Of a DNA stretch of 64,000 nucleotides, positions 1 through 64,000 are shown in pieces. Each line of letters begins with the position of its first letter. Position 1 is the stretch's first letter. The DNA comes from an uncultured Bacteroidales bacterium (lineage in GTDB: Bacteria; Bacteroidota; Bacteroidia; Bacteroidales; Paludibacteraceae). A program made the translations under genes and the position numbers. The stretch is from positions 86,252 to 150,251 of the forward strand of contig ONEZ01000001.1 in NCBI GenBank assembly GCA_900316995.1. The letters run 5' to 3'. A model generated the notes under the pieces. It was not told the DNA's origin, did not search any database, and was given only the letters and a program-made list of their open reading frames with translations.

Positions 1-1
1 T

Positions 2-2821
2 GATGACACGCAGCTTGACATTCTGAAGAACATTAGATATAAAGGGTTCAAATCCGTTACTCTGCCTATGACGTTCAGAGCAGGCAAGGGCTCCCTTGGC
101 AGTGCGGTTGACGCACTGTGCAGGAGTGCCGAGGCTGCTGTTGACGGTGGTTGCAACTACATAATTCTGAGTGACCGTGGTGTTGACGCAGACAACGCCC
201 CAATCCCAGCACTCCTTGCCGTGTCTGCCATCCACCACTATCTGATATCAGTGCGCAAAAGGATGCAGACCGCCATAGTGGTGGAGTCGGCAGACCCAAG
301 GGAGCTGACCCACTTTGCACTACTATTTGCGTACGGCGCATCGGCGGTAAACCCTTACATGGCATTTGCAGTTATAAACAAACTCATTGAGAATGGGGAT
401 TTGCAGCTAAACTATGACACAGCTATTCGCAACTATATAAAGGCAATTAACAAGGGATTGCTAAAAACAATGAGCAAAATGGGAATATCAACCATACGCT
501 CATACCGTGGAGCTAAAATATTTGAGCCTATAGGAATAGGACAGAAACTACTTGACGACTATATGGGCGGCTCGGAGTCTGTGATAGGCGGCATTGAAAT
601 AGAAGATTTGGAGCGTGACTACCTTTCAGAGCACAAAAAAGGCTACACAGGAGAAGCAACGTTAAACACCATTGAAAACCTTGGACAATACTCATTCCGC
701 AAAGATGGTGAGCGCCACGCATGGAACCCTGAAACCATCTCAAAACTCCAGATTGCAACCCGCATTGGAGATTACAAACTGTTTAAGGCATATACCGCTG
801 CGGTGAACAACAAACCAGAGCCAATATTCCTGCGTGACTCGCTCCACTTTAAAAGCACAAACCAACCTATAGACATTAGTGAGGTGGAACCTGTAGAGGA
901 GATTTGCAAAAGGTTTGTAACAGGAGCCATGTCATTCGGCTCAATCAGCAAAGAGGCACATGAGGCCATAGCAATAGCCATGAACACCATCGGAGGCAAG
1001 AGTAACACTGGTGAAGGTGGTGAAGACTCCGCACGCTTTAAGATTGGGGCGGACGGTCTTAACCGCCGCAGTGCCATAAAGCAGATTGCATCCGGGAGAT
1101 TTGGTGTAACCACAGAGTATTTGGTAAACGCAGATGAGTTACAAATTAAAATAGCGCAAGGTGCCAAGCCAGGCGAAGGCGGACAGCTCCCAGGCTTTAA
1201 GGTAAATGAGATTATTGCCAAGACAAGGCACTCAATACCAGGCATATCGCTAATATCACCACCGCCTCACCATGACATTTATTCAATTGAAGATTTGGCG
1301 CAGCTTATATTTGACCTTAAGAATGTAAACCCCGATGCCCGCATAAGCGTAAAACTTGTTTCCGAGGCCGGAGTCGGGACTATAGCGGCAGGAGTAGCCA
1401 AGGCAAAAGCTGATATGATTCTTATCTCTGGTGGCGACGGCGGCACAGGCGCAAGCCCTGCGGCATCTATCAAGCACGCAGGTCTGCCTGTTGAACTTGG
1501 AATTGCAGAGACACAGCAGACACTTGTGCTGAACAACCTGCGCGGACAGGTACGCCTGCAAGCCGACGGTCAGCTAAAAACAGGCCGTGACATTGTGGTA
1601 ATGGCAATGCTTGGCGCAGAAGAGTTTGGATTTGCAACATCGGCACTTATAGTGCTGGGGTGCGTCATGATGCGCAAGTGCCACACAAACACATGTCCAA
1701 TGGGAGTAGCCACTCAGAATGAGGAGCTTCGCAAGCACTTTATAGGCCGTTCAGAGTACCTTATAAACTTCTTCCATTTCCTGGCAGAGGAGGTTCGTGA
1801 AATATTGGCATCGCTGGGCTACAGAAGCCTTGATGAGATAACAGGCCATAGTGAACTACTTGAGTTCAAGGCTCCGGAGAATAATGAGAAGGCTCAAAAG
1901 ATAGACCTTAGCGCACTACTGCACTCCAGCCAGGAGGCAAGTGAGCACGCTTTGCACGCTGTACGCAAACAGATTCACCATATTGACACTGTACTTGACC
2001 GTAGCCTTATCAAGCAAACCACGCGTGCCATAGAACGCAACGCACCTCTAAACGCCACACTTGATATAAAGAACACAGACCGCTCTGTTGGTGCAATGCT
2101 ATCAGGCTATATAGCAAAAAACTACGGAGCAGACGGACTGCCAGACGGATTTCTCAAGTTCACATTCAAGGGCTCGGCAGGACAGAGTTTTGGCGCATTC
2201 CTCACACACGGCACAGAGTTCACACTTGAAGGCGAGGCTAATGACTATATCGGTAAATCATTATCCGGTGGAGTTATCTCAATAATTCCTCCCGCCGATG
2301 CTGACTTTGCACCAGAGCAGAATATCATTGCAGGTAACACATCACTCTACGGAGCCACATCAGGCAGCGTGTTTATTAACGGACGTGTGGGAGAACGTTT
2401 CTGCGTAAGAAACTCTGGCGCCATTGCAGTAGTTGAAGGCACTGGAGACCACTGTTGTGAGTATATGACAGGCGGACGCACTGTTGTACTGGGCACTGTG
2501 GGCAGAAACTTTGCCGCTGGTATGAGCGGTGGTCTTGCATACGTGCTTGATGAAGCTGGCAACTTTGACTATTTCTGCAACATGGAGATGGTGGAGCTTA
2601 GCCTTATTGAAGACATGGCCGACGCAAGAGAGCTTAAAGGACTTATTGAGCAGCACCTTGCGCATACAGGAAGCCCGCTTGCAAAACGCATTCTTGACAA
2701 CTGGAGCAGTTATCTTGACAAATTCATCAAAGTAACACCTATTGAGTACAAGAAAGTTCTGCATGCAGAAAAACTTAAGGCAATGGAACAGAAGATTGCC
2801 AAAGTTGAGAGAGATTACTAA
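2..2821 (+). CDS. gltB: Glutamate synthase large subunit, 3' part
   Basis: This is the C-terminal part (about 939 residues) of the large subunit of NADPH glutamate synthase, which makes glutamate from glutamine and 2-oxoglutarate. The frame is open from base 2, so the N-terminal glutaminase domain lies outside the window. The FMN-barrel synthase domain is present, with the motif TGEGGEDSARF. The 3Fe-4S cysteines form C-x5-C-x4-C at about 1661-1696 (CVMMRKCHTNTC). The C-terminal beta-helix of GxGxG type follows (about 2100-2600). gltD starts 37 bases downstream, so the two subunits are probably one operon. Identification is firm; only the truncation by the window edge limits it. Confidence 0.97.
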   Translation, partial: DDTQLDILKNIRYKGFKSVTLPMTFRAGKGSLGSAVDALCRSAEAAVDGGCNYIILSDRGVDADNAPIPALLAVSAIHHYLISVRKRMQTAIVVESADPRELTHFALLFAYGASAVNPYMAFAVINKLIENGDLQLNYDTAIRNYIKAINKGLLKTMSKMGISTIRSYRGAKIFEPIGIGQKLLDDYMGGSESVIGGIEIEDLERDYLSEHKKGYTGEATLNTIENLGQYSFRKDGERHAWNPETISKLQIATRIGDYKLFKAYTAAVNNKPEPIFLRDSLHFKSTNQPIDISEVEPVEEICKRFVTGAMSFGSISKEAHEAIAIAMNTIGGKSNTGEGGEDSARFKIGADGLNRRSAIKQIASGRFGVTTEYLVNADELQIKIAQGAKPGEGGQLPGFKVNEIIAKTRHSIPGISLISPPPHHDIYSIEDLAQLIFDLKNVNPDARISVKLVSEAGVGTIAAGVAKAKADMILISGGDGGTGASPAASIKHAGLPVELGIAETQQTLVLNNLRGQVRLQADGQLKTGRDIVVMAMLGAEEFGFATSALIVLGCVMMRKCHTNTCPMGVATQNEELRKHFIGRSEYLINFFHFLAEEVREILASLGYRSLDEITGHSELLEFKAPENNEKAQKIDLSALLHSSQEASEHALHAVRKQIHHIDTVLDRSLIKQTTRAIERNAPLNATLDIKNTDRSVGAMLSGYIAKNYGADGLPDGFLKFTFKGSAGQSFGAFLTHGTEFTLEGEANDYIGKSLSGGVISIIPPADADFAPEQNIIAGNTSLYGATSGSVFINGRVGERFCVRNSGAIAVVEGTGDHCCEYMTGGRTVVLGTVGRNFAAGMSGGLAYVLDEAGNFDYFCNMEMVELSLIEDMADARELKGLIEQHLAHTGSPLAKRILDNWSSYLDKFIKVTPIEYKKVLHAEKLKAMEQKIAKVERDY

Positions 2822-2858
2822 CACATACAATAACAGAAAATAGTAGAGACACAACGAT

Positions 2859-4289
2859 ATGGGAAACCCTAAAGCATTTCTGACAATAGAACGCAAAGAG
2901 GCGGGATACCGCCCTGTTGAGGAACGCAAATATGATTTCAGTGAGGTGGAACAGACACTGAACACAACTGACCGCATGGCTCAGGCGTCACGCTGCATGG
3001 ATTGCGGTGTACCATTCTGCCATTGGGCATGTCCGCTTGGGAACCTTAACCCCGAGTGGCAGGACATGGCATACAAAGGCAAATGGCGTGAAGCGGCGTA
3101 CACCTTGCTAAGTACAAACAACTTTCCTGAGTTTACAGGACGTATATGCCCCGCCCTATGTGAAAAGGCATGCGTGCTTGGACACAGCTGCGGTCAGAGT
3201 GTAACCTGCCGTGAGAATGAAGTCGCCATTATTGAGCGTGCCTTCAGTGAAGGCTACATTGAGCCTCATATTCCAGCAAAGCGCACGGGCAAGAAGGTGG
3301 CTGTAATAGGCAGCGGCCCGTCAGGTCTTGCCGCAGCAGACTGCCTTAACAAAGCCGGGCATACAGTAACAGTTTATGAGAAAAACGAGTCAGCCGGCGG
3401 GCTCCTACGCTTTGGCATTCCAGACTTCAAACTGAGTAAAAAAGTTATAGATCGCCGCTTGGATGTAATGAAGGCAGAGGGCGTTACATTTCAGACAGGC
3501 GTTATGGCAGGTAAAGACATCAGCGCCGATGCGCTACTTAGTGAGTATGATGCAGTCTGCCTCTGCATGGGAGCCGAACAGCCAAGAGACCTGCCAGTAG
3601 AAGGGCGCAACCTGAAAGGAGTACACTTTGCACTTGAACTGTTGCAACAGCAAAACCGTGTAAACGCAGGTGTAACAGTGGCAGACACAGACAGGATTAC
3701 AGCCAAAGGCAAGCGTGTTATTGTTATAGGCGGCGGCGACACTGGCTCAGACTGTGTAGGAACTGCAATACGCCAAGGAGCCGTAAGCGTTCTTCAAATA
3801 GAGATAATGCCTATGCCTCCAAAAGATTTCAACCCTGCCACCCCATGGCCTATGTGGCCTAACATACTCAGAACATCAAGTTCACACAAGGAGGGGTGCC
3901 AACGTCGCTGGAATCTGAGTACAAACAAATTTATTGGAGACGAGGCTGGCAATCTTAAAGCCGTTGAAATAGAAGAGGTGGAGTGGAAACCTGCAGAAGG
4001 AGGAGGACGCCCGGCAATGGTAAAGACAGGCAGAACTGAGGTTATTGAGGTGGAGCTTGCACTGCTTGCAATGGGCTTTACGCAGCCTAAGCACCCAGGG
4101 CTGCTTGACACTCTTGGCGTAGCATACGACCAGCGTGGCAATGTGGCGGTTGACAGCAGTCAGGCCACATCGGTGGCTAAAGTTTTCGCAGCCGGCGATG
4201 TCAGCACCGGAGCAAGCCTTGTGGTACGTTCCATAGCGTCAGGCCGTCGCACCGCAAAATTCATTAATGATTTTTTAACACTTCATTAA
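2859..4289 (+). CDS. gltD: Glutamate synthase small subunit
   Basis: The 476-residue protein is the electron-input subunit of glutamate synthase, passing NADPH electrons through FAD and Fe-S clusters to GltB. Residues about 45-110 hold two Cys clusters (CMDCGVPFCHWAC and CPALCEKAC) for 4Fe-4S centres. FAD binding is shown by GSGPSGLAAA (about residue 150) and NADPH binding by GGGDTGSD (about residue 290). Length fits the family. It follows gltB directly, and the gap to asnB contains a 7-bp tandem array. Confidence 0.97.
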   Translation: MGNPKAFLTIERKEAGYRPVEERKYDFSEVEQTLNTTDRMAQASRCMDCGVPFCHWACPLGNLNPEWQDMAYKGKWREAAYTLLSTNNFPEFTGRICPALCEKACVLGHSCGQSVTCRENEVAIIERAFSEGYIEPHIPAKRTGKKVAVIGSGPSGLAAADCLNKAGHTVTVYEKNESAGGLLRFGIPDFKLSKKVIDRRLDVMKAEGVTFQTGVMAGKDISADALLSEYDAVCLCMGAEQPRDLPVEGRNLKGVHFALELLQQQNRVNAGVTVADTDRITAKGKRVIVIGGGDTGSDCVGTAIRQGAVSVLQIEIMPMPPKDFNPATPWPMWPNILRTSSSHKEGCQRRWNLSTNKFIGDEAGNLKAVEIEEVEWKPAEGGGRPAMVKTGRTEVIEVELALLAMGFTQPKHPGLLDTLGVAYDQRGNVAVDSSQATSVAKVFAAGDVSTGASLVVRSIASGRRTAKFINDFLTLH

Positions 4290-4293
4290 ACTA

Positions 4294-4328
4294 TTAACTG
4301 TCAAATGTCAACTATCAACTGTCAACTA
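4294..4328 (+). repeat. 7-mer tandem array between gltD and asnB
   Basis: Five 7-bp units in a row: TTAACTG, TCAAATG, TCAACTA, TCAACTG, TCAACTA. It begins four bases after the gltD stop and ends just before the asnB start. It belongs to the same family as the arrays at 6001, 19884, 41817, 43049 and 53536. Confidence 0.9.
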
Positions 4329-4335
4329 AATAATT

Positions 4336-6003
4336 ATGTGTGGAATAACTTGTGCATTTAACTTGAAAAGCGACGCGGATAGTCTGCGTCCCAAGATACT
4401 TGAGATGTCAAAGAAAATCAGGCATCGCGGTCCTGATTGGTCTGGCATATTCTCCTGTCCTAAAGCCATCATGGCGCATGAAAGACTTTCAATAGTTGAT
4501 CCAATGTCTGGCGGACAGCCCATTTACAGCAAAGACAGAAAATTAGTACTTGCCGTAAACGGTGAAATATACAACCATCAGAGCATACGTAACAGGCTTG
4601 GTTCAAAATATGAATTTCAAACACACTCAGATTGTGAAGTGATTCTTGCCCTATACCGTGAAAAGGGCAAAGACTTTCTGGAGGATTTGAACGGCATTTT
4701 TGCTTTTGCGTTGTATGACATAGAGAAAAACATCTTTATGATTGGACGAGACCATATAGGCATAATACCATTATACCAAGGATGGGACAATAACGGGACA
4801 TATTACGTATCATCAGAGCTTAAAGCCCTTGAAGGCCAGTGCTGCAAGATTGAGGAGTTCCTGCCAGGCCAGTACTATTACAGTCCTGACGGGCAGCCAA
4901 CCATCTGGTACAAACGAGACTGGATGGAATATGATGCGGTAAAAGACAACCATACCTCAATACCTGAACTTAGGAAGGCGCTTGAAGACGCTGTGGAGCG
5001 TCAGCTTATGACAGATGTGCCATACGGTGTGCTGCTCTCAGGCGGTCTTGACTCATCAGTAATATCTGCCATAGTAAAGAAATTTGCAGCAAGACGTGTG
5101 GAGAGTGGCAACACCGCAGAGGCATGGTGGCCACGCCTGCACTCTTTTGCAGTAGGTCTTGAAGGGTCGCCAGACCTTAAAGCCGCCCGTAAGGTGGCTG
5201 AACACATAGGCACTGTGCATCATGAGCTTGTTTTCACCCTGCGTGAAGGGCTTGACGCCATACGTGATGTTATCTATCATATAGAGACCTACGATGTAAC
5301 CACTGTGCGTGCCAGCACCCCCATGTACCTGCTTGCCCGTTTCATAAAGTCAATGGGCATAAAAATGGTTCTTTCAGGCGAGGGCGCAGATGAAATATTC
5401 GGAGGGTACCTCTACTTTCACAAAGCTCCAAACGCAGAGGAGTTCCATAAGGAAACAGTACGCAAGCTATCCATGCTGCATCTGTATGACTGTCTGAGAG
5501 CAAACAAATCTCTTGCCGCCTGGGGAGTGGAGGGACGAGTGCCTTTCCTTGACAAAGAGTTTCTTGACGTGGCAATGAGGCTCAATCCTAAAGACAAGAT
5601 GGTTACAAAAGAACACCCAATGGAGAAATGGATTGTTCGCAAGGCATTTGAAGACTATCTGCCTGAAAGCGTGGCATGGAGGCAGAAAGAACAGTTCTCA
5701 GACGGAGTGGGCTACAGCTGGATTGACCAGCTTAAGGCCATAGCCTCTGAGCAGGTAAGTGATGAAGAGTTTGAACGTGCTGCGGAACGATTCCCTATAA
5801 ATACCCCGATGACTAAGGAGGAGTATTGCTACCGCCGCATTTACGAGGAGCATTTTCCATCTGAGAGTGCTGCCAAATGTGTGCCGTCACTACCATCAGT
5901 GGCATGTAGCACCCCAATAGCCCTTGAGTGGGATGCAGCATTCAAAAAAATGGCAGACCCCTCAGGCCGCGCCGTAAACGTACACGTCAATTCAAACTGT
6001 TAA
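4336..6003 (+). CDS. asnB: Asparagine synthase (glutamine-hydrolysing)
   Basis: The 555-residue enzyme makes asparagine from aspartate, ATP and glutamine. The N-terminus MCGIT puts the catalytic Cys at position 2 once Met is removed, as in class II glutaminases. The C-terminal synthetase domain has the PP-loop motif SGGLDSS near residue 237. Length matches E. coli AsnB. The TAA stop is the first three bases of a 7-mer tandem array. Confidence 0.96.
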   Translation: MCGITCAFNLKSDADSLRPKILEMSKKIRHRGPDWSGIFSCPKAIMAHERLSIVDPMSGGQPIYSKDRKLVLAVNGEIYNHQSIRNRLGSKYEFQTHSDCEVILALYREKGKDFLEDLNGIFAFALYDIEKNIFMIGRDHIGIIPLYQGWDNNGTYYVSSELKALEGQCCKIEEFLPGQYYYSPDGQPTIWYKRDWMEYDAVKDNHTSIPELRKALEDAVERQLMTDVPYGVLLSGGLDSSVISAIVKKFAARRVESGNTAEAWWPRLHSFAVGLEGSPDLKAARKVAEHIGTVHHELVFTLREGLDAIRDVIYHIETYDVTTVRASTPMYLLARFIKSMGIKMVLSGEGADEIFGGYLYFHKAPNAEEFHKETVRKLSMLHLYDCLRANKSLAAWGVEGRVPFLDKEFLDVAMRLNPKDKMVTKEHPMEKWIVRKAFEDYLPESVAWRQKEQFSDGVGYSWIDQLKAIASEQVSDEEFERAAERFPINTPMTKEEYCYRRIYEEHFPSESAAKCVPSLPSVACSTPIALEWDAAFKKMADPSGRAVNVHVNSNC

Positions 6004-6049
6004 CTGTTAACTGTCAACTGTCAACTATCAAATGTCAAATGTCAACTAA
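6001..6049 (+). repeat. 7-mer tandem array starting at the asnB stop
   Basis: Seven 7-bp units: TAACTGT twice, CAACTGT, CAACTAT, CAAATGT twice, CAACTAA. The first three bases are the asnB stop codon, and the array fills nearly all of the gap to glmS. Confidence 0.93.
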
Positions 6050-6055
6050 TACAAT

Positions 6056-7900
6056 ATGTGCGGCATAGTAGGATACATAGGTTCAAGAGAAGCCTACCCA
6101 ATTCTAATTAAGGGGCTTAAAAGGCTTGAGTACAGAGGCTATGACAGTGCCGGAGTGGCACTGCTTGGCAACAGCGGCAGACTGAACGTATATAAATCCA
6201 AAGGTAAGGTTTCTGATTTGGAGCACACAGCAGCAGGGAGCGACCTTAGCGGCCACATAGGCATAGCGCACACTCGTTGGGCCACACATGGCGCCCCTAC
6301 TGACGTGAACGCACATCCTCACGTTTCAGCATCGGGGAATATTGCATTGATACATAACGGGATTATTGAGAACTATGCAGTTCTTAAGGATGAACTCACA
6401 AGGCTTGGCTACACATTTAAGAGCCAGACTGACACAGAGGTTCTGGTGCAGCTTATAGACTACATTATGCAGGGCGGCAAAAAAGACCTGTGTCAGGCGG
6501 TTATGGAAGCCCTGACTCATGTAGAAGGAGCATACGCAATAGCAGTTATTGACACCGCAAGCCCAGACCGCATTGTGGTGGCGCGTAAGAGCAGTCCGCT
6601 TGTCATTGGCATTGGTGACGGAGAGTTCTTTTTAGCCAGCGATGCAAGCCCTATAGTGGAATATACAAACAAAGTGGTATATCTTGCTGACGGTGAAATT
6701 GCCACCCTTGACCTTGTGCATGGACTGACAGTCACAAATCTTGACAATATGGAGCACACTCCGGAGGTGCAGACGCTTAAAATGAGCCTTTCACAACTTG
6801 AAAAGGGCGGATATCCACACTTCATGCTTAAAGAGATTTATGAACAACCACGTACACTGCGTGACTGTATGCGAGGCAGAATATCCGAGTATGGCAACAC
6901 GCTTGTACTCTCAGGAGTGGAGGCGAATAAAGATAAGTTCTTAAACGCTAAAAGAATAGTGATTGTGGGGTGTGGAACATCATGGCATGCAGCCCTTATA
7001 GGCGAACATCTTATTGAGGATTTGTGCCGCATACCGGTTGAAGTGGAATACGCATCAGAGTTCCGCTACAGAAACCCTGTAATAAGTAGCAACGATGTGG
7101 TTATCGCCATATCACAATCAGGAGAAACGGCAGACACTCTTGCCGCCGTGGAACTTGCGCACAAAAACGGCGCGTTTGTCTATGGAATATGCAATGCTGT
7201 GGGCTCTTCCATACCAAGAGCAACAGATTCAGGTTCTTATATTCATGTTGGACCAGAGATTGGTGTGGCTTCAACCAAGGCATTCACAGGCCAGGTTACA
7301 GTGCTCACAATGCTTGCACTGTCTCTTGCCAAACTGCGCGGCACTATATCCGAGTCAAAATTTACTGATATTATCAGCGAGTTGCGCCATATTCCTGAAA
7401 AGATGGAGCGTGCCATAGAGATGTCTGAGAATCTTTCTGACATATCAAAAGTCTTTACATACGTGCGTAATTTCATCTATTTAGGAAGAGGCTACAACTA
7501 CCCTGCCGCCATGGAAGGCGCTCTCAAACTCAAGGAGATTTCATACATACATGCAGAGGGCTACCCTGCCGCTGAGATGAAACATGGTCCTATAGCGCTT
7601 ATTGATGCAGAGATGCCTGTGGTTGCAATTGCAAACTCAGACTCCGTATATGACAAGACTGTAAGCAATGTGCAGGAGATAAAGGCACGTGGCGGAAAGG
7701 TTATTGCGGTGGTTGACGAGGGCGACACAAAACTAAGCAAAATGGCTGATATTGTCATGTACACCCCTAAGACACTTGAAATGCTCTCTCCACTGCTTTC
7801 AGCAATTCCACTGCAACTGCTGGCTTATCATATAGCGGTAAGCAAAGGCAGAGACGTGGACCAGCCTCGCAACTTGGCAAAATCTGTAACTGTAGAGTAA
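6056..7900 (+). CDS. glmS: Glucosamine-6-phosphate synthase (isomerising)
   Basis: The 614-residue enzyme converts fructose-6-phosphate and glutamine to glucosamine-6-phosphate, the first step to UDP-GlcNAc for peptidoglycan and LPS. MCGIVGYIG gives the N-terminal nucleophile Cys of the glutaminase half. Two SIS sugar-isomerase domains follow (motif CGTSWHAA near residue 304), and the C-terminus ends DQPRNLAKSVTVE as is typical. No glmS ribozyme is possible in the short array-filled gap upstream. The purF-like gene starts four bases after the stop. Confidence 0.97.
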   Translation: MCGIVGYIGSREAYPILIKGLKRLEYRGYDSAGVALLGNSGRLNVYKSKGKVSDLEHTAAGSDLSGHIGIAHTRWATHGAPTDVNAHPHVSASGNIALIHNGIIENYAVLKDELTRLGYTFKSQTDTEVLVQLIDYIMQGGKKDLCQAVMEALTHVEGAYAIAVIDTASPDRIVVARKSSPLVIGIGDGEFFLASDASPIVEYTNKVVYLADGEIATLDLVHGLTVTNLDNMEHTPEVQTLKMSLSQLEKGGYPHFMLKEIYEQPRTLRDCMRGRISEYGNTLVLSGVEANKDKFLNAKRIVIVGCGTSWHAALIGEHLIEDLCRIPVEVEYASEFRYRNPVISSNDVVIAISQSGETADTLAAVELAHKNGAFVYGICNAVGSSIPRATDSGSYIHVGPEIGVASTKAFTGQVTVLTMLALSLAKLRGTISESKFTDIISELRHIPEKMERAIEMSENLSDISKVFTYVRNFIYLGRGYNYPAAMEGALKLKEISYIHAEGYPAAEMKHGPIALIDAEMPVVAIANSDSVYDKTVSNVQEIKARGGKVIAVVDEGDTKLSKMADIVMYTPKTLEMLSPLLSAIPLQLLAYHIAVSKGRDVDQPRNLAKSVTVE

Positions 7901-7904
7901 TTTT

Positions 7905-9761
7905 ATGGAACAACTGAAACATGAATGTGGCATTGCAATGATAAGATTGCGCAAGCCGCTCGATTTCTACCAGCAACAATATGGTTCAGCCACATACGGG
8001 CTTGACAAGATGTACCTGCTTATGGAGAAACAGCGTAACCGTGGGCAGGAGGGCGCGGGTATCGCCTGCGTTAAACTAAACGCAGAGCCAGGAAAGGATT
8101 TTATGTTCCGTGAGAGGGCCGAGGGAAGCAGTGCCATACAAGATGTCTTTGCATCAGTTCATAGACAAATCACGGAGAGCGATGACAACCCGTTTATTGG
8201 GGAGCTGTATATGGGACATTTGAGATACAGCACTACAGGGCGTTCTGGTCTTTCATACGTACACCCATTCATGCGCCGCAATAATTTCCGTTCACGTAAC
8301 CTTGCAGTGTGCGGCAACTTTAATCTCACAAACATTGACACTTTGTTTGAGATGATTGCCGCATCAGGGCAGCATCCAAGGCACGGCTCTGACACATTCC
8401 TGCTTTTAGAGCAGCTTGGGCACCGCCTTGACATGGAGACAGAGAAGCTGTATCATCAGGCACGATGGCTTGGGAATTCAACAGACATCACCTCATACAT
8501 TGAAGATAACATTCAGATAGAGAACATTCTACGCGAGTCTGCGCCCTACTGGGACGGAGGGTTTGTAATTTGCGGCCTTACAGGCAGCGGAGAGAGTTTC
8601 ATGCTACGTGACCCTTGGGGGATACGCCCTGCATTCTACTACATTGATGAAAATGTCGCAGTCTCAGCATCGGAGCGGCCCGTAATACAAACAGCCATGA
8701 ACGTTCAAGAGGCGGATGTGCATGAACTTGAACCTGGATGCGCTTTGGTGGTTTCTAAAAACGGGAGTTACCGTGTAAGCCGTATCCTTCCGGCATCGGA
8801 GAAGAAAGCATGCTCTTTTGAGCGTATATATTTTTCAAGAGGCGGCGATGCTGATATTTATCAAGAGCGTAAGGCGTTAGGCAGAAACGTGGCAAAGAAA
8901 GCCATCGACGCTGTTGACGGGGATATAGAAAACACTGTAGTCTCATTTATCCCTAATACGGCAGAGGTTGCATTCTACGGTCTCACAGAAGCAATGAATG
9001 AACACCTTAACACTCTTAAAGCAAAGAGAATAGCAAATCTTGGGGCATCGCCACGCCTAAGTGAAATTGAGAAAATCCTCTCCGCACAGGTACGTGCAGA
9101 GAAGGTGGCTATTAAGGATGTCAAACTGCGTACCTTCATTTCAGAGGGCACATTGCGTGATGACCTTGCAGCACACGTATATGACGTTTCATACGGCACC
9201 GTCAGAGCCGGCAAAGACAACCTGATAGTTATAGATGACAGCATTGTCAGGGGCACCACTCTGAAACAGAGTGTTGTTCGGATCCTGTCAAGACTGCGCC
9301 CAAAGAGGCTGGTTATTGTATCATCCGCACCGCAGATACGCTATCCTGACTTTTACGGCATAGATATGTCAACACTTGACAGCCTTATTGCGTTCAAAGC
9401 AGCAGTAGAGCTCACAATAGAGTCCGGAAGAGAGCATATTCTTACAGATGTTTATGAAAAGTGCATGGCTCAGGCAGAGTTGCCAGCCACAGAGCAGAAG
9501 AACCATGTATGTGAAATTTACAGCCAGTTCACCGATGAACAGATTTCAAATAAAATAGCGGAGCTTATAACACCTGAAGATATTGAAATAGACGTAAGAA
9601 TTGTTTTTCAAAGTCTGGAGGGGTTGCGTGCCGCATGTCCTGAGCATACGGGCGACTGGTACTTCTCAGGCCGTTACCCCACCCCAGGCGGAATACGCAT
9701 GCTCAGCAAGGCCTACACTGATTTCTACCAGCATAAAAAAACAAATGGCGGTCACGCTTGA
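7905..9761 (+). CDS. purF: Amidophosphoribosyltransferase, long form
   Basis: The 618-residue protein resembles PurF, which makes 5-phosphoribosylamine from PRPP and glutamine at the start of purine synthesis. A 7-residue propeptide (MEQLKHE) precedes the nucleophile Cys8 (CGIAMIRL). The PRPP-binding motif VIDDSIVRGTT lies near residue 445. The protein is about 110 residues longer than E. coli PurF because of a C-terminal extension containing GDWYFSGRYPTPGG. A second short PurF may exist elsewhere in the genome; whether this one is the main purine enzyme cannot be told. It is coupled to glmS by a four-base gap. Confidence 0.88.
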   Translation: MEQLKHECGIAMIRLRKPLDFYQQQYGSATYGLDKMYLLMEKQRNRGQEGAGIACVKLNAEPGKDFMFRERAEGSSAIQDVFASVHRQITESDDNPFIGELYMGHLRYSTTGRSGLSYVHPFMRRNNFRSRNLAVCGNFNLTNIDTLFEMIAASGQHPRHGSDTFLLLEQLGHRLDMETEKLYHQARWLGNSTDITSYIEDNIQIENILRESAPYWDGGFVICGLTGSGESFMLRDPWGIRPAFYYIDENVAVSASERPVIQTAMNVQEADVHELEPGCALVVSKNGSYRVSRILPASEKKACSFERIYFSRGGDADIYQERKALGRNVAKKAIDAVDGDIENTVVSFIPNTAEVAFYGLTEAMNEHLNTLKAKRIANLGASPRLSEIEKILSAQVRAEKVAIKDVKLRTFISEGTLRDDLAAHVYDVSYGTVRAGKDNLIVIDDSIVRGTTLKQSVVRILSRLRPKRLVIVSSAPQIRYPDFYGIDMSTLDSLIAFKAAVELTIESGREHILTDVYEKCMAQAELPATEQKNHVCEIYSQFTDEQISNKIAELITPEDIEIDVRIVFQSLEGLRAACPEHTGDWYFSGRYPTPGGIRMLSKAYTDFYQHKKTNGGHA

Positions 9762-9767
9762 CCGCCA
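9746..9767 (+). terminator. Hairpin over the purF-like stop codon
   Basis: A perfect 9-bp inverted repeat, TGGCGGTCA and TGACCGCCA with a CGCT loop, overlaps the TGA stop at 9759-9761. No strong T run follows directly; a T-rich stretch begins about 14 bases later. It is a plausible end for the amidotransferase transcript. Confidence 0.55.
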
Positions 9768-9890
9768 AATGCCCCATCTTAATTTTTATTCTTTCTTACG
9801 AAGAAAACTAATATGACACAAAGGTACACAATTTTTTATAACTTTTAAAGTTTTCCACTTTATTTAACATTTTTTAACTCTTATTTTATA

Positions 9891-11186
9891 TTATTTCAAT
9901 TTCTCTAACATTTTTTGCACCTTTTCGTTGGTTGTATAGCCTTTGTTTACAAGTACAGCCTTAATTGCGGAGCCTAAATCAGCCACGGAGGCAAGGTCAT
10001 CAACACCAAGCATCATTTCAAGGGTGAATTTCATTTTCTTTGAATCACGATACTCCTTTATTCCCATGTTATTGCTACGTTGGTAATCTGCCAATACAGC
10101 ATTCATATCAGCACCACACAATGCAGCTATTATAGCGCAGAAAAAGCCAGTGCGGTCTGTTCCAAGACGGCAGTGTATGCCGTACGGTGCGGAGGTCTCA
10201 TCGGAGGCTATAAAATCAATAATCTCACCTACCCAGCTGCCAACCTTCTCACCTGCCGGATCAGAGTAACAGGTTTCATACTTTGGGGTGCCTGTACCTG
10301 TCTTAACTCCCACATAAAGCACTGCCCCATTGTCTATAATTCCCTGATAGTAAGCGGATATGCTCTCTTTTCTATTCTCACCGTCAAATGTGCAAGTCAC
10401 CAAGTTATTCTCCTCATTCTCTGAGAGGCAGATGTCAGACTTGATGCCGTAGGTCTCAAAATACTCCTTTACCAGATCAACACGCTTGAACTCTGTATTG
10501 TTACGGTTCTTGTCAGTGTATTTGAACGGGTGATAGCAACGTATCAGCTTAGTGGTGCCAGGCACAACACGTACATTGGAGATATCCTGTCTGCCTTGCT
10601 CAGTAGTCAGATCAAAATCTGAGAGCTTCTTTTTATTGGCTGCAAAAGCGCTTTTTGCCTTAATCTCCTCTATGTCATCTGTAGAGAAGACAATTATCTG
10701 GTTCACATCATTTCCAGCAAACTTATAACCTGCCGGCAGCCATGACGGAGCATCCTTCCAAGAACCGTTTACCACAAACTTATACTCAGGCTGTCCGCAG
10801 TTGCCTGGACGTCTTATCTTATCATACGGAACGGTAAGGAACCAGTATGGAAGCACCTTGGCGGTATCGCACCTTGAAAGCGAGTACCCTTCTGTCTCCT
10901 TCCAGTCATTGAACGAGCCACGTATCTCCACTTTCTTTATGTTTTTTATTTTCCACTGTGCGGAGTCAAACACAAAAGTAATGGTTCCCGCCTGTACGTC
11001 CTCAAAATAACATCTCTTTCTGGCATCGGCCAGAGGGTCTGCAACAGCAGGCGGAGTGTCTGGCGTATCAGGAGTATCTGGCGTATCAGGAGTTTCAGGA
11101 GTCTCTGGAGTTTGTGGAGTTGAGTCTTTTTTGCAACCCGAGAGTAGCATAGAAGCAACAAAAATGCAGTAAAATAACTTTTTCAT
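9891..11186 (-). CDS. Lipoprotein tyrosine-phosphatase-like protein with CBM48-like domain
   Basis: The 431-residue protein has a signal peptide ending in the lipobox LLSGC (Cys18) and a Pro/Thr linker of TPD/TPE repeats (residues 24-46). Residues about 67-168 look like a CBM48/AMPK-beta glycogen-binding fold: VEIRGSFNDW near 96 and PEYKFVVNGSWKD near 140. Residues about 190-431 are a Tyr/dual-specificity phosphatase of the Y_phosphatase3 kind, with the signature HCRLGTDRTG (Cys339, Arg345). It is predicted to sit in the membrane facing the periplasm or outside. The substrate is unknown; the domain pairing recalls laforin and SEX4. It is divergent from lysC. Confidence 0.8.
   Translation of the reverse strand: MKKLFYCIFVASMLLSGCKKDSTPQTPETPETPDTPDTPDTPDTPPAVADPLADARKRCYFEDVQAGTITFVFDSAQWKIKNIKKVEIRGSFNDWKETEGYSLSRCDTAKVLPYWFLTVPYDKIRRPGNCGQPEYKFVVNGSWKDAPSWLPAGYKFAGNDVNQIIVFSTDDIEEIKAKSAFAANKKKLSDFDLTTEQGRQDISNVRVVPGTTKLIRCYHPFKYTDKNRNNTEFKRVDLVKEYFETYGIKSDICLSENEENNLVTCTFDGENRKESISAYYQGIIDNGAVLYVGVKTGTGTPKYETCYSDPAGEKVGSWVGEIIDFIASDETSAPYGIHCRLGTDRTGFFCAIIAALCGADMNAVLADYQRSNNMGIKEYRDSKKMKFTLEMMLGVDDLASVADLGSAIKAVLVNKGYTTNEKVQKMLEKLK
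11040..11118 (-). repeat. Short coding repeat for a TPD/TPE linker
   Basis: Near-perfect 9-bp steps (plus-strand forms such as GGCGTATCA, GGAGTATCT and GGAGTTTCA) encode the Pro-Thr-Asp/Glu linker just behind the lipoprotein signal peptide. Copy number could vary by slippage without breaking the frame. Confidence 0.75.
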
Positions 11187-11210
11187 ATATTCTTATAAGT
11201 GGTTATGGTG

Positions 11211-11218
11211 CAAATGTA
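11211..11218 (-). promoter_or_regulatory. Promoter -7 of the phosphatase gene
   Basis: TACATTTG on the minus strand matches the Bacteroidota -7 consensus TAnnTTTG, 25 bases upstream of the phosphatase start. It is back to back with the lysC promoter. Confidence 0.6.
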
Positions 11219-11230
11219 GGAAAAATTCCT

Positions 11231-11238
11231 TAATTTTG
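11231..11238 (+). promoter_or_regulatory. Promoter -7 of lysC
   Basis: TAATTTTG matches TAnnTTTG and lies 26 bases before the lysC ATG. The leader is too short for a lysine riboswitch. Confidence 0.6.
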
Positions 11239-11264
11239 CACGTTTTAAGAAAATATAATACGAT

Positions 11265-12584
11265 ATGTTAATACAGAAATTCGGCGGCACATCCGTAGGT
11301 TCCGCCCAGAGAATGAAAGAGGTTTCCAAGCTGGTGAATGACGGCAAGAAGAAAATTGTGGTTCTATCCGCAATGTCAGGCACCACAAACACTCTTGTTG
11401 AGATTGCAGACTACCTGTACAAGAAAAACCCCGTAAGCGCAAATGAGGTTATAAACACACTTGAGCACAAGTACATGGGTGTTATAGAGGAGCTTTATAC
11501 CACCGATGCCTACAAAACCAAGGCCAAAGAGGCTCTCAAAGTGAATTTTGATCTTCTGCGTTCACTCTGCAAGAACAACTTCTTCACTGTATTTGAGGAG
11601 AAAGTGGTTCTATCACAAGGCGAGCAGATGTCAACAGCCATGGTAAACCTCTACATGAATGAGTGCGGCGTTAAATCTGTGCTGCTGCCAGCTCTTGACT
11701 ATATGCGCATTGACAAGAACGAGGAGCCTGATACAGCATACATCCGTGAGCACCTCCAGAAAGAGCTTGACAAGCTGCCTTCAGACACCATGATATACAT
11801 CACTCAGGGTTACATCTGCCGTAACGCTTATAATGAGATAGACAACCTCAAGCGTGGCGGTAGTGACTACTCCGCTTCACTTATAGGCGCCGCAATACAC
11901 GCTGATGAGATTCAGATATGGACCGATATTGACGGAATGCACAATAATGACCCACGTTTTGTAGAGGGCACACAACCCGTTGCAAACCTCCACTTTGAGG
12001 AGGCAGCTGAGCTTGCATACTTTGGCGCCAAGATTCTGCACCCCACATGTATTCTGCCTGCGAAACTGGCAAACATACCTGTACGTCTGCTCAACACAAT
12101 GGATCCTTCAGCACAAGGTACACTGATATCAAACAAAATCACACCTCACAAGATAGAGGCAGTGGCCGCCAAAGACAGCATCACAGCCATCAAGATTAAA
12201 TCAGGCCGCATGTTGCTTGCCTACGGATTCCTGCGCAAGGTGTTCGAGTGCTTTGAGCTTTACAAGACATCAATTGACATGATTACAACCAGTGAGGTTG
12301 GCGTATCTGTCACCATTGACAACACCAAGCATCTTGATGAGATAGTTAACGAGCTCAAAAAGTTTGGCACTGTCACTGTAGAAAAAGACATGGTAATTAT
12401 CTGCGTGGTTGGAGATATGAACTCTGAGAACATCGGATTCCAAGCCAAGATAGTAAATGCGCTAAGCGAGATTCCTGTGCGTATGATTTCATACGGCGGT
12501 AGCAACTATAACGTATCATTCCTTGTAAAAGCATCAGACAAGAAGCGTGCTCTTGAGGCGCTAAGCAAGAACCTATTCAACTAA
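11265..12584 (+). CDS. lysC: Aspartate kinase (monofunctional)
   Basis: The 439-residue enzyme phosphorylates aspartate, the entry to lysine, threonine and methionine synthesis. The N-terminus MLIQKFGGTSVGS is the kinase signature, and the C-terminal 140 residues look like paired ACT domains (for example SIDMITTSEVGVSVTID). No homoserine dehydrogenase is fused. lysA starts three bases after the stop, so feedback control by lysine is likely, though this is inferred from the context. Confidence 0.95.
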   Translation: MLIQKFGGTSVGSAQRMKEVSKLVNDGKKKIVVLSAMSGTTNTLVEIADYLYKKNPVSANEVINTLEHKYMGVIEELYTTDAYKTKAKEALKVNFDLLRSLCKNNFFTVFEEKVVLSQGEQMSTAMVNLYMNECGVKSVLLPALDYMRIDKNEEPDTAYIREHLQKELDKLPSDTMIYITQGYICRNAYNEIDNLKRGGSDYSASLIGAAIHADEIQIWTDIDGMHNNDPRFVEGTQPVANLHFEEAAELAYFGAKILHPTCILPAKLANIPVRLLNTMDPSAQGTLISNKITPHKIEAVAAKDSITAIKIKSGRMLLAYGFLRKVFECFELYKTSIDMITTSEVGVSVTIDNTKHLDEIVNELKKFGTVTVEKDMVIICVVGDMNSENIGFQAKIVNALSEIPVRMISYGGSNYNVSFLVKASDKKRALEALSKNLFN

Positions 12585-12587
12585 AAA

Positions 12588-13754
12588 ATGAGTAAAGGAA
12601 ATTTTCCTATAGATAAGTTCCAAAAGATTCAAACTCCGTTCTACTATTATGACATGGAGTTACTTGACAAGACACTCACCACTGTAAAGGAAGAGACTGC
12701 CAAGTACGGGTTTACAGAGCATTACGCCATAAAGGCCAATGCAAACCCCACCCTACTCAAGCATATAGCAAGTTACGGATTTGGAGCAGACTGCGTTAGC
12801 GGCGGCGAGGTGAAGGCTGCGCTTGAAGCAGGTTTTGACCCTGCCAAGATAGTTTTTGCAGGCGTTGGCAAGGCCGACTGGGAGATAGAAACCGCACTTG
12901 ACGGCGGCATATTCTGCTTTAATGTGGAGTCTGTGCCAGAGGCTGAAATAATCAACGCCATAGCAGGTGCAAAGGGTAAAAAAGCCTGTGTGGAGATACG
13001 AGTTAATCCAAACGTTGACGCACACACCCATGCAAAAATAACCACTGGCCTTAGCGAGAACAAGTTCGGGATAAACCTGTCACAGCTGCCAATGGTAATA
13101 GGCAAAATAGAATCCCTTGAAAACCTTGAACTTATAGGGCTTCATTTCCATATAGGCTCTCAGATTACAGACATGCATGTCTTTGAAGCACTATGCACAA
13201 AGGTTAATGAGATAGTTGAAGAGCTTGCATCGGCTGGCAGGACATTCAGCAACCTTAACTTTGGCGGCGGCTTGGGCATTGACTACCAAGACCCTGACAA
13301 ACACAGCATTCCACAGTTCAAAGAGTATTTCAAGGTCTTTAATGACAATGTGAAACGTTCAGCTAACGTCAAGCTGCATTTTGAGCTTGGACGCGCGATA
13401 GTGGCACAATGCGGAACGCTCATTAGCAAAGTGCTGTACATAAAGGAGGGAGAAGTTAAGAAGTTCGCCATACTTGACGCAGGCTTTACAGAGCTAATAC
13501 GCCCTGCCATGTATGACGCCTACCATAGCATTGAGAACATCACAAGCAACGATGCAGAGGATGTTTATGATGTTGTGGGTCCTATATGTGAGTCATCAGA
13601 TGTGTTTGCAAAAGAGAGAAAGTTAAACAAAGCTAAGCGAGGAGACCTGTTCGCACTACGTTCAGCAGGCGCATACGGTGAGGTCATGGCATCACAATAT
13701 AATCTTCGCACGCTGCCTAAGGCATATTTCAGCAACAATCAAAATAGTATATGA
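12588..13754 (+). CDS. lysA: Diaminopimelate decarboxylase
   Basis: The 388-residue PLP enzyme decarboxylates meso-diaminopimelate to lysine. HYAIKANANP near residue 45 carries the PLP lysine. HFHIGSQ, FELGRAI and CESSDVF are the fold III decarboxylase motifs for substrate and cofactor binding. It is coupled to lysC upstream and its TGA overlaps the next start codon (ATGA at 13751-13754). Confidence 0.95.
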   Translation: MSKGNFPIDKFQKIQTPFYYYDMELLDKTLTTVKEETAKYGFTEHYAIKANANPTLLKHIASYGFGADCVSGGEVKAALEAGFDPAKIVFAGVGKADWEIETALDGGIFCFNVESVPEAEIINAIAGAKGKKACVEIRVNPNVDAHTHAKITTGLSENKFGINLSQLPMVIGKIESLENLELIGLHFHIGSQITDMHVFEALCTKVNEIVEELASAGRTFSNLNFGGGLGIDYQDPDKHSIPQFKEYFKVFNDNVKRSANVKLHFELGRAIVAQCGTLISKVLYIKEGEVKKFAILDAGFTELIRPAMYDAYHSIENITSNDAEDVYDVVGPICESSDVFAKERKLNKAKRGDLFALRSAGAYGEVMASQYNLRTLPKAYFSNNQNSI

Positions 13755-14947
13755 GCCTTCAGGAACTATTGAATTACATTCAGTGCTCACTTGCACCAGA
13801 ACAATTTGAAGTATGGCACATTGCCATATTCGGGGCTTTTGCCGTCGCATTTTTAGTTCAAATGTTCTGGTGGTGCGGTTTTTTCACCCGTTTGCTGGGT
13901 TACAACAAAAAATTCTGCAAAAACCTTGTAAAGTTTAACTTTGAGCAGCCTGAAGTAACAGTTATCATCTGCGCCAAAAATGAGGAGGAGAATCTCAAGA
14001 AGAACATCCCTCTTATCATGAATCAACTATACCCCAAATATGAGGTGATTGTGATAAATGACGCATCGTATGATGACACAGAGATGATTTTGGCTGAAAT
14101 GAAGCTTAAATATCCTAATCTCCGTACAACATACGTACCTGAAAAAGCTAAATTTGTTGACTCCAAAAAATTTGCATTATCATTGGGCATAAAAGCGGCT
14201 CAAAATGACATACTTGTATTCACTGATGCAGATTGCGTGCCCGCAAGTAAAGACTGGCTGGGCAACATAGTACGCCACTTTGACCAAAACACTGATATAG
14301 TGTTAGGCTATGGTGCATATAGCTACAACGGCACATTCCTGAACCGCCTGCAGGTGCTTGACACCATGTTTATTGCCATGCAGTACTTTAACTACTCACT
14401 TGCAGGAAAAACCTACATGGGTGTAGGGCGTAACATGGCATACCGTAAAAGTATGTTCCTTAAATCAAGAGGATTCTCAAGCCACCTTAATTTGCAGTCA
14501 GGTGATGACGACCTGTTTATCAATGAGGTGGCCACACCAACCAACACTAAAATTGAAGTGCAGCCTGAAAGCAGGACAATATCAGAACCTAAGCCTACGT
14601 TTAAAAATTGGTTGCGCCAAAAGGAGCGCCACATTTCAACAGGTGCACACTACAAAGCTCAGACCAAATGGCTCATTGGCACGGAGATGGCGTGGAGAGT
14701 TCTATTCTACGCTCTTTTTATAGTCTCTGCAATTATAGGTAACTATGTTACGTTCTCTATTGCAGCGCTAATGTTTTTAGTGAGATACATAACACAAGAC
14801 ATCATACTGACCAAAAGTGCCAAAATACTTGGCGAGCAGAAATTTAAGGCAAAAGTGCTCCTGCTCGATGTTTTAATCCCGCTTATAAACCTTTTTATCA
14901 GCATTAAAATAGGGCTTAGCGGCGGCACTACCTATAAATGGAAATAA
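13751..14947 (+). CDS. Membrane glycosyltransferase family 2
   Basis: The 398-residue protein has one N-terminal membrane segment (about residues 25-45), a cytosolic GT2 domain and two or three C-terminal membrane segments (about 315-385). GT2 motifs are VIICAKNEEENL, NDASYDDT and FTDADC (DxD type), with a WLRQKERH element like the Q/RxxRW of processive enzymes. It overlaps lysA by four bases. Acceptor and product are not known; a cell-envelope glycan or glycolipid is likely. Confidence 0.85.
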   Translation: MSLQELLNYIQCSLAPEQFEVWHIAIFGAFAVAFLVQMFWWCGFFTRLLGYNKKFCKNLVKFNFEQPEVTVIICAKNEEENLKKNIPLIMNQLYPKYEVIVINDASYDDTEMILAEMKLKYPNLRTTYVPEKAKFVDSKKFALSLGIKAAQNDILVFTDADCVPASKDWLGNIVRHFDQNTDIVLGYGAYSYNGTFLNRLQVLDTMFIAMQYFNYSLAGKTYMGVGRNMAYRKSMFLKSRGFSSHLNLQSGDDDLFINEVATPTNTKIEVQPESRTISEPKPTFKNWLRQKERHISTGAHYKAQTKWLIGTEMAWRVLFYALFIVSAIIGNYVTFSIAALMFLVRYITQDIILTKSAKILGEQKFKAKVLLLDVLIPLINLFISIKIGLSGGTTYKWK

Positions 14948-14952
14948 ATTAC

Positions 14953-14960
14953 TAACTTTG
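14953..14960 (+). promoter_or_regulatory. Promoter -7 directly before bamD
   Basis: TAACTTTG matches TAnnTTTG and ends six bases before the GTG at 14967. Transcription would begin almost at the start codon, which suggests a leaderless or very short leader. Confidence 0.55.
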
Positions 14961-14966
14961 CAGCCC

Positions 14967-15794
14967 GTGAAAAAAGCGCTATACATATTTGCAATACTGC
15001 TCTTCTCCGTTACAGCAACGGCAAAGAAGAAAGAGAACTTCTCCAAAATTCTTAAGAATCCGGATGTAGAAGTCAAGTACAAATATGCATTGGAATATTA
15101 CAATAACGGAGACTACAAAAAGGCCATAACGCTTTTTGAAGATGTACAGAACGGATACAGAGGTACAGAAACAGCGCAACACATACTATACTATCTGGCA
15201 ATGTGTTATGTAAAACGTAAGGATTATGAGAGCGCGGAGCACTACCTTACAAACTACCTCAGCACTTACGTGCGCGGGGAGTATATTGAGGAGTGTAACT
15301 TTATGCTCGCATACTGTTACTATAAGGAGTCTCCACATTATGAGCTTGACCAGACATCAACTGTAAAGGCCATAGAGCAGCTGAACCACTGTCTGGCTCT
15401 CTACCCTAACCATGAGAAGGCGGAGGATGCCAAGACAATGCGCACTGAGATGCTTGACAAACTGGCCAGACGCGAACTTGCCAACGCCACACTGTACTAT
15501 AACCTTGGTAACTACAGAGGCAATAACTACCGTGCGGCCATAGTGGTTTCGCAAAACGCTATCAATGACTACCCGGAATGTGAGTACTTGGAGCAGTTCG
15601 CCTATATTATAGTACGTTCAAAATATAAGGAGGCGATAAACTCCAACACCAAGAAAATATACATAAGAAGTGAGGACGCATGGGACGAGTGTTATTATTT
15701 TCTGAATGAGTTTCCGGAAACAAAACACCGTAAAGAGATTGAGAAAATGGCGGCTCACCTTGAGAAAATTAACAAAAGCAAACTTAAATTATAA
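14967..15794 (+). CDS. bamD: Outer membrane assembly factor BamD-like
   Basis: The protein (about 275 residues) is a TPR protein like BamD, the periplasmic partner of the BamA beta-barrel assembly machine. TPR-type repeats begin at YALEYYNNGDYKKAITLFEDV. GTG at 14967 gives VKKALYIFA as signal peptide; a TTG at 14958 would add three residues but lies inside the promoter. The signal region ends VTATAKKK with no Cys, so the usual lipobox is absent. The order bamD-rpoZ-coaBC-DUF4835-recN is conserved in Bacteroidales and supports the call. Confidence 0.82.
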   Translation: MKKALYIFAILLFSVTATAKKKENFSKILKNPDVEVKYKYALEYYNNGDYKKAITLFEDVQNGYRGTETAQHILYYLAMCYVKRKDYESAEHYLTNYLSTYVRGEYIEECNFMLAYCYYKESPHYELDQTSTVKAIEQLNHCLALYPNHEKAEDAKTMRTEMLDKLARRELANATLYYNLGNYRGNNYRAAIVVSQNAINDYPECEYLEQFAYIIVRSKYKEAINSNTKKIYIRSEDAWDECYYFLNEFPETKHRKEIEKMAAHLEKINKSKLKL

Positions 15795-15804
15795 TTTAAA
15801 TAAA

Positions 15805-16131
15805 ATGGATTACAAGAAATCAAACGCTCCTACATCTACAATTACCAGGGATGTAAATTCACTTTGTGAGAATACTGGAAATGTTTATGAAACTGTAGTT
15901 ATTATCTCAAAGCGCGCAAACCAGATTAGTCTTGAGATAAGAGACGAGCTGAAACGCAAACTTGAGGAGTTCTCTACTAACACAGTGGATAACCTTGATG
16001 AGGTTTTTGAGAACCGTGAGCAGATTGAAATTTCAAAGTACTACGAGCGCTTGCCAAAACCAACTCTTTTGGCCACACAGGAGTACATTGAAGACAAGAC
16101 CTACTTCCGTAACCCTGCTAAAATAAAGTAA
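15805..16131 (+). CDS. rpoZ: RNA polymerase omega-like subunit
   Basis: The 108-residue protein begins MDYKKSNAPT and resembles the Bacteroidota RNA polymerase omega/Rpb6 family, which helps assembly of the beta-prime subunit. VYETVVIISKRANQIS is the family core. The ATG at 15805 fits the gap after bamD; an in-frame start at 15706 would overlap bamD widely and is rejected. It ends two bases before coaBC. Confidence 0.85.
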   Translation: MDYKKSNAPTSTITRDVNSLCENTGNVYETVVIISKRANQISLEIRDELKRKLEEFSTNTVDNLDEVFENREQIEISKYYERLPKPTLLATQEYIEDKTYFRNPAKIK

Positions 16132-16132
16132 G

Positions 16133-17326
16133 TTGCACGGTAAGCACGTCATACTTGGAGTAACAGGCGGTATTGCGGCCTATAAGGCGGCATACCTTGT
16201 GCGTTCTCTGGTCAAAGCTGGCGCAGAGGTCAAAGTTATTATGACAGAAAACGCCAAAAAGTTTGTGGCTCCGCTTACATTCTCAACCCTTTCAGGGAAC
16301 CCTGTATATACAGAGTTTTTCAACCCTGAGAACGGAGAGTGGCACAGCCACGTTAAGTTAGGGCTGTGGGCGGATTTATTCATTATAGCTCCAGCCACAG
16401 CAAACACCATAGCCAAGATGGCGCACGGTATAGCAGACAACCTGCTTACCACCACATACCTTTCCGCACGCTGCCGCACCTTAGTGGTGCCTGCCATGGA
16501 TTTGGACATGTACGCCCACACAGCCACACAGGAGAATCTTGAAACACTTAGGCAACGTGGTGTTATAGTTATGGATCCTGCAAGCGGACAGCTTGCAAGC
16601 GGTTTGGAAGGCAAAGGCAGGATGCCGGAGCCTGATGACATTCTGAGTTTTGCATCAAATGTCCTGACACGTCAGCAGGACCTTGCCGGCAAGAAGATTC
16701 TTATCACCGCAGGACCCACATACGAGAACATAGACCCTGTACGCTTTATAGGCAACTACTCCACTGGAAAGATGGGATATGCCATTGCAGATGAGTGTGC
16801 TTCACGCGGAGCAGATGTGACTGTAGTTTCAGGGCCTGTGAGTATTGAGCCAAATAACAAGCAGGTGAAAGTGGTAAATGTAAGAAGCGCCTCAGATATG
16901 TTCAACGCAGCTGAGAGCCTGTTTGAAAGCTCTGATATTACAGTTTTGAGCGCAGCAGTGGCTGACTTCACCCCTGTTTCAAAAGCAGACAGCAAAATAA
17001 AAAGGGAGAAAGACAATCTTACGCTTGAGCTCCACCCTACCGTAGATATTGCAGCATCGCTGGGCAAGAGAAAGCGCAGCAATCAAATGCTGGTAGGCTT
17101 TGCGCTTGAAACAGATAATGAAGAACTTAACGCAAAATCAAAACTGGAACGCAAGAATTTTGACTTTATAGTTCTCAACTCAATGCGCAACCCTGGCACA
17201 TGTTTTGGCTCAGACAACAATCAGATTAAGATAATTGACAGAAACAATATCGTAAGCTACCCGTTCAAGTCTAAAACGGAGGTTGCTAAAGATATTGTTG
17301 ACAAGATAGCATCATGGGGAGAATAA
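16133..17326 (+). CDS. coaBC: Bifunctional phosphopantothenoylcysteine synthase/decarboxylase
   Basis: The 397-residue enzyme does two steps of coenzyme A synthesis: joining cysteine to 4'-phosphopantothenate (CoaB half) and decarboxylating the product (CoaC half). The flavoprotein half opens LGVTGGIAAYKA and contains PAMDLDMY. The CoaB half has ITAGPTYENIDPVRFIGNYS. The start is TTG at 16133, one base after the rpoZ stop; no ATG occurs in frame nearby. It overlaps the next gene by 13 bases. Confidence 0.95.
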   Translation: MHGKHVILGVTGGIAAYKAAYLVRSLVKAGAEVKVIMTENAKKFVAPLTFSTLSGNPVYTEFFNPENGEWHSHVKLGLWADLFIIAPATANTIAKMAHGIADNLLTTTYLSARCRTLVVPAMDLDMYAHTATQENLETLRQRGVIVMDPASGQLASGLEGKGRMPEPDDILSFASNVLTRQQDLAGKKILITAGPTYENIDPVRFIGNYSTGKMGYAIADECASRGADVTVVSGPVSIEPNNKQVKVVNVRSASDMFNAAESLFESSDITVLSAAVADFTPVSKADSKIKREKDNLTLELHPTVDIAASLGKRKRSNQMLVGFALETDNEELNAKSKLERKNFDFIVLNSMRNPGTCFGSDNNQIKIIDRNNIVSYPFKSKTEVAKDIVDKIASWGE

Positions 17327-18207
17327 AAACCATATTGGCAATAGTGTTTCTGTGTTTTGCCACACTATGTAACGCACAGGAGCTAAAGTGTAAGGTTACT
17401 GTAAATTCAGACAAGATTCAAGGCACAAACAAATCTGTATTTGAGGCACTTGAAAAGGCTATCTATGAGTTTATGAATGAGCGTCAGTTCACAGAATACA
17501 AATATGATGAGAAAGAGAGAATAGTATGCTCTCTCTATATTATAGTGAACTCATACGTCAACAACTACTTTAACGCAGAAATTCAGGTTAGTGCGGAGCG
17601 TCCTGTATTTGGAAGCAGCTATAAAACCCCTACATTTGCTTTTAATGACAAAGCGTTCAACTTTTCATACTCAGAGGGTGACGCCTTGAACTTTGGAATG
17701 ACCTCATTTGGAGACAACCTGCCTGAGGTGCTGGCCTACTATGCCTACATAATCATAGGCACGGATTGTGACTCGTTCTCACGTTTGGGAGGCACACACT
17801 TCTTCAATATGGCAGAGCAGATTGTGAACCAAGCGCAAAGCACAAACGAGGTGGGATGGAAGGCTTTTGAAGACAACCATAACCGCTATGCGCTTATAAA
17901 CAACATACTTGATGACGTTTCAAAGCCATACCGAGAGTATTTCTACACCTATCATCGCCTGGCGCTTGACAATATGTATAAGTCAGCTGATAACAGCCGT
18001 GCCATGATAGTGGAAGGATTGGAGACACTAAAGACATGCTACAAAGCCCGTCCTTCAATGATTATCATAAATGAGTTCACCTCCACAAAGATTGATGAGA
18101 TGGTGAACATTCTTTCACAAGGTTCAAAGGATGAACGCAAAAAAGCCTACGACATTTTCAGCTACATAGCCCCCACAGAGCAGAAAAAGTACGAGGCATT
18201 GAAATAA
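17314..18207 (+). CDS. DUF4835 family secreted protein
   Basis: The 297-residue protein has a signal peptide (ILAIVFLCFATLCNAQ) and matches the Bacteroidota DUF4835 family by sequence feel and by its fixed place between coaBC and recN. Its function is not known. It starts inside the coaBC end, so translation is probably coupled. Periplasmic or outer-membrane-linked location is inferred from the signal peptide. Confidence 0.85.
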   Translation: MGRIKTILAIVFLCFATLCNAQELKCKVTVNSDKIQGTNKSVFEALEKAIYEFMNERQFTEYKYDEKERIVCSLYIIVNSYVNNYFNAEIQVSAERPVFGSSYKTPTFAFNDKAFNFSYSEGDALNFGMTSFGDNLPEVLAYYAYIIIGTDCDSFSRLGGTHFFNMAEQIVNQAQSTNEVGWKAFEDNHNRYALINNILDDVSKPYREYFYTYHRLALDNMYKSADNSRAMIVEGLETLKTCYKARPSMIIINEFTSTKIDEMVNILSQGSKDERKKAYDIFSYIAPTEQKKYEALK

Positions 18208-18220
18208 ACCAACACACATC

Positions 18221-19873
18221 ATGTTAAAACATCTTCACATTGAGAACTATGTTCTCATTAAAAGTCTGGACCTTGATTTTAGGCAAGGTTTCTCTGTTGT
18301 CACAGGACAGACTGGAGCTGGAAAGTCCATTATTCTGGGGGCGTTAAACCTGGCGCTTGGTGCCAAGGCAGACACTAAATCAATCTCTGAAGGAGAGAGG
18401 AAGTGCATAATAGAAGCAGAGTTTGATATTAAAGGATATGGTCTGGAGGAGTTTTTTGAGAATAATGACATTGACTACAGCAATAACTGCATAATACGCC
18501 GTGAACTTACTGACACAGGCAAATCACGCTCTTTTTTGAATGACACGCCTGTGCTTGTATCTGTACTGAAACAATTAGGAGTAAGGCTTATTGACATACA
18601 CTCCCAGCACAGCACCCTACTGCTTGAAAACAATACATTCCAGCTTGGCATAGTGGATAGCGTGGCAGGCAATGCCGATGCAATGGAGCGTTACAAGTCA
18701 CAGTATGAGTACTACCAAAGTGTCTGCCGATCACTTATAGAAAAGAGCGACGATGCTGCAAATGCAAAGAGCAACGCAGACTACATAAAGTTCCAGTATG
18801 ACCAGCTTAAGGAGTGCAACCTTAGAGAGGGTGAGCAGCAGGAGTTAGAGGGAAGGATAAACACATTAGAGCACGTTTCAGACATAAAAGAGAGCCTTGA
18901 ACGCTCCATAAACGCACTTGATTCTGATGGAGGCATACTCTCAGCCATGCACACTCTGCAATCTTCGCTTGAGGAGATTGAGGCTTTTGGCAATAGTTTT
19001 GAGGAACTGCTGCACAGGGTTACATCGTGCCAGATAGAGCTTAAGGATATATATGAGGAGATAGAGCGCAAGAACAACGATGTGGAGATGGACCCATCTG
19101 AACTGGAAGCCATGCAGGAACGAATGAGCCTTATCTACACACTGTTGCAAAAGCACAAGGTACGCACCGTGGAGGAGCTTATTGAGATACGTGACTCTCT
19201 GGCACTGCAACTTGGACAAATTGACAACTACGATGAGGAGATAGAGGTTCTTACAAAGGAGAAAAGCGCAATTTATGAGGAGCTTACCAAGCTTGCTGCA
19301 GAAATATCAAAGAAAAGAGCCTCCGTTACATCTGCCATTGAAAAACAGGTCATGGAGAGTCTTGCAGCACTTGGCATGCCAAACTCGGTGTTCAAGGTGG
19401 AAATAACACCAACCGCCGATATAACCCCTACAGGCACAGACGTAGTTCAATTCCTTATATCTTCAAACAAGACCAAACCACAACCTATACAAAACTCAGC
19501 ATCGGGCGGAGAGATTTCACGTGTAATGCTTAGCCTCAAGGCCATAATAGCCTCAAACAGCAACCTGCCTACGTTGGTGTTTGATGAGATTGACACAGGC
19601 GTTTCAGGTATGGTGGCATCACAGATGGGAGCCATACTGAAAAAAATGTCTGTGGGGATGCAGGTTATATGCATAACCCACCTGCCACAGGTTGCAGCTA
19701 AGGGAGAATATCATTACAAGGTGTTTAAAAATGAGAACACCAACCCAGTGCAAACATACGTCACACTTCTTGACGCAGATGAAAGGGTTGGTGAGATAGC
19801 TGCAATGCTCAGCGGTGAAGGAATCACAGAGGCCGCAATTAACAACGCTAAAGAGTTAATCGGCTCACACTAA
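18221..19873 (+). CDS. recN: DNA repair protein RecN
   Basis: The 550-residue SMC-like ATPase acts in double-strand break repair. Walker A is GQTGAGKS (about residue 29), the signature is SGGEISRVMLSLK (about 427), and Walker B is LVFDEIDTGVSG (about 450). A coiled coil with hinge occupies about residues 160-370. ITHLPQVAAKG near the end is typical. The TAA stop is the first part of the TAACTGT that begins the large 7-mer array. Confidence 0.96.
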   Translation: MLKHLHIENYVLIKSLDLDFRQGFSVVTGQTGAGKSIILGALNLALGAKADTKSISEGERKCIIEAEFDIKGYGLEEFFENNDIDYSNNCIIRRELTDTGKSRSFLNDTPVLVSVLKQLGVRLIDIHSQHSTLLLENNTFQLGIVDSVAGNADAMERYKSQYEYYQSVCRSLIEKSDDAANAKSNADYIKFQYDQLKECNLREGEQQELEGRINTLEHVSDIKESLERSINALDSDGGILSAMHTLQSSLEEIEAFGNSFEELLHRVTSCQIELKDIYEEIERKNNDVEMDPSELEAMQERMSLIYTLLQKHKVRTVEELIEIRDSLALQLGQIDNYDEEIEVLTKEKSAIYEELTKLAAEISKKRASVTSAIEKQVMESLAALGMPNSVFKVEITPTADITPTGTDVVQFLISSNKTKPQPIQNSASGGEISRVMLSLKAIIASNSNLPTLVFDEIDTGVSGMVASQMGAILKKMSVGMQVICITHLPQVAAKGEYHYKVFKNENTNPVQTYVTLLDADERVGEIAAMLSGEGITEAAINNAKELIGSH

Positions 19874-19953
19874 CTGTCTATTATCAACTGTCAATTGTCA
19901 ACTGTCAACTGTCAACTGTCAACTGTCAACTGTCAACTGTCAACTGTCAACTG
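19871..19953 (+). repeat. Large 7-mer array filling the recN-panB gap
   Basis: TAACTGT at the recN stop, a six-base break, then ten 7-bp units from 19884 to 19953; nine are exactly TCAACTG and one is TCAATTG. The array ends one base before the stop codon of convergent panB (19955-19957). The forward strand of the perfect repeat has no stop in any frame, while the reverse strand has TGA every 21 bases in each frame. Confidence 0.96.
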
Positions 19954-19954
19954 A

Positions 19955-20776
19955 CTAGTACTGTTCCTGCTCATTAGGGAAGTCACGGCTCTTGACATCA
20001 CTGACGTAATGCTTTACCGCATCCGTTATAACATCACCTATGTTAGCGTATCTACGTAGGAATCTTGGTGAGAAGCCCTGTGTTATACCTGTCATATCAT
20101 GGAACACAAGCACCTGGCCGTCAACGCCGCCACCTGCGCCTATTCCTATCACAGGTATCCTAAGCTCTTTTGCAACCTTTTCTGCTAATGCAGCAGGGAT
20201 TTTCTCAAGAACTATGGCATAGCAACCTGCATCCTCAAGCAATTTGGCATCGCTGAGCAGTTTCTCAGCCTCCGCCTCCTCTTTTGCCCTCACATTGTAT
20301 GTACCGTACTTGTTTATTGACTGAGGCATCAAGCCCAAATGCCCCATAACAGGAATGCCAGCGGCTATAATTTTTCTAATATCTTCAATAACCTCAAGTC
20401 CGCCCTCTATCTTTAGAGAGTCAGCTCCTGTCTCTTTCATAATTTTAATAGCTGCCTCAAGACTCATCTTAGGATTACCGGAGCATGTGCCAAACGGCAT
20501 ATCCACTACCACAAGAGCACGCTTTGCAGCCTTAGCCACACCCTTGGCAAGAAATATCATTTCTTCAAGAGTTATTGGCAAGGTGGTGACATTACCGCAT
20601 ACCACATTAGATGCTGAATCACCAACAAGAATAACATCACAGCCAGCCCCGTCAACAAGGGTTGCAATTGAATAGTCGTATGATGTTAACATACTGATTT
20701 TCTCACCTCTCATCTTCATTTCAAGCAAACGGTGAGTTGTTACTTTACGCTGATCTTCACTTTGATGTACTGACAT
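19955..20776 (-). CDS. panB: 3-methyl-2-oxobutanoate hydroxymethyltransferase
   Basis: The 273-residue enzyme makes ketopantoate for pantothenate and CoA. Family motifs are TSYDYSIATLVD, LVGDSASNV, VVDMPFGT and GADSLKIEGG, with GIGAGGGVDGQVLV near residue 210. Length fits PanB. It is convergent with recN and lies 36 bases downstream of a glycosyltransferase gene, with which it may be co-transcribed. Confidence 0.95.
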   Translation of the reverse strand: MSVHQSEDQRKVTTHRLLEMKMRGEKISMLTSYDYSIATLVDGAGCDVILVGDSASNVVCGNVTTLPITLEEMIFLAKGVAKAAKRALVVVDMPFGTCSGNPKMSLEAAIKIMKETGADSLKIEGGLEVIEDIRKIIAAGIPVMGHLGLMPQSINKYGTYNVRAKEEAEAEKLLSDAKLLEDAGCYAIVLEKIPAALAEKVAKELRIPVIGIGAGGGVDGQVLVFHDMTGITQGFSPRFLRRYANIGDVITDAVKHYVSDVKSRDFPNEQEQY

Positions 20777-20812
20777 GATAATTATTATAAGTTTATAAGT
20801 TATATATCTGAG

Positions 20813-21829
20813 TTATACGCCCTTAATGGTACGTCTGTGCAATATGAAATACTCAAACACTATACTACCCTTGTAGGCGGACGGAATTGACTTTGCAATA
20901 GACACCTCCAGATTAGCTTTACGTTTAGCCTTGAAACGTGATTTCATCTTAATAAAATCCCATCTGGCACGCCTGACTGCACCGGCATTTGCATAATCAC
21001 CTTTGAAAAGAAATACAAGAGCCGCCAGATAATCCATAAAAAAACGTATTATAGCTATAGGTATAAGATGTTTGGGTTTTAGATTCTTATACAGCATAAG
21101 AAGATTGTTGCGGAAGTTAAGGTATGTTTTCTGCGGGTTATCATAACTGAGCGTGCCTCCACCCAGATGATATACCACACTGCTTGGCACCACTCCAACC
21201 TTACGTCCGCGGGCGTTAAAACGGAAACAGAGGTCTATCTCTTCCTGATGTGCAAAAAAATCTGCGTCAAAGCCACCGTAGTCTATGAAATCATTGCGTC
21301 TTACAAGCATACACGCCCCCGATGCCCAGAACACATACTTTTCAGTGTCATACTGCCCGAAGTCTGTCTCTGTGTAATCCATTATCCTTCCACGGCAAAA
21401 CGGATAGCCAAGCACATCTATAAGCCCGCCTGCCGCTCCGGCCTTCTCAAAACGGCTACGGTCTGTAAGCTGCAAAATCTTAGGCTGGCACGCCGCCACT
21501 TTGGAATTAGTATCCATATATTTTACAAGAGGCTCTAAAAAGCCGTCTGTAACCTCCACATCGCTGTTAAGAATAAGAACAAACTCTGTAGATGCACGTT
21601 TAATGGCTATATTGTAGCCCTCGGCAAAACCATAGTTCTTTTGAAAACTATATATCTCCACATCAGGCCAAGACTCCTTTAGATACTCAACACTGCCATC
21701 AGACGATGCGTTATCCGCCACAATGACCTGAGCCATATCCTTGGAGACAGACTTAAACAAAACAGGCAGAAACTTCTCAAGGTAGCCTCTGCCATTATAA
21801 TTTAGTATTATGATTGAAACCCGTACCAC
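20813..21829 (-). CDS. Glycosyltransferase family 2, WbbL-like
   Basis: The 338-residue protein has the GT2 opening VSIIILNYNGRGYL, ADNASSDGS, the DxD-type LILNSDVEV and SGACMLVRR, all as in rhamnosyltransferase-like enzymes for surface polysaccharide. The start is GTG at 21829. A hydrophobic stretch near residues 255-275 may contact the membrane. Sugar donor and acceptor are not known. Confidence 0.88.
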   Translation of the reverse strand: MVRVSIIILNYNGRGYLEKFLPVLFKSVSKDMAQVIVADNASSDGSVEYLKESWPDVEIYSFQKNYGFAEGYNIAIKRASTEFVLILNSDVEVTDGFLEPLVKYMDTNSKVAACQPKILQLTDRSRFEKAGAAGGLIDVLGYPFCRGRIMDYTETDFGQYDTEKYVFWASGACMLVRRNDFIDYGGFDADFFAHQEEIDLCFRFNARGRKVGVVPSSVVYHLGGGTLSYDNPQKTYLNFRNNLLMLYKNLKPKHLIPIAIIRFFMDYLAALVFLFKGDYANAGAVRRARWDFIKMKSRFKAKRKANLEVSIAKSIPSAYKGSIVFEYFILHRRTIKGV

Positions 21830-21837
21830 CCCACACG

Positions 21838-22128
21838 TTAGTTGTCAGCCGCAAGACTCTCAAAGTATTTGGCCTCAGCATCCATAAGGTAATCCAGGTT
21901 GTCTGCCGTAATAGATGTAACCTCATCTTTGGCAGCCTCAGCCAAGAATTTCTTTTTGAACTCATCGGGGTCAATCACACACTTGTCATCAAGTATGTAC
22001 ATGATGTCAAGAAAGTACTGAATGTCATCATCAGTGAACATCTGCTTAGCCTCATCAGGCAGATTAACCTGAATGAATTTTATGGCATCATCATCGTCGT
22101 ATGCATCAAGCACCTTATCAATATCCAT
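21838..22128 (-). CDS. Small acidic hypothetical protein
   Basis: The 96-residue protein is rich in Asp and Glu and starts MDIDKVLDAYDDDDAIK. No signal peptide, membrane segment or metal-binding Cys is seen; it looks like a soluble helical protein. It ends eight bases before the glycosyltransferase start, which suggests one operon. I do not recognise a function. Confidence 0.7.
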   Translation of the reverse strand: MDIDKVLDAYDDDDAIKFIQVNLPDEAKQMFTDDDIQYFLDIMYILDDKCVIDPDEFKKKFLAEAAKDEVTSITADNLDYLMDAEAKYFESLAADN

Positions 22129-22201
22129 AGTCTTAATAATATGTGGCCACTAAAGTAGTCAATTTTACTGAAACAGCACTAATTTTCCAGAAATAAATTT
22201 G

Positions 22202-24889
22202 TTATCTCTTAATGAAACGCTTAACATTGGCGCCATCTGTTACAATATAGATACCAGATGTAAGATTTGAAACATCTATGGTCTCAATTGTCTGTTCCAT
22301 CTTAACTTGTTTCACAACCTGACCTGTAAGGTTCATTATGGTAATACTCTCCTTAGGCAGGTAAGATGACGTAATGGTAAGTTTCTCATCAGCCGGGCTT
22401 GGGAACACGCTAAATTCTGCATTGGCAGCCAAGGTCTCAACATCAACAGCACAGTTGTCAAAATCACCCTCTGTAGTGCCAAGTATAACATTACCGCAAA
22501 TATAAGCAACACCCTCCAAGCACTTAGAAGAAGATGTAACCTTAAAAGAACCTGTTACTGATATATCAGGTGCGGTTGCATTACCCTTTCCGTTCTCTAC
22601 CAGAAGCTCCTTGATTGTCACATTGCCAGATATTACAGGACGCACATCACCGTTATCAGGTATCACAACCTTGGAGTTTGCAGTTGGAGTCATACCCTGC
22701 TCCCAGTTACCGCAATCAGTCCAGTCAGTGGTGCCCATCTTACCAGTCCATACGCTTGCACGTGTATCAGCCTTATCATTCATAGTGTTTGTAACCGTGG
22801 CAGGAGCCTCATACGATGCTCTCACCCAGCACTTCTGACCTATGTTCTCTGCAGAATTGTTCCAAACTTTCATTGCCACCCAACCAGAAACCGCAGGAGT
22901 GTAGTTTACAGTGACATCGGAGGTGCCGTTTGCCTTTGCAAGCAGGTTTCCGTCAAGGTCATAAAGCGCCAGAGTAATGTCATTACCATTGTTTGCAGGG
23001 TGCATTATAGCAGTTATTTTCTTCCCCGATGCGGCATAAATCTTACCCACAAGACGCTGAGCGCAAGACTTGGCAGGCAACTGACCTCCCTGGCCCAGAG
23101 ATTTGCAGTGACTGTCACCCAAGTCATCAGCCATCTCCCACTCCTGAACAGTGGTATGACTGCGGTACGGAGTGTAGCCACCGGCACCTTCCGGCGCCCA
23201 TACGGCAATACCCTTACCTTCGCCATCTACAGGATGAACCCAAAGTTCCACCCAACCGTCATCATTTACAACAGGATTACCTCCTGCATTACCCGTATAA
23301 TCCTTAAGCTTGACATTTTTTCCTATATCTGTAGGAACACATTTATTATGCCAATTGTTGCTACCATCATCTGTAATGGCTATAAGCGCTCTGCCTGAAC
23401 GTTCAATAATAAGCAAGTCCTCATCCTGGTAGCGCACCTTATAGTCCCCCCACTTGTAGTTCAAGTTCTGGTGGCACCATATAAGATTAACCAACGCATT
23501 ACGTACAGGAAGTTCTGTCTTATTTGCAGGATGATGAGTCCAACGGTTGGAGTTGTTAAGATTAAACAAATCCTCCATATACACACAGAGGTTACCATCC
23601 AATGCTGACAGAATAGCGTAAGCCATAGGCATACGCCAGTTATTTGGATGAACCGGACCGCCCATATCACTGCCCCACTTGTCATCTATATAGTTTCCTT
23701 TATCATCAAGCGTAGGACGGAAGTTATCATGGCTGTTTATGTAGTTTGTGGAACGGTGTATCTTATGGCCGTCACCGTAAACGGCGTATCGCATATTCAG
23801 CTGACTATTAACCACAGCACCTATATTGCCATATCCGTTGCCGTCAGCAACATCTTTGACTCCTGAGTGAAGAGGAACATCAAACGCACCCATAAGGAAC
23901 TCACTGCCACCATTTGCATATTGCACAGCTGCGGTGTAACCGTCTATTTGGTCTTTACCTCCTATAAACTCACCTATGTTGAACATATCCTCGCCGCCGT
24001 TGCACCAGTCAGACATTCCGTACTTCAAGTTCCAGCTTATATCCTGCTGAACCCATTCAGGGAAGTGCTTTACAGCATCCCAGCGGAATCCGTCCACTCC
24101 AGTCTGTTTTTTCAGCCACTTAGCCCAGTCTCTGGCATTATTCAGCATATAATTCTTACCCTGCGCAGGGTTATATGTGGCATTTGAACTTTGACCGTAT
24201 GCACCTTCATAGAAACAGTTGTCAGGGCCCCACCATGCAGAGCACCAATCTCCGTCATTGCAATTATGACCCTCATTGGGGTGGAAATTCTCCCAGTTCT
24301 TAGGCCAGCGTCCTTTACGGCTCAGATAATCACTTGCCCCACCATCTTTATATGGAGTCTCATAACATACATAGCGGAAATTTTTCCATTTATCATCCCA
24401 TGCGGCAGGATCCTGACCACCAGCACCGCCATCTTCGCCACCGGGGTCTGTGGTGTGATTAAGTACAGCATCACATATAACCTCAATACCATTTGCGTGC
24501 ATAACAGCTATCATACGCAACAAATCATCTTTTGTACCCATACGAGTGGCGTTTGCCGCCGCTCTTTTATCGGTTCTTCCCTTCTGATATTTATCTCCAA
24601 GGTCATAGTAATCAAATGGAGCATAGCCCACAGAGTTAGTGCCTGCGTTCTTACAGAAAGGAGGCACCCACACTGTGTTAATGCCTATCTCCTTCAAACG
24701 AGGAGCAAGCTCTGTAAGATAGTTTGCGTACGCATCATCAAAGTTCTGGTTATAATAATCCCACCAAAACGCCTGTAGCACAACACGTTTTTTATCATCG
24801 CCAGCGTATGATACTGAAACATAGCCAAGTAGCAATAGCAATAGCAGTAGAGATTTGAGGCATCTGCCTACGGAGGAGAAAGTTTTCAT
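22202..24889 (-). CDS. Secreted GH13 alpha-amylase with type IX sorting domain
   Basis: The 895-residue enzyme should hydrolyse starch-like alpha-1,4-glucans outside the cell. After a signal peptide (residues 1-29), the GH13 barrel shows all four conserved regions: DAVLNH (Asp140), GFRWDAVKH (nucleophile Asp271), IGEF (Glu307) and NSHDN (Asp388). A linker and beta-rich modules fill about 560-810. The last 80 residues (VFPSPADEKLTI to the GIYIV...FIKR end) are a C-terminal sorting domain of the type IX secretion system. It has its own promoter at 24914. Confidence 0.93.
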   Translation of the reverse strand: MKTFSSVGRCLKSLLLLLLLLGYVSVSYAGDDKKRVVLQAFWWDYYNQNFDDAYANYLTELAPRLKEIGINTVWVPPFCKNAGTNSVGYAPFDYYDLGDKYQKGRTDKRAAANATRMGTKDDLLRMIAVMHANGIEVICDAVLNHTTDPGGEDGGAGGQDPAAWDDKWKNFRYVCYETPYKDGGASDYLSRKGRWPKNWENFHPNEGHNCNDGDWCSAWWGPDNCFYEGAYGQSSNATYNPAQGKNYMLNNARDWAKWLKKQTGVDGFRWDAVKHFPEWVQQDISWNLKYGMSDWCNGGEDMFNIGEFIGGKDQIDGYTAAVQYANGGSEFLMGAFDVPLHSGVKDVADGNGYGNIGAVVNSQLNMRYAVYGDGHKIHRSTNYINSHDNFRPTLDDKGNYIDDKWGSDMGGPVHPNNWRMPMAYAILSALDGNLCVYMEDLFNLNNSNRWTHHPANKTELPVRNALVNLIWCHQNLNYKWGDYKVRYQDEDLLIIERSGRALIAITDDGSNNWHNKCVPTDIGKNVKLKDYTGNAGGNPVVNDDGWVELWVHPVDGEGKGIAVWAPEGAGGYTPYRSHTTVQEWEMADDLGDSHCKSLGQGGQLPAKSCAQRLVGKIYAASGKKITAIMHPANNGNDITLALYDLDGNLLAKANGTSDVTVNYTPAVSGWVAMKVWNNSAENIGQKCWVRASYEAPATVTNTMNDKADTRASVWTGKMGTTDWTDCGNWEQGMTPTANSKVVIPDNGDVRPVISGNVTIKELLVENGKGNATAPDISVTGSFKVTSSSKCLEGVAYICGNVILGTTEGDFDNCAVDVETLAANAEFSVFPSPADEKLTITSSYLPKESITIMNLTGQVVKQVKMEQTIETIDVSNLTSGIYIVTDGANVKRFIKR

Positions 24890-24913
24890 AGAATATTTTT
24901 AAGGTTGTAGCCA

Positions 24914-24945
24914 CAAAGATAACACTTCTGAAAGAAAAATGCAAA
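24914..24945 (-). promoter_or_regulatory. Promoter of the amylase gene
   Basis: On the minus strand TTTG (24942-24945) and TATCTTTG (24914-24921) are 20 bases apart, an excellent match to the Bacteroidota -33/-7 consensus, 25 bases upstream of the ATG. Confidence 0.75.
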
Positions 24946-24950
24946 AAAAG

Positions 24951-26417
24951 TCACAGTTTCACGCTGTAGGTACGGTTTTTGTTTGCTCCAGATGCCTCTA
25001 CAACACCCTTTTTTAGCAGTTCATAAAGATGTTTTTTTACTCCCGATGTGGTAAGCCCTGCATATTCAGCAATATGCACAGTGCGGGAGTTTGGATTATG
25101 ACGCAAAAAATCCATAATAAGTTCAGACTTACCCTTCTTCCTATTAGCCATGTCATATTTAGGAACCTGTTCAGCCACAATGTCAGATGGCCTTAGCATC
25201 ATGGTTAAAGTGGTTCTATCGGGGTTTTGAGTAATATTATACTGTGGTATGGAACTAAATTCATTCTCCCATGCGCTCATAAAGCCTGGGATACCAGTTC
25301 CCGCACGTTCACCAATTCCAATTAAAGAGAACATCTTCATAACAGTTCCGTTTCGTGGATCAGAAACGCCACCCTCAAGTGCAGTTTCAAGCCCGATGCG
25401 CATATCGCCAGGGTTGGCAATGGTTATTGACTCTTCACCCTTTCTAACAACAATTCCCTGCCTGCCATAATAATCTGCATTAACAACAGCATTAAGCAGT
25501 GCCTCCCTAACCGCCAAGTGTGTAGGAGTCTCATCAATACGGGTAAGCCCATCAGTTCTAAAAGGAACCTTAAAATCTTCTGTCAGCTTTCTGTACGCCT
25601 TAAAATAGAACTCAAATATATTGCCACTCCACTCCCCAGACGACGATACAAAACGGTCATTCCACCTCATAAAACCCATACTGTTTTCTTGATAATCAAG
25701 AAAATACATAGGAAACTCTGTGGTAATATCCGGCTCCGTCCCAAACATTAAAAGGCCAGCCATTGTAGGGTGAAATCCCATATCATCAGAGCTAAGTCCC
25801 ATAGCTCCAATCCTACGCAAAAATAGCTCGTCATCTATATTGTTCCATGCGTGCTTAGGATGAACAGACAAAAAACGGTTCCTGTAGTGACGCAAGCTGT
25901 CGGCATCAAAAACAGACGAGTCAAAGCGTTCAATTACACGCATATCCATAGGCTCCAGCGATGCATCCCTATACATGGCTGTAATCTGTTCCTTAGTGCA
26001 GTGGAAGTCACCATCGCCGTTACGCCTATAGGTGCCGCTCGCAGGATTCTGCCCCACATACACCGGACGCATGGAGCGTTCCGCCCTTGGAACCTCAATA
26101 ACAATAATGCTCTTACCATCCACCACCTCCACTCTAACCATTTGATTGGTAAGAATATTGACGCTCACCTTCTGAGTATTGTTTACGCCATTCCAAAAAT
26201 CCTTAACAATCTTATCAGCATTTTCAACCCCCTTTACGTTCAGAGAACCATCTGAGCGTTCCATTACGCCCAACAGAATAACGCCGCCATCGCTGTTAGC
26301 AAAAGCGGAATAGCTCTCCCAAACACTGGCGGGCAAACCTCCCTGTGATAGTTTACACTCCACGCATGCGCTCTCACGCAGCACACCACGGGTCAATAAA
26401 TCAATATCAAATCTCAT
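24951..26417 (-). CDS. AlbA_2/Schlafen-type ATPase-like regulator
   Basis: The 488-residue protein has an N-terminal AlbA_2 (Schlafen-like) domain with ESACVECKLSQGG and FANSDGGVILLGV. A divergent HATPase-type domain follows (about 290-400; REALLNAVVNADYYGR, ANPGDMRIG, GIGERAGTGIPG). It ends in a winged helix of about 60 residues (HIAEYAGLTTSGVKKHLYELL). Such proteins are often called RecG-like regulators and occur in defence regions. It lies divergent from the restriction-modification gene, with repeats in the shared upstream DNA suggesting autoregulation. Its target is unknown. Confidence 0.85.
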   Translation of the reverse strand: MRFDIDLLTRGVLRESACVECKLSQGGLPASVWESYSAFANSDGGVILLGVMERSDGSLNVKGVENADKIVKDFWNGVNNTQKVSVNILTNQMVRVEVVDGKSIIVIEVPRAERSMRPVYVGQNPASGTYRRNGDGDFHCTKEQITAMYRDASLEPMDMRVIERFDSSVFDADSLRHYRNRFLSVHPKHAWNNIDDELFLRRIGAMGLSSDDMGFHPTMAGLLMFGTEPDITTEFPMYFLDYQENSMGFMRWNDRFVSSSGEWSGNIFEFYFKAYRKLTEDFKVPFRTDGLTRIDETPTHLAVREALLNAVVNADYYGRQGIVVRKGEESITIANPGDMRIGLETALEGGVSDPRNGTVMKMFSLIGIGERAGTGIPGFMSAWENEFSSIPQYNITQNPDRTTLTMMLRPSDIVAEQVPKYDMANRKKGKSELIMDFLRHNPNSRTVHIAEYAGLTTSGVKKHLYELLKKGVVEASGANKNRTYSVKL

Positions 26418-26504
26418 AAAGTAACGGTATTTACCTGCAAAGATACAAAATATTTTAATTTATCGTTACTTTATCGTCACTTTTATTTGATTTATCGTCA
26501 CTTT
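26418..26504. promoter_or_regulatory. Iterated operator-like repeats and promoter of the AlbA_2 gene
   Basis: Three direct copies of the 12-mer TATCGTYACTTT (26461-26472, 26472-26483, 26493-26504) start 11 and 21 bases apart, about one and two helix turns. A fourth, inverted copy AAAGTAACGGTA touches the start codon (26418-26429). A minus-strand -7 element TATCTTTG lies at 26438-26445 between them. This layout suggests a repressor site array. Confidence 0.65.
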
Positions 26505-26612
26505 AGTATCTAACACACTTAACATAGAACCTTTTGAGACACTAACCTAAAGACAAATTAATACACATATCAAAAAAAAACAGTAACTTTACAACTTGAT
26601 AATATTATAAGT

Positions 26613-29405
26613 ATGACTCCGATACAACAACAGACAGCAGCTAAAGAGTTTGCCCGTTTTTGGCAAGGTAAAGGTTATGAAAAGGGCGAGAGCCAGACAT
26701 ATTGGCTTACCCTGCTCAATCAGGTTTTAGGCATTGAGCATCCGGAACAGTTTATTGTTTTTGAGCAACAGGTGCAACTTGACCACGCCTCATTTGTGGA
26801 TGCGCGTATTCCTGCTACCAAAGTTATGATTGAACAGAAATCGCTTGGCAAAAACCTTGGAGAAGGCATCAGGCAATCTGACGGCAGCTTTCTCAATCCA
26901 TTCCAACAGGCCAAACGCTATGCAGACACTCTACCCAATAGCCAGCGACCAAGATGGATTGTAACCTGTAATTTTGCTGAATGGTGGGTGTATGATCTGG
27001 AGCATCCTAATGACGAACCTCAGAAAATACTTCTTGCCAATCTGGAAAAAGAATATGACCGACTTCGTTTCCTTGTGGAACAGGGTAATGAGCACATCAA
27101 GCAGGAGATGAAAGTATCAGTGGAAGCAGGACGATTGGTTGCACTCATCTACGATGCTCTCCTTAAACAGTATCTCAATCCAGACAAAACAGAAACACTT
27201 CGCAGCCTCAATATTCTTTGTGTCCGCCTTGTTTTCTGTCTCTATGCAGAAGACGCACACTTATTCGGCAAGAAAACCGCTTTTCACGATTACTTGGCAC
27301 AATACCCTGCAAAAGACATCCGCCGTGCGCTCATTGATCTGTTCCAAGTCCTTGATACGCCTATTGACCAAAGAGACCCTTATCTGGACGACACCCTTAA
27401 ATCCTTTCCGTATGTTAACGGAGGCCTATTTAGCAACGACGTTCATTTGGAAATTCCACAATTTACGGAAGAACTTAAAGAACTCATTCTTGCCAAAGCC
27501 TCAGATAACTTTGATTGGAGTGATATAAGCCCAACTATCTTTGGAGCAGTGTTTGAGAGCACACTCAACCCTGACACACGCCGTTCTGGTGGCATGCACT
27601 ACACTTCCATTGAAAACATACATAAGGTGATAGACCCGCTATTCATGGATAACCTTATGGACGAGTTCGAAGCCATAAAATCCATTCCACAAGAAAAAAA
27701 GCAACGGCAACAACTTGATGCCCTCCAAAACAAAATAGCATCACTCACTTTCTTTGATCCCGCATGCGGTAGTGGCAATTTCCTCACTGAAAGTTATATT
27801 TCGCTTCGCCGATTAGAAAATAAAATCATAGCCTTGCGTAGCAAAGGACAAACCTTCATAGGAGACTTCATAAATCCTATCAAAGTGGACATCCACCAAT
27901 TCTATGGGATTGAAATCAATGATTTTGCCGTATCAGTGGCTACCACAGCTCTTTGGATTGCCGAACAACAAATGCTCCAAGAGACAGCAAAACTGGTTCA
28001 GTTCAATCTTGAGCCTTTGCCACTCAAAGCATATCACAATATCCACGAAGGCAATGCCCTTCGTATTGAATGGTCAGACGTAATAGCACCCACACGCCTC
28101 AATTACATAATGGGTAACCCACCGTTTGTGGGAGCACGCTGGATGAGCAAAGAGCAGAAACAAGATGTGATAAATATTTTTGGGGCTAATTGGACTGGCG
28201 TTGGAGATTTAGACTACGTCTGCTGTTGGTACAAAAAAGCTGTTGACATGATGAACGTTAATCCATACATAAAATCAGCCTTAGTAAGTACAAACTCAAT
28301 AACACAAGGTGGAGCTGTAACCAACCTATGGAAACCACTTTTTGAGCAGTATGGCATTCATTTTAATTTCGCATATCGTACCTTCCGTTGGGATAGCGAA
28401 GCAGACATCAAAGCCCACGTTCATTGTGTAATCATTGGATTCTCTTCGATAAAGACCGCAAGCAATAGCCCAAAGAGAATTTACATCTCTGAATTTCAAT
28501 CTATCTCCGCCACAAATATCAACGGTTATCTAATGGATGCGCCAGATGTGTTTATTGAGAAGCGTATGCATCCAATATCTGAAGTTCCAGAAATATGTTT
28601 AGGAGGACAACCAATTGACGATGGTAATTTTATCCTTACGAGAGAAGAGAAAGAAGACTTTATAAAGAAAGAGCCTCAAGCAGAACAATTCTTACGGCCA
28701 TTTATGATGGGCAAGGATTTTATAGACAGAAAGCCTCGCTTCTGTTTGTGGTTACAAGATGCCAGCCCAGCCTTACTACGTCAATGTCCAACCATTTTAG
28801 AACGTGTAAAGAATGTACGTGAGTTCCGATTGAAAAGCAATAGAGGGAGCACTCTAAAAGCAGCAGAAACACCAACCTTGTTTGGAGCTCCTTTTGAGTG
28901 TAAAAGCCAATACATCGCCCTGCCTAAAGTCTCATCTGAAAATCGCCGCTACATTCCAATGGACTATTTGTCAGCAAATATAATTCCAGGCGACAAGTTA
29001 TTCTGTATGCAAGGAGCCACACTCTTCCATTTCGGAATTCTAACCTCAAATGTCCACATGGCATGGATGCGAGCTGTTTGTGGAAGATTAAAATCAGATT
29101 ATAGTTATTCAAACACAATTGTTTACAACAACTTCCCTTGGCCAGAAGTAACAGTAGAACAAAAGGCCAAGATAGAGCAAACCGCTCAAGCCATTTTGGA
29201 TGCGCGCACCAAATATCCGGATTGTTCTCTTGCTGATCTATATGATGAGGTAACCATGCCACCTGAATTACTCAAAGCACACCAAGACAATGACCGTGCT
29301 GTAATGGCCGCATACGGTTTCTCCACCAGGATATCCGAATCTGAATGTGTTGCAGAACTATTTAAGTTATACCAAAACATACTTGCAAGCCATGAAAAAA
29401 ATTAA
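26613..29405 (+). CDS. MmeI-like type IIL restriction-modification enzyme
   Basis: The 930-residue protein joins nuclease and methylase in one chain, close in size to MmeI (919). The N-terminal nuclease shows Asp63, Glu74 and Lys76 (VDARIPATKVMIEQK), a PD-(D/E)XK pattern. The N6-adenine methylase has motif I DPACGSGNF (Asp382) and motif IV NPPF (Asn502). The following 350 residues should hold the target recognition domain and C-terminal helices. It would methylate one strand of its site and cut about 20 bases away, by family analogy. The recognition sequence cannot be read here. Confidence 0.88.
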   Translation: MTPIQQQTAAKEFARFWQGKGYEKGESQTYWLTLLNQVLGIEHPEQFIVFEQQVQLDHASFVDARIPATKVMIEQKSLGKNLGEGIRQSDGSFLNPFQQAKRYADTLPNSQRPRWIVTCNFAEWWVYDLEHPNDEPQKILLANLEKEYDRLRFLVEQGNEHIKQEMKVSVEAGRLVALIYDALLKQYLNPDKTETLRSLNILCVRLVFCLYAEDAHLFGKKTAFHDYLAQYPAKDIRRALIDLFQVLDTPIDQRDPYLDDTLKSFPYVNGGLFSNDVHLEIPQFTEELKELILAKASDNFDWSDISPTIFGAVFESTLNPDTRRSGGMHYTSIENIHKVIDPLFMDNLMDEFEAIKSIPQEKKQRQQLDALQNKIASLTFFDPACGSGNFLTESYISLRRLENKIIALRSKGQTFIGDFINPIKVDIHQFYGIEINDFAVSVATTALWIAEQQMLQETAKLVQFNLEPLPLKAYHNIHEGNALRIEWSDVIAPTRLNYIMGNPPFVGARWMSKEQKQDVINIFGANWTGVGDLDYVCCWYKKAVDMMNVNPYIKSALVSTNSITQGGAVTNLWKPLFEQYGIHFNFAYRTFRWDSEADIKAHVHCVIIGFSSIKTASNSPKRIYISEFQSISATNINGYLMDAPDVFIEKRMHPISEVPEICLGGQPIDDGNFILTREEKEDFIKKEPQAEQFLRPFMMGKDFIDRKPRFCLWLQDASPALLRQCPTILERVKNVREFRLKSNRGSTLKAAETPTLFGAPFECKSQYIALPKVSSENRRYIPMDYLSANIIPGDKLFCMQGATLFHFGILTSNVHMAWMRAVCGRLKSDYSYSNTIVYNNFPWPEVTVEQKAKIEQTAQAILDARTKYPDCSLADLYDEVTMPPELLKAHQDNDRAVMAAYGFSTRISESECVAELFKLYQNILASHEKN

Positions 29406-29877
29406 ATGCCCAACTTGTGGTCATGAGTTTATAGTGGATAAAACTGATTTCTATAAGAGATTCAGCAATGTGAGGGACCTAAAGTTTACCGAAGATATAA
29501 AAAGGCTCCTTGACAAGTTTTTGACGCAATGGGAGATAGAAATAGACATCTCTACAAACCCCGACCCACTTTTTGTTGAAGTTGCTTGCTTTGCTGTTAT
29601 GCGCCATCAGATTTCACTATCTGAAATCCAAAGGAATTTTCCAATAGGTTTTAATCGAGCCAAATGTCTTATTAATCAATTAGAGGCAGCGCACATAATT
29701 GGTCCCGAGTTTAACAACATGTCTGTTCATGAAGTTTATGTGAAGGATGAAAAAGGACTTGAAGAAGCCCTTTTAAGATGTTCAAATTGGGAGCCATCTC
29801 CCCTATTGGACGCCGTAAACACTTGTCCAAAATGCAAACATAGAATCTATATAGAGGACATGAGAAATCATCATTAG
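29392..29877 (+). CDS. Small protein with FtsK-gamma-like winged helix between Cys knuckles
   Basis: The 161-residue protein starts at ATG 29392, overlapping the restriction-modification gene by 14 bases, so the two are probably translated together. Residues 56-106 (DPLFVEVACFAVM, SLSEIQRNFPIGFNRAKCLI, NQLEAAHIIGPEF) closely resemble the FtsK gamma DNA-binding domain. CPTC (Cys6, Cys9) and CPKC (Cys145, Cys148) could together form a zinc ribbon. There is no motor domain. A role in DNA recognition or control of the restriction system is inferred. An upstream in-frame start at 29347 is less likely. Confidence 0.75.
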   Translation: MKKIKCPTCGHEFIVDKTDFYKRFSNVRDLKFTEDIKRLLDKFLTQWEIEIDISTNPDPLFVEVACFAVMRHQISLSEIQRNFPIGFNRAKCLINQLEAAHIIGPEFNNMSVHEVYVKDEKGLEEALLRCSNWEPSPLLDAVNTCPKCKHRIYIEDMRNHH

Positions 29878-30221
29878 CTTAGAATATAGTTGCACTGGGG
29901 ATAATTAGAGGAACCATAAAACCGATCATATCTGCCGTTTCTGAGAATCAGACTGCCACCACAACGAGGGCATCTACCAGTGGCAACAGCTTCATCACGG
30001 CTTTCTTTGTTGCGGTAAACATTACCAAGATGCTCTTTGCGGTCAGCCTCCGTGGTGGATATCACTTCAAGGAGTTGTCTGTGATAAAAGCCCATTTGCT
30101 ATGATGACAGAACAATGTCCTGATACTGCTTCCATAACTCCGCATTTCCACCACCTTAGATCTTCCCGTGGACATTTTTGGTTTCCAATACAATGCCGTA
30201 ACGAGAAATGAAAAGATGATC
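29874..30221 (-). pseudogene. Decayed NERD-domain / topoisomerase zinc-ribbon protein
   Basis: One minus-strand frame reads DHLFISRYGIVLETKNVHGKI-like NERD nuclease sequence from 30221, then a TAA (30156-30158), a short stretch, a TAG (30099-30101), and then 73 residues ending in a topoisomerase-type zinc ribbon (GRCPRCGGSLI, YPQCNYI). Another TAG precedes the NERD part. Intact relatives carry NERD followed by this ribbon, so this is a remnant with internal loss. The 73-residue tail could still be an open frame but is probably not a gene. Confidence 0.75.
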
Positions 30222-30249
30222 CACCTAAATTGTATATTTCCCGTGACAA

Positions 30250-30560
30250 ATTAGAAGATCATTGTAAACCCGATAATCTTTGTAAATTTCTCAGGTTTCA
30301 GAAAGAGAGAAAGTGCGTCAATAAACGCCAATATGTTATGTTTTTGAGACCAACTCGCCCATTATGAGATTCTTCGCTACGTTTACACTACGCTCAGAAT
30401 GACGAGAGAGTTATCTCCAAGCCCACCCCTCCACTCTGCACTTCAGAGTTTACGGCATGGACTCATTTTGCAAATTTACAAAAATATTTTATTATCCAAT
30501 CACATTTGGGTAAAGCCACAAACGTCTTTAAGGAAATTTAGCATTTGAGAGGAGAAGTGC
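30250..30560. other. Non-coding stretch without recognised gene
   Basis: No supported gene is seen here. It may include further debris of the NERD pseudogene. At 30368-30404 it contains TTCGCTACG and TACGCTCAGAATGACG, a word type often seen as dispersed intergenic repeats in environmental genomes; here it occurs once. Confidence 0.5.
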
Positions 30561-30598
30561 AAAAAAAAACCGCCACAGCTGCGGGTTGCGGTGGCGGG
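30561..30598 (-). terminator. Terminator of the hipBST operon
   Basis: Read on the minus strand, a stem CCGCCAC...GTGGCGG is followed by nine T residues, 11 bases after the HipT stop. Its core is nearly identical (25 of 26 bases) to 32194-32219. Confidence 0.85.
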
Positions 30599-30608
30599 AG
30601 AATTGTGG

Positions 30609-31550
30609 TCAAACAGATGCCAAGCGTGAGAGGCGTGATGTAATCAGGTCTTTGTACATCACCTTAAAATCATCGTTTAGGAAAGAATTATCTATTAGTT
30701 CATTCCACTTAGGGAGAGCCTTATTTAGACCATCTACCAAACGCCGTACAACGTTTTCCTCAATACCCATTGTTTTAGCAGCTCTCAAAAAATCATCCAG
30801 GCGTAGCTTACTCTTGCGGCTGTTTATAGGAAGTGCCATTTCTTCTTTGTCGCCGGGATTGGCAATAGATACGTTTAGTAAATCGTATGCCGGGGTTAGC
30901 TGATAATTACTATTGGGACGGTAAAGAGAAAAATTCTTCTGATGCATATCATTGTTTCCTGTAACAAAACAGAAAAGCAGCACCTGCATATAGTTTGTAA
31001 GGTCAAGTTTTGGAGTCCCACTATATTGGACTATTGTTTTTGCTATCTGTTCGTATGAGCCTTTATACTTGTACTCCGTAGGATGTAGCGTGAGTTGGCA
31101 CAAATCCTCCATATCAACCTTTTCGCCATCTTTTGTACGGTCAATTCGTTTGGTAATATAACCTAACCTTCCGTCTGCCAAACGGATAAGGCTGTGAGGT
31201 ACAACACTTATCCTTGCCACTTCCGCCAGATGCATAGTCAAATCCTCGTTTTCTGGCAGCTGCGGATACTCATCTGTCTGAGGCTTGAATATATAGTCAC
31301 CCCAGAGTCCGACTATTGTCAAACGGCTACTACCTTTATGCTTAGTCAAGTTGAGAGACAATTTAGGTTGGACACCTGTAAGAGATGTTTGAGACTTAAT
31401 AACCTGCGCCGCCAACTGGTCAAGTTCATCGTGTTTGTATTCCAGCAAAGGTGCATTTCTTGAACCAAACATTTTTAAAGCACAACGTGGATGAAAGTCT
31501 TTCTGACCTTCTTCTAACTCTTTATAACAGTACAGACATCTACACATCAC
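30609..31550 (-). CDS. hipT: HipT-type Ser/Thr kinase toxin (HipA C-terminal)
   Basis: The 313-residue kinase matches the HipA core. The Gly-rich loop is SLTGVQPK (Ser56, Thr58), where HipT proteins autophosphorylate. The catalytic loop is GNNDMHQKN (Asp201, Asn206), and the metal-binding motif is TPAYDLLN (Asp223). The N-terminus adds a Cys/His knuckle (Cys5, Cys8, His20, Cys23) not found in E. coli HipA. The subdomain normally at the HipA N-terminus is encoded separately by the upstream gene. The start overlaps that gene's stop (ATGA). The substrate is probably an aminoacyl-tRNA synthetase, by family analogy. Confidence 0.9.
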   Translation of the reverse strand: MMCRCLYCYKELEEGQKDFHPRCALKMFGSRNAPLLEYKHDELDQLAAQVIKSQTSLTGVQPKLSLNLTKHKGSSRLTIVGLWGDYIFKPQTDEYPQLPENEDLTMHLAEVARISVVPHSLIRLADGRLGYITKRIDRTKDGEKVDMEDLCQLTLHPTEYKYKGSYEQIAKTIVQYSGTPKLDLTNYMQVLLFCFVTGNNDMHQKNFSLYRPNSNYQLTPAYDLLNVSIANPGDKEEMALPINSRKSKLRLDDFLRAAKTMGIEENVVRRLVDGLNKALPKWNELIDNSFLNDDFKVMYKDLITSRLSRLASV

Positions 31551-31882
31551 AATTCCTCCCCTAAATTATGTTTGGGTATCACACTAACAGAACCTATACA
31601 CTCCTTACAGCAAAGTAGAAGCAGCGACATACGATCAAGGACACTGATATCTGTATTACGGATAGCCACATCAAGCAGCCAGCCTTCTGGTATCAGGCCG
31701 TCAAAAAAAGGGAACAAAACAGGGCTTACAAAAGCCTCTGTCTGCAACGGGAGTGTCAGGCTTATAGGGTGGGCATCATTACGTTTTAAATACTCCTTAT
31801 CATAGCAGAAACGATACTCACCACCATCCTCCGTAAGGACGCCTGCAAAAACATCCTTTCTGTATATATCAGCTTGTCTCAT
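31547..31882 (-). CDS. hipS: HipS-like protein (HipA N-subdomain 1)
   Basis: The 111-residue protein equals the N-terminal subdomain of HipA (VFAGVLTEDGGEYRFCYD, HPISLTLPL, FFDGLIPEGWLLD). In the three-part HipBST system of E. coli O127 this small protein is the antitoxin that blocks HipT. It overlaps both neighbours by four bases (ATGA), as expected for fixed stoichiometry. Antitoxin function here is inferred from the layout. Confidence 0.88.
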   Translation of the reverse strand: MRQADIYRKDVFAGVLTEDGGEYRFCYDKEYLKRNDAHPISLTLPLQTEAFVSPVLFPFFDGLIPEGWLLDVAIRNTDISVLDRMSLLLLCCKECIGSVSVIPKHNLGEEL

Positions 31883-32082
31883 AACCTTTTAGTGGCAGTA
31901 AGCTCATAATTAAACATATCAAGTAACTGGTTCACCTTGTCCATCCTGAGTGAAGCCTTTCCTTGCTCCAGACTACGAACAAAGCACAACCCCACTCCAG
32001 ACTTCATGGCAAGCTCTTCTTGCGTAAGACCATATTCCCTACGCAAAGCCTTAACTGTAGCTGATAAATTCGTTTTTGACAT
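31879..32082 (-). CDS. hipB: HipB-like HTH regulator
   Basis: The 67-residue protein is an Xre-type helix-turn-helix (VKALRREYGLTQEELAMKSG, FVRSLEQGKASLRMDKV). In hip systems it binds the operator and represses the operon, alone or with the partners. It is first in the operon, with two candidate promoters and inverted repeats upstream. Confidence 0.9.
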   Translation of the reverse strand: MSKTNLSATVKALRREYGLTQEELAMKSGVGLCFVRSLEQGKASLRMDKVNQLLDMFNYELTATKRL

Positions 32083-32086
32083 AAAA

Positions 32087-32181
32087 CTATATTATTTCGC
32101 ATACAAAAATACAACAAATTTGGTATTTTATATCATTTATAATATAAAATTCACAAAAATACAATATTTTATATGCGATAT
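32087..32181 (-). promoter_or_regulatory. hipBST promoter region with inverted repeats
   Basis: Two minus-strand TATTTTTG boxes (32104-32111 and 32154-32161) fit the -7 consensus and lie 50 bases apart. TTTCGCATAC near 32094 and ATATGCGATA near 32172 form a spaced inverted repeat (TCGCATA / TATGCGA) that could be the HipB operator half-sites. The stretch is very A+T rich. Confidence 0.55.
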
Positions 32182-32193
32182 AATATACTCTCT

Positions 32194-32219
32194 GCCACAG
32201 CTGCGGTTTGCGGTGGCGG
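32194..32219. repeat. Second copy of the 26-bp GC-rich hairpin repeat
   Basis: GCCACAGCTGCGGT and TTGCGGTGGCGG differ at one base from 30572-30597. The copy sits two bases after the stop of the minus-strand ThrE gene. It lacks the T run of the other copy, so as a terminator it would be weak. Confidence 0.8.
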
Positions 32220-32220
32220 A

Positions 32221-33501
32221 TTATTTACTGATAAGCTTGCGGAAAAAGATATTTGGGATGGCAACGCCAAGCGATATGCTGAGTATTATGAGTGTGGATT
32301 GGACAGCATTGTAGGCTGCAACCGTAACTTCACCCACCACGCCGTGCAGGGTGAACATTCCAAAAATTGCTCTATACATAAGCACTCCTGGTACCATAGG
32401 AATAACGCTTGGAACGCTGAGGCACTGATGCGGTGTCTTCAGCCTGCGTACCGCAAGACAGAATATCATACTCACAAGTGCGGAACCTGCAAAAGAGCCT
32501 ATCATAGGACCAAGGTCAAGACCCATATTACCACTGCTTGCCCCAAGACTCACAATATTACGGGTACATATAGCAACTACACCACCAAGTGCAATAATCC
32601 AGAGCAGATAACGCGGCACATTGAATATCATGGAGAACCCCACCGCCGATACAGCCGCAGCAGCCATATATGCCCAATATCTGTGATGCGGAACTATTGA
32701 CAACCCGTAAACAAACTCATCAATAGCACAAATCTGAATGGACAAGCCAATGCCAAACGCCATAGCCATTAGAATAAGAAAAGACCTCATGGCACGTGTC
32801 ATACCCACTTGTGTATAACCCGCCAGCATATCACTCACAAAATTCATAATATGCACACCAGGCACAATAAAGAGCGCACATGCCATTAGAGCGTGTGACG
32901 GTGTTTCAGATTTGAGCAACGGGAATAGAGAGTAAGCGTCAACAAGGCTAAAAAGCCATGCCACCAAAGTAGCCACGAATGTAGATACGCCCACGTTGAG
33001 ATAGTCATTGAATTTATGTTTTGTAAGATATGACTTCAGAAACAAACCCACCATAGCACTAATTGAAGCGTACACAAAAGCGGTAGCATCGCCGCCAAAC
33101 TGGACACAAAAACCACCGCAGGCAAGCCCTCCGCCTACCGCCACCTGCCACTCTTTATAGTTACGTTTACTACGATACGCATCATTCAGTTCACGTTCGT
33201 AATCATTTACCGTAAGTCCCCCTTCAGAAGCTTTGCGGGTAAGGTTGCTAATGTCTTTAATCACCTCAAGGTTGACACCATGCTTGTTAACTCTCTTGAA
33301 CTTAGTGATAGTCTCCCCATCATGCACCACTGATACCATAACCATATTATAAACCACATACAAATCAAGCGAATCTGACGGCAGCAGCAGGAACTCTGAC
33401 AGTCTGTTCAGGTTTCTTGTTGTACGGCTTGTATCAGCCCCACACTCCATAAGTATAAGGCCTGTGCGCAACAAAACGTTAATTTTCTTATTTATATCCA
33501 T
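32221..33501 (-). CDS. ThrE-family threonine/serine exporter
   Basis: The 426-residue membrane protein combines the N-terminal half (MECGADTSRTTRNLNRL, then a soluble part) and about ten membrane segments of the ThrE/DUF1212 family. Both halves that are split in some bacteria (YjjP and YjjB) are fused here. It should export threonine, serine or related small molecules. A promoter (33509) sits just upstream. Confidence 0.85.
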   Translation of the reverse strand: MDINKKINVLLRTGLILMECGADTSRTTRNLNRLSEFLLLPSDSLDLYVVYNMVMVSVVHDGETITKFKRVNKHGVNLEVIKDISNLTRKASEGGLTVNDYERELNDAYRSKRNYKEWQVAVGGGLACGGFCVQFGGDATAFVYASISAMVGLFLKSYLTKHKFNDYLNVGVSTFVATLVAWLFSLVDAYSLFPLLKSETPSHALMACALFIVPGVHIMNFVSDMLAGYTQVGMTRAMRSFLILMAMAFGIGLSIQICAIDEFVYGLSIVPHHRYWAYMAAAAVSAVGFSMIFNVPRYLLWIIALGGVVAICTRNIVSLGASSGNMGLDLGPMIGSFAGSALVSMIFCLAVRRLKTPHQCLSVPSVIPMVPGVLMYRAIFGMFTLHGVVGEVTVAAYNAVQSTLIILSISLGVAIPNIFFRKLISK

Positions 33502-33508
33502 AACGCTG

Positions 33509-33539
33509 CAAAGTTACACTATATACCAGCTTTCTGCAA
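33509..33539 (-). promoter_or_regulatory. Promoter of the ThrE-type gene
   Basis: TAACTTTG (minus strand, 33509-33516) with TTG (33537-33539) 20 bases upstream fits the Bacteroidota consensus. The -7 box is only eight bases from the ATG, so the leader is very short. Confidence 0.6.
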
Positions 33540-33602
33540 AACAAAACCATTCAATATCCTATAATTTTATTTGCATAATGCCAAACAACTCAAAACTTTC
33601 AT

Positions 33603-33610
33603 TATCTTTG
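33603..33610 (+). promoter_or_regulatory. Promoter -7 of the CAP-domain gene
   Basis: TATCTTTG matches TAnnTTTG, 20 bases before the ATG at 33630. No clear -33 box is seen. Confidence 0.55.
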
Positions 33611-33629
33611 CACTTTGATTTGAAAGCTT

Positions 33630-34187
33630 ATGCGTAAAACTGTTATATCACTTATTTTAGTGTGTTTAGGCGTTGTGTGCTACGCTCAGCAGAGCACACT
33701 GCTGAACGAGGATGCTTTTCTTGATAACCTTAACTCCCTTCGCACAGACGGATGTATGTGCGGAATGGAGGATATTAACGGCATGTTGCCGCTACGCTGG
33801 GACAAGCGCCTGGCGGAGATTGCACTTGAATATGCTGAAAGCCTTAGGAGCAGCAACTCCAGTGATGATGACGCATACCTTTTCATAAGCCACATAGGCG
33901 CAGACGGCAGCACACTTACCACACGTCTTGACAGTGCCGGCTACGAGTACAGAGATGCAAAAGAGAACATTGCCTACATCAAGGGCAATGAAGACATGGT
34001 TATAGACTACTGGCTTAACAACCCCACTGCCTGCAAAACCATTATGGATAGAAAAATGACCTCAGTAGGAGTGGCCAGATCAGACAACTTTTGGGTTATG
34101 ATAGTGGCACAGCCAAAAATTACATTAAAGAGACTTAGAGACGCAAAAAAGAGTGAGCAGCCAGACACAGACTCCCCAACTCCCTAA
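33630..34187 (+). CDS. Secreted CAP-domain protein
   Basis: The 185-residue protein has a signal peptide (MRKTVISLILVCLGVVCYAQ) and a CAP/SCP/PR1-like domain: LRWDKRLAEIALEYAESL, FISHIGADGSTLTTRL, GYEYRDAKENIAY and a WVMIVAQP end. CAP proteins are extracellular or periplasmic and their bacterial roles are mostly unknown. The last residues DSPTP and the stop codon are encoded by the first units of an 8-bp tandem array. Confidence 0.85.
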   Translation: MRKTVISLILVCLGVVCYAQQSTLLNEDAFLDNLNSLRTDGCMCGMEDINGMLPLRWDKRLAEIALEYAESLRSSNSSDDDAYLFISHIGADGSTLTTRLDSAGYEYRDAKENIAYIKGNEDMVIDYWLNNPTACKTIMDRKMTSVGVARSDNFWVMIVAQPKITLKRLRDAKKSEQPDTDSPTP

Positions 34188-34234
34188 CACCTAAACTCCT
34201 TAACTCCTAAACTCCTAAACTCCTTAACTCCTAA
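34171..34234 (+). repeat. 8-mer tandem array over the CAP gene stop
   Basis: Eight 8-bp units of ACTCCTAA type (ACTCCCCA, ACTCCCTA, ACACCTAA, then ACTCCTTA/ACTCCTAA alternately). The first two units are coding and the TAA stop spans the second and third units. The array fills most of the gap to pgk. Confidence 0.93.
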
Positions 34235-34267
34235 ACTAAAAACTCTTAATCAATAAAACTTACAACA

Positions 34268-35524
34268 ATGATGACAATTGACAAATTTAACTTTGCCGGC
34301 AAGAAGGCAATTGTGAGAGTGGACTTCAACGTGCCACTTGATGAGAACGGAAAGATTACTGATGACACACGTATCCGTGGCGCCCTGCCTACACTTAAGA
34401 AAATTTTGGCAGACGGCGGTGCGCTCATTATCATGTCACACATGGGCAAGCCAAAAGGCAAGGTAAACGCAAAATACTCACTTAGCCAAGTAGTTGACGC
34501 TGTTTCTGAGAAACTTGGCGTGAAGGTTCAGTTTGCTCCAGACTGCGCCAAGGCATCTGATGCAGCTGCAGCTCTCAAGCCAGGCGAAGTTCTTCTTCTT
34601 GAGAACCTCCGTTTCTACGGTGAGGAGGAAGGCAAGCCAGTTGGCATTGACAAAGAGGATCCAGCTTACGAGGCAGCTAAGAAAGAGATGAAGGGCAAAC
34701 AGAAAGAGTTTGCAAAGACTCTTGCATCATACGCAGACTGCTATGTAAATGACGCATTTGGTACAGCACACCGCAAACACGCTTCCACAGCTGTTATTGC
34801 TGACTACTTTGACGCTGACAACAAGATGCTCGGCTACCTGATGGAGAAAGAGGTTAACGCTATTGACAACGTACTTAAGAACGCCAAGCACCCATTCACA
34901 GCTATCATCGGTGGTTCTAAGGTAAGCTCTAAGCTTGCTGTTATCAAGAACCTGCTTGACAAGGTTGATAACCTTATCATTGGTGGTGGTATGGGCTTCA
35001 CATTCATTAAGGCTCAGGGCGGTAAGATTGGTGATTCTCTTCATGAGGATGATCTTATGCCAGAGGCACTTAATGTTATTGCAGCCGCTAAGGAGAAGGG
35101 TGTAAACCTCAGCCTCTCTGTTGCTACTGTAGCTGGAGACAAGTTTGCCAATGACGCCAACCGCCAGACTGTTGACATCTACAACATTCCTGACGGATGG
35201 GAAGGCATGGACGCTTCTGATGAGTCACTTGCAAACTGGAAAGAGATTATCATGAAGTCTAAGACTATTCTTTGGAACGGTCCTGTAGGCGTATTTGAGT
35301 TTGAGAACTTTGCTCACGGAACTGGTGAGATAGCTAAGTACGTAGCAGAGGCTACCCAGAAGAACGGTGCTTACTCACTTGTAGGTGGTGGTGACTCTGT
35401 TGCTGCTGTTAACAAGTTCGGCCTTGCTGACAAGGTTTCTTACGTATCTACCGGTGGTGGTGCAATGCTTGAGGCTATTGAGGGCAAGACTCTCCCAGGT
35501 GTAGCAGCCATCAAGGGTGAATAA
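34268..35524 (+). CDS. pgk: Phosphoglycerate kinase
   Basis: The 418-residue glycolytic enzyme transfers phosphate between 1,3-bisphosphoglycerate and ADP. Signatures are [21 protein letters not shown] at the N-terminus and [13 protein letters not shown] with [10 protein letters not shown] at the C-terminus. Codon use shifts toward GCT, GGT, CTT and GTT in the second half, fitting high expression. Start is one of two adjacent ATGs. A strong terminator follows. Confidence 0.97.
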
Positions 35525-35550
35525 ATTACAGTTTCCCTCTCTAAATAAAA

Positions 35551-35586
35551 TCCCCGATGCTCAGTCTTGAACATCGGGGATTTTTT
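35551..35586 (+). terminator. Terminator after pgk
   Basis: A 9-bp perfect stem TCCCCGATG / CATCGGGGA with a 12-base loop is followed by six T. An A-rich left flank may let it work for the opposite strand too. Confidence 0.9.
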
Positions 35587-35602
35587 AACTACAGTTATTT
35601 AA

Positions 35603-35710
35603 TTACTGCTCAACCCACTTAACCTGCTGTTTGCACTTAGGGCACTTCTCTGGAGGGTTCTCGCCCTCATAAACATAGCCACAGATTGGGCATTTATACT
35701 TCTTTTCCAT
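35603..35710 (-). CDS. Tiny rubredoxin-like protein
   Basis: A 35-residue frame starts [16 protein letters not shown] and has CPIC and CPKC, the two halves of a rubredoxin-type Fe(Cys)4 site. It is shorter than rubredoxin (about 52) and lacks the usual middle loop. It lies 24 bases after the rubrerythrin stop and may give electrons to it, or simply be a zinc-ribbon relative. The downstream end faces the pgk terminator. Confidence 0.75.
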
Positions 35711-35734
35711 AATTAAGATTTTAGATGGTTAATA

Positions 35735-36274
35735 TTAGTAGTTCTCCGCATGGATTTCAAAATAAGCCTGTGGATGTGCGCATACAGGGCATATTTCAGG
35801 AGCCTGCGTGCCTACCATTATGTGACCGCAGTTGCGGCACTCCCAAACCTTAACCTCACACTTTTCAAACACCTTGGCTGTCTCCACATTCTTAAGCAGG
35901 GCGCGGTAACGCTCCTCATGTTTCTTTTCTACAGCGGCCACAAGGCGGAACTTGGCAGCAAGTTCAGGGAATCCCTCCTCCTCGGCTGTTTTTGCAAATC
36001 CCTCATACATATCGGTCCACTCGTAGTTTTCACCATCAGCGGCGGCTGCAAGATTCTCAGCAGTATTTCCTATGCCGCAGAGTTCCTTAAACCACATCTT
36101 AGCGTGTTCCTTCTCATTATCAGCTGTCTTTAGAAACAAGGCTGCAATCTGTTCAAATCCCTCTTTCTTAGCCTTTGAAGCAAAGTAAGTGTACTTGTTT
36201 CTTGCTTGTGACTCGCCAGCAAATGCGGCTTCCAAATTTTTCTCAGTCTGTGTTCCTGAATACTTTGTTTTCAT
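35735..36274 (-). CDS. rbr: Rubrerythrin
   Basis: The 179-residue protein reduces hydrogen peroxide in anaerobes. The diiron four-helix domain shows [22 protein letters not shown] and VEKKHEERY, and the C-terminal rubredoxin domain has CRNCGHIM and CPVCAHPQ. Length and domain order are standard. A promoter lies 30 bases upstream. Confidence 0.96.
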
Positions 36275-36303
36275 AATTAATAAAATTGAATAAATGAATT
36301 ATG

Positions 36304-36334
36304 CAAATATATGGGAACAAAACCACATTTACAA
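36304..36334 (-). promoter_or_regulatory. Promoter of rubrerythrin
   Basis: TATATTTG (36304-36311, minus strand) and TTG (36332-36334), 20 bases apart, fit the Bacteroidota consensus. Confidence 0.65.
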
Positions 36335-36369
36335 TAGGCAAAATGTTTATTTTTCTTAAAAAAACTCAA

Positions 36370-37359
36370 TTATTGTAATTTTCTGAGCGTAATAACCGTA
36401 ATCTCCTGTGGCACGCCTATACGCATAGGCAGAGTGCAGCCAAGACCTGTATTGATGTACAAATACTGGTCACCATCTGCGTACAATCCTTCTACATCCC
36501 TGAATGTCCACGATGCAGGAGTCCAGCCAAACAGTTTGAGCTGTGCAGCGTGAGTATGCCCGCTCAGCGTTAAAGGTATGTCACACTTACCGGCAACTTC
36601 TGCACGCCAGTGCGTAGGGTCATGTGAAAGTAGCACACAGAAGCCATTCGCATCCTTCATTGCGGCCTTTAAGTCACCACGTTTAACGGGGCTGATACCA
36701 TTGGCGGCACTGCTCTCATTCATAACCCCTACAATAAAGATACTGTCAGCGCCACGTTTTATCATCATGTTTTCATTATTGAGCAACCGCCAGCCAAGCC
36801 CCCTCTGTTCCTCTATCAGCCACTGAACCAAAGAGTCTCGCCTTGATTCTGTAATAGTTCTGTCATACGGATCAAAGTCATGGTTACCAAGCACACTAAC
36901 CACCCCGTCCTTAGCCTTTATACTACTAAGTGCTTTAGCAAACGGAGCAATCTCGCTTGCGGTGAAAGACACTAAATCTCCTGTGAAGCACACAAGGTCA
37001 GCATCGGTGGAGTTAATCTCATCCACTATACGCTGAAGCTTATCCTCATGCCCAATGAATGATGCCAGATGGAAATCACTGATATGCACAATCTTGTATC
37101 CGTCAAACGAGGCAGGCAGCGTTTCAAAGCCAAGCTCCACAGGCTCCACATCCATCTTCCATCTGCCGTATGTATTCCCGTAATAGTAAAAGCATAATAC
37201 AAGCACAGCAAGACAAAGCGCACACCAGCCAAAAGGCGCATACTGCACGTGTCCTCCAAAAAGTTTACAGCATATCCATGCAATAAAATATATGATATGT
37301 GGAATAAGAGCCACCAAAAACATCATAACAGAAAGAAGCATTATTGAAAACTTTGTCAT
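36370..37359 (-). CDS. Membrane-anchored metallophosphoesterase
   Basis: The 329-residue protein has two or three N-terminal membrane segments (to about residue 75) and a calcineurin-like phosphoesterase domain. Metal-site motifs occur in order: HISDFHLA, FTGDLVSF, LGNHDF, LLSHDPTHW and LSGHTHAAQ. It resembles YaeI-type enzymes; a lipid or nucleotide-sugar substrate at the membrane is possible but not shown. Confidence 0.9.
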   Translation of the reverse strand: MTKFSIMLLSVMMFLVALIPHIIYFIAWICCKLFGGHVQYAPFGWCALCLAVLVLCFYYYGNTYGRWKMDVEPVELGFETLPASFDGYKIVHISDFHLASFIGHEDKLQRIVDEINSTDADLVCFTGDLVSFTASEIAPFAKALSSIKAKDGVVSVLGNHDFDPYDRTITESRRDSLVQWLIEEQRGLGWRLLNNENMMIKRGADSIFIVGVMNESSAANGISPVKRGDLKAAMKDANGFCVLLSHDPTHWRAEVAGKCDIPLTLSGHTHAAQLKLFGWTPASWTFRDVEGLYADGDQYLYINTGLGCTLPMRIGVPQEITVITLRKLQ

Positions 37360-37388
37360 ATCAATATTACATATAATGGTTTACGCGG

Positions 37389-37420
37389 CAAATTTAGATA
37401 AAATTTTTCTACCTTTGCAA
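37389..37420 (-). promoter_or_regulatory. Promoter of the phosphoesterase gene
   Basis: TAAATTTG (37389-37396, minus strand) with TTG (37418-37420) 21 bases upstream. The -33 box overlaps the divergent promoter on the plus strand. Confidence 0.6.
37410..37417 (+). promoter_or_regulatory. Promoter -7 of the PheC-like gene
   Basis: TACCTTTG matches TAnnTTTG, 37 bases before the start at 37455. It is divergent from, and overlaps, the phosphoesterase promoter. Confidence 0.6.
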
Positions 37421-37454
37421 CCTATTTGATTAATAAACAAATACAATACATATA

Positions 37455-38633
37455 ATGAACATGAAACAGGCAAAACTGAAAGCATGGCTGCTTATTGCAT
37501 TAATTGCAGTTTGCGGCACAGTGTGCACAACGTCCTGCTCTTCCTCAAATAATGCTCCTAAAGGAAACAACGTATCAGCCATAGCTGACAAAATATGGGA
37601 CTTTAGCCAAACACACCCTGACGGATTTACAATAGACGCCCGCACCCTGACAGAACCCAGTGAAGGCATTGCGGTAAGCTACGCCGCCACCCAGAACAGC
37701 CACGCACGTGAACAGCTTGACAAAGTGGTGGAGCACGCATTACAACATGACGGATATGTGGGCGGTTGGTATAACAGTGAAAACAATCTCTATTATTTTG
37801 ACAGTTCAAAACTATTTCCGGAGAACTCACTAAAAGAGGCTCTTCAATTTGGCAGCGACAATGGTCAGCACAGTTTATTTATCATATCGCTGTACACCGA
37901 TGTCCCGCTTGACGGCAAGATAGCAGAAATATCAAAACGAGGGACACTGCTTGTAGGTACCACGGGGGACTACCGACCTCTGACATACTGTGAGCCATCA
38001 GGAGATTACTGGGGGTTTGGAATTGACTTGGCAAGTGAAATTGCCAAAACAATTGGCGTAAACATTAAGTTTGTAAAAACATCATGGCCCACACTCTCAA
38101 CCGATGTGATGTCAGACCCGCAACTGTTTGACTTTGCCATTGGTGGCATAACAATCACAGAAGACAGGCGCAAGACCATGCAAATGAGTAGCGGATACCT
38201 TGCAAACGGCAAAACAATACTTTGCCGCTCCAGTGAGAAAGACAAATATAAATCATTGTCAGACATTGACAAACCAGAGGTGCGCGTAATGGTAAACCCA
38301 GGAGGATTAAATGAGAAATTTGCAAAACAAAATCTCACAAACGCCACCATAATGGTTCATCAGAAGAATGAAGAGATTCCATCACTAATAGCCGAAGGAG
38401 CTGCGGATGTCATGATAACGGAGATAACAGAAGCTCCATATTACGTAACATCTGACAGCCGTCTGGCGGCACCACTATTGAACACGCCGTTCACAAACGG
38501 AGAGATCGGAGTCTTGATGAGGAACGGCCAGGAAGACTTGCTTCAACTGGTGAATGCGGTTATAAAGCGAATGAAAGAAGACGGTTCACTGCGTCTGCTC
38601 TATGAAAAATACGGGCTCGTATATACATATTAA
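37455..38633 (+). CDS. PheC-like periplasmic solute-binding-fold lipoprotein
   Basis: The 392-residue protein has a lipoprotein-like signal peptide (Cys28 in TTSCSSSN). Residues 160-390 are a family 3 solute-binding fold that looks most like cyclohexadienyl dehydratase PheC: VGTTGDYRPLTY, FDFAIGGITIT, VNPGGLNEKFA and AADVMITEITEA. PheC turns prephenate or arogenate into phenylpyruvate or phenylalanine; an amino-acid-binding role is the alternative. Residues 40-152 are a separate domain (DGYVGGWYNSEN, EALQFGSDNGQ) that I have seen only as small standalone proteins. The 3' end overlaps no gene. Confidence 0.75.
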   Translation: MNMKQAKLKAWLLIALIAVCGTVCTTSCSSSNNAPKGNNVSAIADKIWDFSQTHPDGFTIDARTLTEPSEGIAVSYAATQNSHAREQLDKVVEHALQHDGYVGGWYNSENNLYYFDSSKLFPENSLKEALQFGSDNGQHSLFIISLYTDVPLDGKIAEISKRGTLLVGTTGDYRPLTYCEPSGDYWGFGIDLASEIAKTIGVNIKFVKTSWPTLSTDVMSDPQLFDFAIGGITITEDRRKTMQMSSGYLANGKTILCRSSEKDKYKSLSDIDKPEVRVMVNPGGLNEKFAKQNLTNATIMVHQKNEEIPSLIAEGAADVMITEITEAPYYVTSDSRLAAPLLNTPFTNGEIGVLMRNGQEDLLQLVNAVIKRMKEDGSLRLLYEKYGLVYTY

Positions 38634-38646
38634 GAATTTTGTCAAA

Positions 38647-39315
38647 ATGCCAGTAATAGAACTAAAAAACATACACAAAACCTACCATGCAGGGACTCCG
38701 CTTCACGTATTAAAAGGCATTAACCTTACCATTAACAGCGGTGAGTTTATGTCTATAATGGGCGCATCGGGGTCTGGCAAGTCAACCCTCCTTAATATTT
38801 TAGGGATACTTGACAACTACGATGAAGGAGAATATTATCTTGATGGAGAGCTTATCCGTAACCTGTCAGAGACCCAATCTGCAAAACTTAGAAATCTTAA
38901 AATAGGATTTGTGTTCCAGTCATTCAACCTGCTTAACTTTAAGACCGCACAGGAGAATGTGGCATTGCCACTGTACTACCGTGGCGTAAAACGCAGTGAG
39001 AGAAACCGGATAGCACTTGAATATCTTGATATGATGGGGCTAAAAGATTGGGCAGACCACATGCCAAACGAGATGTCTGGCGGACAGAAGCAGCGTGTAG
39101 CAATAGCCAGAGCCCTTATATCCAAGCCCAAAATCATTCTTGCCGATGAGCCTACAGGAGCTCTTGATAGCAAAACATCAAAAGATGTGATGGTGCTTCT
39201 GCGTGATTTGAGCCGCAGTGAAAAGGTTACAATGATTATAGTCACCCATGATCCTGCCGTAGCAGAGCAGACTGACAGAGTTATACGCATAAAGGACGGA
39301 TTAATTGAGAATTAA
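38647..39315 (+). CDS. MacB/LolD-type ABC transporter ATPase
   Basis: The 222-residue ATPase has Walker A GASGSGKST, signature MSGGQKQRVAIARAL and Walker B ILADEPTGALD, all typical of the MacB/LolD group. Start is ATG at 38647 (MPVIELKN); an in-frame start at 38602 would run into the previous gene. The stop overlaps the next start by one base, so it pairs with the two permeases downstream. Confidence 0.95.
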   Translation: MPVIELKNIHKTYHAGTPLHVLKGINLTINSGEFMSIMGASGSGKSTLLNILGILDNYDEGEYYLDGELIRNLSETQSAKLRNLKIGFVFQSFNLLNFKTAQENVALPLYYRGVKRSERNRIALEYLDMMGLKDWADHMPNEMSGGQKQRVAIARALISKPKIILADEPTGALDSKTSKDVMVLLRDLSRSEKVTMIIVTHDPAVAEQTDRVIRIKDGLIEN

Positions 39316-40562
39316 TGGAGCTTTTAAATGAAATATTCAGTGCCCTGAAGGCCAACAAGCTTCGTACCGCACTCACAGGCTTTGCCATAGTGTGGGGAAT
39401 TTTTATGCTTATAATTCTGCTCTCAGCTGGCAACGGCCTTCAAAACGGCATGTCAAGCAACTTTTTCTACATGGCAAAAAACACCATAGCCCTCTACCCT
39501 GGCACCACCACCCTGCCATACGGAGGATTCCAGAAAGGCAGAGCACTTAAATTCAGCCCGTCTGACGTTGACTTTATAGAGGAGGAGCTTAATAAAATGG
39601 CTGACATTCTGCAATTCACACCCATTTACAACGCTTGGAATGACACCATTGTGCACGGAAAAGAGTTTGCGACATGCACGCTGTCAGGAGTAAGGCCCGG
39701 ATATGAGGTGATGCGCAGCCTCAGCATATCAGACGGCAGATTCCTTAACCAAGCCGACGAGGTTCAGCGTAACAAAGTTATTCTTCTTCATACAAAGACA
39801 GCCGATGTCCTTTTTGGAGATAAAAAGGCTGTTGGCAGCTTTGTGAACGTTAACGGCCTGCCGTTTAAGGTTGTAGGCGTATATACAGAAAAAAGTGAGT
39901 CCTGGAGGCCGAGTGTCTATATACCATTTGCCACATCGCAAGTGATATACAACCCTAAGGGAGACATTACAGACATATCATTTTCTGTGGGAGACATAAC
40001 CACAAAGGAGCAGAGTGACGAATTTGCAAAAAAGATACGCACCATGCTTGCACACCGCCTTAACTTTGACCCAAACGATGAAGAGGCAGTGTGGATACGT
40101 GACAGTGTGGCTAACGCCATGCAGTCAGAAGCCATATTTGCAGGCATATCATTCTTTATATGGATTATAGGCATAGGCACATTGGTGGCTGGCATTGTGG
40201 GCGTGGGCAATATAATGCTTATCACAGTAAAGGAGCGCACAAAGGAGTTTGGCATAAGAAAGGCGCTGGGCGCATCGCCGTACTCAATATTAAAGTCTGT
40301 CATACTTGAATCATTGATAATTACTATAACATTTGGATATATAGGGCTGTTTTTAGGCATATTGGTGAGTGAGGGAGTGGCTAAGGTTTTGGAAATGATG
40401 CCAAAGAAAGAGGGTCCCACAATGTTTATGAATCCTACCGTAGATCTGCCTATAGCCCTTGCGGCACTTGCCATTTTGGTTATAGCAGGCACACTTGCCG
40501 GATACATTCCTGCACGCAAGGCGGTAAACATCAAACCAATAGAGGCATTACAGGCAAAATAA
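39315..40562 (+). CDS. MacB/FtsX-type ABC permease 1
   Basis: The 415-residue protein has an N-terminal membrane helix (TGFAIVWGIFMLIILLSAG), a periplasmic MacB_PCD domain, and three C-terminal helices with VKERTKEFGIRKALGAS and GYIPARKAVNIKPIEAL. It is a paralogue of the next gene; the two probably form a heterodimer. One-base overlaps join it to both neighbours. Confidence 0.93.
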   Translation: MELLNEIFSALKANKLRTALTGFAIVWGIFMLIILLSAGNGLQNGMSSNFFYMAKNTIALYPGTTTLPYGGFQKGRALKFSPSDVDFIEEELNKMADILQFTPIYNAWNDTIVHGKEFATCTLSGVRPGYEVMRSLSISDGRFLNQADEVQRNKVILLHTKTADVLFGDKKAVGSFVNVNGLPFKVVGVYTEKSESWRPSVYIPFATSQVIYNPKGDITDISFSVGDITTKEQSDEFAKKIRTMLAHRLNFDPNDEEAVWIRDSVANAMQSEAIFAGISFFIWIIGIGTLVAGIVGVGNIMLITVKERTKEFGIRKALGASPYSILKSVILESLIITITFGYIGLFLGILVSEGVAKVLEMMPKKEGPTMFMNPTVDLPIALAALAILVIAGTLAGYIPARKAVNIKPIEALQAK

Positions 40563-41812
40563 TGTTTGATATAGACAGCATACAGGAGATTTGGGCTACA
40601 ATAACACGTAATAAGACACGCAGCGTGTTCACAGCTTTTGGAGTATTCTGGGGCATGGTAATGCTCATGGTACTGCTTGGCTGTGGCTTGGGGCTTGAGC
40701 GCAGTATGCTTGAAAAATGGGGCGACACATCCACCAATGCCGCATTCTTTTTTCAAGGCACCACATCAAAGCCCTACAAAGGATTTAAGAAAGGGCGCAA
40801 AGTTCAGTTTAAGATGAACGACATAGACGCCCTACGTCAAAAATTCCGCGAGATAGAACGATGCTCGCCCATTGTGTGGTCATCAGCGCAGAAAGTTCTG
40901 TATCTTGACAAATCAACCAGCGGCGTTAACATGATGGGGCTTTCAAGTGACTACAACAGCATAAACCCTTGCAAACTTATAGAAGGGCGTTTTCTCAATA
41001 ACATAGATGAAGTTCAGAGCCGCAAGGTGTGTATGATAGGAACAAAAGTTAAAAATGACCTGTACGGAGCCAGCAACGCCACAGGCACCATTATATGGAT
41101 AAACGGTGCCGCATACACAGTCATAGGCGTTATGGAGAAGATGGCAGACATAAACCTGTTTGGCAGTCCGGAGGAATCTATCTATGTACCCTACACCACT
41201 CTGGCGCAAACATCAAACAAGGGTAACAAAATAGACTGCATATCTCTGGCGGCACGCAAAGATGTAAACATAGCAGACTTTCAAAATGAAGTAGCAGCAT
41301 ACCTGAAGGAGATTCACAGTGTTGACCCCGATGATGAGCAAGGCATAGGTATGTTCAACACCAAGCAGTTTTTTGACCTGTTCAGTATGCTATTTCTTGG
41401 AATAAGAATCCTTATATGGATTGTAGGGTTAGGAACGCTAACCGCAGGTATGGTTGGCATTAGCAATATTATGCTGGTTACTGTAAAGGAGCGCACACAG
41501 GAGATAGGCGTGCGAAGAGCGCTCGGAGCCTCACCTTATGTTATAATTCGCCAAATAATGAGCGAAAGTCTGGTACTTGCACTCATCGCAGGGTTGATAG
41601 GACTTATGACCGGTGTGGTTATATCTGCCGTAGCAGATCATTTCCTTAGTTCAGCGCCAAGTGAGGACAGTTTTATTGATGGGCTGTACGTCCCGTTTGA
41701 CATAGCCGTATCAGTTCTTATAATACTTGTGGTGAGCGGTCTGCTCTCAGGTCTTATGCCAGCATACAGGGCTATAAAGATTAAAGCGATAGACGCACTG
41801 AGAGACGAATGA
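40562..41812 (+). CDS. MacB/FtsX-type ABC permease 2
   Basis: The 416-residue protein has the same layout as its neighbour: N-terminal helix (FTAFGVFWGMVMLMVLLGCG), periplasmic domain, three C-terminal helices, and VKERTQEIGVRRALGASP. The stop is followed within five bases by a reverse-oriented 7-mer array, then by the adaptor gene. Confidence 0.93.
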   Translation: MFDIDSIQEIWATITRNKTRSVFTAFGVFWGMVMLMVLLGCGLGLERSMLEKWGDTSTNAAFFFQGTTSKPYKGFKKGRKVQFKMNDIDALRQKFREIERCSPIVWSSAQKVLYLDKSTSGVNMMGLSSDYNSINPCKLIEGRFLNNIDEVQSRKVCMIGTKVKNDLYGASNATGTIIWINGAAYTVIGVMEKMADINLFGSPEESIYVPYTTLAQTSNKGNKIDCISLAARKDVNIADFQNEVAAYLKEIHSVDPDDEQGIGMFNTKQFFDLFSMLFLGIRILIWIVGLGTLTAGMVGISNIMLVTVKERTQEIGVRRALGASPYVIIRQIMSESLVLALIAGLIGLMTGVVISAVADHFLSSAPSEDSFIDGLYVPFDIAVSVLIILVVSGLLSGLMPAYRAIKIKAIDALRDE

Positions 41813-41816
41813 TATT

Positions 41817-41904
41817 TGACAGTTGACAATTGACAGTTGACAGTTATAATAACTCTCAATTATCAATTATCAATTCAATACGATTAAACGATTAAACGAT
41901 TCAA
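41817..41904 (-). repeat. Compound short tandem arrays before the adaptor gene
   Basis: Four 7-bp units TGACAGT/TGACAAT (41817-41844), the reverse form of the TCAACTG family, come first. Then TCAATTA repeats (about 41856-41878), then three 8-bp units CGATTAAA, CGATTAAA, CGATTCAA (41881-41904) ending five bases before the adaptor ATG. Almost the whole gap is repeat. Confidence 0.88.
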
Positions 41905-41909
41905 TAACC

Positions 41910-42995
41910 ATGAAAAAGGCATTACGTATCATTGGCATTGTGCTGCTTGTGGCAGCTGTTGTAGGAACATTTGTGTATCTATGGATGAAATCACGTCCAG
42001 AGGAGAAAGTTTTTGAAACCACGCAGGCAGAAATACGCACCATAGAGAAGAACACCCTGGCCACTGGCAAAATACAGCCTCGTGATGAAGTCAAAATCAA
42101 GCCACAGATATCAGGTGTCATAGACAAGCTTTATAAAGAAGCTGGTCAAAAAGTACAGCAAGGCGAGCTTATTGCAAAACTCAAAGTCATACCAGACATG
42201 AACACCCTGGCCAATGCAGAAGCCTCAATAAAATTAGCCCAGATAAAATTACATAAAGCGCAGACCGACTATGACAGAGAGAAGCAGCTTTATGACAGAA
42301 AATTAGTCTCCGATGCTGACATGGAGAACTACGACGTAGCCCTAAACAACGCCAAAGAAGAGTTGCAGCGCGCAAAAAATCTGTATGACATTGCAAAAGA
42401 GGGAGCCACCAAAAGTTCTCAGAACACCAGTACCACTTTTGTACGCTCCACAGTATCAGGAACCATACTTGACATCCCTGAAAAAGAAGGAAACTCCGTA
42501 GTGCTCACAAACAACTTCAATGAAGGTACCACAATAGCCACTGTTGCAAATATGAATGATATGCTTTTTGTAGGCAAGATAGATGAGACAGAGGTTGGCA
42601 AACTTAACGTGGGGATGCCACTTACAATCCTTATTGGAGCCATTGAGGGTGAGAAATACGAGGCAGTACTTGAGTATATTTCACCTAAAGGAACCGAGGA
42701 GAACGGAGCGGTGATGTTTGAGATTAAAGCAGCTGTTAAAATCCCTGACGGAGAGTATCTGAGAGCAGGTTACAGTGCCAATGCCCAAATAACACTCAGC
42801 AAGGCGGACAGCATTGTGGCCATTCCTGAGAACACACTTCAGTTTGAAGGCACCACCCCATACGTGGAGGTGCTCACATCAGAGAAACCAGCAGTTTATG
42901 AACGTCGCAACGTAACCACCGGCTTGTCAGACGGAATGTACATTGAAATTAAAGAGGGAGTAACGTTAGAGGACAAACTAAAAGTGATTAATTGA
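41910..42995 (+). CDS. MacA-like periplasmic adaptor protein
   Basis: The 361-residue membrane-fusion protein has one N-terminal helix (IGIVLLVAAVVGTFVYLW), a lipoyl/barrel-sandwich start (TGKIQPRDEVKIKPQISG), a coiled-coil hairpin (about 95-160) and beta-barrel domains. It should link the MacB-type permeases to an outer-membrane TolC channel, probably the one at 43628. Substrates might be drugs, peptides or lipids. Confidence 0.92.
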   Translation: MKKALRIIGIVLLVAAVVGTFVYLWMKSRPEEKVFETTQAEIRTIEKNTLATGKIQPRDEVKIKPQISGVIDKLYKEAGQKVQQGELIAKLKVIPDMNTLANAEASIKLAQIKLHKAQTDYDREKQLYDRKLVSDADMENYDVALNNAKEELQRAKNLYDIAKEGATKSSQNTSTTFVRSTVSGTILDIPEKEGNSVVLTNNFNEGTTIATVANMNDMLFVGKIDETEVGKLNVGMPLTILIGAIEGEKYEAVLEYISPKGTEENGAVMFEIKAAVKIPDGEYLRAGYSANAQITLSKADSIVAIPENTLQFEGTTPYVEVLTSEKPAVYERRNVTTGLSDGMYIEIKEGVTLEDKLKVIN

Positions 42996-43048
42996 AAATT
43001 GAAAAATCACGGAAAGGCGAAGCCTTGACGTAAAATTGAGAGTTATTA

Positions 43049-43082
43049 TAACTGTCAAATGTCAACTGTCAAATGTCAACTC
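43049..43082 (+). repeat. 7-mer array overlapping the nuclease-like gene's 3' end
   Basis: Units TAACTG, TCAAATG, TCAACTG, TCAAATG, TCAACTC. The minus-strand gene ends inside it: its last residues LTFDS and TGA stop (43062-43064) are encoded by array units. Confidence 0.9.
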
Positions 43083-43496
43083 ATTAAAATCCGGTACTGC
43101 GCTTAAGTATTCATGCCTCCCTTTGGCAAAGTCAAGCTTTATGCAGTACAGTTGTTTTGAGTTTGTAAGTATTATATACGGGGCGCGTAGTTTGGTATTG
43201 TAGCTCACAGCCTGGAGTAAGACACTGCTATTAATCTCCACATCAGGGGCTTTGAACTCTATGAGTATGGCAGGGACACCAGCCTTATACACCACAGTAT
43301 CGCATCGGCGTAGTGAACCATTAAGTTTCAAACCTGTCTCCGTTGCTATTGATGTCTGCGGGTAGCCTTTCTCGTTGACCAGCCAGCAACAGAACCACTG
43401 ACGCACCCCCTCTTCTGGAGTATGCGCCACCCACCTGCCTCTAAAATGGTCAAAAACAAGAGGTCTTCCCGCTTCCGTTTTAGTTTTAATCTCCAT
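43062..43496 (-). CDS. Type I restriction HsdR_N-like nuclease-fold protein
   Basis: The 144-residue protein looks like the N-terminal endonuclease part of type I restriction enzymes. LRRCDTVVYKAGVPAILIEFKAP carries the Asp and Glu-x-Lys pattern of PD-(D/E)XK nucleases. No helicase or methylase follows, so a complete restriction enzyme is excluded. Standalone forms are common in Bacteroidota and their job is unclear. It sits inverted between the adaptor and TolC genes. Confidence 0.82.
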   Translation of the reverse strand: MEIKTKTEAGRPLVFDHFRGRWVAHTPEEGVRQWFCCWLVNEKGYPQTSIATETGLKLNGSLRRCDTVVYKAGVPAILIEFKAPDVEINSSVLLQAVSYNTKLRAPYIILTNSKQLYCIKLDFAKGRHEYLSAVPDFNELTFDS

Positions 43497-43514
43497 TACA
43501 ATTGAAAAGCACTA

Positions 43515-43544
43515 CAAATTTAGCGAATTATCACATTATTGCAA
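43515..43544 (-). promoter_or_regulatory. Promoter of the nuclease-fold gene
   Basis: TAAATTTG (43515-43522, minus strand) and TTG (43542-43544), 19 bases apart, fit the consensus. Confidence 0.65.
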
Positions 43545-43581
43545 AAATTTGTTAACACAAACACAATTTTAATTTTAATGC

Positions 43582-43612
43582 TTTGATAATTACAGCAAAA
43601 AAACTAATTTTG
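43582..43612 (+). promoter_or_regulatory. Promoter of the TolC gene
   Basis: TTTG (43582-43585) and TAATTTTG (43605-43612), 19 bases apart, fit the Bacteroidota consensus and place transcription just before the ATG at 43628. This argues against the longer frame starting at 43583. Confidence 0.75.
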
Positions 43613-43627
43613 CGAGATAATTTTACG

Positions 43628-45079
43628 ATGATGAAATTTAGACTATTACTTCTTTTTGCGCTAACAGTGGCATCAGTCACCGCAATACAGGCGCAAAGAA
43701 AACTTACTATTGAAGAGTGTCAGGATCTTGCACTACAGGACAACAATTCAAACAAGATAAATAACGAATTGGTGGCCGCCGCCACAGATATGCGCAAATC
43801 AGCGTTTGCCGCATTTTTTCCAAAACTGAGCGCCAATGGCATGTACATGTGGAATCAGAAGAATATTGCGCTGCTGAGAAACCAGCTTGAGACTGGCATG
43901 GGTACGTTTAACGCCGCCAACTCTTCATTCACATTCAACCCTGAGAGCATACTGCCAGACATATTCCCCACCACATCATCACTGCTTGCAGATTTCTTAG
44001 GCGAGGAATACACAAAACTCCATGACCGCCTTACACTTAACATTCACAATGTTTTTGTGGGGCAGGTAGGCGTTATACAGCCTATTTACGTAGGAGGCCG
44101 CCTGCGTGAGGTTTACAACCTTTCAAAGGGAGCTGAGAAGATAGCAAAACTTAAAGCAGACAAAGGTAAGGCCGATGTAATTACAGACGTGAACGAAGCA
44201 TACTGGCGTGTAGTGGCTGTACAAGAGAAACTCAAACTTGCAACACGGTATGTTGATTTACTCAAGCAGCTTGAATCCAACGTAAGCAACGCCATTGAAG
44301 AGGGTGTTGCAACCAAGTCTGACCTGCTCAAGGTTAAGATGAAACTTACTGACGGTGAGATGAAACTTGCACAGGCTGAAGACGGACTGGCACTCTCCAA
44401 GATGGCTCTCTGCCAAATCATTGGGCTTGACCTTGACACCGACATTGAACTTGACGCTTCCAAGCTGGAGCAGTTCTCTATAGTAGCTGACACTACTGAG
44501 GCATCGCCAGAGGCACCATACCAGCGCTCTGAAATAAAATTGCTTGAAGAGGGTGAGAAAATGGCAAAATCCGTAGCTCGTCTGGCATCGGCAGGCTTAC
44601 AGCCAAACATTCTGGCGTCAGCAAACTACGTGATTTCAAACCCGAGCTGTTTTGACGGCTTTAACAATAAGTTTGACGGAATGTTCAATGTGGGCGTTGT
44701 GGTTAACATCCCTATTGCTCACGTTGACGCCATTTACCGTTACAAATCAGCCAAGCACATTGCCAAGGCCGCACAGCTCAAGCTTGAGGAGTCTGTGGAA
44801 ATGATACGCTTGCAAATAACCCAGTCAATGCAAAAGGTGAAACAGAGCAACCGCAAGCTAAAGACTGCGCAAATTAACATGGAGCAGGCAGATGAGGTTC
44901 TGCGTATGGCGCAGGACGCATACGATGAGGGAATGGCCACATCGGCAGACCTCATGATGGCGGAAACAGGCTGGCAGCAGGCCTACAGTGAGAAGATTGA
45001 CGCAGCCATAGAACTTAGAATGAACGAGATAACCCTCCAAAAGCATTTAGGAGTCTTATTACAGGATAAAAACAAATAA
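43628..45079 (+). CDS. TolC-family outer membrane efflux channel
   Basis: The 483-residue protein starts MMKFRLLLLFALTVASVTAIQAQ (signal peptide) and shows TolC-type repeats: the opening LTIEECQDLALQDN, QVGVIQPIYVGGRL, and long helical parts ending in EEGVATKSDLLKVKMKLTD and YDEGMATSADLMMAETGW. It forms the outer-membrane exit duct. Lying between a MacB-type system and an ABC-2 system, it may serve both. Confidence 0.93.
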   Translation: MMKFRLLLLFALTVASVTAIQAQRKLTIEECQDLALQDNNSNKINNELVAAATDMRKSAFAAFFPKLSANGMYMWNQKNIALLRNQLETGMGTFNAANSSFTFNPESILPDIFPTTSSLLADFLGEEYTKLHDRLTLNIHNVFVGQVGVIQPIYVGGRLREVYNLSKGAEKIAKLKADKGKADVITDVNEAYWRVVAVQEKLKLATRYVDLLKQLESNVSNAIEEGVATKSDLLKVKMKLTDGEMKLAQAEDGLALSKMALCQIIGLDLDTDIELDASKLEQFSIVADTTEASPEAPYQRSEIKLLEEGEKMAKSVARLASAGLQPNILASANYVISNPSCFDGFNNKFDGMFNVGVVVNIPIAHVDAIYRYKSAKHIAKAAQLKLEESVEMIRLQITQSMQKVKQSNRKLKTAQINMEQADEVLRMAQDAYDEGMATSADLMMAETGWQQAYSEKIDAAIELRMNEITLQKHLGVLLQDKNK

Positions 45080-45088
45080 AATACAGCC

Positions 45089-46132
45089 ATGGAACAACAG
45101 AAAAAAGACAGAAGAAACAGTTTGCTAATAGGACTTATAGCCATAGTTGAAGTTGTGGTTATAGTAGCCATTGTAGGCGTTTTTGTTTATCGTCCGGAAC
45201 CTGAAATCATTGCAGGTGAGGCGGAGGCTTCTGAATACCGTGTGTCAGGAAAAGTTCCTGGACGTATTGAAGAGTTCTATTTTGAGGAGGGCGACATGGT
45301 TCGCAAGGGAGACACTCTTGTATCTATCTACAGCCCTGAAGTACAAGCAAAAATGGACCAGGCACAAGCCGCACGTGCCGCTGCAGAGGCCATTCATCAA
45401 AAGGCTCTGAACGGAGCACGTAAGGAACAGATAGAGGGTGCATACGAACTTTACCAAAAGGCCAAGACAGGACGTGAGATTTATGAGAAGTCTTTTGAAC
45501 GTGTACAGCGCCTTTATGAGAAGGGGGTGATCACACTGCAAAAGCGTGATGAGACCGAGGCTCAATATAAGGCTGCACTTGCAACAGAGAAGGCTGCACT
45601 TTCACAGTATAACATGGCAAAGAAAGGTGCGCAAGAAGAGGATAAAGAGGCTGCCAAGGCCATGGTTGAGCGTGTAAATGGTATAATTGAGGAAGTTAAG
45701 ATAGCACAAGGTGAGAAGTATCTTGTATCTCCTATTGACGGTATGGTATCAGGAATATTCCCAAAGCGTGGAGAGCTTGTGGGACAGGGCTCCCCAGTCA
45801 TGAGTATCCTTGACATTAACGATATTTGGTTCGTGTTCTCCATACGAGAAGATTTACTTGAAGGTTACGGCATAGGTTCAGAGTGGTATGTACAGGTTCC
45901 AGCCCTTGGCAAGCGTACATACAAGGTTAGAATCACCCACATAAAGGCAATGGCAAGTTACGCTACTTGGAGAGCCACCAAATCCAATGACCGTTATGAC
46001 ACCCGTACCTTTGAGGTAAAGGCTCGTCCGCTTGAGCCAATAGACGGTTTGCACCCAGGCATGACAGCCGTTATTACAGAACGCCCAACTGAGTACGATC
46101 ACTACAACAACAGCAGGTCCTACAAAAAGTGA
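45089..46132 (+). CDS. HlyD-family adaptor protein
   Basis: The 347-residue membrane-fusion protein has one N-terminal helix (LIAIVEVVVIVAIVGVFVY), a lipoyl half-motif (YRVSGKVPGRIEEFYFEEGD), a long coiled coil (about 85-200) and a second lipoyl half (SPIDGMVSGIFPKRGELV). It starts nine bases after the TolC stop and overlaps the next permease (GTGA at 46129), so it works with the ABC-2 permeases. Confidence 0.92.
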   Translation: MEQQKKDRRNSLLIGLIAIVEVVVIVAIVGVFVYRPEPEIIAGEAEASEYRVSGKVPGRIEEFYFEEGDMVRKGDTLVSIYSPEVQAKMDQAQAARAAAEAIHQKALNGARKEQIEGAYELYQKAKTGREIYEKSFERVQRLYEKGVITLQKRDETEAQYKAALATEKAALSQYNMAKKGAQEEDKEAAKAMVERVNGIIEEVKIAQGEKYLVSPIDGMVSGIFPKRGELVGQGSPVMSILDINDIWFVFSIREDLLEGYGIGSEWYVQVPALGKRTYKVRITHIKAMASYATWRATKSNDRYDTRTFEVKARPLEPIDGLHPGMTAVITERPTEYDHYNNSRSYKK

Positions 46133-47301
46133 GTACATTCAGCAAGATAAAAGATGTTGCACAGAGAGAGCTGAAAACAATGTTCTCACGCCCTCTTTAC
46201 CTTATAGCCACAGTGGTTGTGCTGGTGGTATGCAGTTTCTTTTTCCTTAGCATTATGCAGCAAGGTGTACCTGAGCGTATGCCTATTGGCGTAGTGGACC
46301 TTGACAAATCCACCACATCACGCAATGTAATACGCCAGCTTAACTCAATGCAGCTTGTAGAGGTTAAAATGGTTTATAACTCTTACGCCGATGCCCGCCA
46401 GCAAGTGCAAACAGGAGACATCTATGGTTTCTTACTTATACCGCATGGCTTTTCTGATGACATGTTGTCATTCAAGCGTCCCACACTAAGTTTCTACACC
46501 AATAACGCATATACAGTAGGAGCTGGTATGGCATACAAGCAGATGCTGACAATGTGCAACCTTGTATCAGCAGGTTTCCACCTTGCCATTTTGAGTGCAA
46601 AAGGCATGACAAATGACATAGCAATGAAAATAGTGCAACCTATAGCAATAGAATCTCACCAGATAGCAAACCCCACAAGTAACTACTCCATCTATCTGCT
46701 TGGTACAATGATTCCTGGTGTGCTTGGGCTTATAGTGCTTATGACAACCATATTCTCAATAGGAATTGAGTTGAAAGACCGCACCGCTCCTGAGTGGATG
46801 GAAATGTCTGAAGGTTCATTTGCCATAGCTATTATAGGCAAGATGCTGCCATATACAATCCTATACTTTATACTTGGTTTGAGTTGTAATGTGCTTATGT
46901 TCCAAATAATGCACTTCCCGATAGCCGGCTCTTACATCAACATCTCCATAGGGCTATTCCTCTTTGTTGCGGTAATGCAGGCAATGGGTATAGTTATAAT
47001 AGGAGCCGCACCAGTTCTTAGAACAGCACTAAGTGTGGGTGCGCTTTATGGAATGTTAGGCTTCTCTATGTCAGGCTTCACGTTCCCGTCAATGGCAATG
47101 TTACCTCCTTTCAGGTCTCTTGCATGGCTCTTCCCTCTACGTCACTATTACATGATATATGTTAACGAGGGGCTACTTGGCGGACCTGAGGTTAACACAT
47201 TCATACCAATAGCTGCAATGATTGCCTTTTTCATTGGGCCATTCATAGTATCACGCAGGCTTAAATACGCAGCCATCAACCTAAATTACGCCCCAAAATA
47301 A
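46129..47301 (+). CDS. ABC-2 type permease 1
   Basis: The 390-residue membrane protein has a helix near residues 25-45, a large outer domain (to about 180), and five or six C-terminal helices, the ABC-2/YhhJ layout. VDLDKSTTSRNVIRQL in the outer domain is typical. Start is GTG overlapping the adaptor stop. No ATPase gene is adjacent. Confidence 0.9.
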   Translation: MSTFSKIKDVAQRELKTMFSRPLYLIATVVVLVVCSFFFLSIMQQGVPERMPIGVVDLDKSTTSRNVIRQLNSMQLVEVKMVYNSYADARQQVQTGDIYGFLLIPHGFSDDMLSFKRPTLSFYTNNAYTVGAGMAYKQMLTMCNLVSAGFHLAILSAKGMTNDIAMKIVQPIAIESHQIANPTSNYSIYLLGTMIPGVLGLIVLMTTIFSIGIELKDRTAPEWMEMSEGSFAIAIIGKMLPYTILYFILGLSCNVLMFQIMHFPIAGSYINISIGLFLFVAVMQAMGIVIIGAAPVLRTALSVGALYGMLGFSMSGFTFPSMAMLPPFRSLAWLFPLRHYYMIYVNEGLLGGPEVNTFIPIAAMIAFFIGPFIVSRRLKYAAINLNYAPK

Positions 47302-48554
47302 TGGATATGTTCAAACAAATATGGTTTGAGTTTAGAAGCGCAGTGACGTTTCTATGGCGTGTCTTTTCTGACACCATATACGCCGTATTCCATGACCCAG
47401 GCGTTACCATTATATTTGTGGTGGCAGGGCTCGCCTACCCTATTCTATACAATTTCCTCTACTGGAACAACTCGCTTACAGAGGTTCCTATTGCCATAGT
47501 TGACATGTCAGGAAGCCCGGCGAGCAACCGTTTTATAAGGGAGGTTGACGCTACACAAGATGTTAAGGTTGAGTACCGCTGCACCTCAATGCTTGAAGCG
47601 GAAAGATTACTTAAAGCTCAAAAAGTACACGGAATACTATATTTCCCTCCAGACTATGAAAACTGTTTAGAGACTATGCGTGATGTGGCTCACATATCAG
47701 CATACCTTGACATGACAAGTTTCCTTTACATGAAATCTGTGCTCTCAGCAGTTAATATGGTGATGCTCGATGAAACACACAATATCCAGCTTGACCGCTA
47801 TATGCGTATGGGCATGGACGATGAAATGGCGTGGGCGCTAATACAGAGCGCACAATATGAGGAGGTGAAGCTCTACAATGAATCAGATGGCTATGGGACT
47901 TTTCTTATACCTGCAGTGCTTGTGCTAATATTGCATCAGACCCTGCTATTTGGTACTTGTATGTTAATGGGTGCCTACTATGAAGAGCGTAAGCGAGTGT
48001 TTAATGAAAACGCACACCATTGGTCACATGCGGTGCTTATAACTTTAGGAATGGCATTCGCATTCTCTACAATATACATTGCTCTGTCAGCAATAGACCT
48101 TGTATTAGTGCCCAGAATATTCTCTCTGCCACATATAGGCAGTATGATTGACATTATGCAGTTTACAGTACCATTCCTACTTGCCACATCATTCTTCTCA
48201 ATATTTGTGGCAGGCTTTATGCGCAACCGTGAAACCGGTATGGTGGTGCTGCTTTCAACATCGCTTATTTTCTTGTTTATCTCTGGTGTGTCATGGCCAC
48301 AACCATCCATTCCAAAGGCATGGGTGTATCTGTCATATCTTATTCCATCCACATGGGGCATCCATGGTTACATTCACATTAGTTCCATGGGGGCAACCGT
48401 TAATGAAACCATTAAAGAGTTCAATGCCTTATGGATTCTTGCAGGAATCTATCTTTTGGCGGCAACCATACAGATGTACATCTTTATTAAGCCAAAAAAC
48501 AAAAGGCACATTTACCGGAATCCCAGAATTGAACGCTACCTGACAAAAAGTTAA
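47301..48554 (+). CDS. ABC-2 type permease 2
   Basis: The 417-residue protein has the same topology as the previous gene and similar motifs (IAIVDMSGSPASNRFIREV; SGVSWPQPSIPKAWVYLSYLIPST). The two share one base (TAATG) and likely act as a pair. The energy source is not encoded nearby. Confidence 0.9.
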   Translation: MDMFKQIWFEFRSAVTFLWRVFSDTIYAVFHDPGVTIIFVVAGLAYPILYNFLYWNNSLTEVPIAIVDMSGSPASNRFIREVDATQDVKVEYRCTSMLEAERLLKAQKVHGILYFPPDYENCLETMRDVAHISAYLDMTSFLYMKSVLSAVNMVMLDETHNIQLDRYMRMGMDDEMAWALIQSAQYEEVKLYNESDGYGTFLIPAVLVLILHQTLLFGTCMLMGAYYEERKRVFNENAHHWSHAVLITLGMAFAFSTIYIALSAIDLVLVPRIFSLPHIGSMIDIMQFTVPFLLATSFFSIFVAGFMRNRETGMVVLLSTSLIFLFISGVSWPQPSIPKAWVYLSYLIPSTWGIHGYIHISSMGATVNETIKEFNALWILAGIYLLAATIQMYIFIKPKNKRHIYRNPRIERYLTKS

Positions 48555-48571
48555 TAGGAGGGGTAAAAGTG
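48555..48571 (+). promoter_or_regulatory. Strong ribosome binding site of holA
   Basis: AGGAGGGG (48557-48564) lies five bases before the GTG start. Purine-rich Shine-Dalgarno sites like this are rare in this window and it supports the GTG. Confidence 0.65.
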
Positions 48572-49582
48572 GCAACCTACACCGACATAGTAAAGCAGAT
48601 AAGCATTAAGCAGTTTATGCCCATATATGTATTAATGGGCAAGGAGCCCTACTACATAGACAAACTCACAGAACTGCTTGAAGCGTCCATTCTCACAGAT
48701 GATGAAAAAGTAATGAATGAGACTGTGATATTTGGCAAGGATGCAGTTATGGAGAACATTCTCACAGATGCGCGCCAATATCCTATTATGGCGCCGTATC
48801 GTGTCATATTCATAAAGGAGGCGCAGATGCTTGATAAGAAGAAGCTGTCTCTCATAGGCAAATATCTGGAACATCCCGTAAGCAGTACAATAATTGTAGT
48901 CACCTATAAGACTGATGTTTTAGACTCAAACAAGAAAGAGAATAAAGAATGGCTCTCCAAAGCGGAAAAATTAGGGGTGGTATTCACATCGGAGAAGATA
49001 TCCGATTACAAATTACCGCCCATAATAACACAGATGGCAAACAAGGAGGGGCTTGACATTGATGACAAAGCGGTGGCCCTGCTTATTGAGCACGTGGGTT
49101 CAGATTTAACACAATTAGAAAGCATTATGAAACAGTTTAGCATAATGCTGCCTACAGGACACCGCTGCATAGACTCCGATGCTATAGAGAAGGTGGTGGG
49201 TATATCCAAGAACTACGTTCCATTTGAACTTGCAGATGCAATGTTAAAAAAGAACATACGCAAAGCAAACCTCATAATAGCCCATATCAATGATACAATT
49301 CAGAAAATAATAGCGACACTGTTTTCTTATTACTCAAATCTGCTAATCTATCAGTATATGCCGGCCGGCTTATCAGACAAAGAAGTGGCCTCCACTCTTG
49401 GAGTACAATCTTTCTTAGTAAAGAATTATAAGGATGCTGCTGCCAAATACAACAAGCGTCAGACATTTAACGCAATAGGAATTTTACGCAAATATGACAT
49501 CATGAGCAAAGGCGTAAACTGCCCTTCATCTGCAAACACACAAGGGTTGCTGAAGGAGATGGTATATAAAATATTGCATTAG
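48569..49582 (+). CDS. holA: DNA polymerase III delta subunit
   Basis: The 337-residue protein is the clamp-loader delta subunit that opens the beta clamp. The start VATYTDIVKQI, YVLMGKEPYYIDKL and the C-terminal AINAL-like helical region (VKNYKDAAAKYNKRQTFNAI) fit HolA. Start is GTG with a strong Shine-Dalgarno. It begins 15 bases after the permease stop. Confidence 0.93.
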   Translation: MATYTDIVKQISIKQFMPIYVLMGKEPYYIDKLTELLEASILTDDEKVMNETVIFGKDAVMENILTDARQYPIMAPYRVIFIKEAQMLDKKKLSLIGKYLEHPVSSTIIVVTYKTDVLDSNKKENKEWLSKAEKLGVVFTSEKISDYKLPPIITQMANKEGLDIDDKAVALLIEHVGSDLTQLESIMKQFSIMLPTGHRCIDSDAIEKVVGISKNYVPFELADAMLKKNIRKANLIIAHINDTIQKIIATLFSYYSNLLIYQYMPAGLSDKEVASTLGVQSFLVKNYKDAAAKYNKRQTFNAIGILRKYDIMSKGVNCPSSANTQGLLKEMVYKILH

Positions 49583-49622
49583 TTTTCGCCATACATTATA
49601 CACTCAAACATCATACATTAGA

Positions 49623-50975
49623 ATGAGATATTTCTTCATCGGCGTAGCAGGCACTGGGATGAGTGCCATAGCGCAGTACCTTAGCGGCAGAGGCGAACAA
49701 GTTTCGGGATCTGACCGCCTTTTTAGCAAAACAGACAAGAGTGAGACACAGCTCCAACTTGAAAGAGCCGGCATAGAGTGCCACTTCCAAGACGGCAGCG
49801 GCATAACCCCTGACACAGAAGCTGTTATTGTATCAACTGCTATTGAGGAGAGCAATGTGGAGTATCAGAAGGCAAAGAGTCTGGGCATACCAGTTATCAA
49901 GCGCTCAGCCTTGCTTGCTCAAATCTCTGACAGCATAAAGACAATAGCCGTGGGCGGCACATCAGGTAAATCAACCACCACAGCCATGATATTCCACATA
50001 CTGCAAAAATGCGGCAAGGAGCCGTCGCTCATCACTGGAGCGGGGCTTGCCACACTGCAAAAGCAAGGGCTTATTGGCAACGCCTTTAACGGCAGTGGAG
50101 AATGGCTGGTAATAGAGTCAGATGAATCAGACGGCAGCATCGTAGGCTACCATCCTGAAATAGCCCTGTTACTCAATGTGGAGCGTGACCACAAAGAGGA
50201 GAGCGAACTTATGGAACTCTTCTCTACGTTCAAATCACATACGAAAAAAGCTTTCATTGTAAACAGCAACTACCCCATTACAATGAGCCTCAGCCAAAAT
50301 GAAAGTTATAATTTTGGCACTAAAGGCAACCCTGGCATTAAGGGTAGCGGATTTGAGCAGGACGGATTCAGCATAAAATTCAATGTAAACGGTGTGCCTT
50401 GCTCCATTAACGCCATTGGTACTCACAATATGGAGAATGCACTTGCCGCCATAGCGGCAGCCGTACAGACAGGCATTACCGTGGAGCAAGCTGTTGAGGC
50501 AATAAAAGACTTTAGCGGCATATACCGCCGCGCCTCACTCGTACGTGCAGACCAGGAAAGACATCTCTATGTGGTAGATGACTTTGCTCACAACCCTTCA
50601 GAGGTAGCATCGGCCATTAAAGCTTGCCAGAGCATAACAGGCAAAGTAATAGCCTACTTCCAGCCTCACGGATTCGGACCGTTGCGCTTTATGCACAAGG
50701 AGCTTGGAGAACTGGTGGCGGCGACTCTGAGACCAAATGACATATTTGTAATTGGCGATGTATATTATGCCGGAGGCACTGTAAATCGTGACATTTCACC
50801 AGAAATAGTAAGCCAAGCCATACAATATTTGGGTAAAAACGCTATATTTGCAAAAGACAAAGAGAGTTGCAGGGCTGAAATTCTAAAAAACACACCTGAA
50901 AGAGACTGTACCATACTCATTATGGGTGCCAGGGACCCAAAACTAAGTGACTACGCACAAAGTTTTATACTTTGA
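49623..50975 (+). CDS. MurC-like Mur ligase
   Basis: The 450-residue enzyme has the MurC opening FFIGVAGTGMSAIAQYL and VSGSD, the ATP loop GTSGKSTTT (usual MurC has GTHGKTT), ESDESDGS, and the DDFAHNPSEVA element. MurC adds alanine to UDP-MurNAc; Mpl-like peptide recycling is the alternative. Three domains and length fit Mur ligases. A second, standard MurC may exist in the division cluster elsewhere. It overlaps no promoter-like gap before the next gene. Confidence 0.85.
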   Translation: MRYFFIGVAGTGMSAIAQYLSGRGEQVSGSDRLFSKTDKSETQLQLERAGIECHFQDGSGITPDTEAVIVSTAIEESNVEYQKAKSLGIPVIKRSALLAQISDSIKTIAVGGTSGKSTTTAMIFHILQKCGKEPSLITGAGLATLQKQGLIGNAFNGSGEWLVIESDESDGSIVGYHPEIALLLNVERDHKEESELMELFSTFKSHTKKAFIVNSNYPITMSLSQNESYNFGTKGNPGIKGSGFEQDGFSIKFNVNGVPCSINAIGTHNMENALAAIAAAVQTGITVEQAVEAIKDFSGIYRRASLVRADQERHLYVVDDFAHNPSEVASAIKACQSITGKVIAYFQPHGFGPLRFMHKELGELVAATLRPNDIFVIGDVYYAGGTVNRDISPEIVSQAIQYLGKNAIFAKDKESCRAEILKNTPERDCTILIMGARDPKLSDYAQSFIL

Positions 50976-50989
50976 AAGCATTGCAAGCG

Positions 50990-52579
50990 ATGAAAAGACA
51001 CTGCATTTCATTCATAGTATTCCTATTTGCGCTCACTACATGGGCGCAGGTAGTATCTGTCAATGAAGTTATAAATCCACATGTGGCAAGCGTGGATGAC
51101 TATGTGTCAGACATGGCTAAAGTATTTACGCCAGCAGAAGAGGCGCAAGTCAACAAGCTCTGCAAACAAATAGAGAATAAGGCCGATATTCAGATGTTAG
51201 TGGTCACTGTGCCGTCAATAGGCGACAGAGACCCATTCCAGTACTCCGTGGATTTATTCCAGCGTATAGGCGTGGGCGGCAAGGAGTCTAACCGTGGTAT
51301 TCTCATACTGTTATCAGTACAGGAAAAGAAGTGGCAGATACGTACTGGATACGGTGTTGAGGGGCGGTTCACTGATGCCATCTGCTCCCAGATAGGCCGT
51401 AACAAGATGGTTCCGGAATTCAAGAAAGGCAATTACTCCAAAGGTCTTACAGATGCAGTTGGATATATTCTAATCCTTGCCACCAGCGATGACGCCATGG
51501 CGGAACTTAAAGGAGAGACGGATGCGGCTGAAGCAGCCTTAAAAATGCGCAAAACGCGTGAGAATCTTAACTACTTTTGGATTCTGATAGCGCTCTGGTG
51601 TGCCGTGGCGTTTGCCATGTACTACTTTAACAAGCCATCAAAGAAACAGTCAAACAAGCCTGTTACAGACGTTGTGAAAAGCGACAACACCATTCCACTA
51701 CCATATATTATCAGCAAGGAGGTTGGGAACCATATCTACGTACAGCAAAACCCTAAGGCTGGCAAGGTGGAGTATTGGGACAAAGATTCCATAACAAGAA
51801 GCATGATTTACTTTATAGGTCCTGCTATTGCCACTGGTGCCGCCTGTGAGGTTACATTCAGTATGGGAACATTGCTTCCAATGATACTGCTATGCAATAC
51901 GTGGGTGGCTCTTAACTATATATTTGCCAGAGAGAGGAAACTGAAAAAAACAGAATCCCAATATGAAAAAAAGTTGGTATATGAAGATGGTTTCAGCGGC
52001 CCTGCATTTTGGACATCGGCATTGATAGCCCCCTGGGTGACACTTCCAGCCGCCATAGCTGTAATGGCAAAGAAGCGTAAGTACCGTGATGTCATGGCAC
52101 CATGCCCAAAGTGTGGCGGCAACCTTACTCCTTTACTTGACAATGATATTATAAAGTCAAGACTATCAACACAAGAACAGAAAGAGATGGAGATTGGCAG
52201 CCGCAAATTCAAGCTTATGATGTGTGAACATGGCCATGACATAGTGGAAGCCGTTACTGTAAAAGGGACAAAATATCATGTATGTTCACACTGCGGAGCA
52301 AGGGCTGGCAAATACCAAGGCTTAATAGTCAAAGAGAAGGCAACCACCTCAAAAAAAGGGCTACAGATAAACACATACCAATGCCTCTGCTGTGGTGAAA
52401 TGTTTGAGGAGCGTGTAGTTCTTTCAAGGTTAGAGACAGAAGCTGAACGCCAGCGCAGGCTTGAAAGAGAGCGCGAGCGTGAAGAGAATTATAGCTATTC
52501 AAACAGCGACAGTAGCAGCAGTAGCGGCAGCTACGGAGGAGGTTCCACAGGAGGAGGCGGAGCAGGAGGCTCATGGTAG
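50990..52579 (+). CDS. TPM-domain (YgcG-like) membrane protein
   Basis: The protein (about 529 residues) starts best at ATG 50990 (MKRHCISFIVFLFAL), 14 bases after the ligase stop. A TPM domain (VDDYVSDMAKVFT, GNRGILILLS-like core, IRTGYGVEGRFTD) fills about 30-165, followed by membrane segments. A Cys-rich C-terminal part follows with four CxxC knuckles (CPKCGG, CSHCGA, CLCCG). The tail is Ser/Gly-rich (SGSYGGGSTGG). Function of this family is not settled; a photosystem-repair relative gives the name only. Confidence 0.82.
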   Translation: MKRHCISFIVFLFALTTWAQVVSVNEVINPHVASVDDYVSDMAKVFTPAEEAQVNKLCKQIENKADIQMLVVTVPSIGDRDPFQYSVDLFQRIGVGGKESNRGILILLSVQEKKWQIRTGYGVEGRFTDAICSQIGRNKMVPEFKKGNYSKGLTDAVGYILILATSDDAMAELKGETDAAEAALKMRKTRENLNYFWILIALWCAVAFAMYYFNKPSKKQSNKPVTDVVKSDNTIPLPYIISKEVGNHIYVQQNPKAGKVEYWDKDSITRSMIYFIGPAIATGAACEVTFSMGTLLPMILLCNTWVALNYIFARERKLKKTESQYEKKLVYEDGFSGPAFWTSALIAPWVTLPAAIAVMAKKRKYRDVMAPCPKCGGNLTPLLDNDIIKSRLSTQEQKEMEIGSRKFKLMMCEHGHDIVEAVTVKGTKYHVCSHCGARAGKYQGLIVKEKATTSKKGLQINTYQCLCCGEMFEERVVLSRLETEAERQRRLEREREREENYSYSNSDSSSSSGSYGGGSTGGGGAGGSW

Positions 52580-52608
52580 CAGACAGCAGATAATGAGATT
52601 ATGATATT

Positions 52609-53538
52609 ATGAAAAAAGTTAAACTTGCAATATTTACGTTTATGGCAGTTTTGATTGCCATAGCGCTTTATGCACAACACACTGGTGAAATGGGACTATT
52701 TTCAAAAAAACAGCCACCTGTATGCGGCGGCTACACATCAAAGAAAGAGGAATGTAAATCTATGGAGAATGAGAAAGGTACAATATCCTCTATCTTTCTC
52801 TTCTTTTATGATGAGTACAAAGCACTTAAAATTGAATCTAAAGACGATACCGTAAAGATATACATTTGCTCAGATACAAATGAGTATCTGTACCAGGAGT
52901 TTCCATTCCCAGCCACAGACAAAACATTCTCCACTCTAACAAACTTGGTACGTAAAAACGGGCTTCTTAAATATAACGGCTGGGGCGTACATGTTAGCGG
53001 TCTGCCACTTACAACAGACTGTACATTTAGCATGAAGTTCACATCGGGGAACTCATATTACATGGAATTTAACGGTGGGCACTCCCCTATGGGATTCTAT
53101 GAGGACATGCAGAATTTTGTAAAAGATATTAAAGAACTTGTAAACTTTGACGAAGCCAGCAACAAAGATATTCCACCATACGTAAGCCCGTTCTGGGGTA
53201 CGCATAAGTTTGTGTATGAGGCTGGCGGCAAGAAGCAGACCATAATCTACTCCTCAGACCTTGAAGGGATACATGACAACATAGACCTAAAAACCTACGG
53301 AGACTTTTACAGCTACCAGCACATACACTGTAGCGGACACAAGATACACAGTGGGCAGGAACGTTATGACCTTGACATAGAGGAGTATTTTGAAGATTCA
53401 GAGCAGAAGCCTTCAACACGAAACAGCACCGCAGCAATCATTTACCAACGTGCAGGCAAACTTGAAATGGAAGTTCTCCAAGTTTGCCCCAGCATAGCCG
53501 GCAAAAAAATCATTCTCAAGGAGATAGAGGAAGAATAA
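52609..53538 (+). CDS. Hypothetical secreted protein
   Basis: The 309-residue protein has an N-terminal signal sequence (VKLAIFTFMAVLIAIALYAQ) and no recognised domain. Soluble mixed alpha/beta composition with several Cys is seen. I do not recognise a function. Its TAA stop is the first part of a TAACTG unit that begins a 7-mer array. Confidence 0.7.
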   Translation: MKKVKLAIFTFMAVLIAIALYAQHTGEMGLFSKKQPPVCGGYTSKKEECKSMENEKGTISSIFLFFYDEYKALKIESKDDTVKIYICSDTNEYLYQEFPFPATDKTFSTLTNLVRKNGLLKYNGWGVHVSGLPLTTDCTFSMKFTSGNSYYMEFNGGHSPMGFYEDMQNFVKDIKELVNFDEASNKDIPPYVSPFWGTHKFVYEAGGKKQTIIYSSDLEGIHDNIDLKTYGDFYSYQHIHCSGHKIHSGQERYDLDIEEYFEDSEQKPSTRNSTAAIIYQRAGKLEMEVLQVCPSIAGKKIILKEIEEE

Positions 53539-53569
53539 CTGTCAACTATCAACTGTCAACTGTCAACTG
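53536..53569 (+). repeat. 7-mer array filling the gap before convergent metF
   Basis: TAACTG at the upstream stop, then TCAACTA and three TCAACTG units. The array ends two bases before the metF stop (53572-53574), as at recN/panB. Confidence 0.93.
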
Positions 53570-53571
53570 AC

Positions 53572-54525
53572 TTAGTATACCGCCTCACAAATTTTTCTGA
53601 TATTGTCACTTTCACCCAGTGTGTAGAAGTGAAGACTTGGCACGCCAAACTCCATTAGCTGCTTAGCTTGAATTATGGTCCATTCCACTCCGGCTTCACG
53701 AGCCTCTGCGTTACTTTTGCAACTCTTAATTCTATTCACAAGGTCTTGTGGCAAATCGATATTAAAGGTCTGTGGGAGTACGTTTATATCATTTAGAGTG
53801 GATATGGGTTTTATACCAGGTACAATAGGAATGTCAATGCCGTTACTACGGCAGAGCTTTACAAAATCAAAATACTTTTGATTATCAAAAAACATCTGTG
53901 TTACAGCATACTCTGCGCCCAGACTCACTTTCTCCTTCAGATAAAACAGGTCTGTCTCCATATTCTGCGCCTCAAGGTGCTTTTCCGGGTAGCAAGCCAC
54001 GCCCATTGAGAAATGAGTAGGCTTAGGAGTTTTAATTGTATCATCAAGATATCTGCCGCTATTCATAGCGTTAATCTGCTGCATCAGGTCTGTGGTGTGG
54101 CGGTGTCCGTCCTCTTTGGGCATAAACACACGTGAACCCTTCTGAGGGTCTCCACGTAGCACAAACAGATTGTCAATATCAAGAAAGTCAAGGTCAATGA
54201 GCAGATTTTCTGTCTCTTCACGGTTAAGACCGCTACAGATTATATGAGGCACAACGTCTATACCATACTTAAAGTGTATAGCCGCCGCGGTGGCCACCGA
54301 TGACGGACGCTTACGCACCACTCTACGTTCTATAGTACCGTCAGGTTTTGTCTTATATACCGTATCTGCGGCATGACTTGTTATATTGATGTAGCTTGGA
54401 TTAAAATCAAGAAGATTATCCACCGCTTTATAGATTGCATCTATGCCCTTGCCCTTTAACGGTGGCAAAAGCTCAAATGTAAAGAGCGGTGATTTTGCGT
54501 TTCTTAGTTTTTCTGCTATATTCAT
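53572..54525 (-). CDS. metF: Methylenetetrahydrofolate reductase
   Basis: The 317-residue FAD enzyme reduces 5,10-methylene-THF to 5-methyl-THF, the methyl donor for MetH. The start is ATG at 54525 (MNIAEKLRNAKSPLFTFELLPP); the longer TTG start at 54549 is less likely. Core motifs are VVPHIICSG, FVLRGDP and YAVTQMFFDN. It lies 20 bases after metH, and the pair works in sequence in methionine synthesis. Confidence 0.95.
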   Translation of the reverse strand: MNIAEKLRNAKSPLFTFELLPPLKGKGIDAIYKAVDNLLDFNPSYINITSHAADTVYKTKPDGTIERRVVRKRPSSVATAAAIHFKYGIDVVPHIICSGLNREETENLLIDLDFLDIDNLFVLRGDPQKGSRVFMPKEDGHRHTTDLMQQINAMNSGRYLDDTIKTPKPTHFSMGVACYPEKHLEAQNMETDLFYLKEKVSLGAEYAVTQMFFDNQKYFDFVKLCRSNGIDIPIVPGIKPISTLNDINVLPQTFNIDLPQDLVNRIKSCKSNAEAREAGVEWTIIQAKQLMEFGVPSLHFYTLGESDNIRKICEAVY

Positions 54526-54545
54526 ATTTATGTTGTATTTAACTG

Positions 54546-57500
54546 TCAAAAGTATTTTGCGTGATCATTTGAAAAATAAAAGCCACACACAGATGATACT
54601 GGCTGCATCATATCAGACTCTGTGAGAGTTATACCGGTATGAGCAGTGACGTTTAGAATCTTGAACAAGCGACGCTTCATGGAGTGTTCAGGAAGGCAGC
54701 TGTATCCTATGGCAGGACGTATTCCTTTGTTAAAGCCCCACCACTCTGTACGCATCCTCCTAAACAGCCACTCAGACAAAGCTTCAACTATGCGGTCTGC
54801 CAAAAGCTGTGCTGACATTGCCTCCACATCAAGTCCGGCGCTTTTGTACTTCTCAATGATAGATGCGGCATCTACAGTGGCGGCAAACATTCCTATGTGG
54901 TCTCCGTCTGGTGATATGAAGTCACTTAGGCTTACGCCGTCTTTACGCTCAAAGCCAAAGGTCTCTACGCCGCAACACGGGCATTCACATGTATTAACCA
55001 CCACCACTCCACTACTCTGACGTGCCGGAAATATGGCGACCACGGCTTTGAGCGTAAACGCAGAGGCGTTCTCCGCAATAATCCGTTTGGCGGCATCAAA
55101 AAGCTCATCCGCCTCTGCCGCTGGAATTTTCCAGGCGGCGGCGTAAGCCTTCCAGTTCACCAGCTCCACAACAGCCTCAAAATCAATATCATCTACAACC
55201 CTGACACCTGTAAACGAAGGCTCGTACAACCTCTCTGTTTTCCAATCAATATGTACTGATTTATCTGCCTCAAAAGGTTTGTGGCTCTTTACAGCCTCAC
55301 GCACCTCACTATAGTGGCGTTTTATATAATCCTTATAATCTGAGGTTTGAAGTATATTACTAAGAATCTGCACATTACGGCTCGCATCGGTGGAATGAAC
55401 CACTATACCACTGTACATGGTGTCAATAAACATGGCAGTATGTGTCTCAGATGTAGTGGCGCCACCCACTACAAGTGGAATATCTATGCCACGGTTTTGC
55501 ATCTCTTCAGCCACGTGTACCATCTGCGCTAAAGAAGGTGTTATAAGACCGCTGACACAAACAGCTACTGCATTACTTCTAACCGCCTCATCCACTATGA
55601 CATTTGCAGGCACCATAACCCCCAAATCTATCACATTGAAGCCGTTACATGTAAGCACCACACCCACAATATTCTTTCCTATGTCATGAACGTCACCTTT
55701 AACGGTGGCAAGCACAATATTCTTTTTTAATGCGGACGAACTACCCTGCGGGATATGCGGCAGTATGTAACTTACAGCCTTTTTCATTACAGACGCACTC
55801 TTAACCACTTGTGGAAGAAACATCTTACCCTCGCCAAAAAGCTTGCCCACAGTGGTAATGCCCTCCATAAGAACCTTTTCCACTATCTCAAGCGGAGCAT
55901 ATTTTTGCAATGCTTCATTAACATCAGCCTCTATAAACTCTGTGGAGCCGCTAACCAGCGCGTTTTGCAACCGCTGTTCCACACCACCTGTACGTTCCGC
56001 TTTTTCTACAGATACAGTCTCCTTACTCTGAACCAAGGTTTTAGCATACTCTATCAGTGCATCAGTGGCAGCATCGGAGCTGTTAAGCACCACATCGGTG
56101 ACCTTTTGCCTAAGCGTTGGCTCTATATTATCATAAACTTGGAGCATTTGAGGGTTTACAATGGCCATGTCCAGCCCTGCCTGCACCGCATAGTAGAGAA
56201 AAACACTATGCATTGCCTCACGCACCACATTATTGCCTCTAAATGCAAAAGATAGGTTACTAACGCCTCCGCTCACCTTAGCGCCTGGCAAATTTGCCTT
56301 AATATACTTGACGGTTTCAATAAAGTCAACCGCATAATTATTATGTTCTTTTATACCGGTGGCTATAGTAAGAATATTAGGATCAAATATAATGTCTGTC
56401 GATGCAAAGCCAACCTCCTCTGTAAGAATCTTATAGGCACGACTGCAAATCTGGCATCGGCGACTGTAGGTGGTAGCCTGCCCCTGCTCATCAAACGCCA
56501 TGACAATTACCGCTGCGCCAAACTCTTTTATATATTTAGCGTGGTTAACAAACACATCATGCCCCTCTTTGAGAGATATGGAGTTCACAACCGCCTTACC
56601 TTGCGTATGTTTAAGAGCCTCCTCTATAACACCCCAGTCTGACGAGTCAATCATCACAGGTACTTTGGCAATATATGGGTCAGCCCCTGCCAGATGCAGA
56701 AACTCTGCCATACATTCCTTGGCGTTAAGCATGGCGTCATCCATACAGATGTCAATAACCTGCGCTCCTCCTTCCACCTGACGACGTGCTATAATTAACG
56801 CCTCATCAAAATTACGCTCAGCAATAAGACGTGCAAATTTTTTGGAGCCTGCCACATTTGTACGCTCGCCTACATATACAAAATCAGTAAAAAGGCAAGG
56901 TTCAAGCCCCGCAAGACGTGTGGTCTCAGGAATCTTAACAGGAGTGTGAGGTTGATATTGCTTAGAGAGAGCCGCAATACGTGCTATATGTTCCGGAGTG
57001 GTTCCGCAGCAGCCACCTACTATGTTGAGAAGACCTTGTTCAAAGAATGGCCGCATAGCCTCTGCCATGCTATCCGGTGTTTCTGAATAGTTACCCTGTT
57101 CATCTGGAAAACCAGCATTTGGATGCGCACTGATATAGCAGTCAGCAACCTCTGACAGAGTCTTTATGTGCGGCAACATATCACTGGCGCCAAAAGAGCA
57201 GTTAAGCCCTATTGAAAAAGGTTTGAATGGCGCCACTGTGATGGCAAACGCCTCCAGCGTCTGACCAGTAAGCAACCTGCCGTTCTTCTCCACAGTAGCA
57301 CTAACCATTACAGGCAACTCTGGCGCAGCCTCACGAGCAGCAGTAAGAGCAGCCTTCAAGTTAAGAGTGTCAAAAAAAGTTTCAAAAAGTAGCAGGTCAA
57401 CACCACACTCTTTAAGCGTGGTTATCTGTAATTTGTAGTTATCATGCAACTCACTAAAGAGTGCATCACTCATTGTAAGGGTTTTGGAAGTAGGACCAAT

Positions 57501-57788
57501 ACTACCCGCAACGTATATTTTGCGTTCTGTACACTCATCTGCAGCCATTCTTGCTACGGCTGCAAACGTCTGGTTGCGTTCAACAATATCACAACCCTCA
57601 TTTGCAGTAAATGTGTTAGTTGATATAATGTCAGCCCCAGCCTCAATATACATACGATGCACTTTAAGCACCGCATCCGCAACGTCACGGGTTGATGATG
57701 TAACACTCACACCCATACGTTGTAGCATGGTGCCCATGGCACCATCAAGTATGACTATATTCTTGTTGTTATTTTTCTTCTTCAACAT
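54546..57788 (-). CDS. metH: Cobalamin-dependent methionine synthase
   Basis: The 1080-residue enzyme transfers methyl from 5-methyl-THF to homocysteine via B12. The homocysteine domain has GLNCSFGA and [10 protein letters not shown] (zinc Cys). The folate domain follows ([19 protein letters not shown]), then the B12 domain with [10 protein letters not shown] (cobalamin His), and an activation domain ([18 protein letters not shown]). It is shorter than E. coli MetH (1227). The ATG at 57788 lies inside the end of the FISUMP gene, which makes a 20-base overlap. Confidence 0.95.
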
Positions 57789-58548
57789 CACGAACACAAC
57801 GTACAGAGAATCCAAATCCACGTCTGTACGGCTCTGATATAAGCGCAGATTCTGTATTAGAGAGCGCTCTTGTATAAACTGCAAAGTTTATATTTGGCAA
57901 GAACGTTGAGGCCCACCAGAAGCCCTGCTCACCTTGGAACTTAAACTCCCCATTAGGGCGACGGTCACCCGCCGGAAGTGCAGAAAATCCTGATATATTG
58001 TTCATTTTAAGGAAAGTGTCCTTTGCTCCAATATCACCTGGATCATCATCATCATGCTCAGCCCAAAGTTTATTATCAGCCATGGCCTTTGCCACCTTGT
58101 TACCACTGTGGGTTTCATCATAGTTCCAGCCGTTATATGTCATATAAGCTTCAAGCTTACGCCAGTCGTCCTCTGTTGCAACACGCCACCCCTCTGGTGC
58201 AAGTTTCCCGCTTTGAACCGCATAAAAGTTATAAAGCGCGCCGTATGTAACGTAAGAGTTTGCAGTAAGGGCTTCTTGAGCGTCCCCTGTAAAATCATAC
58301 ACACACCACGCACCCTTGGCCGTACTGTCTGCAAATATCCACTGCTCATCTGTAGCAGTGTATGATATCGGAGTACCATCATTGTAGTGAGTAACCTTAA
58401 GGTTCTCAACCATCCACTCCTGATAACCGTACCTGACAATGGTATATTCATTACCATCAATATCTTTTACAGTATTCTCCTTGCCACAACTTGTAAATAA
58501 AAGCATTGAGAACAATGCAGAAGCCAAAACGTAAAAAGATTTTTTCAT
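57769..58548 (-). CDS. FISUMP-domain lipoprotein
   Basis: The 259-residue lipoprotein has a lipobox (LLFTSCGK, Cys21) and a Fibrobacter-succinogenes-major-paralogous domain: YGYQEWMVENLKVTHYNDGTP, ALYNFYAV, WRVATEDDW and [10 protein letters not shown]. These are surface proteins of unknown role. It has its own promoter upstream, and its 3' end covers the metH start, an odd pairing. Confidence 0.9.
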   Translation of the reverse strand: MKKSFYVLASALFSMLLFTSCGKENTVKDIDGNEYTIVRYGYQEWMVENLKVTHYNDGTPISYTATDEQWIFADSTAKGAWCVYDFTGDAQEALTANSYVTYGALYNFYAVQSGKLAPEGWRVATEDDWRKLEAYMTYNGWNYDETHSGNKVAKAMADNKLWAEHDDDDPGDIGAKDTFLKMNNISGFSALPAGDRRPNGEFKFQGEQGFWWASTFLPNINFAVYTRALSNTESALISEPYRRGFGFSVRCVRDVEEEK

Positions 58549-58588
58549 ATTGCAAATGTTTTTCGGTTTTTAATAACAGATTAGCATG

Positions 58589-58619
58589 CAAATTTAGCAA
58601 TTTTATTTTTGCCGTGCAA
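58589..58619 (-). promoter_or_regulatory. Promoter of the FISUMP gene
   Basis: TAAATTTG (58589-58596, minus strand) with TTG (58617-58619) 20 bases upstream; the -33 box lies in the 3' end of the upstream gene. Confidence 0.6.
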
Positions 58620-59373
58620 GAGATGGCACAAGAGAATCTCTCACGAGTGTAAAATCCGGTTCTATGGAGAGCGCTCTACTATAACAGGCGCTGACATTGT
58701 CAAAATCCTTTTCCAATTTATAACAATCTGCCAAGCAGAGCAATGCATGTAAAAACATCCAGTTACGAACATCTTTATGCTCATCTGTCATAATTTTAAT
58801 GGCGCTATTGTATGCTTTTCTGGCGTTAATTTTAGAACCGCCCATAATGGTGGGCATATAATGCATAACATTACCATACTCCAACTGAGAGAACCAGCAG
58901 CCTGGAGCCGCATTAACAGCCCCTTTTGCATTGCTCACACTGCGCCAACCGTTAATGATGGCTCTTGCGGCGTTAAGTTTTATCTGATATGCCAGAAACG
59001 CTGAATAATATGAGCGAGCCTTGGACTCAAGCATTGTACGGGTAACGGTTTTGCCCGGCACAGTCTCTATAGAGAGTTCAAACTTATCCAAATCATCAAA
59101 CGCCGCATCAAGTGCTTCATCGGCACCCTTGCAAATGGTGTCACTAACACACCATGCCACATAACCGTACTGCAATGACAGGAGAAAATCAAGAGAATCC
59201 ACCGATGAAGGTGACAGCCTGTGCATACTGTCAATAATGGGTTTCCATCCGCTAATATCATTCCTGACATAGAGCGAATAGACTGAATCCGACAGGCTTT
59301 CCAGTGGTTCCGCCGCCTCAACAACAAATGTGGAAAGAATCACGGCCAAAAATATGTGCAACCATTTTCTCAT
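58603..59373 (-). CDS. Secreted TPR-like hypothetical protein
   Basis: The 256-residue protein starts at ATG 59373 (MRKWLHIFLAVILSTFVVEA), a signal peptide, and overlaps the PrsW stop (ATGA). The C-terminal 100 residues look like TPR helices (NWMFLHALLCLADCYKLEKD, ACYSRALSIEPD). Relatives are seen as periplasmic tetratricopeptide proteins with no assigned job. A start GTG at 59382 is less likely. Confidence 0.78.
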   Translation of the reverse strand: MRKWLHIFLAVILSTFVVEAAEPLESLSDSVYSLYVRNDISGWKPIIDSMHRLSPSSVDSLDFLLSLQYGYVAWCVSDTICKGADEALDAAFDDLDKFELSIETVPGKTVTRTMLESKARSYYSAFLAYQIKLNAARAIINGWRSVSNAKGAVNAAPGCWFSQLEYGNVMHYMPTIMGGSKINARKAYNSAIKIMTDEHKDVRNWMFLHALLCLADCYKLEKDFDNVSACYSRALSIEPDFTLVRDSLVPSLARQK

Positions 59374-60071
59374 AACCTCCACTGATCCTCCTCATTTAGT
59401 TTCTTCATTCTTCTAAACCCTACAACCCACATTATAATCACAAAAATGTAGAACAGCATAACTATAAAGGCGCTGAAAGTCTCATTCACCGATGCCAGGT
59501 CACTGGAATACATAAGTAGGAAGTCATAGATTCCATGCAACAAAATGGCCCATATAAGACCGCTCACTAAATATAGAGAAGCTCTTTTTCTTGAGAATCT
59601 GGCGATACCAGCACCATATCCCATTGCAATTGCAAACAGAGTATGAGCCGGAACAGCAAAAAACGCCCTTGCACGGGCAATGCTGACAGCCTGCCCCACA
59701 TCCTGATAAATATATAGAACATTCTCAACAAAGGCAAAGCCCAGCGACACATACACAGCGTAAACAATGCCGTCAAAACGTTCGTCAAAATTAGGATTAT
59801 TCCAGAAGAGTTTGTAGAAGAAGAAGAATTTTGAGCACTCTTCAATAACAGCTGCGCTCACAAAAGCTCTCAGAAAAACATTCGTTTCAATGTCAACGCC
59901 TGAAAGATCTAAAATTTCATGGACTAAAATGACCACAACAGCCGAGAACATACCCGCCGCAAAAGCCTTCAGAAGCTCTTTCAGAGGTTCCTTATTAAAT
60001 TTGTCACGTTTATAAATATAAACCGCAATGACAAATATGGGAATAAAGGCAAGAAGTAGAATATATCTCAT
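59370..60071 (-). CDS. PrsW-family membrane protease
   Basis: The 233-residue multi-pass protein has the PrsW signatures AAVIEECSKFFFFY (EExxK type), FAVPAHTLFAIAMGYG and HGIYDFLLM. PrsW in Bacillus cleaves an anti-sigma factor; the target here is unknown. It is first in a two-gene run with the TPR protein. Confidence 0.9.
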   Translation of the reverse strand: MRYILLLAFIPIFVIAVYIYKRDKFNKEPLKELLKAFAAGMFSAVVVILVHEILDLSGVDIETNVFLRAFVSAAVIEECSKFFFFYKLFWNNPNFDERFDGIVYAVYVSLGFAFVENVLYIYQDVGQAVSIARARAFFAVPAHTLFAIAMGYGAGIARFSRKRASLYLVSGLIWAILLHGIYDFLLMYSSDLASVNETFSAFIVMLFYIFVIIMWVVGFRRMKKLNEEDQWRL

Positions 60072-60090
60072 ACAGATGGTTTATACCCTG

Positions 60091-60120
60091 CAAAAGTAAC
60101 ACTTTTTTTGTTGCTCACAA
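60091..60120 (-). promoter_or_regulatory. Promoter of the PrsW gene
   Basis: TACTTTTG (60091-60098, minus strand) with TTG (60118-60120), 19 bases apart, 20 bases before the ATG. Confidence 0.6.
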
Positions 60121-60122
60121 AA

Positions 60123-62297
60123 TCAAACTGGGTCAATATCCGCATAAACAGTAATAGAGCCGTAATTTCTCAGCGTCTCTTTTATCGCATAACCTATAAA
60201 CGCCTTAGATTCAGAGATTGACACTGACGGCATAATTTTCACCACTATGCGCCTTATATTGTAGTCGCTAATCTTTGCCACTGGCGGCATACCAGGACCC
60301 AGGATGCAGCCTGGCATCTTTTTCCCAAGCACCGATGCCAGCATCTGCGCAGATGACGACACTGCGTTAAGATTCTTACCTTTCACATATATGAACGCCA
60401 TCCGGCTGAACGGCGGATATGAAAGCGCTCTGCGCACCGCAATCTGCTCATCATAAAAAGCCTGATAATCAGAGTTCACCACCTGCTGCACAATAGGATA
60501 TGAGGCATGAGACGTCTGCATAACCACTTCACCCCTCCTTAATTTTCTACCACACCTGCCAGCCACTTGTAGCAGTGTCTGAAAGCTCTGCTCCGATGAG
60601 CGGAAATCAGGGTAATCAATAAGCGTATCAGCGTTAATTATACCCACAAGTGACACATTGCTAAAGTCAAGTCCTTTTGAAACCATCTGGGTGCCAAGCA
60701 TAATCTGAGCCTTTCCATCGGCAAAGTCACCCAATATACGCTCGTATGAATTTTTTCCCGATGCGCTGTCTAAATCAAGACGCAGAATGGAGACATCGGG
60801 GAACATATTGTGCAAAACCTCCTCCACCCTCTCTGTGCCGTAACCTCTGGTATCAATATCTCCGCCACATACAGGGCAGAAGAGAGGCATAGGCTCCTTA
60901 TGTCCGCAGTAGTGACAGGAGAGATACTCACCCGCCTTATGGTAAGTTAAAGTAACGGAGCAAGAGCCGCATCGGGGAGTCCATCCGCAGCTTGGGCAAC
61001 ACACACTTGTGGAGTGTCCTCTTCTGTTATGAAAAAGTATAACCTGCTCACCACGCTCCAGAGCAGCCTTAATCTTGTCACGCAAAACCCAAGAGAACAT
61101 CTCTACGAACTTGCGTTTGCGCCTCTCCGTCACCATGTCAACCACGGTCACCTCTGGCGGCTCTATATCACCGTAGCGGCTGTTCAGTTCCACAAGCCCC
61201 CAACGGCCTGTCAGTGCGTTATAATAGGCCTCCACACTCGGAGAGGCTGAGCCCATAAGTACATTGGCTCCAGTCAGTTTGCCAAGCATAAGTGCCGTAT
61301 TGCCCGCGTGATAGCGTGGAGCTGGTTCTTGTTGCTTATAGCTCAGATCATGCTGCTCATCAATAATAATCAGCCCTAAATTCTTAAATGACAGGAATAT
61401 TGAAGACCTGACGCCAAGCACCACCTTGCAACGCTCACCCTCCATAGCCTCATTATAGACTTCTGCACGCTCCTGTTCATTAAATTTAGAGTGATATACA
61501 AACAAGGCATCACCCAGAACGCGCTCGAGACGTGCCTTAAGCTGAGTTGTAAGCGCAATCTCAGGTACAAGATAAAGGACCTGCCTGCCCTGCGCTATAG
61601 CATCCTTAATCAATTTCACGTAAATCTCTGTCTTCCCGCTCGAAGTCACACCTTTGAGCAGTACAGGTTTGCTTTGTGCAAACAGCTGCTTTATCTCATC
61701 ATACGCCCTCTGCTGTGCGTCTGTAAAAGAGCTCTCCTTAACTATAGGCTCATTATATGAGAACCGACTTTTCTCTGCTGTGAATTTTTCTATAACACCC
61801 TTCTTTTCAAGCAGGTTCACCACCGCCGCCGATGCCACCTCCAACGCCTCGCTCAGGCTCACAACCCGCTGACAGGACTCACGCTCCAAAAAGTCAATAA
61901 GGCACTGCTGCTTGGCTGTAGGCTTATGCTCATAACCGCTCAATAACCTAACAGCAATAAAAGTACGGCTTCTGTAGGAATTATTATAGAGAGCCGTAGG
62001 AATTGCCGCCTTTAGGACATCGCCAATTTTGCACATATAGTACTTGGCAATCCACTGCCAAAGTTCTATCTGCTCACCACTTACGATAGGTCCGTTACTA
62101 AGTACTCCAAGCACAGGTTTGTAGTTAATTCCCTCCTCTGCATCATCATGTAATCTCAGCACAATACCGTTGTAGAACTTCCTACCTAAGGTCACACGCA
62201 CAAGCGCCCCCTGCCGCACCACGGCAGATAGAGCCTCTGGCACCAAATATGTATAACATTTGGGAACGGCAAGGGGAAGAATTACATCTATATACAC
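60123..62297 (-). CDS. priA: Primosomal helicase PriA
   Basis: The 724-residue replication-restart helicase has Walker A GVTSSGKTEIY, VPEIALTTQL, the DEQH box (IIDEQHDLSYK, DEEH in many) and eight zinc-binding Cys in CPSC, CGSC, CHYC and CPVC pairs (about residues 435-475). Length fits. It stands alone between PrsW and the structured element. Confidence 0.96.
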   Translation of the reverse strand: MYIDVILPLAVPKCYTYLVPEALSAVVRQGALVRVTLGRKFYNGIVLRLHDDAEEGINYKPVLGVLSNGPIVSGEQIELWQWIAKYYMCKIGDVLKAAIPTALYNNSYRSRTFIAVRLLSGYEHKPTAKQQCLIDFLERESCQRVVSLSEALEVASAAVVNLLEKKGVIEKFTAEKSRFSYNEPIVKESSFTDAQQRAYDEIKQLFAQSKPVLLKGVTSSGKTEIYVKLIKDAIAQGRQVLYLVPEIALTTQLKARLERVLGDALFVYHSKFNEQERAEVYNEAMEGERCKVVLGVRSSIFLSFKNLGLIIIDEQHDLSYKQQEPAPRYHAGNTALMLGKLTGANVLMGSASPSVEAYYNALTGRWGLVELNSRYGDIEPPEVTVVDMVTERRKRKFVEMFSWVLRDKIKAALERGEQVILFHNRRGHSTSVCCPSCGWTPRCGSCSVTLTYHKAGEYLSCHYCGHKEPMPLFCPVCGGDIDTRGYGTERVEEVLHNMFPDVSILRLDLDSASGKNSYERILGDFADGKAQIMLGTQMVSKGLDFSNVSLVGIINADTLIDYPDFRSSEQSFQTLLQVAGRCGRKLRRGEVVMQTSHASYPIVQQVVNSDYQAFYDEQIAVRRALSYPPFSRMAFIYVKGKNLNAVSSSAQMLASVLGKKMPGCILGPGMPPVAKISDYNIRRIVVKIMPSVSISESKAFIGYAIKETLRNYGSITVYADIDPV

Positions 62298-62322
62298 ACT
62301 GAATAAGGATTTAAGGTTTACT

Positions 62323-62469
62323 TATCCAGCAGTGAAAGTCCATTTTGAGGTCTCTCCACCCACGGAGAGATATAGTGGGAGGGGCCCATAGGGTCACAGA
62401 CCCGTATGGGAGGGACGAAGCTCCTCACAGAGGAGCTGAGCCCGAAAAATGGATTTTCACTACTGGATA
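62323..62469. repeat. 147-bp inverted-repeat element with cloverleaf-like folding
   Basis: 24-base ends (62323-62346 and 62446-62469) pair with only two mismatches. Inside are three hairpins: TCTCTCC/GGAGAGA (62351-62370), CCCATAGGGT/ACCC-TATGGG (62385-62410) and AGCTCCTC/GAGGAGCT (62419-62437). It has no supported gene. It could be a non-autonomous mobile element (MITE) with long terminal inverted repeats, or a structured RNA. Both strands would fold similarly. Confidence 0.75.
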
Positions 62470-62480
62470 TTGTAAATTAA

Positions 62481-62503
62481 AGCCTCGGTTTAATGCCGAG
62501 GCT
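62481..62503 (-). terminator. Terminator after nqrF
   Basis: A perfect 8-bp stem AGCCTCGG / CCGAGGCT with a seven-base loop, followed on the minus strand by TTTAATTT, seven bases after the nqrF stop. Confidence 0.8.
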
Positions 62504-62509
62504 CTAATA

Positions 62510-63802
62510 TTATCCGCCAAAATTATCAAATGAAATCATATCATCTTCAACACCAAGGCTGTGAAGCAAATCAAGCACTGTCTTTGCCATCATTGGAGGA
62601 CCGCAGAGGTAGTACTCAATATCTTCAGGCTCTTCATGCTGCTTTAGGTATGTATCACCCATAACAGGAGCAATAAAGCCAGCGGTATATTTCACGCCCA
62701 TTGCATCTGCCTTTGGATCCGGACGGTCAAGTGCCAGATGGAAGTGGAAATTAGGATACTCCTTTTCAAGAGCAAGGAAATCCTCCATAAAGAACACCTC
62801 ATCAATAGCACGGGCACCATAGAAATAGTGCATCTCACGGTCACGAGTGTGAAGAGTCTTGAGCATGTGCATAATCTGAGCACGCAGAGGAGCCATACCG
62901 GCGCCACCTCCAACCCAAATCATCTCACGTTTGCTGTCAAAGTGAGGATGGAATTCACCATAAGGACCGCTCATAATAACCTTATCACCAGGTTTGAGTG
63001 AGAAGATGTATGTGGAAGCTATACCGCAAGGCACATCCTGGAAACCAGGACCCTGCTCTTTAGGCTTGAACGGAGGAGTGGCTATACGAACTGTAAGAGT
63101 AATGATGTCACCCTCATCAGGATAGTTAGCCATAGAGTAAGCACGGATTGTAGGCTCTGTATTCTTCTGTTTGAGGCCGAACAATCCAAACTTCTCCCAA
63201 GCAGGAACGTAAAGGTCACCTATCAAGCTACGATCAAAGTCTGCGTAGTTAATGTCATATTCAGGAATCTTAATCTGAGCGTATGAGCCTGGGACAAAGT
63301 CCATGTGCTCACCTGCAGGCAGTTTAACCTTAAACTCTTTAATAAAGGTGGCTACATTCTTATTGGAAATAACCTCACACTCCCACTCTTTAACACCAAG
63401 TACAGACTCTGGCACTTTAACTGCCATATCACCCTTAACCTTAACCTGGCAACCCAAGCGCCAGTTATCCTTTACCTGACGACGAGAGAAGTGAACAGCC
63501 TCAGTAGGCAGAATTTCACCACCACCTTCTGTAACCTGACAGCGGCACTGGCCGCAGGCACCTTTACCACCACAAGCAGAAGGCAGGAACACGCCCTGGC
63601 TCTGAAGAGCGCCGAGCAATGTGCCACCTGATGTAACCTCTACAGGGTTCTCCCCATTAAGCGTCAGCTTAACAGGACCCGACGGCGACAAATACCTCTT
63701 GGCAACAAGAAGCAGAACTACAAGAAGCAGTATAACAACCAAAAAGACCGCCACACTGGTTCCAACCATCGCCATATTTATTGCTAAAAAAGTCATTTTC
63801 AT
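62510..63802 (-). CDS. nqrF: Na+-translocating NADH:quinone reductase subunit F
   Basis: The 430-residue subunit takes electrons from NADH. It has one N-terminal helix, a 2Fe-2S ferredoxin domain (SACGGKGACGQCRCQV) and an FAD/NADH domain (RAYSMANYP for FAD; VGGGAGMAPLRAQ for NADH; YLCGPPMM). It is the last subunit of the complex, which exports Na+ in respiration. The start is six bases after the nqrE stop. Confidence 0.96.
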   Translation of the reverse strand: MKMTFLAINMAMVGTSVAVFLVVILLLVVLLLVAKRYLSPSGPVKLTLNGENPVEVTSGGTLLGALQSQGVFLPSACGGKGACGQCRCQVTEGGGEILPTEAVHFSRRQVKDNWRLGCQVKVKGDMAVKVPESVLGVKEWECEVISNKNVATFIKEFKVKLPAGEHMDFVPGSYAQIKIPEYDINYADFDRSLIGDLYVPAWEKFGLFGLKQKNTEPTIRAYSMANYPDEGDIITLTVRIATPPFKPKEQGPGFQDVPCGIASTYIFSLKPGDKVIMSGPYGEFHPHFDSKREMIWVGGGAGMAPLRAQIMHMLKTLHTRDREMHYFYGARAIDEVFFMEDFLALEKEYPNFHFHLALDRPDPKADAMGVKYTAGFIAPVMGDTYLKQHEEPEDIEYYLCGPPMMAKTVLDLLHSLGVEDDMISFDNFGG

Positions 63803-63808
63803 ATAGCA

Positions 63809-64000
63809 TTACATTTTAATTCCTGAAAAACACATAAACGCCATAGCCATAAGACCTACCATAATGAAGGTTATTCCCAATCCACGTAAAGGAGCAGGTA
63901 CATTGCAGTAAGCCATCTTTTCACGTATTGCAGCAAGGCACACTATAGCAAACATCCAACCTAATCCTGAGCCTATGGCATAAACCACAGCATGCCAGAA
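63809..64000 (-). CDS. nqrE: Na+-translocating NADH:quinone reductase subunit E, 3' part
   Basis: The last 63 residues of NqrE run into the window's right edge ([36 protein letters not shown]). This is one of the membrane subunits of Na+-NQR. The pattern is that of NqrE and the location just before nqrF matches the operon order; the 5' end is outside the window. Confidence 0.93.

Follow-up and report, generated by a model that had tools for sequence, protein, structure and literature searches.

The TCAACTG arrays of the 64-kb window (the whole stretch of DNA that was analysed) are probably dispersed intergenic heptamer repeats of the kind called STRR in cyanobacteria, grown by slippage, exchanged between intergenic gaps and bounded by coding sequence. 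They are a new member of a published class, and that class itself is already known. Units would multiply by polymerase slippage, recombination or template switching could carry copies of composites from one gap to another, and growth of an array would be tolerated only as far as coding sequence. An array entering the 3' end of a gene would replace the last few codons and the stop; such replacement could be harmless, since a TGA is available on the reverse strand at most 21 nt away. The coincidence of arrays with stop codons would then be a by-product of encroachment and not a function. Slippage combined with coding constraint does not explain the polarity of the arrays; the fixed orientation of the GGTGAATC units and the missing stop excess in congeners also speak against this reading.

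Arrays in the window and in the genome

An earlier note on this DNA reported at least six arrays of the TCAACTG family in about 50 kb. Six are present in the window, where the two-unit pattern (at most two mismatches) gives 29 matches vs 0.64 expected from shuffles. Thirty-five arrays with at least three units occur in 464 kb of the genome (two of 35 rows were left out of a 35-array count), and 60 scrambled units used as a control averaged 0.1 arrays, with 5 as the highest value. In 742 kb there are 48 arrays; leaving out three (two at stretch ends, one in polA) yields the 45-array set used below. The whole 2.15 Mb draft genome contains 290 forward and 272 reverse two-unit matches at the same tolerance. 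The commonest array units are TCAACTG, TCAACTA and TCAAATG. The sampled stretches were chosen by position within contigs already known to hold repeat matches, so the number of arrays per kb is overestimated, while the position statistics are not obviously affected by the choice of contigs. Genes were called with a simple caller of our own. A reversed-pattern search is uninformative as a control, since the TCAACTG unit read backwards is a rotation of itself.

Several arrays touch stop codons. Five units on the plus strand (4294–4328) lie between gltD and asnB, and gltD stops 4 nt short of them; the sister species has three related units here (TTAACTGTCAATTCTCAATTA). Seven plus-strand units (6000–6048) separate asnB from glmS, a gap in which the sister species carries a different, heptamer-like sequence. 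The asnB stop was correctly recognized as the start of this array: TAA at 6001–6003, in the first unit, runs directly into CTG. The same applies to the plus-strand site at 53536–53569, where the TAA of gene 52609–53538 (53536–53538) leads into CTG and a regular array of four units (53542–53569) towards the MTHFR gene. The recN stop TAA (19871–19873) is likewise followed by CTG, here within an irregular edge (TAACTGTCTATTA, 19871–19883, plus strand), but the regular array of ten plus-strand units (19884–19953), in the convergent gap between recN and panB, begins 10 nt later. Both of these convergent gaps are filled by their arrays, though nearly and not exactly as had been stated (19874–19954 and 53539–53571). 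The arrays at 6000, 19884 and 53542 stand without any other module. The metH gene does end in TTTTGACAGTT, but this is a single heptamer outside any array and carries no weight as evidence.

Other arrays are parts of larger structures: they are often joined to other 7- or 8-mer arrays and to palindromic repeats as composite gap fillers. The minus-strand composite gap 41813–41909 consists of a TCAACTG array (41820–41840, minus strand, three units with degenerate flanks, 7 nt past the stop of a MacB/FtsX-like permease), a core with a perfect TTGACA-N16-TATAAT on the plus strand, TCAATTA units (41856–41875) and ACGATTAA 8-mers (41880–41901), and it has an imperfect hairpin fold. The convergent composite gap 42996–43082 (plus strand) comprises TTGAAAA units, an AAGGC-GAA-GCCTT hairpin, a GAGTTATTATAACTG core and a TCAACTG-family array of four plus-strand units (43055–43082). 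This array overlaps the 3' end of a minus-strand HSDR_N-like gene (43062–43496), whose last six codons (...ELTFDS) and TGA are encoded by 21 nt of the array (43062–43082), in agreement with the earlier report. It is also correct that the perfect repeat is stop-free forward and has in reverse one TGA per 21 nt in every frame.

The DNA also has Bacteroidota-type traits, a Por secretion tail and TAnnTTTG motifs. Three named Bacteroidota loci carry the repeat too; they have no close genes in common with this genome.

Gap placement and contacts with stop codons

Arrays lie in gaps or at gap edges in 45 of 48 cases (one is in a gene and two are at stretch ends). Among gap arrays of period 5–16, periods 7, 8, 14 and 16 account for 96 of 111. 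Within coding sequence they account for 2 of 46, and periods of 12 and 15 prevail there. The arrays are spread over the gap classes in proportion, and no class is enriched: convergent gaps hold 3 of 45 arrays (38 of 375 background gaps), divergent gaps hold 5 of 45 (60 of 375), and co-directional gaps have 19 arrays in sense and 18 in antisense orientation. A weak test by replication strand gave 14 plus and 17 minus arrays on stretches of positive GC skew, and 12 plus and 5 minus on negative ones.

Placement is not random with respect to stops. A stop lies within 5 nt of or inside the array in 20 of 45 cases. Arrays placed uniformly in these gaps would give 12.2±2.7, and 23 of 5000 simulated runs reach 20 (742 kb, 45 arrays). 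The proposed enrichment at stops thus holds moderately in this genome; it is absent from three congeners (3 of 13 arrays vs 3.2±1.5 expected, with 4 of 17 rows left out). In loci taken as cyanobacterial, the excess is strong among the matches listed (46 of 135 vs 21.5±3.7 in 113 loci, with 26 of 161 rows left out).

The earlier note had also suggested that slippage was seeded at stops, TAA followed by CTG starting the array. The stops of asnB, recN and gene 52609 and the excess of 20 of 45 over 12.2 speak for this, yet the 5' edge is TAACT in 4 of 5 arrays at stops and also in 17 of the 40 elsewhere (the corresponding figure for random intergenic 21-mers is 3.3%). The leading TAACT is the array's own edge and is not specific to stops. 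Moreover, most stop contacts are made at the 3' edge (18 of 21, vs 3 of 22), at several orthologous stops the array is absent or of another kind, and the recN stop moves with the filler. Edge composition and orthologous gaps thus rule against seeding at stops, which is very improbable. The stop-centred interpretation of the arrays is mostly wrong; selection on coding ends together with an element-like history fits the data on array positions.

Comparison with related species

Both flanks of 14 of the 45 arrays could be located in the part of the sister species' genome that was covered, and the 14 gaps were classified by eye. Ten of them are without a TCAACTG array. Gap length is conserved at L031 5082 (61 = 61 bp); related or fewer units are kept at 4294, L034 11337 and L045 12111; other heptamer-like sequence occupies the gaps at 6000 and 43055; a palindrome without an array is found at 41820; and the remaining seven have no array. 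Two orthologous sites are near-empty in the sister species (159 bp vs 1 bp, and 81 bp vs an overlap of 14), which could reflect gain or loss. At recN/panB, the sister species has neither array nor gap, and four other congeners have other array arrangements, so that five different arrangements or no gap occur over six species. The recN stop is supplied by the gap filler in several of them (frames interpreted by eye).

Copy number had been proposed for comparison in relatives, and array length does change in 7-nt steps, in few cases: L045 12111 has four units here and about 1.5 in the sister species, and at one gap the arrays of congeners G001 and G003 differ in length by a single 7-nt unit. Unit composition differs too. 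TCAAATG makes up 27 of 220 units in this genome and 0 of 49 in congeners G001–3; TCCACTG makes up 1 of 220 and 8 of 49, respectively.

Relation to known repeats

The available excerpts of Rehm et al. 2015 (PMC4692102) describe GGGAATC and GGGGA(C/T)T heptameric repeats in Xanthomonas and Nostoc. Their G-rich strand lies near stops if it is the sense strand and upstream of starts if it is the antisense one; some repeats overlap stops, and they form G-quadruplexes in vitro, four units being preferred. Two species share the flanking ORFs of 90% of the repeats, whose length and sequence vary extensively; the repeats are under-represented in divergent gaps, and no function was found. As far as these excerpts go, the TCAACTG arrays are similarly dispersed, mostly intergenic, present on both strands and variable in copy number, with the 5' edge of the G-richer strand near the neighbouring ORF in either direction (34:9 here). 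In contrast, TCAACTG/CAGTTGA has no GG and no G-run, and 10 of 14 compared gaps have no array, unlike the 90% of shared sites. The under-representation in divergent gaps is a further difference, the arrays here giving the 5 of 45 (60 of 375 background) stated above.

According to the accessible part of MacGregor 2015 (PMC4679880), TAACTGA direct repeats occur, mostly between genes, in Beggiatoaceae, Cyanobacteria and Bacteroidetes. In some sets the repeat extends over the stop of the preceding gene, which is related there to one strand having stops in all frames. Related strains differ by 7-nt indels, some close relatives lack the repeat at the corresponding gap, and some genomes mix it with other heptamers. 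Most sets of the giant sulfur bacterium are directed towards a start codon. Judged by that part, the TCAACTG arrays agree in being a related heptamer, mostly intergenic, with stop overlaps, 7-nt length changes and patchy occurrence in relatives; they differ in the unit and in a 3' edge directed at starts and at stops in similar numbers (24 and 21). The STRR heptanucleotide repeats of filamentous cyanobacteria, in what could be seen of their description (PMC2670836), are tandem, hairpin-capable and of unknown function. The present arrays share the seven-base tandem repetition and belong to another host phylum. A search of the open-access literature with the repeat's own letters (13–15 letters, also shorter; 15 of 26 shorter-term matches judged by title) retrieved no relevant paper.

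Polarity towards genes

In this genome, the TCAACTG 3' edge is directed towards the nearer gene boundary, start or stop, in a ratio of 34:9. The 113 loci taken as cyanobacterial (74 with cyanobacterial names and 39 others, among the matches listed) give 106:9 for non-overlapping arrays, with the same polarity in both parts (72:5 and 34:4). These loci were selected for four perfect units, and further arrays in the same loci are not independent. Arrays overlapping a gene call were left out of this and the other distance-split counts. The congeners show 8:5, which is not significant.

Polarity depends on distance. In this genome 24 of 32 non-overlapping arrays have their 3' edge closer to the gene, and polarity vanishes (7 of 14) with both edges at least 10 nt from genes. 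In the cyanobacterial loci listed, it becomes weaker with distance, 16 of 21 (at least four units) and 17 of 27 (at least three units) with both edges at least 80 nt from genes. Bacteroidota arrays wholly outside genes are polar at 30:14 without GG and at 29:4 with GG, so G-content may matter in this phylum; quadruplexes cannot explain the polarity of TCAACTG, which has no G-run. Codon content is insufficient as a cause. Among other arrays, those whose unit offers the two strands the same number of stop (or start) codons show no less polarity than the remainder (85:20 vs 79:15, pooled; an array near two boundaries may count twice, and gene-end overlaps are included).

A single DNA-level rule, by which the C-richer strand of 7- and 8-base arrays enters the gene in the 5' to 3' direction, whether at its start or at its stop, is possible but doubtful. 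It would extend over at least two phyla and several unit families, independently of G-quadruplexes and of stop or start codons in the unit.

Alternative explanations

The array could be the tail of a non-autonomous mobile element (REP/MITE-like), inserted beside genes with the array end outward. REP are palindromic intergenic repeats, and several copies of a palindromic repeat ending in GATGACG or GAGTGACG directly adjoin heptamer or 8-mer arrays; TCAACTG arrays are themselves non-palindromic and occur without the palindrome. In 13 of 45 gaps, GGTGAATC units lie upstream of the array in an orientation that never varies, which suggests copying of larger units, and the polarity towards genes would agree with insertion. 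The inserted element mentioned in the earlier note is partly supported by the two near-empty sister sites; no target duplication is visible by eye at such a site, however, other modules are absent at 6000, 19884 and 53542, and one site has different array arrangements between species. Profile searches of the 83%-complete genome found no match to the Y1 transposase (RAYT, PF01797; controls ring in 5 of 14) or to the reverse transcriptase RVT_1 (PF00078), and mobilization by RAYT or by retro-elements was rejected on these two profiles. The insertion of an element is unlikely.

A role in RNA, as terminators, mRNA stabilizers or translation-control sites at gene ends, is more improbable still. MacGregor proposed translational control by TAACTGA upstream of starts (PMC4679880, as far as accessible), and both composite gaps fold better than shuffles (z of −3.5 and −4.5 for 41813–41909; −2.5 and −2.4 for 42996–43082). 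Array-only gaps do not: of ten strands folded, six came from such gaps and none of the six was better than shuffles, including the two arrays filling convergent gaps (z of 0.64, −1.12, 1.27 and −0.75). The suggested transcript-end function is not supported by orientation (19:18), gap class or folding, and gap contents differ freely between species. Rfam gave no match in the window at gathering thresholds, and terminator-like sites (G+C-rich hairpin followed by a T-run) were absent at the three arrays within 40000–55000.

The reverse strand of the array could also be read as a series of −35 promoter boxes, in which TTGACA recurs every 7 nt and TATAAT follows after 16 nt. Such sigma-70-like elements match perfectly (12/12) at two composites, 41823–41850 (plus) and 43072–43045 (minus). 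The promoter-like core, however, is found in only 4 of 45 gaps, and its orientation is inconsistent, facing the downstream gene at 41820 and L034 11337 and not at 43055 and L031 5082. The motif of the main promoters in Bacteroidota is TAnnTTTG, and the gaps often contain TAnnTTTGCA words. This function is hardly credible.

Significance

The stops and final residues of conserved proteins, RecN among them, can depend on which repeat occupies the neighbouring gap, and this bears on how C-terminal differences are interpreted. The polarity rule, if true, would suggest a single process, as yet undescribed, by which arrays are laid down or extended from the gap interior outward and gaps are refilled with different units in each species. 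Polarity in repeats without G-runs makes the cause of heptamer polarity a directly testable question.

Distribution and Position of the Arrays

All six TCAACTG-family arrays reported in the window by the earlier note were confirmed, and its array details were correct overall, except that the end of metH carries one heptamer and that the recN array proper begins 10 nt past the stop. The unit is common beyond the window: 48 arrays of at least three units were found in 742 kb (34%) of the source genome (G000; draft of 2.15 Mb, 83% complete, 48 contigs), a density biased upward because the sampled stretches were chosen by position solely on contigs with previously known repeat matches. Almost no arrays were obtained with a scrambled-unit control.

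In this sample, 45 of the 48 arrays lie in gaps or at their edge. They occupy 37 co-directional, 3 convergent and 5 divergent gaps, in proportion to the background of gaps of at least 20 nt (277, 38 and 60, respectively), and in co-directional gaps 19 are sense and 18 antisense. Arrays are in contact with stop codons more often than expected by chance (20/45 against 12.2 ± 2.7 under uniform placement in the same gaps). Starts are not enriched within 10 nt among the first 33 arrays (7 against 5.9 ± 2.0 expected). Read on the TCAACTG strand, 34 arrays have the gene boundary nearer their 3' edge and 9 have it nearer their 5' edge (p = 0.00017). A stop inside the array or at most 5 nt from it is found in 18 of 21 cases for the 3' edge, compared with 3 of 22 for the 5' edge.

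An 8-unit TCAACTG array is located in frame in polA (DNA polymerase I), at 9958-10013 of sampled stretch L036 (G000:C11:49958-50013, minus strand). It follows the 5'-nuclease part, its coding strand is the stop-free strand, and with one 7-nt unit more or fewer the polymerase part would be out of frame. The window also contains an MmeI-type restriction-modification gene (26613-29405), and an HSDR_N-type domain alone is encoded by 43062-43496.

Composite Gaps and Other Repeats

Many gaps are mosaics of GGTGAATC 8-mers, ATTGAAA-type heptamers, a GTTATTATAAC core and palindromes, followed by the TCAACTG array. In 13 of the 45 gaps, GGTGAATC units of the same orientation lie upstream of the array, and no reversed unit occurs there; none is found downstream, but little room is usually left on that side (median 5 nt, compared with 53 nt upstream). 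A search of 61 genomes for a junction of this composite (at most 2 mismatches) gave 12 matches in G000 and 5 in the sister species G012; two other genomes have a single weak match each.

A palindromic repeat ending in CTCAGGATGACG, CAGAATGACG or CAGAGTGACG is often followed directly by heptamer or 8-mer arrays (stretches L034, L033, L045, L050, L127, L138 and others); its end words give 18 and 16 matches per 742 kb, some within coding sequence. A AACTCCTA / ACTCCTTA 8-mer array (window 34171-34237) spans the end of gene 33630-34187 and its gap.

Polarity beyond This Genome

Among the 80 matches listed, four consecutive perfect units are found mostly in cyanobacteria; the non-cyanobacterial records are three from Bacteroidota, two that share one Firmicutes assembly, and one from Desulfobacterales. 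With these six excluded, 113 loci were treated as cyanobacterial, 74 of them by their listed names, and their 135 gap arrays have the same polarity as in G000. Where the array does not overlap a gene call, the boundary is nearer the 3' edge in 106 of 115 (72 of 77 for the 74 named loci). A stop lies at most 5 nt from the 3' edge in 46/81 and from the 5' edge in 0/74; stop contacts number 46 in 135 arrays (21.5 ± 3.7 expected), and starts in these loci are not enriched (12 against 13.4 ± 3.3).

Could the codon content of the two strands be the cause? In other 7- and 8-mer arrays at most 15 nt from a gene (three sets pooled), the C-richer strand runs into the gene in a ratio of 85:20 where both strands carry equal stop (or start) codons (22:9 in G000, 19:6 in congeners, 44:5 in cyanobacterial loci), against 79:15 where the codons are unequal; codon content therefore does not account for the polarity. 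Array-free gap ends have little to mild bias (197:194, 122:88 and 311:217 in the same sets). For arrays more than 15 nt from a gene, the Bacteroidota ratios (15:14 and 8:13) show no polarity and the cyanobacterial ratio (97:46) shows some. In a count that took each array wholly outside genes once and split them by GG on either strand, arrays without GG give 80:4 in cyanobacterial loci and 30:14 in G000 and congeners together, and arrays with GG give 29:4 in Bacteroidota. The polarity rule is thus strong in the cyanobacterial loci and modest in Bacteroidota, where G-richer units may show it more strongly.

Proposed Seeding at Stops and Possible Functions

Slippage seeded at a stop codon had been suggested by the TAACT found at the stops of asnB, recN and the gene at 52609-53538. 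This candidate was rejected, since TAACT there belongs to the array itself, as its 5' edge: the arrays at stops have it in 4 cases of 5 and the remaining arrays in 17 of 40, whereas it is present in 3.3% of random intergenic 21-mers. The suggested role in transcript or protein ends found no support in anything tested. Two composite gaps fold better than their shuffles, and array-only gaps fold no better.

The reverse strand across array and core carries a perfect sigma-70 promoter consensus (TTGACA-N16-TATAAT) at window 41823-41850 (+) and 43072-43045 (-). We judge these two matches incidental. The genome's own promoters look Bacteroidota-type; one more perfect match (41697-41724) lies within the permease gene 40562-41812.

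Comparison with Relatives and Probable Turnover

A three-unit pattern (at most 2 mismatches) occurs in 13 of 61 genomes, including 7 of 16 of the genus (G000 counted). Gap arrays of period 7 or 8 are common in G000 and its congeners G001 and G002. G003 and G012 have fewer, and the 40 kb of G011 that were examined have none. Across 113 kb of G012 that are orthologous to segments of G000, no array of at least three units exceeded the threshold. Both flanks of 14 of the 45 arrays were located in the compared G012 loci (flank identity 74-98%). Sorted by eye, one of these 14 gaps is conserved at equal length, three have related or fewer units, two have other heptamer-like sequence, one has a palindrome and seven are without an array. 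Array-free gaps can be strongly conserved (37360-37454 is identical in the G012 comparison).

The 6295 gap of L034 measures 159 bp in G000 against 1 bp in G012, and in four other congeners the site holds a different sequence that begins at the stop codon, a candidate repeat resembling another intergenic repeat of G000.

Genes recN and panB are adjacent in 6 of 14 species examined (G000 included). Their gap is filled by TCAACTG units in G000, inverted 8-mers in G002, a TTGACAG arm (the TCAACTG heptamer read from the opposite strand) together with TCCACTG units in G003, ATACATC units in G010, and AAAATTG with CAACTTT-type units in G001; G012 has no gap. By our reading of the frames, RecN shares a C-terminal ...KEL(L/I), followed by a stop from the gap filler in G001, G002, G003 and G010; in G000 the stop coincides with the array edge, and in G012 it falls within the opposite gene.

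Similar repeats have been described, among them the STRR of cyanobacteria. According to Rehm et al. (PMC4692102), G-rich heptamers of Xanthomonas and Nostoc have the same positional preference, including overlap with stops, and no function was found for them. MacGregor (PMC4679880) describes TAACTGA repeats overlapping stops, attributed to all-frame stops on one strand, as well as mixed heptamers and some relatives without repeats. In a Nostoc intron, heptanucleotide repeats are reported to form a hairpin (PMC3488679). What the TCAACTG arrays contribute beyond this earlier work is a unit that lacks G-runs, composites with constant orientation and array types swapped at one orthologous gap.

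The units themselves differ between lineages: TCAAATG makes up 27/220 in G000 and 0/49 in G001-G003, and TCCACTG 1/220 and 8/49, respectively. In G001 and G003, the gap upstream of the 41910 orthologue (loci L093 and L092) holds TTGACAG / GTGGACA units almost immediately after the stop, and between these two species it varies in length by exactly one 7-nt unit. Lineage-specific units and the 7-nt length step favour arrays that spread and turn over inside each genome by slippage and, putatively, by copying between gaps.

Follow-up and report, generated by a model that had tools for sequence, protein, structure and literature searches.

REP/BIME sequences with RAYT are short dispersed extragenic repeats that alternate in orientation and lie in operon gaps and behind genes, and the heptanucleotide STRR sequences of heterocystous cyanobacteria are dispersed heptamer arrays. 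The arrays studied here, in the source genome (G000) and its congeners, are likewise short repeats dispersed between and behind genes, as REP/BIME placement is generally described, and dispersed heptamer arrays, as in the general description of STRR. Unlike REP/BIME, they have a 7- or 8-nt tandem periodicity and no conserved palindromic unit, no Y1 transposase was found in G000 or the other TCAACTG-rich congeners, and a stable palindromic hairpin is not one of their features.

In the sections of Rehm et al. (2015, PMC4692102) compared here, the GGGAATC heptamers of Xanthomonas and the GGGGA(C/T)T heptamers of Nostoc are intergenic, mostly between aligned ORFs, with few in divergent gaps. Downstream of stops their G-rich strand is the sense strand, upstream of starts the antisense strand; some overlap stops, and convergent pairs number 70 in Xcc and 75 in Xac. 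Four units are preferred, a size linked to the G-quadruplexes that the repeats form in vitro, and long repeats lie at different genes in two related species (same sections). The arrays of G000 also consist of 7-nt tandem units, are mainly intergenic, and have the G-rich strand sense at stops and antisense at starts, except in divergent gaps. They differ in that most units lack GG, 8-mers obey the same rule, the unit changes by species, two arms can differ, and arrays lie between genes whose counterparts in a relative overlap or almost touch. The placement rule, published for G-quadruplex heptamers, holds here for repeats without quadruplex ability, for 8-mers and for species-changing units. 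Since the main units have no GG and obey the rule, the rule does not need quadruplexes.

TAACTGA direct repeats are reported, in the parts of MacGregor (2015, PMC4679880) considered, from Beggiatoaceae, Cyanobacteria and five Bacteroidetes including Paludibacter propionicigenes, with 7-nt indels between strains and gene-end overlaps bounded by all-frame stops. In the Beggiatoa genome they mostly precede starts and one inverted repeat is noted; one Bacteroidetes set lies in reverse directly behind a stop, and Paludibacter has two sets only. Both systems comprise intergenic 7-mers with AACTG in common, but the unit here is AACTGTC (TCAACTG), not AACTGAT, and a two-arm rule was not found in the parts of that paper compared.

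Repeat arrays in the window

The window (the whole 64-kb stretch of DNA analysed) contained six TCAACTG-type arrays, all at the positions given by an earlier reading of the sequence alone. Allowing at most two mismatches, TCAACTGTCAACTG matched 29 times against 0.64 expected, a number reached by none of 100 shuffles, so that chance or base composition does not account for the arrays. Reading the pattern backward is no control for TCAACTG, because the reversed unit is the same unit rotated; with units from two other species this control gave 0. The TCAACTG arrays and the other repeats found were:

4289..4327, plus strand: TCAACTG array in the gap that follows the 2859-4289 gene (stop 4287-4289) and precedes the asnB-like gene 4336-6003
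5995..6047, plus strand: TCAACTG array that overlaps the stop of the asnB-like gene (6001-6003), with its end 8 bp upstream of the glmS-like start (6056)
19872..19953, plus strand: TCAACTG array, the longest in the window, in the gap where the recN-like gene (stop 19871-19873) and panB (stop 19955) converge
34171..34237, plus strand: 8-mer array AACTCCTA/AACTCCTT covering the stop (34185-34187) with which the 33630-34187 gene ends
41810..41845, minus strand: antisense arm behind the FtsX-like gene, with CAGTTGA reading out of the gene
41851..41876, plus strand: second, sense arm with unit TCTCAAT/TCAATTA, joined to the first via the palindrome GTTATAATAAC at 41843
41880..41901, plus strand: 8-mer array ACGATTAA following the two-arm element, ahead of the HlyD-like start (41910)
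42990..43005, minus strand: short AATTGAA array within which the HlyD-like gene stops (TGA, 42993-42995)
43050..43081, plus strand: TCAACTG array in which a minus-strand gene with an HSDR_N_2 domain (43062-43496) ends
53537..53569, plus strand: TCAACTG array in the gap where the 52609-53538 gene and MTHFR (stop at 53572) converge

The TAA stops said to run into TAACTG units did so at 6001-6003 (asnB-like), 19871-19873 (RecN-like) and 53536-53538, and the minus-strand HSDR_N_2 gene ended within its array as described (TGA, 43062-43064). The gene called metH ended in TTTTGACAGTT, one unit standing alone rather than an array. Two arrays had been read as exactly filling convergent gaps; they filled all but 1 bp of 19874-19954 and all but 2 bp of 53539-53571. 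The first array ended 8 bp upstream of the asnB-like start, and the FtsX-like stop (TGA, 41810-41812) lay at the edge of the antisense arm. The array at 43050..43081 had the GTTATAATAAC centre in common with 41843.

The gap of the 4289..4327 array also held an array in G012. At the 5995..6047 array the G012 gap was nearly equal in length, no TCAACTG array was detected in it and the asnB-like C-terminus was different. The G012 gap behind the FtsX-like gene held other filler and no array. The convergent recN-like/panB gap was occupied in G002 and G003 by other repeats, placed head-to-head.

Two further observations concern orientation. The array at 41817 was antisense to its gene and was followed by the sense arm and the 8-mer array, which the sequence-only reading had not mentioned. 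The 34171..34237 array had the sense orientation at a stop, contrary to the polarity rule.

Placement, polarity and size

Array counts for G000 (83% complete) came from 820 kb, a 38% sample. In total, 104 TCAACTG-type arrays were present. By TRF, period 7 accounted for 63 arrays and period 8 for 39, with two of period 6 and three of period 9. Enrichment at stop codons over shuffled positions, which had been proposed, was borne out in this sample: 66 of 100 two-flank arrays were at a stop, against 35.7 (sd 3.3) under same-gap shuffling. Arrays at a stop only were antisense by 44:4, CAGTTGA being the G-richer strand and reading away from the gene, and arrays at a start only were sense by 15:3. 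The stop association is half of a wider placement rule covering both stops and starts. Of the two neighbouring genes, the nearer one lay 5' of the G-richer strand by 68:33 with 4 ties (TCAACTG) and by 50:12 (CACCGATT), both in G000. Polarity was absent from TCAACTG arrays occupying a whole gap in G000 (7:7) and from divergent gaps (15:12 overall; 4:10 in G000 alone), and was weak in arrays distant from both gene ends (41:34). Most arrays lay between codirectional genes, with 8 of 66 in divergent gaps.

Other families followed the rule: CACCGATT in G000 (16:0 and 19:0) and ACATCAT in G001 (13:0 at stops). Further 7-mers and 8-mers in sister species also faced outward, with species-specific units. 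Four families had no stop bias in the perfect unit, namely TCCACTG, with stops on neither strand, and AACTCCT, AACCACT and AACTCCTA, with stops on both; variant units introduced some TAG or TGA into TCCACTG arrays. At stops these families still followed the rule by 29:1, a count restricted to arrays touching a stop alone, which omitted both-end, start-only and neither rows as well as four strict TCCACTG arrays of G001, none of them at a stop. Stop enrichment was not clear for TCAACTG in G012 (17 vs 13.9) or TCCACTG in G002 (7 vs 6.2).

Adjacent arrays in one gap, counted in five genomes, were head-to-head in 81 of 97 cases, in the same direction in 16 and never tail-to-tail. The arms of one gap often came from different, non-complementary families, which rules out a perfect palindrome or a single MITE family as the general form, and many gaps held one array only. 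GTTATAATAAC occurred within gaps only six times in 820 kb of G000, ruling it out as a universal centre. In G001, ACATCAT was a stop arm 24 times and a start arm twice, and TCAACTT a stop arm 10 times and a start arm 20 times; ACATCAT lay near stops 15 times (7.9 expected) and TCAACTT near starts 17 times (8.2 expected). In G002, six of seven codirectional head-to-head pairs combined a TCCACTG stop arm with a TCAACTG start arm. The role of one and the same unit varied between species.

Array size was peaked. Among 7-mer arrays, 104 of 291 measured 30-35 bp, a range into which a single geometric simulation put 13 of 138. Most families had a length peak near 32 bp and constant termini. One fixed length for every family was ruled out by AACTCCTA, with a median of 42 bp in G000; the CACCGATT octamers had two peaks, at 27-29 and 33-35 bp.

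As had been read from the sequence, the perfect TCAACTG unit has no stops when read forward, and its reverse has TGA in each of the three frames. In 93 of the 104 G000 arrays the antisense strand had a stop in every frame. Among 55 antisense near-stop pairs the stop was inside the array in 32, and 31 of these stops were TGA. Proteins with such an array-internal stop ended in V[DEN][SNI] in 16 of 32 cases, compared with 2 of 552 others, so that arrays supplied common tails such as -VDS or -VES. ATG, GTG or TTG occurred in 7 of 22 arrays lying sense before a start and in 49 of 82 others (p 0.03); the sense strand was not start-free overall (56 of 104 arrays). By an alignment measure, C-termini with array-borne stops were altered in 14 of 22 cases and those of genes without arrays in 264 of 398, and C-terminal alteration as a statistical effect was unsupported.

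Proposed origin and possible role of the arrays

Across 158 syntenic gaps of G000 and G012, an array was present in both species in 12, in G000 only in 16, in G012 only in one and in neither in 129. Two G000 array sites (L138:3606 and L140:6519) corresponded to overlapping genes in G012, and a third (L176:5356) to overlapping genes in G001. At L140:14397 the G012 gap was 2 bp; G001 had its own array there, so loss in G012 is possible. Ancestral states from additional species cover some of these sites. With one genome per species, some arrays were identical between species and others different, and in some gaps sister species used different repeats in the same layout. Within G000, 35 gap pairs shared exact stretches of at least 24 bp that were not strictly periodic and carried the array signature.

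The reading we favour, at a little under an even chance, takes the arrays as the arms of small spacer elements that are dispersed and settle at gene edges. Such elements would spread by copying into gene junctions and then alter by whole units, and selection at the gene edge would retain insertions that leave both neighbouring genes functional. Behind a stop, the tolerated strand would usually have TGA or TAG in all three frames, so that any landing point on the gene's tail would soon be followed by a new stop; before a start, it would have fewer start codons. The exact stop positions may then be largely a by-product, the stop arriving with the array. An edge filter of this kind predicts the weak polarity seen away from gene ends. 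A three-frame-stop filter alone fails, because the stop-neutral families obey the rule, and is ruled out as the sole cause of polarity. A further edge constraint would have to act on those families; one guess, and no more than that, is that C-rich RNA attracting Rho is avoided behind stops.

Among the mechanisms that the sequence-only reading had offered, an inserted element fits best. Counting against copying elements, an association of the Xanthomonas heptamers with mobile elements was generally not found, in the sections of PMC4692102 compared. No target-site duplication was found at the arrays, and no writing enzyme. The Y1 transposase profile PF01797 had no match in G000 (83% complete), G012 (96%) or G003 (95%) and was present in two of 16 genus genomes, G005 and G009, which have other heptamers. 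The reverse transcriptase profile PF00078 had no match in G000 (83% complete) and was present in five of the 16, including array-bearing G001, G002 and G012 and also G011, which had no 7-mer array in an 80-kb sample. The manner of spread and any function are put forward as proposals. The questions raised are what writes the arrays and why they face outward. Repeat DNA of this kind offers a simple route to separating overlapping genes and to one short tail on many unrelated proteins.

Functional two-part intercistronic elements, selected to insulate neighbouring genes by all-frame stops behind one gene and a start-codon-poor leader before the next, are possible, if doubtful. The arm roles in G001 (ACATCAT, TCAACTT) and G002 (TCCACTG/TCAACTG), the role-specific hugging of gene ends in G001, the constant layout of different repeats in some sister-species gaps and the peaked size all point this way. 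However, perfect TCCACTG stop arms contain no stop codons, many gaps hold a single array, the roles of one unit differ between species, and 129 of the 158 syntenic gaps do without an array in either species while 16 have one in G000 only.

A broader proposal, rather unlikely in our estimate, is that outward tandem arms of preferred length and free 7- or 8-nt unit form a general gene-edge class, represented in Xanthomonas and Nostoc as well as Bacteroidales. They would be written by a dedicated activity, so far unrecognised, that copies or adds by template and has G-rich-strand polarity, each species rewriting with its own unit. By analogy, arrays of such origin would be telomere-like in form, the G-richer strand running outward and the ends joined head-to-head.

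Replication slippage in situ without any mobility, seeded near gene ends at AACT-like motifs, is unlikely. Unit gains and losses do occur (L121:10037, about 12-13 vs about 3 units; L137:17122, one unit). Slippage seeded at a stop, suggested earlier, is unsupported as the main process given the peaked lengths, constant termini, non-periodic common stretches and empty sites. Dispersed composite copies, mixed arms, the head-to-head rule, unchanged array lengths between species (L131:5579 and L166:1201), and non-periodic centres and adjoining modules common to unrelated loci, as far as these were seen, also speak against it.

RNA-structure elements, terminator-like or RNase-protecting two-arm hairpins working like REP or ERIC, appear improbable. 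Head-to-head arms could pair where units match, as around GTTATAATAAC, and arrays do lie behind stops and are fewer in divergent gaps, yet arms often come from non-complementary families. Four genomes had enough gaps for a structure comparison (G003 had only two). Array gaps were mildly more structured in G012 (median z -2.22, 33 gaps, vs -1.75, 82) and not more structured in G000 (-1.13, 73, vs -1.47, 79), G001 (-0.04, 28, vs -1.20, 35) or G002 (-2.07, 10, vs -2.21, 34), and hairpin function was unsupported in these three. The arrays lie mainly at codirectional junctions, where a terminator would be harmful; at some of these the genes overlap in a relative. Of the role in transcript or protein ends that had been suggested, the supply of stops and tails stood; the lack of excess C-terminal alteration, the structure comparison and the codirectional sites told against the rest. 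Because starts obey the mirror-image rule, a signal specific to stops does not by itself explain the pattern.

G-quadruplex repeats as in Xanthomonas and Nostoc match in placement, polarity, convergent pairs and preferred size of about four units (PMC4692102, sections compared), but this reading is highly improbable, and in this genus the sequences of the main families themselves refute it: TCAACTG, ACATCAT and TCTCAAT have GG on neither strand, so that CAGTTGA, ATGATGT and ATTGAGA form no G-tracts, and AATCGGTG and AGTGGAC, with one GG per unit, reach a two-tetrad form at most.

Window arrays and their distribution

The six TCAACTG arrays that the sequence-only reading had placed within 50 kb of the window (at 4294, 6001, 19884, 41817, 43049 and 53536) were all recovered when the sequence was re-examined, and the coincidences with stop codons described for them are exact. 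The gene called metH does end in array-type sequence, but this is a single unit and not an array. Array neighbors in the window are ordinary genes by Pfam: Asn_synthase, SIS/GATase (GlmS-like), SMC_N (RecN-like), Pantoate_transf, FtsX and HlyD-like proteins, HSDR_N_2, and MTHFR; the 52609 gene had no Pfam match at E 0.001. A 9-nt repeat (GGAGTATCT) occupies 11053-11120, inside a minus-strand ORF (9891-11186).

The best named relatives of AsnB, at 81% identity, come from MAGs called Paludibacter sp. and Bacteroidetes bacterium, and the source is accordingly likely to be an uncultured member of the Bacteroidales. Its genome (G000; 2.15 Mb, 48 contigs, 83% complete) was sampled as 41 stretches (the window, L121-L140, L161-L180; 820,132 bp, 38%) and its sister species G012 as 40 stretches (761,991 bp). 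Smaller samples came from the congeners G001 (340 kb), G002 (330 kb), and G003 (114 kb) and from seven other genomes (20-80 kb each). Array densities are biased upward because contigs were chosen from match lists and many stretches lie at known matches; array positions within gaps are free of this bias. Gene calls came from a simple script based on codon usage; stops are therefore firmer than starts, and some short genes were missed.

Array periods in G000 were mostly 7 (63) and 8 (39), with two arrays of period 6 and three of period 9. TCAACTG matched in 22 of the 60 relatives searched. Counting overlapping matches, G000 contained 405, five of 15 congeners 23-104, and six of 45 others 12-47. 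Two congeners with 0 and 2 matches were rich in other heptamers: AACCACT in G005 (175 matches) and AACTCCT in G009 (354), each with 0 for the backward control. No 7-mer arrays were found in the 80 kb sample of the congener G011. Among named Bacteroidetes, 80 loci (1.5 Mb in total; one carries the title Bifidobacterium) contained 14 7-mer and seven 8-mer arrays.

Placement and polarity at gene ends

With proximity defined as -30 to +14 bp, 66 of the 104 TCAACTG arrays in the G000 sample lay at a stop and 32 at a start. The proposed enrichment at stops held when checked against shuffled placement in this 38% of the genome. Moving each of the 100 two-flanked arrays within its own gap (300 runs) gave 35.7 at stops (sd 3.3, maximum 45) vs. 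66 observed, and 33.0 at starts vs. 30 observed. When only codirectional gaps were considered and the array threshold was made slightly stricter, stops accounted for 55 of 78 arrays vs. 29.5 at random. Among G000 gaps of at least 20 bp, 67/264 codirectional, 5/40 convergent, and 8/66 divergent gaps contained a TCAACTG array.

The stop preference varies with family and species. Arrays favored stops for AACTCCTA in G000 (11 vs. 6.6 random), ACATCAT in G001 (15 vs. 7.9), AACTCCT in G009 (4 vs. 1.1), and AACCACT in G005 (5 vs. 2.3). Starts were favored by CACCGATT in G000 (27 vs. 18.4) and TCAACTT in G001 (17 vs. 8.2), and no clear preference was seen for TCAACTG in G012 (17 vs. 13.9) or TCCACTG in G002 (7 vs. 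6.2).

Orientation followed a polarity rule. In the G000 sample, the G-richer strand (CAGTTGA) read out of the touched gene (antisense) in 44 TCAACTG arrays touching a stop only, with four sense; arrays touching a start only were 15 sense and three antisense. Arrays touching both ends of one gap were divided seven and seven, four lay between two stops, and 20 touched neither end. The rule recurred in G012 (12:3, 10:1), G001, G002, and G003, and in octamers. When arrays were assigned to the nearer half of their gap, the rule held 20:3 in convergent gaps and was absent from divergent ones (15:12; G000 alone 4:10). Arrays away from both gap ends had hardly any polarity (41:34). Adjacent arrays within one gap, in five genomes, were head-to-head 81 times, in the same direction 16 times, and never tail-to-tail, also in a looser scan.

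In the text available from Rehm et al. 2015 (PMC4692102), quadruplex-forming heptamers have this polarity. They also occur preferentially between aligned ORFs and at a size of four units, and they form convergent pairs; an association with mobile elements was generally not found. By a measure after these authors, the nearer gene was 5' of the G-richer strand for TCAACTG in G000 (68:33, 4 ties) and G012 (39:13, 6 ties), CACCGATT (50:12) and AACTCCTA (11:5, 2 ties) in G000, ACATCAT in G001 (25:6), and AACTCCT in G009 (6:4). The present arrays share the polarity but obey the rule without G-tracts; quadruplexes are thus unnecessary for it. MacGregor 2015 (PMC4679880), in the portion available, describes TAACTGA repeats that overlap stops and show 7-nt indels, and considers whether they are mobile. 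To what is available of both papers, the present arrays add 8-mers, species-specific units, unequal arms, a preferred length in bp, shared protein tails, and a position between genes whose counterparts in a relative overlap.

Filtering by stop and start codons is a plausible partial cause of the polarity. The gene-facing strand of nine perfect units has more C than G and lacks ATG, GTG, and TTG in 9/9, and all three frames of the opposite strand contain stops in 8/9. Actual arrays fit this less well: stops occurred in all frames of the antisense strand in 93/104, and the sense strand carried a start codon in 56/104, through variants such as TCAAATG (7/22 sense arrays before starts vs. 49/82 others, p 0.03). 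Four families without stop bias still gave 29:1 by the rule at stops, so a second constraint is needed. RNA folding lends little support to hairpins.

Stop codons and protein tails within arrays

Among 55 antisense near-stop pairs, the stop lay inside the array in 32 (31 TGA) and a TAG was shared with the array edge in six; among sense pairs it lay inside in 2/15. Proteins with a stop in an antisense array ended in V[DEN][SNI] in 16/32 cases vs. 2/552 other genes. Single comparisons revealed residues replaced or added at array-borne C-termini. The L134:19475 protein ends -ATVDN, and its G012 counterpart stops before that tail. Two G000 genes at L164:4699-5710 have array-coded tails (-ISVES and -ISVDN) and one common best G003 relative, ending -ISFD. 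As a group, array-borne C-termini were no more altered than others: both tails were within one residue in 14/22 comparisons, vs. 264/398 for genes without arrays and 24/26 for antisense arrays with the stop at the edge or outside.

Presence, change, and proposed copying of arrays

G012 and G000 have a median protein identity of 89%. Of the 158 gaps common to G012 and the G000 sample, 12 had arrays in both, 16 in G000 only, one in G012 only, and 129 in neither; part of the G000-only excess reflects the choice of G000 stretches at arrays and the larger number of arrays in G000. The array sites that were empty in a sister species included L140:14397 (a 2-bp gap) and L138:3606 and L140:6519 (overlapping genes) in G012, and L176:5356 (overlapping genes) in G001. 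Shared arrays were identical at L131:5579 and L166:1201 and differed in unit number at L121:10037 and L137:17122. At L134:7200, G000 carries an 8-mer array and G012 a 7-mer one. Several orthologous gaps in other congeners, including the window recN-panB gap in G002 and G003, held other repeats in an unchanged layout.

In total, 104/291 7-mer arrays were 30-35 bp long, with family medians of 29-33 bp; a single geometric simulation, with parameters of our choice, gave no comparable peak (13/138). CACCGATT octamers had a median of 33 bp and two length peaks, and AACTCCTA arrays were longer (median 42 bp). Within a family, most arrays start and finish at one constant point of the unit. Exact stretches with the array signature, up to 73 bp and not strictly periodic, were common to 35 G000 gap pairs, out of 92 pairs with any such exact match.

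The empty sites, unit changes, length peak, constant termini, and shared stretches suggest that discrete elements were copied and that their units changed afterwards. Arrays would have spread by copying and then been selected at gene edges. We favor this mechanism over any other, at slightly short of an even chance; the counts of start codons and the comparison of C-termini lower this estimate a little. Neither Y1 transposases nor reverse transcriptases were found in G000 (83% complete).

Other elements accompany some arrays. Palindromic dispersed elements (GTCATCCTGAG...CTCAGGATGAC type) lie between both arms (the paired arrays of a gap) in several gaps, among them L131:5579-6194, L129:3381-3520, and L139:352-527; at L131, one that lies next to the array is missing at the corresponding place in G012. 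A second dispersed element of ~95 bp (ATTACGCTGCAAGCGAGAGC...AAGGCGAAGCCTTGACGTA) accompanies heptamer arms at L138:3606-3739, L176:5356-5490, and L131:9264-9450; two gaps are identical over 73 bp. At L134:15017-15118, an array and octamers separate a start codon from TAnnTTTG, which we take to be a putative promoter motif; G012 has a short plain leader. Very uniform two-arm elements in G002 and G003 (L210:7549-7580, L209:12106-12137, L216:9981-10012) consist of AGTTGAC units, a short center, and then CATTGTCCACTGTCCACT[CA]TCCACTGTCCACT, and are good material in the search for a mobile form.
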